From Gammaproteobacteria bacterium (lineage in GTDB: Bacteria > Pseudomonadota > Gammaproteobacteria > Steroidobacterales > Steroidobacteraceae), in the NCBI GenBank assembly GCA_028293805.1, contig JAQGOC010000377.1, positions 1-33,183 of the forward strand: 33,183 bases of DNA, written 5' to 3'. The position numbers and the translations under genes were made by a program. This document shows, piece after piece, positions 1 to 33,183 of this stretch. A model generated the notes under the pieces. The model was not told the origin of the DNA. It saw only the letters and a list, made by a program, of their open reading frames with translations, and ran no database searches. Every line of letters starts with the position of its first letter. Positions within the stretch are counted from its first letter, which is position 1.

Positions 1-169
1 GCAAAGTCGGAAACGACTTGTAGACCCAATGGTCGTTCTCGCGAGAAAGAGCGACAGTGCCCGGATACGTCATATCAGGCGGCGGGATCTCCGGCTCCGC
101 CACTGATGTGCAGCTGACGATCAACACCGCGAAGAAGAAGATATTTCGCGAAATCGTGTTCATAGTCAT
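1..169 (-). CDS. Putative lipoprotein, N-terminal part (runs off left edge)
   Basis: Reading on the minus strand from the ATG at 169 gives MTMNTISRNIFFFAVLIVSC followed by TSVAEPEIPPPDMTYPG and then about 20 more residues before the edge. A hydrophobic stretch at residues 10-18 ends in I-V-S-C20, a good lipobox, so the product is probably an outer-membrane or inner-membrane lipoprotein cleaved before C20. A strong Shine-Dalgarno (AGGAGG at 180-175) sits 5 nt before the first ATG and 11 nt before a second ATG (163); either start keeps the lipobox. A sigma70-like promoter lies just upstream (209-237). The remaining mature part is too short to identify a family, so function is unknown. It faces away from the catabolic operons and is probably its own transcription unit. 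Confidence 0.75.
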   Translation of the reverse strand, partial: MTMNTISRNIFFFAVLIVSCTSVAEPEIPPPDMTYPGTVALSRENDHWVYKSFPTL

Positions 170-204
170 ATTAACCTCCTGCACCGCGGCTCAGGCCATT
201 TGGA

Positions 205-217
205 GAAGATTATCTTC
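205..217. promoter_or_regulatory. 13-bp palindrome overlapping the -10 box (possible operator)
   Basis: GAAGAT-T-ATCTTC is a perfect inverted repeat with 6-bp arms and a 1-nt centre. It covers the -10 hexamer (209-214) of the promoter for the lipoprotein gene, a position where a bound repressor would block RNA polymerase. No regulator gene is adjacent, so the binding factor is unknown. Confidence 0.35.
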
Positions 218-237
218 AGGCACGGGTGCAAACTCAA
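209..237 (-). promoter_or_regulatory. Sigma70-type promoter for the left-edge lipoprotein gene
   Basis: On the minus strand TTGAGT (237-232) is followed after exactly 17 nt by GATAAT (214-209). This predicts a start of transcription near position 202 and a leader of about 33 nt carrying AGGAGG (180-175). The match is 4/6 to the -35 consensus and 5/6 to the -10 consensus. The element is seen directly; promoter activity is inferred. Confidence 0.6.
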
Positions 238-551
238 CCGGCGACCCTGCGATGCGGCATGGAGGAGTTGGTATCCGCGCCGAGCTGGCTCGCGCCAAGC
301 GGCCCCGACCTCCAACATAGTGGGCGAGCAGCGGTCGCGCACGACTGTTATAAGGGGTACTTTTCACATCAATCCATGCCCCATCACCCGCGACGCCGAT
401 CTGCTCACGGGGCACCGCAAGGAGGGAAGCCCGACGGGAGGAGCTACAACCCCCCTGTGATCGCCTCGCACGCAAGACCCAAACAGGATGGCAAGCTCCA
501 CCTTGAGCTCCGTCGGAACCCGGGCAAGGAAAACGCCCACCGCCCGTTCGG

Positions 552-604
552 TGGTTATGCCAATTGTTTGCATAACCAGCATTCTGGTTGTGCCGGTCCG
601 GCAC
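552..604. repeat. Cluster of three inverted repeats
   Basis: Three perfect inverted repeats are packed into 53 bp. TGGTTATGC (552-560) pairs with GCATAACCA (570-578), with a 9-nt spacer. CCAG-CATT-CTGG occupies 576-587. GTGCCGG-T-CCGGCAC occupies 590-604. The first has the size and spacing of a dimeric regulator site or an RNA hairpin; the third is almost spacerless, as in operators. They lie in gene-poor DNA about 380 bp upstream of the lipoprotein start, so no target gene can be assigned. Confidence 0.5.
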
Positions 605-854
605 GACAAGGGCCGCCCCTCCACCGCCTGGGAGCTGTGCCGATTGCGATGCCGAAAACGCACCTATCAGTGCATTTCTCATTTAAATTCATTAAGTTAC
701 ATCAACAACGGATCATCCGGACGAGGCCCCCGCCGATTGCCGGATTGCCAAGACCTGACATCACTCAGAATTTCCTCTGCGGAGCACATCATCCCGTCAC
801 GGCGATGCTCGCTGCAACTGCCTGAATCCGAAGGCGGTAATTGCTATAAAGCTC

Positions 855-872
855 GTAGCGGCCCCCCGCTAC
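855..872 (+). terminator. Hairpin followed by a T-rich tract (weak terminator candidate)
   Basis: GTAGCGG (855-861), a CCCC loop, and CCGCTAC (866-872) form a perfect 7-bp GC-rich stem. The plus strand then reads CCAATTTTCTTC, which is T-rich but interrupted. No plus-strand gene ends just before it, so a terminator role is doubtful. Confidence 0.25.
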
Positions 873-1265
873 CAATTTTCTTCGATGGCCATGGGCTGCT
901 CACCATGGCTCCAATCAAAACCGCTTTCAATTTGCGCCCTGTTGCGCATTTGCCGGGTTCTGCACCCAGCGATTTCTCGGTATTCTGCCAATCACCATTT
1001 GGTAACTCAAGAGTGAGCGAGCGCTTCCCTCCGTTCGGTCTCCCTGCTGGATGCGCTGCTGGCTGAAGTGCGGCGCGTTCCGGACAATCAACACTTCTCC
1101 CTAGTCAGCTCCACGGGCGTTGGCAATAGTGTTGGCCAGGCAGGGTGGACGCCGCTCACGCGCTCGATATCACCAAGGATCTGGCGCCCGGCAATCCTAG
1201 AGGCGCCTACGAGATTCGACCGATCGCCGTGTTCAATCCCGAAGGCAACGTAAGGTAGTCGGCTC

Positions 1266-1970
1266 TCATCCTCGGCCAAATACGCGAACCGAAGCCCCAT
1301 TCACGGCGCGCGCCTCGTCAGACACGAGGAACAGGACGACGTCCGCAATAGCATCCGGCTGTACCCAGCGCTTGACGTCCGCATCGGGCATGTCGGCACG
1401 ATTCTGTGGCGTATCGATGACTCCCGGCAGAATCGAGTTCACCGTAATGTCGTGGGCTCCAAGTTCTGCCGCGAGGGATTCGGTGAGCCGTTCCACGCCC
1501 GCTTTCGACGCCGTATAGGCGCCCATACCCGCGCCGGCACGCGCCGCTGCGCCCGCGCCGACATTGACGATGCGGCCGCGTCCGGACGCGAGCAGGTAGG
1601 GCAGCACGGCTTTTGAAGCGACCACCGCGGTCTTGAGATTCATGTGGAACATGAGATCCCAGGTCGCGACGTCGCCGTGCTCGAGCGTTTCCGAACGAAA
1701 GCCACCCGCCACATTGATGAGAGCGTCGATTCGCGCCGTTCGCGCAGTGACGGTCGCGATCGCTTTGCTCGCGTCATCGAGTCTTGCAAGGTCCACACCT
1801 GAGAGCAGCACGTGCGGACCAGTGAATTCGGCGGCCAAGGTCGCGGACGGAGGTGCTCGGCCGAGCATTGCAACGGTGGCCCCCGCAGCGGAGCATTTGC
1901 GGGCCACTGCGCTCCCAAGCGCGCCGAATCCGCCGGTGACGATGACTACCCGACCTTGCATGCTGCTCAT
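1266..1970 (-). CDS. SDR-family NAD(P)-dependent oxidoreductase lacking the usual catalytic Ser
   Basis: 234 aa, the normal size of a classical short-chain dehydrogenase/reductase. The Rossmann glycine motif TGGFGALG lies at residues 12-19, D60 is where the adenine-ring-contacting Asp usually is, and NVAGG (86-90), N111 and Y152-x3-K156 follow in standard order. The catalytic Ser, normally 13 residues before the Tyr, is A139 in the segment RIVNVGAGAA. A related group of bacterial SDRs has this Gly/Ala version, so the protein may still be active or may use substrate groups to replace Ser. It is the last gene of the kinase, acyl-CoA dehydrogenase, SDR operon, 27 bp after the dehydrogenase. By analogy with levulinate (lva) clusters it may interconvert a keto- and hydroxyacyl-CoA, which is inference. 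The start could be M1 or M4. Confidence 0.88.
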   Translation of the reverse strand: MSSMQGRVVIVTGGFGALGSAVARKCSAAGATVAMLGRAPPSATLAAEFTGPHVLLSGVDLARLDDASKAIATVTARTARIDALINVAGGFRSETLEHGDVATWDLMFHMNLKTAVVASKAVLPYLLASGRGRIVNVGAGAAARAGAGMGAYTASKAGVERLTESLAAELGAHDITVNSILPGVIDTPQNRADMPDADVKRWVQPDAIADVVLFLVSDEARAVNGASVRVFGRG

Positions 1971-1997
1971 GAGTCGTCCCCAATCCTAATGCCAATC

Positions 1998-3200
1998 CTA
2001 GGGTCCCCAACGCCAAAACTCTTCGCGGGCAGCGAGATACAATTTCGCAATGACCATCTTGTGCACCTCGGAGGCGCCATCGACCAAGCGTGCTTGGCGC
2101 GCATACCGATACATCCATTCGACCGGCGTATCCTTGCTGTAACCGCGGGCACCCTGCAGCTGCAAGGCCGTATCGACCACCCTGTGCAGCGTCTCGGCGA
2201 CGTGGATCTTGGCAATCGAGATGTCCTGGCGTGCACGATCCTTCTGATCGAGCCGCCACGCGGCGCGCATCGTCAGCAGCCGGCCGATCTCGATCTGCAT
2301 CGCGCCTTCCGCGAGCAGCCACTGCACCCCTTGGTGATCCTTCAGCTTCGAGCCGAAGTTGTCACGCTCGCGCACGTAGTCTCCCGCGATCTGCATGGCA
2401 CGTTGAGCCATGCCGAGCCAACGCATGCAATGAGTGAGGCGCGCCGGCCCCAGACGGATCTGAGTCACCTTCAGCCCTGCGCCTACGCCCATCAGCACGT
2501 CGTCGTCGGGAACCTGGAGACCATCGAATTCGAGCTCACAATGACCTCCGTGCTCCTCGGGACCCATGATCGGAATGCGCCGGACGATGCGCCAGCCCGG
2601 CTGATTCGCGTGGAATAGAAACGCCGTCAATCCATTGCGCGAGTCCTGCGAGGTGCGCGCGATGACTATGAAATGCTCCGCCGCCTGAGCGCCTGTGATG
2701 AACCACTTGCGCCCGCGAATCACCCAATTGCCGCCAACGCGCTCGGCGCTCGTGAGCATGGCTCCGCTCGGATCGCTCCCTGCGCCGGGCATCGGCTCCG
2801 TCATGGCGAAAGCGGAGCGCACGGTGCCGTCAACGACCGGCTGCAACCACCAGCGCTTCTGCTGAGTTGTGCCCACTTTCTCGACCAGCCGCATGTTGCC
2901 CTCATCAGGCGCTGCGCAATTGAAACAAACGGGACCGAAGATCGACTTGCCCATCTCTTCATACAACGCGGCGAGACCGACGAACGGCAAGCCGAGTCCG
3001 CCATGCTCGGCAGACAGCTGCGGAGCCCACAAGCCTGCGGCCTTCACGTCCTGGCGAACGCGAGCGAGTACTTCCAAGCGAATATTTTCATGGTCGTCGT
3101 AGTTCGCGCGGTCCGCCTCCAGGGGCTGAATCCGACCAATGACGAATTCGCGCACTCTCCGGCGTAGCGCGTCGATTACCGCAGGCAGGGTGAAGTCCAT
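1998..3200 (-). CDS. Acyl-CoA dehydrogenase, ACAD10/ACAD11-like
   Basis: 400 aa from the ATG at 3200. A longer frame reaches 3257 but would overlap the kinase gene and adds no conserved sequence, so I chose the internal Met. Family signatures include the FAD/substrate motif FAMTEPMPGAGSDPSG (131-146), KWFITGA (165-171), the R-D-N-F-G helix (279-283) and the C-terminal segment LVDGASEVHK (372-381). D374 sits where medium-chain enzymes have their catalytic Glu; an Asp there and the DGxxEVH pattern are typical of the ACAD10/11 branch. The gene lies 26 bp after an APH-type kinase, which matches the domain order in vertebrate ACAD10/11 and the LvaA/LvaC pair of Pseudomonas putida. In those systems a 4-hydroxyacyl-CoA is phosphorylated and the dehydrogenase fold helps expel phosphate, giving a 3-hydroxyacyl-CoA. 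That specific reaction is inferred here. Confidence 0.92.
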   Translation of the reverse strand: MDFTLPAVIDALRRRVREFVIGRIQPLEADRANYDDHENIRLEVLARVRQDVKAAGLWAPQLSAEHGGLGLPFVGLAALYEEMGKSIFGPVCFNCAAPDEGNMRLVEKVGTTQQKRWWLQPVVDGTVRSAFAMTEPMPGAGSDPSGAMLTSAERVGGNWVIRGRKWFITGAQAAEHFIVIARTSQDSRNGLTAFLFHANQPGWRIVRRIPIMGPEEHGGHCELEFDGLQVPDDDVLMGVGAGLKVTQIRLGPARLTHCMRWLGMAQRAMQIAGDYVRERDNFGSKLKDHQGVQWLLAEGAMQIEIGRLLTMRAAWRLDQKDRARQDISIAKIHVAETLHRVVDTALQLQGARGYSKDTPVEWMYRYARQARLVDGASEVHKMVIAKLYLAAREEFWRWGP

Positions 3201-3226
3201 CGGATGCCCCGTGAGTGTGCAGTGAA

Positions 3227-4264
3227 TCAGTGTCCGGTTTGCTCGGCCCGAGCCCACGCGAGGTCAGCCAACTGCTCGACGCCGGCAGCATACTCGCGTG
3301 CGCGTGCACTCACCGCGGTGCCGCGGGCAATCCTGCCGCGGATTCCGTGGCAGATAGCCGCAAACCTGAACAAGCTGAAGACGATGTAGAATTCCAGATC
3401 CGGGATCGACCGACGCCCGGTGCGCTCGCAGTAGGCCGCCACGTTCCACGCCTCGGACGGAATATTCAACGCTGCGAGATCTCTGCCCGCGAGGCCCGCG
3501 ATGGCCATGTCTGGCAGGTGATACATCATCAGGTGGTAACCGAAGTCCGCCAGAGGATTGCCGAGCGTCGAGAGCTCCCAGTCCAGAATCGCCACGACAC
3601 GAGGCTCAGTCGGGTGAAACACCAGGTTGTCGCAGCGAAAATCGCCGTGTACCAGGGCAACTTCATCCACCGCCGGAATCCGGGCGTCGAGCCACTCGAT
3701 CAACCCGTCCATCGCCGCGATGCGCCGCCCTGCTGCATCTTCCTGGTAAAGAGCCGCCCAGCGCCGAATCTGCCGGCGCACGTAGTCCTGCGGCTTGCCG
3801 AAGTCGGCCAGACCGAGTGCCGTGAAATCCACCGTGTGCACGCTCGCGATGGCCGCATTCATAGCGTCGAAATACGCGGGTCGCTGTTCACGAGCGACCT
3901 CGGGTAGGGAAACGTCCCAGAATATCCGCCCGCGCACGCGCTCCATGATGAAAAACCGCGTACCGATCACCGCCTCGTCCAGGCACAGCGCGAAGGTTTT
4001 GGGCACCGGAACCCGGGTTCCCGCACCCAGCGCGGTCATCACGCGATATTCGCGCTCGATCGCATGCGCGGACGCGTGTAGCTGCCCCGGCGGCTTACGT
4101 CGCAGCACGAATTCCCGCTCCGGCGTCACGAGCAAATAAGTCGGATTCGACTGCCCCGCGGTGATTTGCCGCACTGTGAGCGGACCGCGTAAGTGCTGCA
4201 CGTGCTCGCGCAGGTACGCCCCCAGGCGCGACTCGTCGAGCGGAAATCCCTGCGGGCTACTCAT
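3227..4264 (-). CDS. APH-fold phosphotransferase, ACAD10/11 kinase-like (LvaA-type)
   Basis: 345 aa. Kinase-fold landmarks are the N-lobe ITAGQSNPTYLL (34-45), VLRRKPPG (53-60) with the ATP-site Lys, the catalytic loop VHGDFRCDNLVF (205-216, D208 as base, N213) and the metal site LDWE (227-230, D228), followed by LGNPLADFGY. This is the acyl-CoA dehydrogenase-associated branch of the aminoglycoside phosphotransferase superfamily, not a resistance enzyme. The gene is first of a three-gene operon with the acyl-CoA dehydrogenase (26 bp apart) and SDR. The likely role is phosphorylation of the hydroxyl of a 4- or 5-hydroxyacyl-CoA, as shown for LvaA and ACAD11; the substrate is inferred. A GGAG ribosome site lies 8 nt before the ATG. 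I see no LvaB-like small partner gene, which P. putida LvaA needs. Confidence 0.9.
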   Translation of the reverse strand: MSSPQGFPLDESRLGAYLREHVQHLRGPLTVRQITAGQSNPTYLLVTPEREFVLRRKPPGQLHASAHAIEREYRVMTALGAGTRVPVPKTFALCLDEAVIGTRFFIMERVRGRIFWDVSLPEVAREQRPAYFDAMNAAIASVHTVDFTALGLADFGKPQDYVRRQIRRWAALYQEDAAGRRIAAMDGLIEWLDARIPAVDEVALVHGDFRCDNLVFHPTEPRVVAILDWELSTLGNPLADFGYHLMMYHLPDMAIAGLAGRDLAALNIPSEAWNVAAYCERTGRRSIPDLEFYIVFSLFRFAAICHGIRGRIARGTAVSARAREYAAGVEQLADLAWARAEQTGH

Positions 4265-4350
4265 GAGTTGGCTCCAACCTCAGCGCGAATGCTCGCCGTG
4301 CCGCGGTCCGCGGCGGGGCGCTTGACATTCGTTCCGGATCTGATGGACCA

Positions 4351-4368
4351 TATACTCGACTCAAGTCG
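4351..4368 (+). promoter_or_regulatory. Site A: TATACT abutting a CGACT-N2-AGTCG palindrome
   Basis: TATACT (4351-4356) is directly followed by CGACTCAAGTCG (4357-4368), a perfect 5-bp-arm inverted repeat. It lies 29 bp before the TonB receptor ATG, in the divergent gap with the kinase gene. The same arrangement recurs at 26314-26331 and, less perfectly, on the minus strand at 23752-23735. TTGACA occurs at 4322-4327 but 23 nt from TATACT, so the -35 is uncertain. I infer a -10 box plus operator for the TetR regulator at 25448-26083. Confidence 0.6.
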
Positions 4369-4397
4369 TATACAAGGTCCGGGAGAAGAATAACTCT

Positions 4398-6701
4398 ATG
4401 CGCACACCGAGCCACTGTTTGCACGTGAGATTCCGCAGCCCCGCTCTCGTAAATTTCCGCAGTCCCGCTCTAACGTTACTATTGCTGGTGTGCGGCCTGA
4501 CGGCGGCGCCGGCGCGCGCGCAAACGGCGCCCGCGGCGGCGGAGCTCGACGAAATCATTGTCACTGCGGAAAAGCGCAGCGAGAACCTGCAGAACGTGCC
4601 GCTGAGCATTACAGCGGTGACGGGCGTCGCGCTGGAAGAAAGCGGCGCGCGGACCGTAAGCGATATCTCGAGGCTCGTGCCGGGGCTGTCTGTTTCCAGT
4701 ACCGGTCCGGGACAGAGCGAGGTGATCGTCCGAGGCATTTCCTCCGGCATCGCTCTGAGCATTCTCGGCAACGTCGCGACGGTCGGGTACTACCTCGACG
4801 AAACGCCGGTATCCGATCTGTCCCGCAATCTAGATGCCGCGCTGGTCGACCTCGAGCGCGTCGAGGTGCTGCGCGGCCCACAGGGCACGTTGTACGGCAC
4901 GAGCTCGATGGGAGGCGCGATCCGGTACATCTCTCACAAGCCGGACCTGAATGAATTCTCGGCGAGATCCAGTCTCGCGTTGTCGCACACGGATCACTCC
5001 GGGGAACTCAACCGCGAGGCCGACGGCGTCGTCAACATTCCGCTGATCCCCGGAAAACTGGCCGTTCGCGCGGCTGCATTCTTCCAGGGCTGGGGTGGCT
5101 ACATCGATCGCTACGCGATCGACCCGACCAACTACGCGCTGATCGATCCGAACGTGCCCGTCAGACGGAACGTCAACTCATCGAGGCTGGGCGGGGCGCG
5201 CATCTCCGTGAAGTTTCAGCCCAACGACTACCTCGAGCTGCTGCCCTCCGTTCTGTTTCAAAAGACGGCCGTGGATGACCCGTCCACGATCGACAAGCCA
5301 CCGGGATCGCTCGACAACGCGATTCAAGTACGGGATATCGAAGAATGGCAGACCGATGTTGTCAAGCTCGCCAATCTGACCGCGACGGTCAAGTTGCCGC
5401 AGTTCGAGATCGTCTCCTCGACCTCCTACTACGATCGGGTGCCGGACAGCATCGAGGACTGGTCCAAGCTCGCCTCGTACGTGCTGGGGGAAGCGCCCTA
5501 TCCCTTCTACCAGTTCACGCGCTTTTCCCAGAAGAGCTGGACCGAGGAGCTGCGAGTATCCAAGAGCGCGGGGCCGCTGCGCGGTGTGGTCGGCGTGTAC
5601 TACCAGACCCGCAACAACGGCCTGATCATCGACGATCCGGTCTCTCCCGGATACAACGAAAGGTTCGGCACGAACGTCGACACATTCTTCACCACCGACG
5701 AGACGACCAAGACCCGCGACCGCGCGGCCTTCACGGAGCTCAACTACGACGCGACGTCGAAGTTCACCATCACAGCCGGAGTGCGTACGTCGAAGACCAC
5801 GCAGACGCACGAGTCGGTGTCGGACGGATACTTCAATGGCGGCCCCTCGTCGGACAATAACACGACTTCTTCCAGAAGCACGACGCCCAAGTTCGGAATT
5901 TCCTACCAGGCGACACCAGACGCGCTGTTGTACGCGACCACGGCAAAGGGAGCTCGGCCGGGCGGCTCGCAGCACTTCGTCCCCGTGCCCTTCTGCACAC
6001 CCTACTTGGAGGGGCTTGGACTGACGCAAGCGCCGAAGGAATATGCTCCCGACAGTTTGTGGAGTTACGAGATCGGCTCGAAGAATCGCCTCTACGGCGG
6101 GCACTTGGTCGTCAATGCATCCGCGTACTACATCGACTGGAAGACGATCCAGCAGGAAGTCAACCTGGGCTGCGGGTTTCCCATCATCAGCAACTTTGGC
6201 AGAGCCAAGAGCAGAGGCGCGGAGCTCGAGAGCACGCTGCGTCCAATGCCGGGACTGACCTTGTCCGCAAACGCCGCGTATACGGAAGCTACTGCGGAGA
6301 GCGAGACTTTCGGTGTCCCGGTCCAGATCGGCGACCCTCTTCTCAACACGCCCAAATGGGCGTACGGCGCTGCCGTGGACTACACCCACCAGATCAGCCC
6401 GGCGTTCGAGCTCATCAGCCATATCGATTCTAGCTACACAAGCTGGACCGCCGCGGTGTTCGACAAAACGAACCCGTTCTATCGCCGGCCGCCATACAAC
6501 CTGGTGAATCTCAACGTCGGATTGCACAGCTTGTCGGGGCATTGGCGCGCCAGGCTGTTCATGGACAATGTCACGAACCGCCACGCCGAAACCGGCCAGT
6601 ACTTCTCCAATACGGGCAACAGCGACTTTCCGCCGGACATTCGCGCCTTGGGGCTGAACAGGCCCCGCACCACCGGGATTCGCGCCGAGTACGGGTTTTA
6701 G
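4398..6701 (+). CDS. TonB-dependent outer-membrane receptor
   Basis: 767 aa, a typical receptor length. A signal peptide ends around ARA-Q42 after a hydrophobic core LTLLLLVCGLTAA. The plug domain begins with DEIIVTAEKRSENLQNVPLS (51-70), continues through VRGISSG and LRGPQGTLYGTSSMGGAIRYIS, and the beta-barrel ends in a terminal aromatic residue (EYGF). Such receptors import bulky or scarce substrates with TonB/ExbBD energy; the substrate is unknown. It is first in an operon with a PQQ dehydrogenase (4 bp gap) and an MFS carrier, so it probably brings the dehydrogenase substrate into the periplasm. GGGAGAAG (4381-4388) is the likely ribosome site. Site A lies immediately upstream. The N-terminal extension before the signal core contains an eight-residue duplication (FRSPALVN / FRSPAL). 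Confidence 0.95.
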   Translation: MRTPSHCLHVRFRSPALVNFRSPALTLLLLVCGLTAAPARAQTAPAAAELDEIIVTAEKRSENLQNVPLSITAVTGVALEESGARTVSDISRLVPGLSVSSTGPGQSEVIVRGISSGIALSILGNVATVGYYLDETPVSDLSRNLDAALVDLERVEVLRGPQGTLYGTSSMGGAIRYISHKPDLNEFSARSSLALSHTDHSGELNREADGVVNIPLIPGKLAVRAAAFFQGWGGYIDRYAIDPTNYALIDPNVPVRRNVNSSRLGGARISVKFQPNDYLELLPSVLFQKTAVDDPSTIDKPPGSLDNAIQVRDIEEWQTDVVKLANLTATVKLPQFEIVSSTSYYDRVPDSIEDWSKLASYVLGEAPYPFYQFTRFSQKSWTEELRVSKSAGPLRGVVGVYYQTRNNGLIIDDPVSPGYNERFGTNVDTFFTTDETTKTRDRAAFTELNYDATSKFTITAGVRTSKTTQTHESVSDGYFNGGPSSDNNTTSSRSTTPKFGISYQATPDALLYATTAKGARPGGSQHFVPVPFCTPYLEGLGLTQAPKEYAPDSLWSYEIGSKNRLYGGHLVVNASAYYIDWKTIQQEVNLGCGFPIISNFGRAKSRGAELESTLRPMPGLTLSANAAYTEATAESETFGVPVQIGDPLLNTPKWAYGAAVDYTHQISPAFELISHIDSSYTSWTAAVFDKTNPFYRRPPYNLVNLNVGLHSLSGHWRARLFMDNVTNRHAETGQYFSNTGNSDFPPDIRALGLNRPRTTGIRAEYGF
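4431..4470 (+). repeat. Short tandem duplication within the signal-peptide region
   Basis: TTCCGCAGCCCCGCTC (4431-4446) recurs with one change as TTCCGCAGTCCCGCTC (4455-4470), a period of 24 bp, in frame. It duplicates the peptide FRSPAL before the hydrophobic core of the TonB receptor signal peptide, which suggests a recent slippage or duplication event. Confidence 0.6.
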
Positions 6702-6705
6702 AGTC

Positions 6706-9243
6706 ATGCAAACATCCCGGCTGCTGTTGATCACGTGCGCCGCTGCGCTTGCAACGGCTTCAGGTGTCGCAGGCACGACGCCCGCCGGCGCGGCAGCGGA
6801 CACGGATTGGCCGTACATCGGGCGCAACAGCGAGGCCCAGCATTTCAGTCCTCTCGCTCAGATCAACGACCACAATGTTCAGAAGCTAGGCCTGGCCTGG
6901 TATGCCGACATCGACTCCCAGGACGGCCTCGTGGGTAATCCCCTGGTAGCCGGCGGAGTCGTTTATCAAACCGGCCCCGGAGCACGCATCTACGCCCACG
7001 ACGTGCGTACCGGGCACCAGCTGTGGACGTTCGATCCGCAATCCAAGTTTGTAGGCGCGATTGCGACCTACTTCGGCAACCGATACACACGCGGGCTCGC
7101 GCTTTGGCACGACTACGTCTACGTCGGTACGGGGGATTGTCGACTGGTGGCCGTCGACGGGCACACTGGCCACGAAGTGTGGGAAGCGCAGGCGTGCGAT
7201 CCAAAAGAGGCCGACACGATCACGGGCGCGCCACGGGTGGGCTCGGACAAGATCTATATCGGCAATTCGGACATCGATGCTGGCGCCAACCGAGGACACG
7301 TCGACGCGTTCGATGCCGCGACCGGCCGGCATTTGTGGCGCTTCTATACGATTCCGGGCGATCCGTCCAAGGGCTTCGAATCGAAAGCCATGGAGATGGC
7401 GGCCAAGACTTGGGGGGACGAGTGGTGGAAAAGCACCGGAGGCGGCAGCGTCTGGGAGGCTTTCACTTACGATCCGGTGCTGAACCTGCTGTACATCGGC
7501 ACGGATGGCGCGAAACCGCTCAATCCGCTCGAGCGCGGCGCCCATCGGGGCGACGAGTTGTTCACCAACTCCATAGTAGCGGTGAACGCCGACACCGGCG
7601 AATACGTCTGGCACTACCAGACGACGCCGAATGATGCGTGGGATTTCAATTCGAGCCTGCACATCGTAGTTGCCGATATGGCCATCGGGGGCGTCAAGCG
7701 CCGTGTGGTCATGCAGGCTCCGAAGAATGGATTCTTCTATGTGCTCGACGCGAAAACCGGCAAGCTCCTGTCAGCGCAAAACTTCGTTCCTGTTAATTGG
7801 GCCTCCGGCATAGACATGAAGACCGGGCGCCCGATAGAGCTGCCCGAAGCGCGCTACTACGCCCGACCGAACAAGCAGGCGGTCGTCGTGCCTGGGCCTC
7901 TTGGCGCGCACAACTGGCACGCCATGAGCTACGACCCGCTGACCGGCCTTGTCTACATTCCAGCCATGGAAACGGCCGCTTTATGGGAGGTGACCACGGG
8001 ACCGAGCACGGTGCTCATCGGCGGCGGGCACTTGCACATCGACCAGGGAATCGGCCGAGACACCCGCGTGGATAGCAAGATCAGCGGGAAATTGATCGCC
8101 TGGGATCCCCGCACTCAGAAGGCGCGCTGGCATCAGGATCTCGAGCTGCCGATCAACGGCGGCGTGTTGTCGACCGCCGGCAATCTGGTGTTCCAGGCGA
8201 CCGCGACCGGCGACGTGTTCGCCTATCAGGCCGATACCGGCAAGCGAGTCTGGTCGATGTATACGGGATCGGCTGCGCAGGCCGCGCCCACCACGGTGAT
8301 GATCGACGGCGAGCAGCTGATTCTCTTTCCCATCGGCGCTGGCGGCGCCATGTCGAATTGGGCTCAGTTCGCCTCCAACGAAAAGTCCCGGGGTCCGTCC
8401 CGACTGCTGGCATTCAAGCTGGGCGGAACAGTCGAGCTGCCGCCGTACCGCCATAGCGAGATATTTCCACGGCCTCCGCGTTCGCGGCCCGATGCCAAGC
8501 TGGCGCGAAAGGGTGCTGGTCTGTTTGAAGACAAGGGCTGCGTGGCATGCCATGGAGAGGCGGCGATTCGCGATACGGGCCGCGTGCCCGACCTCCGCAA
8601 GGCTTCTGCGGAGGTACACGACACATTCGCGGCGATCGTTCTCGGCGGTCGGGCAGCGAAAGGGATGCCATCGTTTGCGGGCGCGGCGAGCGCGGACGAC
8701 TTGGCAGCGCTGCAGGCGTTTGTCCTTTATCAGGCATGGAATGCCTATGACGCTCAGGAAGCAATCAAGGCTAAGCCTCGCGCGGACGCGGCGAGCGCCG
8801 CGGATACGGCGAACTCCACGGTGCCAGCCAGGTCCCCCGCAGGGAAGACGCCGTTACTACTTAACGGCCAGATGCAATCGACAAAGGGATTCACGCCCTT
8901 GCCGCCCTGGCCTACCAGCATGGTGAAGTGGGGCGACGAGCATCACGCTTTGCGGACAGTGTACAGCGGTGAATTCACCGTAGACCTGTATGAGGCGAGC
9001 GACGGCGAGGTCGAGGTTGTGGATCAACCTTACGACGAGTTCGTACACGTCCTACACGGCTTTTGCACGCTGACTCCCCAGGGAGGCAAGCCACAAACGT
9101 ACCAGGTCGGGGACGTGTTTGTCGTGCCAAAGGGGTTCACCGGAACCTGGGAGGGCAGGCAAGGATTCCGCGAGCTGATTGTGATCGAGACGAGCGCCTA
9201 CAAGCGCGCCGTAGCGGCAATTTTTCCCGATGCCAAGAAATGA
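6706..9243 (+). CDS. PQQ-dependent quinohemoprotein dehydrogenase with C-terminal cupin domain
   Basis: 845 aa, three domains after a signal peptide (cleavage near residues 30-32). Residues about 34-575 form the eight-bladed PQQ propeller, opening with DWPYIGRNSEAQHFSPL and carrying repeated W-motifs such as DAATGRHLWRF and DADTGEYVW; D313 in PNDAWDF is the likely catalytic Asp. Residues about 597-685 are cytochrome c: CVACH (612-616) with axial Met654 in KGMPSF. Residues about 735-830 match a cupin_3/DUF861-like domain (DEFVHVLHG then GDVFVVPKGFTGTWEG). PQQ-cytochrome c fusions are type II alcohol dehydrogenases oxidising alcohols in the periplasm; the added cupin is unusual. The residue two after D313 is Asn, not the Asp typical of lanthanide enzymes, and no adjacent Cys pair is seen. 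The gene starts 4 bp after the TonB receptor stop and overlaps the MFS gene by 14 bp. Confidence 0.92.
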   Translation: MQTSRLLLITCAAALATASGVAGTTPAGAAADTDWPYIGRNSEAQHFSPLAQINDHNVQKLGLAWYADIDSQDGLVGNPLVAGGVVYQTGPGARIYAHDVRTGHQLWTFDPQSKFVGAIATYFGNRYTRGLALWHDYVYVGTGDCRLVAVDGHTGHEVWEAQACDPKEADTITGAPRVGSDKIYIGNSDIDAGANRGHVDAFDAATGRHLWRFYTIPGDPSKGFESKAMEMAAKTWGDEWWKSTGGGSVWEAFTYDPVLNLLYIGTDGAKPLNPLERGAHRGDELFTNSIVAVNADTGEYVWHYQTTPNDAWDFNSSLHIVVADMAIGGVKRRVVMQAPKNGFFYVLDAKTGKLLSAQNFVPVNWASGIDMKTGRPIELPEARYYARPNKQAVVVPGPLGAHNWHAMSYDPLTGLVYIPAMETAALWEVTTGPSTVLIGGGHLHIDQGIGRDTRVDSKISGKLIAWDPRTQKARWHQDLELPINGGVLSTAGNLVFQATATGDVFAYQADTGKRVWSMYTGSAAQAAPTTVMIDGEQLILFPIGAGGAMSNWAQFASNEKSRGPSRLLAFKLGGTVELPPYRHSEIFPRPPRSRPDAKLARKGAGLFEDKGCVACHGEAAIRDTGRVPDLRKASAEVHDTFAAIVLGGRAAKGMPSFAGAASADDLAALQAFVLYQAWNAYDAQEAIKAKPRADAASAADTANSTVPARSPAGKTPLLLNGQMQSTKGFTPLPPWPTSMVKWGDEHHALRTVYSGEFTVDLYEASDGEVEVVDQPYDEFVHVLHGFCTLTPQGGKPQTYQVGDVFVVPKGFTGTWEGRQGFRELIVIETSAYKRAVAAIFPDAKK

Positions 9244-10567
9244 CCAGTCAGCGTGCGCGGAGGCGCGCACGCTGCGCGCGGTGAGCGTCAGGCTGCTGCC
9301 GCTCCTCTTCGTCCTCTACATATTCAACGTCCTCGATCGAACCAACGTCGCTATCGCGGCGCTGCAGATGAATCACGAGCTGAGCTTCAGTCCGGCAGCG
9401 TTTGGAATCGGCGCGGGAATATTTTTTCTGGGCTACTCGCTGTTCGAAGTGCCGAGCAACCTGATTCTCGCCCGCGTCGGTGCGCGACGTTGGATCGCCT
9501 CCATCATGATTACGTGGGGTATGCTGGCTAGCGCCATGATGTTCGTGCACACGACGACGCAGTTCTATGTGCTGCGGTTCTTCATCGGAGTGGCGGAGGC
9601 GGGTTTTTTTCCGGGAGTCATCTTCTATCTGGGCCAATGGTTTCCAGCGGCGCAACGAGCCACGGCGACGTCGCGCTTCATGATCGCAATCCCCCTCGCT
9701 GCCGCCTTCGGGGGGCCGCTCGGCGGGGCGCTGCTGGGGCTCCGCGGGCTGTGGCATCTCTCAGGATGGCAATGGCTGTTCGTCATCGAGGGAATCCCGT
9801 CCGTGATCCTGGGCGTCGTCACTTTGACGTACTTGCAGGACACGCCGCAGAAGGCGCGCTGGCTATCAACGGAACAACGTGCCTGGCTTGTCGATCGCAT
9901 TCGGTCGGATAGTGCGCGCTCCGTGACTGCGCACGGTCGACCCACCCTGCAGGCGATCGCCCATCCACTGGTATGGATCCTTGCGCTCCCCTATTTCCTG
10001 GCGCTGACGGTGTGGTACGGCTACGTGTTCTGGGCTCCACTCGTGGTCAGCGAAGCACTTCACTCGAGCAACGGCGTGACGGGGCAGATCATCGGCGCGA
10101 TCGCGGCGTTGTCCGCGGTGGCGATGCTGGCCGCCGGGGCAAGCTCGGATCGACACTCGGAACGGTACTTGCACGCCGCATTTGGAATCGGCCTGGCCGG
10201 GATCGGCTTCCTCGGGGCCGCGCTCATTCCGCAGCCGCTGCTGCGGGTCGCGGCATTGGGACTCGTATCCATAGGCTCCTTGGGTTTCCTGGTGCCCTTC
10301 TGGTGTCTGCCAACGATGCTCTTCAGTGGAACGACGGCGGCGGTGGGGATCGCGCTCGTGAACTCGATCGGGAGCATCGGGGGCTTCGTCGGGCCGGGCA
10401 TCATCGGCGCAATGAAGAATGGCTCTACCGGAGATACTCGTTCGTTCACTCTTCTGGGCATCACGGCGCTGATAGCGAGCGCGCTATGCGTCGCAGCACG
10501 TTCTTTTGCGGCTTTCCGGTCGCCGTTTTCGGCAGCGGCCCGAAGATCACCCGCTTCGGAGCCTTGA
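9230..10567 (+). CDS. MFS transporter, anion:cation symporter (ACS) type
   Basis: 445 aa with about 12 hydrophobic segments. The first helix carries LFVLYIFNVLDRTNVAIAAL (26-45), the D-R-x-N signature of the ACS family (phthalate, tartrate, glucarate and other organic anions), and helix 2 has GYSLFEVPSNLIL (69-81), also typical. It sits in the inner membrane and probably imports the acid made by, or related to, the upstream PQQ dehydrogenase; the substrate is inferred. The start overlaps the PQQ gene by 14 bp, a sign of translational coupling. Its 3' end overlaps the convergent acyl-CoA ligase by 107 bp, so the predicted last helix (residues 407-429) is encoded opposite the ligase C-terminus. 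Confidence 0.92.
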   Translation: MPRNDQSACAEARTLRAVSVRLLPLLFVLYIFNVLDRTNVAIAALQMNHELSFSPAAFGIGAGIFFLGYSLFEVPSNLILARVGARRWIASIMITWGMLASAMMFVHTTTQFYVLRFFIGVAEAGFFPGVIFYLGQWFPAAQRATATSRFMIAIPLAAAFGGPLGGALLGLRGLWHLSGWQWLFVIEGIPSVILGVVTLTYLQDTPQKARWLSTEQRAWLVDRIRSDSARSVTAHGRPTLQAIAHPLVWILALPYFLALTVWYGYVFWAPLVVSEALHSSNGVTGQIIGAIAALSAVAMLAAGASSDRHSERYLHAAFGIGLAGIGFLGAALIPQPLLRVAALGLVSIGSLGFLVPFWCLPTMLFSGTTAAVGIALVNSIGSIGGFVGPGIIGAMKNGSTGDTRSFTLLGITALIASALCVAARSFAAFRSPFSAAARRSPASEP

Positions 10568-12020
10568 ACCGCGCGAGTACGGCGCGCACGTGCTCGATCA
10601 ACTCCTGCTCGCTCACGACCGCTGCGTCCTTCGTCGTGACGAATGCCACGGGAATTTCGCCCCATTTCTCGTCGGGCGCGGCGACTACCGCTGCCTCGAG
10701 AATCAGGGGATGCGTTGCCAACACGCGCTCTACTTCGACGGATGAGATGTTTTCTCCACCGGAAATGATGATGTCCTTGGCTCGGTCCTTGATTTCAATG
10801 TACCCATCCGGATGCATGACCCCGAGGTCGCCGGTCCGGAACCACCCGTCCGGGCAGGCTGCTTCCGTCGCCATCGTGTCGCGATAGTAGCCCAGCATCA
10901 CGTTATTCCCGCGGAGTGCGATTTCCCCGATCGCCGCTGCATCGGAAGGCACGTCACGCCCGTCAGTGTCGACTACGCGGATTTGCTGGGAGATGACGTT
11001 GCCCACGCCCTGCCGCGCCTTCAGCATTGCCCGCGCCGCGCTACCGAGCTTGCTCCAGTCGCTGCGCCATTCGCACACCACGGCAGGTCCGAATGTCTCG
11101 GTCAAGCCGTAAAGATGGGTGACGTCCATTCCTAGCTCCGCGAGCCGTTCCAACAGCGCCGGCGAGGGCGGCGCTCCTCCGGTCGCGACGTGGACAGGAC
11201 GCGGCGGCTTACCCCTGCCCGCCTCCGCATCCCAGATCGTCATCGCAAGAACCGTAGGCGCCGCACACAAATGCGTAATCCCGGACTCTCGGATATGGCC
11301 CCAGATCACGGCTGGCGCGGGACTGCGAAGGCAGTGATGCACACCGCCAACCGCGGTGACACCCCAAGTGAAGGTCCAGCCGTTGCAGTGAAACATCGGC
11401 AGGGTCCACAGGTAGTGGGAATCGCCGTCCAGCTGCATGTGAAGCGCCATGGCCAATGCCTGCAGGTATGCACCTCGATGGTGATACATCACACCCTTGG
11501 GATGCCCGGTGGTTCCGCTGGTGTAGTTGATGGCCAGCAACTGTCGCTCGTCGGTGACCTGCGCCGAGTACGGCGTCGCTCCGGCGATTTTCGCCTCGAT
11601 TTCGTCGTCCGCACCGCCCGCGCGCAGCATCTTGAGCCCGGTGGCAACTTGCCGCGCGCATTCGGCCCCGGCGGCTGCAAGCTCATGGTCGTAGATCAAT
11701 ACGGTGCAACCCGCGTGACCGAGTATGTAAGCGAGGTCAGAGGCCGTAGCGCGAGTGTTCAAGGCCACCAGCACGCCGCCGGCGAACGGCACTGCGTAGT
11801 GAGCCAGGAGCATGATGTGCGTGTTGCCGGCAAGAACACCGATTCGATCGCCGGGCTTTACGCCCGACGCCCGCAATGCACCCGCGAGCTTCAATGCGCG
11901 CTCGAGAAACTGTGCATAGGTGTAACGGGTCTCGGCATCGATCACCGCGACGCGGTCGCCGAAGACGCGCGCAGAGCGCCACAGAAATGCGGTCGGAGTC
12001 AGCGGCTCGAAGCTAATCAC
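10461..12020 (-). CDS. AMP-forming acyl-CoA ligase (medium-chain/DmdB-like)
   Basis: 519 aa. The ATP-binding loop YTSGTTGHPKG is at 166-176, LYGLTETFGP forms the second core motif, and GWFRTGDLG, KDRAKDIIISGGENIS and the C-terminal TATGKPQK (catalytic Lys503) follow. The overall pattern (FHCNGWTFTW, SGGENISSVEVE) resembles ligases for short/medium or aryl-alkyl acids. The start is GTG at 12020, eight bases inside the DUF35 gene (GTGATTAG), with AAGGA about 8 nt upstream. It is the last gene of a ten-gene minus-strand run and probably activates an acid intermediate or the released side chain. The exact substrate is unknown. Confidence 0.93.
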   Translation of the reverse strand: MISFEPLTPTAFLWRSARVFGDRVAVIDAETRYTYAQFLERALKLAGALRASGVKPGDRIGVLAGNTHIMLLAHYAVPFAGGVLVALNTRATASDLAYILGHAGCTVLIYDHELAAAGAECARQVATGLKMLRAGGADDEIEAKIAGATPYSAQVTDERQLLAINYTSGTTGHPKGVMYHHRGAYLQALAMALHMQLDGDSHYLWTLPMFHCNGWTFTWGVTAVGGVHHCLRSPAPAVIWGHIRESGITHLCAAPTVLAMTIWDAEAGRGKPPRPVHVATGGAPPSPALLERLAELGMDVTHLYGLTETFGPAVVCEWRSDWSKLGSAARAMLKARQGVGNVISQQIRVVDTDGRDVPSDAAAIGEIALRGNNVMLGYYRDTMATEAACPDGWFRTGDLGVMHPDGYIEIKDRAKDIIISGGENISSVEVERVLATHPLILEAAVVAAPDEKWGEIPVAFVTTKDAAVVSEQELIEHVRAVLARFKAPKRVIFGPLPKTATGKPQKNVLRRIARSLSAP

Positions 12021-12348
12021 TGTGAAGCATCCTTACAAACTTCGGTGGCGCATTCAAATCCGTACGCTCGATCTCGATCTGCTGCCCTATGGTCAGCTCA
12101 ACGGGAACCCGTACCATCATGCGCACGCCATACCCAACGTCTACCAATGCAATTCCGTACGGCAAGTCCTCTGAGCAATCTCCAGATGGGGGGCGATGGA
12201 CGACAGTGAACGACCACACGACCGCGGCACCGCTGACTTCCCGTGGTGAGACATTGCTCGATCCGCATTTGGCACAAAAACCGCGAGGCAGCGCATCGCC
12301 AGACCCGCATTGCGCGCACGTCTCGAGCAGGACTCTACAGCCGCCCAT
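12013..12348 (-). CDS. DUF35 OB-fold protein with rubredoxin-like zinc ribbon
   Basis: 111 aa from the ATG at 12348, with GGGGAG 8 nt upstream; an upstream TTG in the same frame overlaps the thiolase stop and has no ribosome site. Four cysteines (C11-x2-C14 and C25-x2-C28) form the zinc ribbon, followed by an OB-fold with VVWSFTVVH and PYGIALVDV typical of the family. DUF35 proteins act as obligatory partners of thiolase-fold enzymes; in steroid side-chain breakdown the DUF35 part of ChsH2 activates the aldolase Ltp2. The gene directly follows a thiolase-like gene lacking the nucleophilic Cys, which fits that pairing. The pairing is family knowledge and context; the reaction here is inferred. 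Confidence 0.9.
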   Translation of the reverse strand: MGGCRVLLETCAQCGSGDALPRGFCAKCGSSNVSPREVSGAAVVWSFTVVHRPPSGDCSEDLPYGIALVDVGYGVRMMVRVPVELTIGQQIEIERTDLNAPPKFVRMLHSD

Positions 12349-12362
12349 CAGTGATTCTCCCC

Positions 12363-13511
12363 TCAACCCAAGGCTTCCAGCACCAGGCTGACGTGAGCTG
12401 ACAATACTCCTCCTTCAACATGGGTGAAGGCCACACGCGGTGCCGGGAAGATTTGCCGCGCACCCGCTTCTCCACGCAACTGCGCCATCGCCTCGGCGAC
12501 GACCGCCATGCCGCCGCCTACGCCGCAATGACCGTGCGATAGCACTCCGCCGTCCAGGTTCAATGGATACTGCCCATCCTGGGAAAAGCGACCCTCCGCG
12601 GCGTTGCGGCCGGCGCGCCCCGGTTGCGCGAAGCCCGTCGATTCCAGCAGCATGGCGACAGTCGCCGTGAAGCTGTCATAGATTCCGAGATAACCCACGT
12701 CCGCGATCGTCCGCCCCGCTCGTGCGAGCGCCTGTCCGGCCGCTCGCCGCGCACCGCATGTCACGTCGGCGGGTGCACTCGAAATGTGTTGGTGCGTGTG
12801 CGCTTCTCCCCAACCTGCAATCGGCAAACAACGGTCCGAGTGGGCATTGCGCGAGACCACGAAGGCCGCCGCGCCATCTGAAATCGGGCAACAATCCAAC
12901 AGTTTCAGCGGTGGAGCGATGGGACGCGAGGCAAGGACCGTTTCGACGTCAATCGGCGCTCGCAAGTGTGCGCCCGGATGCGCGCCTGCGTGCCGTCGCA
13001 TCAACACGGCGAGCTCGGCAAGATCGCGCTCCGTACAGCCCGTGTCGTGCAGATACCTGGCGGCTAGCAAAGCATAGTAAGCCGGAACCGTCGCGCCAGT
13101 GGGTACCTCCAGAGTCGGATGGCCGACCTGTGCCAGTGTCTTGACCGTATCGTTCCGGGTTTGACCCGTCAGTCTGTTTTCGCCAGCCACGACCAGAATA
13201 TTGTCTGCAGCAGCCGCGACGGCGAGGTGACGTGCCAGAACCAGCATCATCGCGCCAGTCGCGCCGCCGGCCTGTGCGGCATGGGCGTGCTGCGGTTGCA
13301 GCCCGTAGTGTTCGGCAAATACATTTGCCAACATCAGATGGGGCATCGTTGTCGCGTACCCCACGATCAACCCACCGATGTCGTTTCGTTCCAGCCCGGC
13401 GTCCGCAAGCGCAGCGTCGGCCGCGGCTGTCATCAATCCGAGCGGCGTTGATCCCTCAAAACGCCCAAATGGAGTCAATCCGACACCGCAGATGAACGAC
13501 CGATCGCTCAC
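12363..13511 (-). CDS. Thiolase-fold protein lacking the nucleophilic Cys; probable Ltp2-like aldolase
   Basis: 382 aa from a GTG at 13511 that overlaps the MaoC stop by four bases (GTGA), with AGGAGG just ahead. The frame extends further upstream, but that part overlaps MaoC and is Arg-rich. The SCP2-thiolase fold is seen in ICGVGLTPFGRFEG, YDSFTATVAMLLE (278-290) and LNLDGGVLSHGHCGVGGG (317-334, H328 in the GH motif). The segment that holds the catalytic Cys in true thiolases reads AQAGGATGAMM (79-89), with Gly83 at the Cys position, so Claisen thiolysis is unlikely. Cys-less relatives such as Ltp2, with a DUF35 partner, cleave beta-hydroxy-acyl-CoAs by retro-aldol chemistry and use Tyr residues; Y278 is a candidate. 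Neighbours are two hotdog proteins upstream and DUF35 downstream. Confidence 0.88.
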   Translation of the reverse strand: MSDRSFICGVGLTPFGRFEGSTPLGLMTAAADAALADAGLERNDIGGLIVGYATTMPHLMLANVFAEHYGLQPQHAHAAQAGGATGAMMLVLARHLAVAAAADNILVVAGENRLTGQTRNDTVKTLAQVGHPTLEVPTGATVPAYYALLAARYLHDTGCTERDLAELAVLMRRHAGAHPGAHLRAPIDVETVLASRPIAPPLKLLDCCPISDGAAAFVVSRNAHSDRCLPIAGWGEAHTHQHISSAPADVTCGARRAAGQALARAGRTIADVGYLGIYDSFTATVAMLLESTGFAQPGRAGRNAAEGRFSQDGQYPLNLDGGVLSHGHCGVGGGMAVVAEAMAQLRGEAGARQIFPAPRVAFTHVEGGVLSAHVSLVLEALG

Positions 13512-13942
13512 GCCCCTCCTCGCCGCGGAACCGCCCACGTGCCTCCTCGCTGCAAAACCACGACGACTTCCGCGGCGCATTGACCGTCTTCGTTTCGTAC
13601 CACGAATTCATAACTAAGCGCACTGGGCGTCACCTCGACCAGATGACCTTCGATTGTGGGTGCGGAGCCGACACTGACGGGCCGCACGAATTTGACCTGC
13701 GCGCGCCCACCCTCGAGTGCCCGGGCATCGAGAGCTGCTTCCAGGGCTTGCCATATCGGCGCGATCACGAGCGTGCCGAACGCGATCGGGTGCCCGAAGG
13801 TGGTGCCGGCAGCAAAGCCCCCATCCGTGTGGATGGGATTGTGGTCGTTCGTCAGCTCGGCGTAGATGGCGATATCCGACTTGGTAATTCGCCGCGGAGG
13901 AACGCAGATCGGGCTCGGAAGCAGCGCATCGGACCCGTCCAT
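13508..13942 (-). CDS. MaoC-like (R)-specific enoyl-CoA hydratase, catalytic subunit
   Basis: 144 aa. The hotdog-fold hydratase-2 motif YAELTNDHNPIHTD (27-40) has the catalytic D33 and H38 pair, and FGHPIAFGTL follows as in active MaoC hydratases. It would add water to a 2-enoyl-CoA. It starts 4 bp after another hotdog gene that lacks these residues, suggesting an alpha2beta2 enzyme like ChsH1-ChsH2 in cholesterol side-chain degradation. Its stop overlaps the thiolase-like GTG start, so hydratase and presumed aldolase are translationally coupled. The substrate is unknown. Confidence 0.9.
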   Translation of the reverse strand: MDGSDALLPSPICVPPRRITKSDIAIYAELTNDHNPIHTDGGFAAGTTFGHPIAFGTLVIAPIWQALEAALDARALEGGRAQVKFVRPVSVGSAPTIEGHLVEVTPSALSYEFVVRNEDGQCAAEVVVVLQRGGTWAVPRRGGA

Positions 13943-13946
13943 TCTT

Positions 13947-14336
13947 TCAGGCCGCCCACAGAAGTTTCATGGTGCCCTGCAGGTGAACTACCCCCGCCCC
14001 GCTGCACACCCGACTGTCGAACCAAACCCACCGCCGGTCCCACTTCAGCTCCTTGCGAAGACAGGTCAGTGAAATCACGATGTCTGCGCGCGCAGGCACC
14101 GCAGGGCCCCATGCAAGCGACTGCTCCGCGTGCACATTGCCTTTCGGCCGTTCGCCCAGAATTTCGACGTAGCCGCGCATCATCAACGCGTTGACCAGTC
14201 CCCAAGGCAGCCTGTCGGCCGCCGCCGCCAGGGCATCGGGAAACAACACCTCCCATTGAGCGAGACGTTCGGTGTCTGCCAGCACACGGATCTCCCCGAG
14301 GAGCTTGTCGGGCTCCAGGCGATCGAAAGTCAGCAC
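13947..14336 (-). CDS. Hotdog-fold (MaoC-like) protein without catalytic residues; presumed hydratase partner
   Basis: 129 aa from a GTG at 14336 that overlaps the stop of the preceding synthetase gene (GTGCTGA). The same frame is open far upstream to 14939, but there it merely shadows the synthetase. The sequence VLTFDRLEPDKLLGEIRVLA begins the protein, and GNVHAEQSLAWGPAVPARA and the C-terminal VVHLQGTMKLLWAA look like a MaoC/FAS-dehydratase N-terminal-type hotdog. No D-x4-H motif is visible. Pairing of an inactive hotdog with an active one is known from heteromeric hydratases. Only 4 bp separate it from the active MaoC gene. The family call is moderately sure; the function is inferred from position. 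Confidence 0.75.
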   Translation of the reverse strand: MLTFDRLEPDKLLGEIRVLADTERLAQWEVLFPDALAAAADRLPWGLVNALMMRGYVEILGERPKGNVHAEQSLAWGPAVPARADIVISLTCLRKELKWDRRWVWFDSRVCSGAGVVHLQGTMKLLWAA

Positions 14337-16474
14337 GGCAGCGCTTTCGGAGTTGCGAAGGTCAGGAGCGCATCCAGCGCTACGCACCCTTTGCCTAGGG
14401 GCCGAACGAGGAGCGGATTGATCTCGGCGCTTCGCAGGCGCTCCGCGTTTGTCCATCCAAAATGTGACAGGAGCGCGAGGGAATTCGCCAGGGCCGGGAG
14501 GTCCGCGGGCGGGCGCCCACGGAGCCCGTCGAGAATCCGGCGTCCCCGCAATTCGTCGATCATCCGGTACGCTTCGTCGGGCCCGATTGGCCCGTAGCGG
14601 AAGACCACATCGCGCATGACTTCCACCAGGATCCCGCCAAAGCCGACCATCACGACCGGTCCAAACACCGGGTCCACGTGAGTCGCCAGAACCATCTCGA
14701 TTCCGTCCGAAACCATCGGGGACACCAAAAGACCGTCGATGCGGGCGCCCGGACATCGCCGCTTCACGACGGCCATCATTTCGGCCGCCGCCGTTTCGAC
14801 CGCCGTGGCGCCTTCGACCCCGAGTCGAACGCCGCCACAATCGCTTTTGTGCGGCAGATCCGCGGAGACGATTTTGAGTGCCACGGGTCCGCCGAATGCG
14901 CTCGCCGCCGCGGCCGCGGCAGCGGGACCCGCCACCCACGTTTCCGCGAGGACCGGCACTCCAGCCCGCGCCAGGACCGCTTTCGCACTCACCTCGTCGA
15001 GCTCGTTGCCCGCCACCAGAGGCATGTCGGCGGACAACGGCGAAACGGAGCGCGGCGTACGCAATGCGTCTCCTATCCGCGCCATCGCCCCCAGGGCCGC
15101 GATCGCCCGGGTGGGATCATCGAAGACGGGAAAACCCTGGCGCTCGTAGTCCCGGATGACGTGTTCCGGCCCGATCGCCGCGAGGGCGAGCGTACAACCC
15201 TCGAGTCCTTCCAACGTCTCGGCGAGAACCCGGCGCAGTTCCGGTCCGGTCACGGGGGAGCACAGCCAATTCATGAAGAAAGCGACCACCGCGTCGTAAC
15301 CGCCCTCCGCGAGCATCGCTCGAATGGGCAAGCCGGCGAGGGTAAGGTCATTGAGCGCCTGTGCCGTCACGTCGACCGGGTTGGCCATGCTGCCGAACGG
15401 GATGGCTTTCTCGAGCCGCTGCCGGGAGGCGAGCGGCAGGGGAGGCAGGGAAAATCCATGCGCGGCCGCCGCATCGGCCATGAGCACGCCGGCCCCTCCC
15501 GAGACGCTTACTATACCGAGCTTTCGGCCTGCGAGCGGAGGCTGCAACTGCAGACAATACAGGACATCTATGAGATCCTGTGTCGTCGCAACACGTAATG
15601 CCCCCGCCTGCTTGACGACAGCGTCCAGCACGACGTCGTCAACTGCGAGCGCGGCAGTGTGGGATGTTGCCGCCTCGGCACCCTTTGACGTGCGGCCCAT
15701 CTTCAACAAAACGACCGGCTTACCCGCGTCATGCGCCTTCTCGAGCGCGCGCAGGAAACTGTGTCCATCGCGAATACCCTCCGCTATGCATCCGATCGCG
15801 GAGGTCGCGGGGTCGTCGATGAGGTAATCGATGGCATCGGCAATGTTGACATCCATCTCGTTGCCGGTCGTGACCCACTTGCCGATGGCGATACCGCGTT
15901 TCGCGGCCAGCATGAACACGTAGCTCGCGTAGGCGCCCGACTGGCTGACGAGCGCGATACGCCCCCCGGCTGGCACGGCCTCTTGCAGGAAAGAAGCAAA
16001 CGTAGCCGTGTGACCGATCGATGCATTGAAGACCCCCAGGCAATTCGGGCCGAGCGCTCGAATTCCGTATTGCCGGCATAGACCGTGGAGGACGTCCTGC
16101 CGCTGCCTGCCCTCCTCGCCGGATTCCGCAAAACCGGAGGAGAAGATCACCAAGGCCTTTGCGCCGCATTCGCCGGCGCTCGCGACGCTTCCCGCCACGA
16201 GGTCGGCGGGCACCGCGACGACCACGAGGTCAACGGGCCCCGGAATCGAATGCAGATCGGGGTATGCCTGGAGTCCCTGGACTTCAGCGCGATTCGGATT
16301 CACCGGATAGATCCGACCCGTGTAGCCTGCGGCCGCCGCATACTGAATCGGTCGCCCTCCAATTCGAGTGGGATCCGACGAAGCTCCGACGATCGCTATG
16401 GAAGTCGGCGAAAAAACAGCCCGCAGACCTAACTTGTCATTCGAGTCGGTCGGCACGACGGCGTCCAAAGTCAA
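14330..16474 (-). CDS. ATP-grasp acyl-CoA synthetase (NDP-forming, acetate-CoA ligase type)
   Basis: 714 aa, single-chain alpha plus beta arrangement. It has an N-terminal CoA-binding Rossmann domain (FSPTSIAIVGASSDPTRIGG, 21-40), the succinyl-CoA ligase-like part with GPNCLGVFN (142-150) and SQSGAYASY, the swinging phosphohistidine H272 in TSHTAAL, and a C-terminal ATP-grasp domain (PVALKIVSADLPHKSDCGGV, then GPVVMVGFGG). It makes, or in reverse uses, acyl-CoA with ADP/ATP. Many such bacterial proteins act on branched or aromatic acids; the substrate here is unknown. The ATG at 16474 lies 38 bp inside the preceding aldehyde dehydrogenase gene; a GTG at 16456 is an alternative. It may activate the acid formed by that aldehyde dehydrogenase. 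Confidence 0.92.
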   Translation of the reverse strand: MTLDAVVPTDSNDKLGLRAVFSPTSIAIVGASSDPTRIGGRPIQYAAAAGYTGRIYPVNPNRAEVQGLQAYPDLHSIPGPVDLVVVAVPADLVAGSVASAGECGAKALVIFSSGFAESGEEGRQRQDVLHGLCRQYGIRALGPNCLGVFNASIGHTATFASFLQEAVPAGGRIALVSQSGAYASYVFMLAAKRGIAIGKWVTTGNEMDVNIADAIDYLIDDPATSAIGCIAEGIRDGHSFLRALEKAHDAGKPVVLLKMGRTSKGAEAATSHTAALAVDDVVLDAVVKQAGALRVATTQDLIDVLYCLQLQPPLAGRKLGIVSVSGGAGVLMADAAAAHGFSLPPLPLASRQRLEKAIPFGSMANPVDVTAQALNDLTLAGLPIRAMLAEGGYDAVVAFFMNWLCSPVTGPELRRVLAETLEGLEGCTLALAAIGPEHVIRDYERQGFPVFDDPTRAIAALGAMARIGDALRTPRSVSPLSADMPLVAGNELDEVSAKAVLARAGVPVLAETWVAGPAAAAAAASAFGGPVALKIVSADLPHKSDCGGVRLGVEGATAVETAAAEMMAVVKRRCPGARIDGLLVSPMVSDGIEMVLATHVDPVFGPVVMVGFGGILVEVMRDVVFRYGPIGPDEAYRMIDELRGRRILDGLRGRPPADLPALANSLALLSHFGWTNAERLRSAEINPLLVRPLGKGCVALDALLTFATPKALPC

Positions 16475-17870
16475 CTGCTGTGTTCAGCGTAATCGTCGTG
16501 GTGTTCGTGTACTCGAGCAGTCCGTGCAGCGAGTTCTCGCACCCGAGACCCGACTGCTTGTGTCCGCCGAAGGCCTGATGCGGCGAATATTGATGAATTT
16601 CGTTGATCCACACGGTGCCGGCATCGAGCTGCGCCCCGATCCTCTGCGCCACCGATAGATCGTGACCCCAGACGGATGCGCCCAGTCCAAACGGTGAATC
16701 GTTGGCGCGGTCGATGACATCCTGCTCATCCCGCCACCTGAGCAGCGGCAGAATCGGGCCGAACGGCTCCTCCTGAACGATTCGGGAGTGCTCCGGCGGG
16801 TTGTCGACGAGCGTGACGGGAACGAACCAACCGCGCCGGGTGCGATCGATCTCGCCGCCAACCGCGAAACGGTATCCTCGCCGGATACAGTCGTCGAAGT
16901 ACCCAACGACCTTCCAATACTGCGGTTCGTTCTGCAGGGGCCCGAGTTGAGTGTCGGACTCGGCACCGTCGCCTACCTTGACCGTCCTGGAGTAGTCGAC
17001 CAGCTCCCGAAGAATGTCGTCGTAGACATCCTCATGGACGTAGAGCCTCTTCGTCGCGTTGCAGAACTGGCCATTGTTACGAAATGCCGCCCAGAAGAGT
17101 TGCGGCGCGATTGACTTGGCGTCGACGTCGGGAAGCACAATCGCCGGGTCGTTGCCACCCAGCTCGAGCGTCAGCCGCTTGAGAGTCGCCGCTGCGCTAC
17201 GCATGACGTGCTTGCCGGTGACCGTGTTGCCGGTAAAGGCAATCTTGTCGAGGCCGGGGTGTGCGGTCATCCATTTGCCGAGATCATCGCTCCCACTCAC
17301 CACGCTGAACACGCCCGGCGGCAGCCTGTCCCGGCTCAGCTCCGCGAGCTTCAGGGCGCACAACGGGGTAAAGGGAGATGGCTTGACGACGATGCAATTG
17401 CCCGCCCTGAGTGCCGGCGCGATCTTCCAGATCGCCAGCGAGATCGGGAAGTTCCACGGGACGATTCCGCCGACGACGCCGAGCGGCGAAAAGCGGGTGA
17501 CTACCCGCCGGTTGGTCGACTCTTCGACCAACTCGTCGGTCAACTCCTGCCGCGCAATCTCACGGCACCAGTGCGCTCCTGCCTTCACTTCGGTCTCAGC
17601 GGCTGCGAGAGGCTTACCTTGCTCCCGTGTCAGCAGCGCCGAAAACTCGACTGCATGTCCCTCGAGAATATCAGCGATCGCGTCCAGAGCCGCCCTCCGC
17701 TCGGCCCGCGATGAGCAGCTCCAGCTCGAGAAGGCGTTGCGCGCCGCCCCTACCGCTTCGTCCAATTGTGCGGCGCTCGCATTCGGCGCCTGGGCGAAAA
17801 CCTCACCCGTGGCTGGGTTGTAGACCGGAAGCGTCGTTACCGCGGCAGCCGCGCGACCCGCAATTGTCAT
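16437..17870 (-). CDS. Aldehyde dehydrogenase (NAD(P)+-dependent)
   Basis: 477 aa from the ATG at 17870, 26 bp after the ligase stop; the longer frame to 18002 overlaps the ligase and is not conserved. Catalytic residues are seen as N140 (PWNFP), E236 (TLELGGND) and C270 (NNGQFCNATKR). KPSPFTP (163-169), FTGNTVTGK and the C-terminal GGHKQSGLG complete the family pattern. It oxidises an aldehyde to an acid in the cytoplasm. The residue after GG at 239-240 is Asn-Asp rather than the usual Lys-Ser/Asn, a variant found in succinate-semialdehyde and related groups. It sits between an acyl-CoA ligase and an ATP-grasp synthetase, so its acid product is probably CoA-activated. Confidence 0.93.
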   Translation of the reverse strand: MTIAGRAAAAVTTLPVYNPATGEVFAQAPNASAAQLDEAVGAARNAFSSWSCSSRAERRAALDAIADILEGHAVEFSALLTREQGKPLAAAETEVKAGAHWCREIARQELTDELVEESTNRRVVTRFSPLGVVGGIVPWNFPISLAIWKIAPALRAGNCIVVKPSPFTPLCALKLAELSRDRLPPGVFSVVSGSDDLGKWMTAHPGLDKIAFTGNTVTGKHVMRSAAATLKRLTLELGGNDPAIVLPDVDAKSIAPQLFWAAFRNNGQFCNATKRLYVHEDVYDDILRELVDYSRTVKVGDGAESDTQLGPLQNEPQYWKVVGYFDDCIRRGYRFAVGGEIDRTRRGWFVPVTLVDNPPEHSRIVQEEPFGPILPLLRWRDEQDVIDRANDSPFGLGASVWGHDLSVAQRIGAQLDAGTVWINEIHQYSPHQAFGGHKQSGLGCENSLHGLLEYTNTTTITLNTAVDFGRRRADRLE

Positions 17871-17896
17871 CGTCCATTCATGTGCGGATTCGCCGC

Positions 17897-19594
17897 TCAA
17901 GTGTGCGGCTCCTCCACGAGTCCGAGCTCGTGGCACATGCGCTCGCGCAGCAGATACTTCTGGATCTTGCCGGTCACCGTCATCGGAAATGAATCTATGC
18001 ACCGCACATACCGGGGAACCTTGTAGTGGGCAATCTGGTCCCGGCAGAACTCACGCAGCTGCTCAGACGTGATCTGCATTCCTTCCCTGAGGCGAATACA
18101 GGCGCAGACCTCTTCGCCATACTTCCGATCGGGCACGCCGACGACGGCGACGTCCAGAACGGCTGGATGGCGATAGAGGAACTCCTCGATCTCTCGCGGT
18201 GAGATGTTCTCTCCGCCGCGAATGATAATGTCCTTCACCCGTCCGACAATGTTGCAATAACCCACGCCGTCGAGCACGGCGAGATCGCCCGTATGCATCC
18301 AGCCGGCGCCATCCAGGACCTCTCGGGTGCGCTCTGGCTCGCCCCAATAGCCTTCCATGACGCTGTAGCCCCGCGTGCACAACTCGCCGGGTGTGCCTCG
18401 CGGCACCACCCGTCCCTGCGTATCGATGATCTTGACTTGCACGTGCGGATGCACACGACCGACCGAGCTCACGCGTCTCGCAATCGGATCGTCAGTCGTC
18501 GATTGGAAGCTCACGGGGCTCGTTTCCGTCATGCCGTACGCGATCGTGACTTCGCGCATATGCATGTTGTCGATTACGCGGCGCATGACCGCGATCGGGC
18601 AAGAAGATCCTGCCATGATTCCCGTTCGAAGCGAGGACAGATCGAATTCGCGGAAACGCGGATGCTCGAGCTCGGCGATGAACATCGTCGGCACACCGTG
18701 CAGGGCCGTGCAGCGCTCCGCATGCACGGTCTCCAGCACCGCGAGCGGATCGAATCCTTCGCTGGGAAACACGGCCGCTGCGCCGTGAGTCATCGCCGCC
18801 AGTACGCCGAGGACCATGCCAAAGCAGTGATACATGGGGACGGGAATGCAGATCGAGTCATCGGGCGTGAGACGCATCGCCTCGCCGACGAAATAGCCGT
18901 TGTTGACCAGATTGAAGTGCGTGAGCGTCGCGCCCTTCGGCCGGCCGGTCGTACCGCTCGTGAACTGAATGTTGTACGGATGATCCGGGTCCAGCTCTTG
19001 CGAGGAGCTGCGCTCCGCACCGCGCCCTGTGTCGCCCCCAGCGGCCGTCAGATCGGCAAAAGACAGGAACCCGGGAACCTCCGCGGCGGAAAGTTGGACG
19101 AGAATCTGCAGCCGCGGGAATCCAGCGCAGATCAGATGCCCCGCCGGTGCGCTGCCGACTTCGGGAATCAGATTACGCAGCATCCCGAGGTAGTCGCTGG
19201 TCTTGAATGACGGGGCCAGTATCAGTCCGCGACACCCAACCTGGCGGAGCGCGAACTCGAGCTCGCTCGAGCGATAAGCGGGATTGATGTTGACCAGAAT
19301 GAGGCCGGCACGGGCGGCCGCGAACATCGTGAGTACCCATTCCGTGTTGTTCGGGGACCAGATACCCAAGCGATCGCCCGGCTCGAGTCCGCAGGCAACC
19401 AAGCCGCGAGCGACGCGCTCGACTTCCGCATCAAGCTCGCGAAAGGTCCGTCGGCGCTGCTGGTGGCGGACGATCAGCCCAGGTCGGTCCGGCCATTGCG
19501 CCGCAGCCGCCCGCAGCACATCGTCAACCGTCCTGTACAGCAAGCCGATTTCACTGCTGCCCTGAACGAAACTTGCGTTCGCATCCACGTGCAT
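17897..19594 (-). CDS. Fatty-acyl-CoA synthetase (AMP-forming, FadD-like)
   Basis: 565 aa. P-loop [11 protein letters not shown] at 211-221, the motif [18 protein letters not shown], then [41 protein letters not shown] and the catalytic-Lys region [14 protein letters not shown] at the C-terminus. The [11 protein letters not shown] and TETSPVS patterns match the medium/long-chain fatty-acid ligases often annotated as AMP-binding FadD-type proteins. It would activate the incoming or generated acid as its CoA ester. The start is 32 bp after the TonB receptor stop; GGACGG precedes the ATG. It belongs to the same minus-strand run as the aldehyde dehydrogenases and the hydratase/aldolase genes. Confidence 0.93.
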
Positions 19595-19626
19595 ATGCCG
19601 TCCAAACGTGCGGGATCAAGGCTTCT

Positions 19627-22020
19627 TCAGAAGCGATAGGTCGCATCCAGCCCAAAGGTGCGCGGTACTCCGCGGTGACGGTAGTCGAACCCGATGCTCT
19701 GCAGGTCGGCCGCGCTCGTCAGATAGAACCTGTCGGTCATGTTACGTATCCAGGCCCCTACTTCCCAGTTCGCCTCCACCGGAGAATGCAACATGACCCG
19801 CGCATTCAGGATGGCGTAGCCGTCTTGTGCGATGCGCTCTGCGTTGATCAGCTCGAAATACTGCTTCGACGCATAGTTGCCATCGAAATGAAGCGTCAGG
19901 CCCGCCGACTGCCACATCACGACATTCCAATCGGTGGACAGCGTACCGGAAAATTTCGGGGCATTCGGCAACGTATGACCGCTGACATCAATGGTGCCGC
20001 CAGCGAGTTTGCCCTCCTGGATCTTGGCATCGAGAACCCCAATCCCGACGCGCACGGTCAGGGGGCGTACAGGACGAGTGACGAGCTCGAGCTCGCCTCC
20101 GTCGATCTTCGATTTGCCAAGGTTGATGACCGGCTGCTGGCCGGTCGGCCGGATGTCGATGATCTGCTGATTCTTGTACTGATAGTGAAAGATGGCCCCA
20201 TTCAGCTGCAGGCGCCTGTCCAGCCACTGCGTTTTCCACCCCGCCTCGATGGAATCAAGGGTCTCAGGCTTCACGCTCGTGAAGTCGGTGATCGAGAACA
20301 GAAACTGGCCGTTGAACGCGCCTGAGCGATAGCCGCGACTGTAGCTGACATAGAGCAGCGAATCGGCCGTGAGTGTGAAGTCGATGCCCGCCCGGCCGCT
20401 GACCGCGGTGTTGTGCAAGGCCTGGCTATTTCTGGCGTTGACGATAGCATCATAGTTCGGCGAGCCCGGGAGCGCTTCAACCGGAGTCCACGGCGCATTC
20501 GGATCGATAGCGAGCGAGCCGGGAGTGATGCTGGCAATCGGCACATCGTCACTGCCGCGAAGCTGGGCGAGGGCGTTCTTTTGAACCGCATTGTCATGGT
20601 TGTAGCGCACCCCGCCGCGCAGCTTCACGAGCTTGCTCGCCGCATAGCCCATGTCCGAGTACACGGCCCAGCTGTTGCGAATCTGGTCGAAGGCGTTGTA
20701 GTAGCGACAGCCCGCGTTGATCAGGCTGCCGACCGAATAGCCCTGCCCGGCACCGAACGAGGCATCCGCGCAGTCCTGGTAATTCAGCACGCCATCGCCG
20801 TTCACATCCAGGAAGTTAAATAGCTGGTTCTCAGTACTGTTATAGACGATTTCGTGTTGGTAGTAGGCGCCCGCGATGTAGCTGAATACGGCATCTCCCG
20901 GCGAGGTGAGACGCAGGTCCTGCGTCACCTGGCGGGTCTTGCCGGTGTACGGCGACTTGAAGATGTCGAAGGCTGCCCCGTCCGTCGCCTCGGGGTTGAG
21001 GACCGAGCCCTCGTCCCAGGAGGTGATGGAGGTCAGCGCCACCGCGCTTGACAGATTCCAGTTTGCGGTCAATGCCACCGCCTGGTTGTCCTGGCGCCGC
21101 CGCGGTGTGTAGTTCTGGCCGACCTGGTCATTCGCCAGAGGGGTGCCAGTCGCGGTGCCGTCGCTCGTGCGATAGTAGCCAGCGCCTGCGATTCCGCCCG
21201 GCGCGATGCTGCCGGCGATGATCGCGTAGTCCTGCGGGTCCTGCATGCTCTTCGAATAGCGCAGGGTCAGATCGAGATCATCAGTAGCCTTGTACAACAG
21301 ACTGAGTCGCACGCCGTATTGATCGATGCCCTCCAGATCCGGGTAGCCCGCCAGCACGTTGTGTACGAAGCCGTCGGATTTCGTATACGTGAAGGCGAGA
21401 CGCACCGCGAGGCGATCCGGAATCAGTCCCGCCTGAAAGGCGCCTCCGGCCTCCTTCCGATCGTAGTTGCCCACTCCCAGCTTGATGTAACCCTCTTCGT
21501 CAAAGCCCGGCTTGTGGGTGATGAAGTTGATCGCGCCACCGGTGGTATTCTTCCCATAGAGCGTGCCTTGGGGGCCGCGCAGAACTTCGATGCGCTCGAG
21601 ATCGTACATCTCTACGCCAAAGAGCACGACGCTCCCCTTGTAGACTTCGTCGATGTAACTTGCGACCGGACTCGACTGGCTGAGGCTGTAGTCGAACATC
21701 GACACGCCGCGCAGCGAGAAGATCGGCGAGCCTTCGCCGATGATGCCATCGACCTGCAGGTTTGGAATCTGCGTGACGAGATCTGACGGCGTATCCAGCT
21801 TGAGCTCCCCGAGCTGTGCCCCGGTGAGTACGGTCACCGACACTGGTACGCTCTGCAGAGTCTCGGCGCGCTTCTGTGCTGTCACCACAACTTCCTCGAG
21901 AGCGCTTCCATCCATTGGCGTGGGAGCCTGTGCGTGCACGACGCTTGCGAAGAGCCCACAAGCGGCCATTGCGTGAAGTGCGATTGGGCAGCGGCGTGGA
22001 CGAGCGCTGAGTGAGGTCAT
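19627..22020 (-). CDS. TonB-dependent outer-membrane receptor with an EF-hand-like loop
   Basis: 797 aa from the ATG at 22020, chosen because GGGAG lies 4 nt ahead and a signal peptide (core CPIALHAMAACGLFASVVHA) follows directly. Upstream Met codons at 22059 and 22116 lack a ribosome site. The plug starts with LEEVVVTAQKRAETLQSVPV and contains FSLRGVS and LRGPQGTLYGKNTTGGAINFIT; the barrel ends GLDATYRF with a terminal Phe. Residues 405-416 read DVNGDGVLNYQD, a full 12-residue calcium-loop pattern, probably in an extracellular loop. It follows an aldehyde dehydrogenase and precedes an acyl-CoA ligase, so it probably imports the compound this operon degrades; the substrate is not readable from sequence. 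Confidence 0.95.
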   Translation of the reverse strand: MTSLSARPRRCPIALHAMAACGLFASVVHAQAPTPMDGSALEEVVVTAQKRAETLQSVPVSVTVLTGAQLGELKLDTPSDLVTQIPNLQVDGIIGEGSPIFSLRGVSMFDYSLSQSSPVASYIDEVYKGSVVLFGVEMYDLERIEVLRGPQGTLYGKNTTGGAINFITHKPGFDEEGYIKLGVGNYDRKEAGGAFQAGLIPDRLAVRLAFTYTKSDGFVHNVLAGYPDLEGIDQYGVRLSLLYKATDDLDLTLRYSKSMQDPQDYAIIAGSIAPGGIAGAGYYRTSDGTATGTPLANDQVGQNYTPRRRQDNQAVALTANWNLSSAVALTSITSWDEGSVLNPEATDGAAFDIFKSPYTGKTRQVTQDLRLTSPGDAVFSYIAGAYYQHEIVYNSTENQLFNFLDVNGDGVLNYQDCADASFGAGQGYSVGSLINAGCRYYNAFDQIRNSWAVYSDMGYAASKLVKLRGGVRYNHDNAVQKNALAQLRGSDDVPIASITPGSLAIDPNAPWTPVEALPGSPNYDAIVNARNSQALHNTAVSGRAGIDFTLTADSLLYVSYSRGYRSGAFNGQFLFSITDFTSVKPETLDSIEAGWKTQWLDRRLQLNGAIFHYQYKNQQIIDIRPTGQQPVINLGKSKIDGGELELVTRPVRPLTVRVGIGVLDAKIQEGKLAGGTIDVSGHTLPNAPKFSGTLSTDWNVVMWQSAGLTLHFDGNYASKQYFELINAERIAQDGYAILNARVMLHSPVEANWEVGAWIRNMTDRFYLTSAADLQSIGFDYRHRGVPRTFGLDATYRF

Positions 22021-22094
22021 TTGACTCCCGATGAGTGTGCGGTTGAGGAGGTTATCCATCGGTATGGGGCGGGCGCTGCCGGCTCGCACGCGGT

Positions 22095-23636
22095 TCAGGC
22101 CGCGATGTTGATGCACAGAGACTTGGACTCGAGGCAGGAGTACACGGCCTCGCGGCCCAATTCCCGCCCCCAGCCGGACTGCTTGTAGCCGCCGAATGGC
22201 ATCGCAGGATCGAGCACGTTGTGGCAGTTGACCCAGACGGTGCCAGCTTTGAGCTTTGACGCGAGGCGGAAGACCTTGCTCACATCGGCGGTCCAGATGC
22301 TCGCGGCGAGCCCGTAGATGGAGTTATTGGCAATGCGCGCGACGGCTTCCAGGTCATCGAAAGGCTGGGCCACGACGACGGGGCCGAAGATTTCCTCGCG
22401 CACGATTGACATCGATTCGACGACATCTGTGAACACGGTAGGCTCGACGTAATACCCGGGTGCCGATAAAGCGCGCCCACCTGCAATAGCGCGCGCTCCG
22501 TCGGTGAGCCCTTCGTTGACATACTTCATGACGCGTTCCCGCTGCGTGGCGGACACGAGTGGGCCCAGTTGCGAGGTGGTATCGAGTCCCGGACCGATTT
22601 TCATGGCCTTGGCCTGCTCTGCGACTCCTTCCATGACCGTGTCGAAGTGCCGCCGCGCCACGTAGAGACGCGAGCCGGCGCAGCACACCTGGCCCTGGTT
22701 GAAAAAGATGGCACTCGTTGCGCCCGCAATGGCCTGGTCCACCTTCGCATCGTCGAGAACGATCGTCGGCGATTTACCGCCCAGCTCGACCGTCACTTTT
22801 TTCATGTTGCCGGCCGCCGCGCGTACGATCAGTCGCCCTACTTCGGTCGATCCCGTGAAAGTGATCTTGTCGACACCGGCGTGTGCGGCGAGAGCCGCGC
22901 CGGCAGTGGGACCCATTCCGGTGACAATGTTGAAGACGCCCTTGGGAAACCCCGCCTCGACGACGAGCTCGCCCAGCCGCAATGCCGTCAGCGGAGTCTC
23001 CTCAGCGGGCTTCAGGACCACGGTGCAACCGGCCGCCAACGCCGGAGCCGCCTTCCAGGTGGCGAGCAACAGCGGAAAATTCCAGGCGATGATCGCGCCG
23101 ACCACGCCGATCGGTTCACGCTGCGACAGACCTACGTACTCCTGCCCCGGTACCAGGGACCCGGAGAGCGGCAGAGTCTGCCCCTCGAGCTTGGTGGGCC
23201 AGCCGGCCATGTAGCGCCACACTTCCACGGCGTGCTTGACATCAACGTGGCGCGCGATGATCACCGACTTGCCGTTGTCGAGAGCCTCCAGCTGCGCAAG
23301 ATCGTCCGCGTCGCGCTCGATCAGGTCCGCAAGACGATGCAGCAGCCGCTCCCGATCGACGGGTTTCATCCGCGACCAGTCGGAATCGTCGAAGGCACGA
23401 CGGGCTGCGTCGACCGCCAGATCGATGTCGGCGGCGTCGCCTTCGGCCACGTGGGCAATCACCCGGTCGCTGGACGGGTCGCGCACGTCGAAGGTCCGCC
23501 CGCTGCGGGCTTCGACCCAGGCGTTGTCGATCAATAGACGGCGTGCAGCGCCCAGAAACCGGGCGTTTGCGCCACTGATCCGGGTCAGGTCGTTCTCGAG
23601 CGCGGCGGCACGGACCGCCTTCGTTGCGGTATTCAT
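22095..23636 (-). CDS. Aldehyde dehydrogenase (NAD(P)+-dependent, ALDH1/2-like)
   Basis: 513 aa from the ATG at 23636, preceded by AGGGGAGG with 4 nt spacing, which decides the start over a longer frame to 23813. Catalytic residues are N186 (AWNFP), E284 (VTVELGGKSP) and C318 (NQGQVCCAGSR). KPAEETP, FTGSTEVG and the terminal FGGYKQSGWGRELG are typical of the broad-range ALDH1/2 group. It would turn an aldehyde into its acid in the cytosol, possibly one released by the PLP/kinase module or made from an alcohol. It is the first gene of the ten-gene minus-strand run, and operator-like site C lies about 100 bp upstream of its start codon. Confidence 0.95.
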   Translation of the reverse strand: MNTATKAVRAAALENDLTRISGANARFLGAARRLLIDNAWVEARSGRTFDVRDPSSDRVIAHVAEGDAADIDLAVDAARRAFDDSDWSRMKPVDRERLLHRLADLIERDADDLAQLEALDNGKSVIIARHVDVKHAVEVWRYMAGWPTKLEGQTLPLSGSLVPGQEYVGLSQREPIGVVGAIIAWNFPLLLATWKAAPALAAGCTVVLKPAEETPLTALRLGELVVEAGFPKGVFNIVTGMGPTAGAALAAHAGVDKITFTGSTEVGRLIVRAAAGNMKKVTVELGGKSPTIVLDDAKVDQAIAGATSAIFFNQGQVCCAGSRLYVARRHFDTVMEGVAEQAKAMKIGPGLDTTSQLGPLVSATQRERVMKYVNEGLTDGARAIAGGRALSAPGYYVEPTVFTDVVESMSIVREEIFGPVVVAQPFDDLEAVARIANNSIYGLAASIWTADVSKVFRLASKLKAGTVWVNCHNVLDPAMPFGGYKQSGWGRELGREAVYSCLESKSLCINIAA

Positions 23637-23734
23637 TGGACCTCCCCTTTTCCTAGGCGTGGGCTTCAACGGTCTGAAAGTTCGCCGAACGCCGAAATGC
23701 TTGACAACATCGGCGGCGTCTTGGACGATAAACA

Positions 23735-23752
23735 CGAATATAGTCGAGAATA
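23735..23752 (-). promoter_or_regulatory. Site C: TATTCT abutting CGACT-N2-TTTCG-like half palindrome
   Basis: On the minus strand TATTCTCGACTATATTCG reads toward the aldehyde dehydrogenase operon. Its left half is identical to sites A and B apart from one base in the -10-like box; the right half keeps TCG but is degenerate. Downstream, GTTTAT and a terminal TCC/ACC are also shared with site B. I infer a weaker operator for the same regulator. No good -35 is seen at 16-18 nt. The site is also in the gap upstream of the divergent desaturase gene. Confidence 0.5.
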
Positions 23753-23838
23753 AATGCCGCTGCCACAATTTTTTGACGTCGGCGGCGCTTTGGCTCGACA
23801 CTCTCTCGAGCAATCAGCGGCCACGCGGAGAAGTCAAA

Positions 23839-24873
23839 GTGCTCACACCAACATTTCGCAACCACGCGTCCTACCTGCTCTATCCGGCGTTGCTGGGCGG
23901 GGCGCTGCTGCTGTGGTCCTCACTCTGGCTGGGCATCGGGTGGGACGCCGATGTCGCTATGCAGTTGGTGTACTGGGCGTTTCTCGCGCTGCTGGTGATT
24001 CTGGAGCGCCTGCTGCCCTTCGAGCCGGCGTGGAACCGCAACGACGGACAATTACGCAACGACATCGTCCTGTCGATCCTGACCATTGCGCTCAACTCCA
24101 TCGCAACAATCGTCTGTCTCTGGGCAATCGAGTGGGCAATCAGCACGATCGAGCCGCTCGTATCGTTGAAAGTGTGGCCCGCCCACTGGCCATTTTATGT
24201 ACAGGTCATTCCAGGCATCATTCTCTGGGACCTGGGCAATCACCTTGCGCACCGCTGGGCGCACAAAATTCCGCTGCTCTGGCGCTTCCACTCCGTGCAC
24301 CACAGCGCGCCGCGGTTGAGCGTCATCAATGCGGGCCGCTTCCATCCGATCGACATCGTCAAATCGGTCGTAATCGGTTCGCCCATTCCCATTCTCCTGG
24401 GTGTGCCGGCGGAAATTGCCGAGTGTTATGCGGCACTTTATCTCTTTGGCGGAATTCTGACGCACGCGAACATCAATCTGCGCTGCACCTTTTTCAGCCG
24501 CTTCATCAACACGCCCGACCTGCATCGCTGGCACCACAGTCCCCACCCCGTGGAAACAGACACGAACTACGGCGAGGTCACCGTGGTGTGGGACCGACTA
24601 TTCGGCTCGTACGTTTTCCATGCGCGCGGCTCGCGCCGCAACCTGGGGCTCGGATACACGGTGCCCGTCTCACGTCATCTCCTCGAAGCCATTTGGCACC
24701 CGTTGACTCCTGCAGGTCATCATGCTGGACCCGAGAGCCGCATCGTGTCCCTGCCCGAGGGCGTGACCGCGGTAGCCGATATCGCACTCACGGAGTTCCT
24801 GGCCGCGGGGCCGCCAGCTCACGGATCCGAACGAGTCGCCGGCGTTGTGCACGGCATTCAGGTGAAACCATGA
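23839..24873 (+). CDS. Fatty acid hydroxylase / sterol desaturase superfamily membrane protein
   Basis: 344 aa from a GTG at 23839, with GGAG 8 nt upstream; the frame is open further left, but there it is antisense to the aldehyde dehydrogenase. Hydrophobic segments near residues 13-33, 40-58 and 75-103 place it in the inner membrane. The eight-histidine di-iron ligand set is present: H138-x3-H142, H151-x2-H154-H155 and H229-x2-H232-H233, with H209 as a further candidate. Members hydroxylate or desaturate lipids, sterols or carotenoids with O2. It is divergent from the acyl-CoA operon and shares a 4-bp ATGA overlap with the next lipoprotein gene. It could start the attack on a hydrophobic substrate or modify membrane lipids; the sequence cannot decide. 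Confidence 0.9.
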   Translation: MLTPTFRNHASYLLYPALLGGALLLWSSLWLGIGWDADVAMQLVYWAFLALLVILERLLPFEPAWNRNDGQLRNDIVLSILTIALNSIATIVCLWAIEWAISTIEPLVSLKVWPAHWPFYVQVIPGIILWDLGNHLAHRWAHKIPLLWRFHSVHHSAPRLSVINAGRFHPIDIVKSVVIGSPIPILLGVPAEIAECYAALYLFGGILTHANINLRCTFFSRFINTPDLHRWHHSPHPVETDTNYGEVTVVWDRLFGSYVFHARGSRRNLGLGYTVPVSRHLLEAIWHPLTPAGHHAGPESRIVSLPEGVTAVADIALTEFLAAGPPAHGSERVAGVVHGIQVKP

Positions 24874-25451
24874 TCCGCGCCGCCATTGTCGGCCCATCTA
24901 AAATCGCCAGGGCGCGACTGCGCGGGTCTTTCCTCGTGGTCGTCGGCTGCCTCGTCGCTTGCGGGACGGTAGCCTGCTCCCGCAATCAACAGGCGTCCAG
25001 GGTCGATCTGGAGGCGGAAAAGGCCGCACTGCTGAAACGGGACAATGAGTGGCAGGTCGCGGTCGCGGAAAAGAAGGATGCCGCGAAGATCGCTGCCTTC
25101 TTCACGACCGATGGAATCATGTTCGGCTCGGGCGAAGCGACCGTTGCCGGCCGCGAAGCCCTCACGAAATCCGTCGCGGACCTGGTCGCGGGCCCCGCCT
25201 TTAAGGATGAGTGGACCTGGAGCCGGGTGGAACTGTCCCCCGACGGCCACCTTGCCTACCTCGTCGGCACGACCAACATCACGACGTACGACGGTTCCGG
25301 GCATCCCGTGACCAATCACGCTCGACTGATCAACGTATGGCGTAAAGATCCGGACGGAGTATGGCGGTGCATCGTCGATGCGTGGGTGGATCCGCCCGCG
25401 GCGGACACACCTGCGAGCGCAAACGCCGCCCCCGGGGGCGCCAGCCGTTAG
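24870..25451 (+). CDS. NTF2-like (DUF4440/SnoaL-type) lipoprotein
   Basis: 193 aa. The ATG overlaps the desaturase stop (ATGA), so the two are translationally coupled. The N-terminus has a Arg-rich start, a hydrophobic core FLVVVGCLVA and two possible lipobox cysteines: C31 (LVAC) and C36 (TVAC). The mature part, KRDNEWQVAVAEKKDAAKIAAFFTTDGIMFGSGEATVAGREAL and later LINVWRKDPDGVWRCIVDAW, is the cone-shaped NTF2/DUF4440 fold, which binds small hydrophobic ligands or acts as an isomerase or hydrolase-like scaffold. A periplasmic ligand-binding or helper role beside a lipid hydroxylase is plausible but unproven. It ends tail-to-tail with the TetR gene, overlapping by four bases. Confidence 0.88.
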   Translation: MIRAAIVGPSKIARARLRGSFLVVVGCLVACGTVACSRNQQASRVDLEAEKAALLKRDNEWQVAVAEKKDAAKIAAFFTTDGIMFGSGEATVAGREALTKSVADLVAGPAFKDEWTWSRVELSPDGHLAYLVGTTNITTYDGSGHPVTNHARLINVWRKDPDGVWRCIVDAWVDPPAADTPASANAAPGGASR

Positions 25452-26083
25452 CCGCGCTTCTTTCTGGGAAGTTTCGCCGGGAAGTACGAGCCCAGATAGG
25501 CGACGGCGCCCCGCTTCGCCTCCTGCGTCATTTCCTCCGTGATGAGGCCGTGCCCGATCATCGACAGGCAGAACATGAGGTCGGCGATCTCGACGGAGCG
25601 GAAAAAGACTTCCGAGCGGTTGGGAACGACGGGCAACACGAAGAAGTTCGCGACCTGATCCTCGAAGATCCGCCCGATGACCACGTCGTTCTGCCGGTCC
25701 CGCATCTTCAATTCGGGCAGTGTCTTCGGGCCGATGAGCAGCTGCCGAGCGGAAGGCTTGCGCAGATAGAACTCCCCCGCCCGGTCAAGGAGGATCTCCA
25801 CCACCTCCGACCACGCGCCGACCGCACTGCGAATCGGCGCGGTCATGATCGCCTGCAGTTCCTTGTCGTACAGCGCGACCAGGCTCGCGTACACATCGAC
25901 TATGTTGAGATAGAAGTGGTAGGCGGATCCCTTCGGCACCTTGGCTTGGAGCGCCACGTCACCAAGGCTGATCGCGTCCATTTCCCGCGATTGCAGCAGC
26001 GTTTCCGCCGCCGCCAGCAACTTGTCGCGCCGGGCAATACCGCGCTGGCGCAGCGAGCTTTTCCGAGTCCCTAGCAGAGCCAC
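25448..26083 (-). CDS. TetR-family transcriptional regulator
   Basis: 211 aa from a GTG at 26083, which has GGAGG 9 nt upstream. A TTG at 26092 is in frame but directly abuts that ribosome site and cannot be used with it. The N-terminal helix-turn-helix is seen in KLLAAAETLL, then ISLGDVALQAKVPKGSAYHFY (about 38-58), a standard TetR DNA-reading helix. The C-terminal ligand domain is not assignable to a ligand. The gene is divergent from the permease/PLP/kinase operon, and a palindromic operator candidate (site B) overlaps that operon's promoter. Matching sites at the two other catabolic operons suggest that it represses all three and is released by the substrate or a CoA-ester intermediate; this is inference. 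Confidence 0.92.
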   Translation of the reverse strand: MALLGTRKSSLRQRGIARRDKLLAAAETLLQSREMDAISLGDVALQAKVPKGSAYHFYLNIVDVYASLVALYDKELQAIMTAPIRSAVGAWSEVVEILLDRAGEFYLRKPSARQLLIGPKTLPELKMRDRQNDVVIGRIFEDQVANFFVLPVVPNRSEVFFRSVEIADLMFCLSMIGHGLITEEMTQEAKRGAVAYLGSYFPAKLPRKKRG

Positions 26084-26291
26084 GTCGTTCAACCTCCATA
26101 TTGGGTTAATTCACCGCTTCCGCTGCGGCTCGCGAGTCGGCCGGCGATCGGCCCTGCGATTGACAATTCGCAAACGCGACGCGTCCGCTGCAGAAGGTAA
26201 CATTCACTACGGTCATCATGTCCACAACCGGGGATTCAACGCAAGTCGCCGATTCCAGCGTGGACACGTTGCGCACCTCGGCCGCAAAGGG

Positions 26292-26331
26292 TTGACATCC
26301 AATTACCGAGACCTATACTCGACTAGAGTCG
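26292..26331 (+). promoter_or_regulatory. Site B: sigma70 promoter with abutting TetR-type operator
   Basis: TTGACA (26292-26297) and TATACT (26314-26319) are separated by 16 nt, a strong promoter for the permease operon. CGACTAGAGTCG (26320-26331), a perfect palindrome with 5-bp arms around two bases, directly follows the -10 box and covers the expected start of transcription. A repressor bound there would block initiation. The tetR-like gene lies just upstream and divergent. The predicted 5' leader is about 44 nt to the GTG at 26370. Confidence 0.7.
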
Positions 26332-26369
26332 CGTTTATAGACCACTTCCCACCCGAGTCAAGTCCTATC

Positions 26370-27713
26370 GTGCCTGCTCCCCCGTCGCCGAAACATCACA
26401 CGCTGCAGGCCGACGCGCTCGGCTGGTTAAAAGTAGCTGGACTCGGGATCGCGATCGCGATTTCGGGGCAGTTTTCCGGCTGGAACTACGGATTGGGCAC
26501 CGGCGGTTGGGGTGGCCTGCTCGTTGCCGCTTTGCTCACCGGCCTCTTCTATCTTGGTTTCACGCAGTGCGTCGCCGAGCTCGCAGCCGCGATGCCCAGC
26601 GCCGGTGGGTTCGAGACTTATTGCCGCAAGGCCTTCGGCATCAGTACGGGATATCTGGTCGGAATGTCCGTACTGGTCGCGCTTGCCGTCGCGGTCGGCG
26701 TCGTAGCGAATTTCACCGCGGCGTACGGCAAGGCCGTGCTTGGGATCGGCGACGTTCCCATCAAAATAGCATTGTTCGGCGTGGTGCTGCTCCTGCAGTT
26801 GCGCGGCGCGCGCGAGGCGGTGGGCGTAACCATGGTGGTCGGTCTGATCGCGGTCGGCGTGCTGCTCTTATTCACCGTGTGCATGGCGCCGTTCGCCAGT
26901 GCGCAGCATCTGCTCCCGGCGCAGGACCGTGACTTATTCCCGCACGGAGTCGCCGGCATCTTCGCGTCTCTCCCATTCGCGCTTTGGTTGTTTCTGGGCG
27001 TGGAACAGGCGGCTCTCGCAGCAGAGGAAGCAGCGGATCCCACCAGAACGATCCCCAAAGCGTTGACGATCGCCGTCGTGACGCTGGTCATCGTCGGTCT
27101 CGGTGTGCTGGTGTTCGGCCCGGCGGGGGGTGGCGTCGAGAGGCTACGGGGTGCCGACGATCCCTTGTACGCCGCGCTGACGAGCCCATTCGCTTACGGG
27201 AAGCAGACCTGGCTCACCAAAATTATCGGCACCGGTGCGCTGATCGGTCTGATCGCCACTTTCTTTTCGGTCGTCTACACATCCTCGAGACAGCTTTATT
27301 CGCTGGCGCGAGACGGATATCTGCCGAACTGGCTGGCCGCAACCAACACCAGTCAGGCCCCGCACGCAGCACTCGCTGTCGTCGTGGCAATCGGGATCCT
27401 CGCAGCGCAGTTTCCGCCCGCAAAAGGCATGCTCCTCGTGATCTTTCTCCTCTGCGTGTCCTACGTCTTCGTGCTCGCCGCCTTCATCCGGCTTCGCCGG
27501 CAGCACGCCGAGCTGCCACGACCCTATCGCGCTTTCGGCGGGTATTTCACGGCCTATGCGACGACCGCGATCTGCCTGCTCGTCTTGTGGGCCTGCTTCG
27601 TTCAGCAATCCACCGGGATGGCCTATGCGTTGGCCGTTTACGCGTTACTGCTTGCTCACTTCGTTCTGATTCAGCGCCGCAAGATGACATCGAGGCAGTT
27701 GATCCAATCATGA
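26370..27713 (+). CDS. APC-superfamily permease, ethanolamine-permease-like
   Basis: 447 aa from a GTG at 26370; there is no Met codon before the first helices, and the upstream frame runs through the promoter. About 12 membrane helices. The first helix region GLGIAIAISGQFSGWNYGLG and the following GGWGGLLVAALLTGLFYLG closely recall proteobacterial ethanolamine permeases (EAT group), and ELAAAMPSAGGFETYCRKAFG is the conserved APC loop. It imports an amine or amino acid across the inner membrane. Together with the following PLP enzyme and kinase, an amino alcohol is the best guess for cargo. It overlaps the PLP enzyme gene by four bases (ATGA). No strong ribosome site precedes the GTG. Confidence 0.9.
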   Translation: MPAPPSPKHHTLQADALGWLKVAGLGIAIAISGQFSGWNYGLGTGGWGGLLVAALLTGLFYLGFTQCVAELAAAMPSAGGFETYCRKAFGISTGYLVGMSVLVALAVAVGVVANFTAAYGKAVLGIGDVPIKIALFGVVLLLQLRGAREAVGVTMVVGLIAVGVLLLFTVCMAPFASAQHLLPAQDRDLFPHGVAGIFASLPFALWLFLGVEQAALAAEEAADPTRTIPKALTIAVVTLVIVGLGVLVFGPAGGGVERLRGADDPLYAALTSPFAYGKQTWLTKIIGTGALIGLIATFFSVVYTSSRQLYSLARDGYLPNWLAATNTSQAPHAALAVVVAIGILAAQFPPAKGMLLVIFLLCVSYVFVLAAFIRLRRQHAELPRPYRAFGGYFTAYATTAICLLVLWACFVQQSTGMAYALAVYALLLAHFVLIQRRKMTSRQLIQS

Positions 27714-29026
27714 GCTACCAGCCCCCGGCACAAGTCTCTTCCGAGAAGGCCCGCGTTCTGCGGTTGGCCTACGATCACGTCGTGCCCGGGCGGGTGCAGG
27801 GCTTTCACGAGCTCGGCGTTGATCTCGTGATGGGCAAGCGCGAAGGGTATCGATTCTGGGACATCGACGGCCAGGAATACCTCGACTTTCATCTCAATGG
27901 CGGCGTGTTCACGCTCGGACACCGCAATCCGGAGCTGCTGGCGGTGCTGCGCCAATCGCTCGAATCGCTCGACATCGGCAACCATCATTTTCCCAGTCTG
28001 GCGCGAGCGGATCTTGCCGAGCAGCTCATACGTCTCGCGCCGGGAAAGATGCAGTACGTCGTGTTCGCGACCGGAGGCTCGGAAGCGATCGACGTCGCGA
28101 TCAAATCTGCGCGGCGTGCAACTGGCCGTCGCAAGATCGTTTCCCTGGACATTGCGTACCACGGCCGAACGGGACTGTCGGGAGCCACGGGTGACGATGC
28201 GACCGCCGTATTCTTCAATTCCAACAGCCCGCAAGACTTCATCAAAGTGCCATTTGAAGATGTGGACGCGGTGGAGCGCGCGCTCCGGCACGAGGACGTC
28301 GCCGCCGTAATCATCGAGACCATTCCCGCTACCTACGGGTTCATTACGCCGAGCGCGGACTACTTGCCCCGCATCAAGGCGCTGTGCGAGCGCTACGATA
28401 CCTTGTATATCGCAGACGAGGTGCAGACCGGACTCGGACGCACGGGGCACTTGTGGGCCGTCAGTGCCTGGGGCGTGGAGCCGGATATTCTCGTCACGGC
28501 CAAGGGCTTTTCAGGCGGCTTGTACCCAATCGCAGCGACCGTGCTTAACGCCAGGGCGGGCGCCTGGCTTGCCGAAAACGGCTGGGGACACGTCTCGGGC
28601 TTCGGAGGTGCAGAAGTCGGCTGCGCGCTCGCCCAGCGCGTTCTCGAGATTTGCAGCGATCCGGGGAATCTATCGCACGCCCTGCGCATCTCCGACTATT
28701 TCGCCGCCGGCTTCGCGGACATTCAGCGACGCCATCCCTACTTGCGCAGAGTTCATCGGCTGGGTCTCGTGATGGGGTTGGAATTCGACAGCCCGCGCGG
28801 TGGCGTAGACATGATGAAGGCCCTGTACGACATCGGCCTGTGGGCCATTTTCGCGGGGTTCAAATCCTCGATCCTGCAGGTCAAGCCCGGGTTCCTCATC
28901 GACACGCGCTATTGCGACGAGGCGCTCGAGCGCTTCCAGGACGCCATCCGCGTCGCGGAGCGGCAGCCGAAGCGCGATGCGATTCGCCTCGTCTCCGGCG
29001 GGCGCTCCACCAGCGGATCCCTGTGA
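27710..29026 (+). CDS. Class III PLP enzyme, probable aminotransferase-fold phospho-lyase
   Basis: 438 aa. PLP-site features are the phosphate-binding GGSEA (122-126), Y150-H151 stacking on the cofactor, D236 in IADEVQTG and the Schiff-base K265 in VTAKGFSGG. The family covers glutamate-1-semialdehyde aminomutase, omega-transaminases and the ethanolamine-phosphate and 5-phosphohydroxylysine phospho-lyases. The operon places it between an ethanolamine-type permease (ATGA overlap) and an APH kinase (GTGA overlap). A kinase partner is the hallmark of the phospho-lyases, where the kinase phosphorylates an amino alcohol and the PLP enzyme eliminates phosphate and ammonia to give an aldehyde. I favour that over simple transamination, but sequence alone does not exclude a transaminase. 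Confidence 0.88.
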   Translation: MSYQPPAQVSSEKARVLRLAYDHVVPGRVQGFHELGVDLVMGKREGYRFWDIDGQEYLDFHLNGGVFTLGHRNPELLAVLRQSLESLDIGNHHFPSLARADLAEQLIRLAPGKMQYVVFATGGSEAIDVAIKSARRATGRRKIVSLDIAYHGRTGLSGATGDDATAVFFNSNSPQDFIKVPFEDVDAVERALRHEDVAAVIIETIPATYGFITPSADYLPRIKALCERYDTLYIADEVQTGLGRTGHLWAVSAWGVEPDILVTAKGFSGGLYPIAATVLNARAGAWLAENGWGHVSGFGGAEVGCALAQRVLEICSDPGNLSHALRISDYFAAGFADIQRRHPYLRRVHRLGLVMGLEFDSPRGGVDMMKALYDIGLWAIFAGFKSSILQVKPGFLIDTRYCDEALERFQDAIRVAERQPKRDAIRLVSGGRSTSGSL

Positions 29027-30087
29027 TAGTCGGCTCGCCGGGCCAGGACGGCCGAAAACTCGAAGCCGTGGCGCGCATCGCTCTGCGTGCTTGGGACATT
29101 TCCGCCGACTGCCGCCTCACGCTGCTCAAGTATCGGGAAAACGCTGTCTTCGCGGTCGTCATCCGCGACAAGCCGACCTATGTGTTGCGTGTTCACCGGC
29201 GGGGCTATCACAGCGACGCAGCTCTGTACTCGGAATTGACGTGGATGATTTCCCTCGCGGATCAGGGGATCCCGACTCCGCGTGTGGTTCCCACGTCGAA
29301 CGGCGACATTTTGACTCTCGTGCGCCAGCCGGACGAGGTGAACGCATATCAGTGCGACCTGCTCTCCTGGATTTCCGGGGCTCCGCTGGGACAGATAGAG
29401 GAGCGCTCGTTCGGCGACCGGGAGTTCATCGAACGCGCGTACAAACAGGTCGGACGCTTGGCGGCCCGCGTGCACGCACACAGCGCTCAATGGCATCCCG
29501 GAGAGTCATTTACTCGCCACAGCTGGGATGAGGCGGGCTGTCTCGCCAAGCCGGGTGTGTGGGGATATTTCGGCGATCTGCAGACACTGAGCACCGCAGA
29601 GCGCGCCCTTCTTCACGGCGCAGCGGAGGTTGCGCGGCAGAGGTTAGGCGCATTCGGGAGGCTGGCCAATCGGTATGGTCTCATACACGGCGATCTCGTC
29701 CCGGAAAACGTTTTGCTGGATGGCAATCAATGCACGCTCATCGATTTCGATGACTGCGGATTCGGCTGGTATGTGGCCGAGATCGCCACGGCGGTGTTCT
29801 TCCAGCTCGGAACTCCGAGCTTCGCTCCGGCGCTGCGAGCGATGATTCATGGCTACCGGCAGGTGCGAGCGCTTGATGACGGTGATCTGGACATGCTCGA
29901 TGTGATGCTGTTCCTGCGCGGCATGGCGTTGCTGGGGTGGATTCAGACGCGGGCGGAAACTGAAACGGCCCGAAAGATCCGGCGGATGGTCACCGAATCC
30001 TCGACAGCGCTCGCGGCGCGGTTGACAGGGAATATGAAAGACAAGGCGGATCTCAACGCCGCGCTCGAGCTGCCTTCTCACTATTAA
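29023..30087 (+). CDS. APH-fold kinase, hydroxylysine-kinase/amino-alcohol-kinase-like
   Basis: 354 aa from a GTG at 29023 overlapping the PLP enzyme stop (GTGA); the longer frame upstream is antisense-like shadow of that enzyme. N-lobe: CRLTLLKYRENAVFAVVI and YVLRVHRRGY. The catalytic loop is LIHGDLVPENVLL (220-232, D224 base, N229), and the metal motif is LIDFDDCGFGW (239-249, D241). This branch includes human HYKK (hydroxylysine kinase), whose product feeds the class III phospho-lyase PHYKPL, exactly the partner type found next to it here. The likely substrate is a small amino alcohol brought in by the permease. Its 30-residue C-terminus after LRGMALLGWIQTRAET is ordinary for the family. 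It is not an antibiotic-resistance enzyme by context. Confidence 0.9.
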   Translation: MIVGSPGQDGRKLEAVARIALRAWDISADCRLTLLKYRENAVFAVVIRDKPTYVLRVHRRGYHSDAALYSELTWMISLADQGIPTPRVVPTSNGDILTLVRQPDEVNAYQCDLLSWISGAPLGQIEERSFGDREFIERAYKQVGRLAARVHAHSAQWHPGESFTRHSWDEAGCLAKPGVWGYFGDLQTLSTAERALLHGAAEVARQRLGAFGRLANRYGLIHGDLVPENVLLDGNQCTLIDFDDCGFGWYVAEIATAVFFQLGTPSFAPALRAMIHGYRQVRALDDGDLDMLDVMLFLRGMALLGWIQTRAETETARKIRRMVTESSTALAARLTGNMKDKADLNAALELPSHY

Positions 30088-30102
30088 CCGGGGAGTTGGA
30101 CA

Positions 30103-32094
30103 TTGACCATTGCCGACGAAGATGATCGCGATCCCGCCAACGAGTCGGATGCCGAAAAGCTCGGGTGCAACACCGACATCACACGCCGGGATTTTGTCGG
30201 CAGCGCGCTGCTGGGGACGGGGTCCGTACTGCTGGGCATGGCCTCGCCGGCTGCATTGCGCACTGCGACTGCTCAGACGATTCCTACTCCCATGACGGGA
30301 CTGGGTCCCGATTGGACCGGTCCCGGCGGAATTGGGGACTACGCCCGGTCGAATGGCAACACGTTCGAAGTCGTCAATGCGGCGCACGGGGCGATCCGCA
30401 ACCATCAGCGCGACAGCGCCCTCCCGTCGGCGCAGGACACCGGTGAGACCTACGACCTCGTGATCGTCGGAGCCGGTATCTCAGGACTGGCAGCCAGCCA
30501 CACCTACCACAAGGCGCGACCGGGCAGCCCGGTGCTCATGCTCGATCAACATCCGATCTTCGGCGGCGAGGCCAAGCAGAACGAATTCGAAGTAGACGGC
30601 TACCACCTGACGGCACCGCAAGGCTCGACGGGTATCGTCGTGCCATTCACCCGGGCCAAGGATGCGGGCATGTGGACTCACTTCACCAAGGATCTCGGAT
30701 TTCCGGACGAGTTCGTGTTCCAGAAGCCGACGGGGCTGAACAACGACACCCTGATTCCGCATGACGCATGGTTCCCCATGCATATCGGCTGGGAGCAATC
30801 CGATACAGGCTTCTTCTACGAAGGCAAGGGATGGGTAAAAAATCCCTGGCGCGATGGATTTCAAAACGCACCGATTTCAGATGCCTCGAAGCGAGCCCTG
30901 TTGGGCATGGACCTGTTCCGGACTCCCCCGGTGCGCGAGGATTGGGACAAGTGGCTGGATAGCATCACGTACGAGCAGTTCCTGACGGACGTGATGGGTA
31001 TTCGCGGGGAGGCGTTGGCCGAAGTCACTCGCTACATCAACCCTGTCGCAGCCGCGGAGGGATGCGGGCTCGGGGCGGACGTCATATCCGCTTACTCTGC
31101 CTATAACTTCCTGCTGCCGGGTGTCATCGGGTATTACCGCTATCAGAATGGCGGGGTCGACCCGACCGACGAGCTCTATCTTGCGAGCTTTCCCGGCGGC
31201 AATGCGGGGACGGCGCGCTGTTTCGTCAAGAAGATCATCCCGGGCGCGTTCCGGGGCGAGTACCGCCTCGCCGACATTCTCAACAGCCCTGTACAGTGGG
31301 ACCAGCTCGACCGTCCTAACCAGCCCGTGCGCATGCGCGTATCGAGCACGGTGATCGAAGTTGCACACCTTGACGCCAGTGACCCATCAAAAGGCGTGCA
31401 TGTAACGTACGTTCGCGGTGGCAAACTGTTTCGTGTACGCGCCAAAGCGGCGATCTGCGCCAGCCAGCAGCACGTCAACAGACACATCTGCCGCGACGTC
31501 CCGACCGACTATCGCGAGGCAATGAATAGCTTTCACCATGCACCGATGCTCACGGTGAATGTCGCGGTGAGAAACTGGAAGTTCATGGATCGCTTGGGCA
31601 TCGCGTCTGCGCGCTGGTTCGAGGGTTTCGGCTGGTGGTTGAGCCTGCGGCGCAACCTCGAGATCGAAGGTCAGCAGACCATGCCGCTGGATCCATCGAA
31701 GCCTGTCGTATTTTCACTGTACAACCCGTTCCCGCTGCCGGGAGTGCCATTCCCCGAACAGTGCACGGCCGCGCGCATGAAGCTCTTCAACATGTCGTAT
31801 CAGGAGATCGAAATGGGAGTGCGGACGCAGTTCACGAAGATGTTCGCGGACTACGGTTTCGATGCCAAGCGCGACATAGCGGGCATTGTGGCGAACCGGT
31901 GGGGTCACGCCTACGTCGTCGACCCACCCGGCTTTTTCTTCGGCAAGGACGGCAAACCTGCACCCAAAGACGTCATCCGCAAGCGCTACAACCGGATCGC
32001 CTTTGCGCATTCGGAGCTCAGTGGACAGCAGATGTGGGAAACGGCGGCCGAAGAAGGCGAACGGGCGGCACAACAAATCCTGGAGATCATATAA
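30103..32094 (+). CDS. Tat-exported FAD-dependent amine oxidase, spermidine-dehydrogenase-like
   Basis: 663 aa from a TTG at 30103, with GGGGAG 7 nt upstream (30090-30095), a convincing alternative start. Residues 27-31 are T-R-R-D-F followed by the hydrophobic FVGSALLGTGSVLLGMA, a twin-arginine signal, so the folded flavoprotein is sent to the periplasm. The FAD-binding GAGISGLA (123-130) and LDQHPIFGGEAKQNEF (147-162) closely recall bacterial spermidine dehydrogenases, which oxidise polyamines. It is the fourth gene of the permease/PLP/kinase operon, 15 bp after the kinase. It may oxidatively cleave an amine outside the cell membrane so that the permease can take up the small fragment; that order is inference. 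The length suits the family (about 610 aa plus signal). Confidence 0.88.
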   Translation: MTIADEDDRDPANESDAEKLGCNTDITRRDFVGSALLGTGSVLLGMASPAALRTATAQTIPTPMTGLGPDWTGPGGIGDYARSNGNTFEVVNAAHGAIRNHQRDSALPSAQDTGETYDLVIVGAGISGLAASHTYHKARPGSPVLMLDQHPIFGGEAKQNEFEVDGYHLTAPQGSTGIVVPFTRAKDAGMWTHFTKDLGFPDEFVFQKPTGLNNDTLIPHDAWFPMHIGWEQSDTGFFYEGKGWVKNPWRDGFQNAPISDASKRALLGMDLFRTPPVREDWDKWLDSITYEQFLTDVMGIRGEALAEVTRYINPVAAAEGCGLGADVISAYSAYNFLLPGVIGYYRYQNGGVDPTDELYLASFPGGNAGTARCFVKKIIPGAFRGEYRLADILNSPVQWDQLDRPNQPVRMRVSSTVIEVAHLDASDPSKGVHVTYVRGGKLFRVRAKAAICASQQHVNRHICRDVPTDYREAMNSFHHAPMLTVNVAVRNWKFMDRLGIASARWFEGFGWWLSLRRNLEIEGQQTMPLDPSKPVVFSLYNPFPLPGVPFPEQCTAARMKLFNMSYQEIEMGVRTQFTKMFADYGFDAKRDIAGIVANRWGHAYVVDPPGFFFGKDGKPAPKDVIRKRYNRIAFAHSELSGQQMWETAAEEGERAAQQILEII

Positions 32095-32607
32095 ATGCAC
32101 AAGCTCATGTTGGCGTGGTCCATCCTGGCCCTGCTCGCAGGCTCTTCCGTGTCGGCCGGTGCCGCGGAATCGGCGGCGGTGGTCAAGGCAGATTCCCCAC
32201 AGCTCGCGGCTTTCAAGAAGGCCATCCGTGAGAAATACGATATGAAGGAGAAGGCATTCACCGCCCACGACGCGGAAACGATCGTTACGCGCTTCTATGC
32301 CGCGGACGCGGTTTCTGTGGGCGAAGGCTTTGGCATCTTCAACGGGCGCTCGCAGCTGCGGCCGCTCTATGACAAGGCTGTGAACGAATACACCGTGAAA
32401 GTCACCTCTATGCACACGGTCGTGAATGGGGATGCCGGATGGGACTGGGCCGACTTCGACGTCATGCCGGTCGATCCCAAGGCAAAGCCGTTCACGCTCG
32501 CCATTCTCTTTCTTTGGGAGAAGGTCAGCGGCCACTGGATATGCAAAGGTGACTTCTACGCCGACGGCAGCTTTCGAACCGGCAAATTGACAGCGCCAAC
32601 GCCGTAG
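32095..32607 (+). CDS. Exported SnoaL-like (NTF2-fold) protein
   Basis: 170 aa. A signal peptide is clear: MHKLMLAWSILALLAGSSVS, with cleavage likely near SAGAA-ES. The mature part, IREKYDMKEKAFTAHDAETIVTRFYAADAVSVGEGFGIFNGRSQL and later FLWEKVSGHWICKGDFYADGSF, is an NTF2/SnoaL-type cone fold. No catalytic set can be read. It starts directly after the flavoprotein stop (zero gap) with GGAG 9 nt upstream, so it is the last gene of the operon. A second exported protein of the same fold is encoded at 24870-25451, suggesting that two small periplasmic proteins serve this pathway. Confidence 0.88.
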   Translation: MHKLMLAWSILALLAGSSVSAGAAESAAVVKADSPQLAAFKKAIREKYDMKEKAFTAHDAETIVTRFYAADAVSVGEGFGIFNGRSQLRPLYDKAVNEYTVKVTSMHTVVNGDAGWDWADFDVMPVDPKAKPFTLAILFLWEKVSGHWICKGDFYADGSFRTGKLTAPTP

Positions 32608-32670
32608 CGATTTACTTGGAGCAGGAAAGGGTCACCGCTTCCATGCTCGGCGACAGGACTTGAATTACCG
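32608..32670. other. Gap after the operon with no recognisable terminator
   Basis: This short gap lies between the SnoaL-like gene and the transposase relic. I see no GC-rich hairpin followed by a T tract, so how the plus-strand operon ends is unclear. Confidence 0.3.
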
Positions 32671-32910
32671 TCAGCGCCACCAAGTAGACCGTCGCCCGGG
32701 TTTGATGCGCTCGATGCGGATGCCCAGGCGTAGCCACCAGACCGAGAGCTTGCTCAGGCCGAAGAAGGCGCTGCGACTGGCAAACGGAACGCCGTTGTCC
32801 GTACGGATCACCCGCGGCAGGCCGAAGTCCCTGTAAGTCCTCTCAAATACGGTAAATGCGTAGTCCTCTGTGGTCGCCTCGAGAGCATCGCAGCACAGCA
32901 GGTAGCGGCT
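32671..32910 (-). pseudogene. Transposase fragment (IS481-type integrase core), degenerate at both ends
   Basis: Minus-strand codons from 32910 to a TGA at 32671-32673 give 79 residues beginning SRYLLCCDALEATTEDYAF, then FGLPRVIRTDNGVPFAS and GLSKLSVWWLRLGIRIERIKPG. This is the rve/DDE catalytic core of IS481-like transposases: the conserved Asp of RTDNG is seen, and WWxxLGI and IKPG lead toward the catalytic Glu. The normal continuation (P-x-x-N-G-x-H-E-R) is replaced by RRSTWWR and a stop, so the last catalytic Glu is lost, and upstream of SRY the frame no longer matches the family. No start codon fits. It is a dead relic with no terminal repeats identified. Confidence 0.8.
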
Positions 32911-32989
32911 AACACTCCCGCCACGGCAGCGGAGGCGTCGACGGATGTGCCCGCCGAGGCACGCCGCCGAGCCCCTTCGCTAAGCCGGT

Positions 32990-33183
32990 TCACTGCTTTG
33001 CCTCCGGCTGGCTGGCATCCCGGGAGATCTTCCGGATGTAGGCCAGCAACTCCCGCACCTCGTCGTCCGTGCGATCGTCGAATTTCGGCATTCCTCCCGC
33101 GACCAGCAGGCCATCGTGAAGAATGCCGCGCAGCGCATCGAAGTTGTGCGCGGCGATCGACTCACGGAGATCCGGCGCAATCG
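32990..33183 (-). CDS. C-terminal end of a PQQ/cytochrome c dehydrogenase (truncated by window edge)
   Basis: Reading minus from the right edge gives IAPDLRESIAAHNFDALRGI, then LHDGLLVAGGMPKFDDRTDDEVRELLAYIRKISRDASQPEAKQ and a TGA at 32992-32990. This is the C-terminal half of a cytochrome c domain as found fused to quinoprotein alcohol dehydrogenases: the APDLR segment, the GMPKF axial-Met motif and the final AYIRK helix. The haem CxxCH and any propeller lie beyond the edge, so the PQQ part is inferred from the family. If right, the locus holds a second quinohemoprotein besides the cupin fusion at 6706-9243. It is read toward the transposase relic. Confidence 0.75.
   Translation of the reverse strand, partial: IAPDLRESIAAHNFDALRGILHDGLLVAGGMPKFDDRTDDEVRELLAYIRKISRDASQPEAKQ

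Follow-up and report, generated by a model that had tools for sequence, protein, structure and literature searches.

The window, by which we mean the entire stretch of 33,183 nucleotides analysed from a draft gammaproteobacterial genome of the family Steroidobacteraceae, raises the question of whether three separate catabolic operons answer to one local regulator and belong to one pathway. The original prediction had held that a palindromic module at three promoters links these operons to a TetR-family gene, and we recovered its three sequences at their positions and on their strands. The features on which the argument rests are as follows, with A, B and C denoting the three sites.

4322..4327, plus strand: TTGACA of operator A, 23 bp upstream of it, a shifted arrangement like that on the plus side of C
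4351..4374, plus strand: operator A, TATACTCGACTCAAGTCGTATACA, three mismatches to the 24-mer; 23.5 by a matrix built without sites of its own genome
4398..6701, plus strand: TonB-dependent receptor TonB1 (PF00593/PF07715)
6706..9243, plus strand: PQQ alcohol dehydrogenase fused to cytochrome c and an EutQ-like cupin (Pfam, TIGR03075)
9230..10567, plus strand: MFS transporter (PF07690; nearest NCBIfam model HpaX, 290 bits, below the cut-off of 615)
10461..12020, minus strand: AMP-dependent acyl-CoA ligase
12013..12366, minus strand: OB-fold protein of the ChsH2 C-terminal type (PF01796)
12363..13580, minus strand: thiolase-like protein
13508..13942, minus strand: MaoC dehydratase
13947..14339, minus strand: unnamed ORF in the minus-strand run, with no Pfam match
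14330..16474, minus strand: ADP-forming acyl-CoA synthetase-like protein
16437..18002, minus strand: aldehyde dehydrogenase 1
17897..19594, minus strand: AMP-dependent acyl-CoA ligase
19627..22116, minus strand: TonB-dependent receptor TonB2
22095..23636, minus strand: aldehyde dehydrogenase 2 (ALDH2), phenylacetaldehyde-dehydrogenase-like, first gene of the minus-strand run
23701..23706, plus strand: TTGACA of operator C, 22 bp upstream on the plus strand, conserved in the related genome G033
23729..23752, no strand assigned: operator C, matrix score 31.9, conserved in G033
23839..24873, plus strand: fatty-acid-hydroxylase superfamily protein (PF04116; GTG start)
24876..25451, plus strand: DUF4440/SnoaL-like protein
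25448..26092, minus strand: TetR-family regulator and candidate reader of operators A, B and C (PF17928 TetR_C_22, orthologues)
26292..26297, plus strand: −35 TTGACA of operator B, 16 bp from TATACT
26314..26337, plus strand: operator B, TATACTCGACTAGAGTCGCGTTTA, matrix score 29.4, its left arm being the −10 hexamer
26370..27713, plus strand: amino acid/amine permease, ethanolamine-permease-like
27695..29026, plus strand: class III PLP enzyme (motifs DEVQTGLGRTG and AKGFSGG)
29032..30087, plus strand: APH-fold small-molecule kinase (motifs HGDLVPEN and IDFD)
30103..32094, plus strand: SpdH-like FAD oxidoreductase with a twin-arginine-like N-terminus
32095..32607, plus strand: DUF4440 protein (21.6 bits, just under the cut-off of 25.2)

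Examination of the three sites revealed that each lies within a 24-bp pseudo-palindrome, TATACTCGA(C/T)T-NN-A(G/A)TCGAGTATA, with a half-site of approximately TATACTCGA. The shared palindrome proposed earlier is real, and the case for it is stronger than first put, but it spans 24 rather than 18 bp; the TATACT hexamer taken to abut it is one of its arms, and the GTTTAT similarity noted beyond the core, likewise common to the sites, is its right outer arm. The best-conserved columns are those of the CGA cores (32, 31 and 32 of 32) and not the −10-like arms. Operator A ends 23 bp before the start codon of TonB1 and operator B 32 bp before that of the permease, both oriented toward their operons as had been stated, whereas C, flanked by 92 bp to ALDH2 and 86 bp to the hydroxylase-like gene, is probably divergent and would serve the latter gene as well as ALDH2. 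The copy said to lie beside the divergent tetR gene also exists, but that copy is B, at a distance of 222 bp from where tetR starts; two genes separate C from tetR. As proposed, B alone has a well-spaced −35 element. The reading of TATACT as a well-spaced −10 was accordingly rejected for A and C, where TTGACA lies 23 and 22 bp away. The spacing of B recurs in six related loci (L042, L045, L046, L047, L049 and L054), and TTGACA lies 16-17 bp from the operator at 11 of the 28 sites examined; at 14 of the 28, in the register used for this count, there is no exact TTGACA at either 16-17 or 22-23 bp. The right half of C is degenerate in the window, but the same place in G033 reads CGACTATAGTCG and is intact, and we therefore discarded the notion that this half is inherently degenerate.

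Pattern searches with the 18-mer TATACTCGACTNNAGTCG, allowing up to three mismatches, recovered six matches in the window, namely A, B and C on both strands, as against a mean of 0.11 in dinucleotide shuffles of the window. Across the 5.77 Mb of the draft genome (G000; 5,770,228 bases in 392 contigs, 89% complete) all four matches with zero to two mismatches fall inside the window; hence, at this stringency, the motif is not scattered over unrelated parts of the genome. With exactly three mismatches there are 10 further matches, two in the window and eight elsewhere, and since a reversed control pattern yields 10 in total, the outside eight are at chance level. We also derived a symmetric scoring matrix using 12 sites, all taken from genomes other than G000 and its closest relative, G033; it was run on the window and the fetched loci, while the whole genomes of G000 and its relatives were covered by the pattern searches. 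C, B and A rank first (31.9, 29.4 and 23.5), followed at a wide distance by a place at −0.6. The maximum in 44 further loci, 205,310 bases in all, is 14.1; 20 Mb of simulated order-2 Markov sequence gave no match at 22 or above and two at 18 or above. Two candidate operators were rejected: G051:C16 (three mismatches, score 12.7, no TetR orthologue found) and G000:C225:10125 (score 14.1, inside a mechanically called ORF).

The regulator gene, near which this candidate palindromic operator lies, codes for a protein with the C-terminal ligand/dimer domain TetR_C_22 (PF17928, 37.8 bits, cut-off 26.4) and an N-terminal match to the helix-turn-helix domain TetR_N (PF00440) at 21.3 bits (E = 0.00024), just under the Pfam cut-off of 24; its top solved-structure match is 3bni, at only 27.5 bits. 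The signature PKxSxYHF in the region of the recognition helix is present in 25 of 26 aligned TetR sequences, that of L059 reading PLASSYHF, and four TetR paralogues read P(S/A)SSTYHF there. Among 59 relatives, the 24-mer is found in all five with a TetR orthologue of at least 49% identity and in one of the 54 others. Sites B and C, together with their flanking TTGACA, align with the window in G033, where the TonB2 gene directly adjoins site C; conservation beside orthologous genes thus holds for B and C in one further species, and A has no close counterpart. In a leave-one-out scan, whose training sites had first been picked from these very loci by motif or palindrome and come from the window's own genus as well as from others, the top site exceeded 60 permuted matrices in 20 of 26 TetR loci, the near-identical L045 and L046 counting twice since one site was entered per locus; 13 of these 20 lie 79-215 bp upstream of tetR. 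Loci with matches that were never in the training list are L043, L055, L057, L058, L060 and L062. No site rose above the permuted matrices in six of the 26 (L050, L052, L063, L065, L066 and L067). The sequences of L052 and L066 stop near tetR.

Of the remote motif matches we opened six regions, four sphingomonad, one from S. flavalba and one from G000. In the four sphingomonad genomes the match adjoins an orthologue of the window oxidase (59-61% identical), a DUF4440 gene and a paralogous TetR, and the sites have GATACTCGA in common, though one of them (L071) scores only 11.1. Other remote matches include weak ones in Vibrio and Shewanella, at or under control level.

Together, rarity, co-occurrence with TetR, conservation in G033 and the leave-one-out scan support the proposal that one operator is common to the three operons and is probably read by the local TetR. 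We infer that this protein binds the 24-bp operator at all three promoters as a catabolic repressor and that the operons form a single pathway, and assign this model as a whole a probability of roughly 0.8. A TetR dimer would sit on A upstream of the TonB1-PQQ-MFS operon, on B upstream of the permease-PLP-kinase-oxidase operon, and on C between the divergent ALDH2 and hydroxylase-like genes; with the operator overlying or bordering the −10 element and start region, bound TetR would block RNA polymerase until a pathway metabolite frees the operator.

The best reading is a regulon for amine or amino-alcohol uptake and oxidation under a TetR repressor. TonB1 and TonB2 would take up the substrate across the outer membrane, and the SpdH-like oxidase of the twin-arginine type and the PQQ dehydrogenase would oxidize it in the periplasm; the permease, kinase and PLP enzyme would bring an amine or amino alcohol into the cell and act on it, and the resulting aldehyde would be converted to an acyl-CoA. 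Several of these assignments can be graded by their family models: the PQQ enzyme exceeds the cut-off for PQQ-dependent methanol/ethanol dehydrogenases (TIGR03075, 504.7 against 480.05 bits), and the kinase has both the HGDxxxxN and DFD motifs and 94.8 bits to PF01636 (cut-off 23.2). ALDH2 reaches 689.8 bits against StyD (NF045735), under the cut-off of 850, and the permease 298.9 bits against TIGR00908 (cut-off 381.75), and is thus a related transporter outside the ethanolamine permease family. The kinase and a class III PLP enzyme occur together near TetR in six of the 26 loci, the PLP enzyme being present in 12 and the kinase in six. In G010 the oxidase (73-74% identical), kinase, class III PLP enzyme and an aldehyde dehydrogenase share one 20-kb stretch in which no site was found, although G010 has TetR.

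That one regulon means one pathway is plausible, least so for the TonB/PQQ/MFS operon, and the strongest rival applies here: the operator may have spread by promoter copying or regulatory convenience among operons for different substrates, operon A perhaps being a recent recruit. None of the relatives' TetR loci holds close counterparts of the operon A genes, and TetR is kept in relatives beside quite different gene sets (e.g. MoaF, phenylacetate-CoA ligase and amidohydrolase), which favours separate substrates. The closest PQQ relatives among 396 genomes of the order share 49-55% identity, and no site was present in their loci; as flanks of about 1.5 kb would miss a promoter preceding a TonB gene, some of these loci were widened to 12-20 kb, G419 and G365 ending within 4 kb. 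The TonB1-PQQ pair in the order of the window was absent from the widened loci, and the case for A comes from its sequence and place. Nonetheless, all three operons hold genes for uptake and for aldehyde, alcohol or amine oxidation that could act in series. They are confined to 33 kb, and no site with two or fewer mismatches occurs elsewhere in the draft genome. Moreover, a PQQ relative (51%) adjoins an orthologue of TonB2 (70%) in G365, without the operator, and this adjacency links operons A and C. On balance we regard separate substrates as rather unlikely.

A second alternative is that another regulator, such as a neighboring AraC-family protein, reads the palindrome, with tetR a mere neighbor. 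In L044-L047, L049 and L054 the site does lie between an AraC gene and tetR, and in all of these except L044 a TTGACA-N16 promoter is directed at araC; as the promoter in G030-type loci points at an AraC gene, the regulon is not identical everywhere. However, tblastn with that AraC found none in the site-carrying TetR loci of G033, N. rosa, Shewanella and Vibrio hannami, nor did the Pfam-scanned window genes include one. The co-occurrence of site and TetR (5/5 against 1/54) and the form of the operator, a 24-bp dyad typical for TetR dimers and not for AraC direct repeats, also speak against it, leaving a reader other than TetR improbable. Equally slight is the prospect of TetR activating transcription, or of its action at B differing from that at A and C: the operator is indeed shifted by 6-7 bp (TTGACA at 22-23 bp in A and C against 16 bp in B), yet it overlaps the −10/+1 region in both placements, and TetR-family dimers bound over that region usually block transcription. 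A chance likeness of A+T-rich promoters, for which the resemblance of the outer arms to −10 hexamers might be invoked, is scarcely credible and was rejected given the conservation peak in the CGA cores, the shuffles, the genome pattern search, the empty upper range in simulated sequence and the matrix scores of other loci.

A common TetR repressor thus remains the preferred reading. More tentatively, with the odds somewhat against it, we propose an undescribed TetR/ACTCGAnTnnAnTCGAGT-type-operator regulon across Alpha- and Gammaproteobacteria that would here drive a novel pathway for some bulky natural amine, using two TonB receptors, a periplasmic TAT-exported SpdH-like oxidase and PQQ-cytochrome c-cupin protein, the kinase and PLP enzyme for its amino-alcohol moiety, and CoA-dependent degradation of what remains. 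An aryl-ethanolamine as substrate stays a guess, prompted by the likeness of ALDH2 to phenylacetaldehyde dehydrogenase and by the phenylacetate-CoA ligase in the clusters of some relatives, including G010. The operator serves as a cross-genus tag: without gene information it led to the window-type oxidase in the four sphingomonad genomes, and it can thus help gather the genes of an unassigned amine or amino-alcohol pathway genome by genome. It also offers a ready promoter-repressor pair for identifying the inducer and so the substrate.

With respect to known systems, the nearest solved chain of the kinase is 6ef6 (160 bits), which we take to be the (S)-1-amino-2-propanol kinase of the aminoacetone-utilisation (RMM/Aaum) gene set of Mycobacterium. 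Unlike that set, the window has no shell-protein gene among its Pfam-scanned genes, and its PLP enzyme is not nearest to phospho-lyases: the best solved matches are 4ppm, presumably PigE, and putrescine aminotransferase. Of the class III phospho-lyases, 5g4i and the ethanolamine-phosphate phospho-lyase 6tor, the former is not among the best 60 of 149 solved matches, and assignment of the window enzyme to this class was set aside. In contrast, 5g4i is the best solved match of the PLP enzymes near TetR in Novosphingobium rosa (456 bits) and in Vibrio hannami (317 bits), where the enzyme is fused to the kinase. The top solved match of the window oxidase is 7d9j (181 bits), its homology to 7d9f-7d9j suggesting a relative of the spermidine dehydrogenase SpdH; six matches to it at E = 1e-60 or better in G010 indicate that the family is probably wider than spermidine. 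A paper on (S)-1-amino-2-propanol kinase is cited in PMC8007038. PheR of Sphingobium is an IclR-family protein. Searches of titles and the starts of abstracts yielded, among the matches listed, no description of this TetR, operator or gene set, none on an aminopropanol kinase, and none joining TetR, spermidine dehydrogenase and an operator. The available portion of PMC5343134 has no regulator for amines or amino alcohols, the terms 'ethanolamine' and 'amino alcohol' being absent from it. Hence, while the regulator, site and gene set are without a description that we found, the type of system is familiar, and resembles the small multi-operon catabolic regulons governed by TetR-type proteins such as PsrA, LiuQ, FadP and RutR (PMC5343134).

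The three predicted operators lie where the original prediction had placed them, and the features under discussion are as follows:

4351..4374: site A, operator of operon A (TonB receptor; PQQ dehydrogenase with cytochrome c and cupin; MFS transporter)
23729..23752: site C, operator of operon C, minus strand, ten genes (aldehyde dehydrogenase ALDH2, TonB-dependent receptor TonB2, two AMP ligases, aldehyde dehydrogenase ALDH1, ADP-forming CoA synthetase, MaoC, thiolase, OB-fold protein, one unnamed ORF)
25448..26092, minus strand: the tetR gene
26314..26337: site B, operator of operon B (ethanolamine-permease-like transporter, class III PLP enzyme, APH-fold kinase, SpdH-like oxidase, DUF4440)

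The 18-mer of that prediction, allowing for at most three mismatches, is matched six times in the window (the three sites on both strands), where shuffles expect 0.11. A pattern search of the whole draft genome (5,770,228 bases in 392 contigs, 89% complete) at 0-2 mismatches recovered four matches, all inside the window, showing that the motif is not scattered; at three mismatches eight matches fall outside the window, and a reversed control pattern gives 10 in all.

Sites in related genomes revealed that the element is longer than the 18-mer, being a 24-bp pseudo-palindrome (TATACTCGAYTNNARTCGAGTATA) with a CGA core as its most constant part (column counts, 16 sites). TATACT and GTTTAT, first described as a -10-like hexamer and as similarity downstream of the core, are indeed shared, both as outer arms of this palindrome. 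A matrix was derived from 12 sites in other genomes (same-genus relatives, further MAGs, sphingomonads, Shewanella and Vibrio), its training set excluding every site of the window's genome and of its closest relative, G033. It scores C at 31.9, B at 29.4 and A at 23.5, with the window's fourth-ranked place at -0.6; 20 Mb of order-2 Markov sequence contains no place scoring at least 22 and two scoring at least 18, and 44 further loci, 205,310 bases in total, score no higher than 14.1.

Among 59 related genomes (60 including the window's own), five (G033, G030, G010, G003 and G018) encode a TetR with 49-90% identity. All five contain the 24-mer within three mismatches, against one of the 54 others (G051, with three mismatches); G020, G036 and G042, which belong to the 54 and have weak TetR matches only, lack a 24-mer site. 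A scan of 84,980 species genomes recovered 26 loci with a TetR relative (38-89% identity) in MAGs, including the five relatives above, sphingomonads, Shewanella, Vibrio, Photobacterium and Pseudomaricurvus. Using matrices that left out each locus and its near relatives, the top site exceeds the best of 60 permuted matrices in 20 of the 26, 13 of these top sites being 79-215 bp upstream of tetR; the remaining six (L050, L052, L063, L065, L066 and L067) have no site above the permuted matrices. In distant loci the site reads about ACTCGAATTNATTCGAGT, and the recognition-helix motif PKxSxYHF is present in 25 of the 26 aligned TetR sequences. These comparisons make it very likely (probability roughly 0.8) that A, B and C constitute a common operator read by the local TetR. 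At one locus (L049, 9771-9818) half-sites every 12 bp precede the operator, where more than one dimer might possibly bind.

At B, TTGACA stands 16 bp from TATACT, as it does in G033 and the B-type loci L045, L046, L047, L049 and L054; this spacing argues that the operator's left arm is the -10 at such sites. The original reading of TATACT as a -10 thus holds for B, whereas the hexamer is not well placed as a -10 at A and C, where TTGACA is 22-23 bp away (on the plus strand; likewise at C of G033), leaving B, as predicted, the window's only site with a well-spaced -35. Four further sites (L064, L068-L070) have TTGACA at 17 bp, bringing those at 16-17 bp to 11 of the 28 examined; counted in register, 14 of the 28 lack an exact TTGACA at 16-17 or 22-23 bp. 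At A and C a candidate -10 read by eye, GAC-N-AT at 17-18 bp, would abut the operator. Given this plus-strand geometry, C probably serves the hydroxylase-like gene in addition to the genes of the minus-strand run. On the minus strand, too, C is overlapped by a weak promoter-like match. The operator ends 23 bp before the start codon at A and 32 bp at B.

Conservation beside orthologous genes was found for B and C in one species, G033, which retains the window's order: DUF4440, oxidase, kinase, PLP enzyme, permease, site B, tetR, DUF4440, hydroxylase-like gene, site C, TonB2. The TTGACA boxes of B and C also align, and in G033's C palindrome the half described as degenerate in the window is intact. 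After site C of G033, ALDH2 is reduced to its first codons and is absent ahead of TonB2, which follows directly (L042, contig C25, ~8650-8830). The class III PLP gene on the same contig (3431-4721) matches in two segments that differ in frame and are separated by a gap of ~22 missing residues, which would mean either that the gene is broken or that the assembly is faulty. For site A, no counterpart was found in six PQQ-relative loci or in wider stretches fetched around them. The best PQQ matches across 396 genomes of the order have 49-55% identity. The window's protein (6706-9243) is an 845-aa fusion of PQQ alcohol dehydrogenase, cytochrome c and EutQ-like cupin; alignment with its six closest relatives in the order ends at residue 686-727, and G247 has a separate cupin-like match ~5 kb from its PQQ gene.

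A loosened motif was also searched in 18 genomes, and we examined four remote sphingomonad matches picked for a common GATACTCGA, one known S. flavalba site and one place in the window's own genome, the last of which falls inside an ORF. All four sphingomonad matches (L068-L071; matrix scores 19.4, 23.7, 14.4 and 11.1) adjoin an orthologue of the window's oxidase (30103..32094; 59-61%) and a DUF4440 gene (35-41%), with a paralogous TetR (31-35%) nearby and, in three, a TonB receptor. This pairing of paralogous TetR and related operator with oxidase and DUF4440 suggests that the TetR/operator pair may have been duplicated together with its target.

Searches with TBLASTN using window and G030 proteins as queries placed near TetR, in the 26 loci, a TonB receptor in 16, a class III PLP enzyme in 12, the kinase in six and the oxidase in two. 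The PLP enzymes near this TetR in Novosphingobium rosa and Vibrio hannami have phospho-lyases as their closest matches (456 and 317 bits, respectively), that of V. hannami being fused to the kinase in one 783-aa ORF (L061, 10865-13216) with a palindrome in the gap ahead of it (10782-10805). This points to amino alcohols as candidate substrates, which would be phosphorylated and then eliminated to an aldehyde. In the window itself, the PLP enzyme most resembles 4ppm and putrescine aminotransferase, so a phospho-lyase reaction would be one candidate for it. The operon B kinase has as its best solved match 6ef6 (160 bits), which we take to be a 1-amino-2-propanol kinase; the transporter scores 299 bits against the ethanolamine permease profile, below the cut-off of 382, and the oxidase has a twin-arginine-like N-terminus. 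In N. rosa (L051) a catechol-type intradiol dioxygenase gene (11042-12136) follows the kinase/PLP/TetR set, and a motif match at 11006 is weak, at 7.9 against a permuted maximum of 19.6.

Links independent of the operator come from two genomes. A 20-kb stretch of G010 (contig C17, 34001-54000) combines the oxidase (73%; one of six oxidase matches in this genome), DUF4440 (62%), a class III PLP enzyme (27-29%) and the kinase (42%) with an aldehyde dehydrogenase, a TonB receptor and a phenylacetate-CoA ligase; it contains no operator (best score -2.6), although G010 has the TetR, and also a site on another contig. A PQQ relative (51%) in G365 adjoins a TonB2 orthologue (70%), with no site in that stretch. 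The clusters favour a common pathway and make clear that such genes can occur without the operator. A single pathway served by the three operons is a likely though unproven reading, weakest for operon A.

In the literature searched we found no account of the regulator, its operator or this combination of genes, though subscription papers were thinly covered and absence is unproven. Systems of this kind, in which a TetR repressor governs a catabolic island, are familiar.
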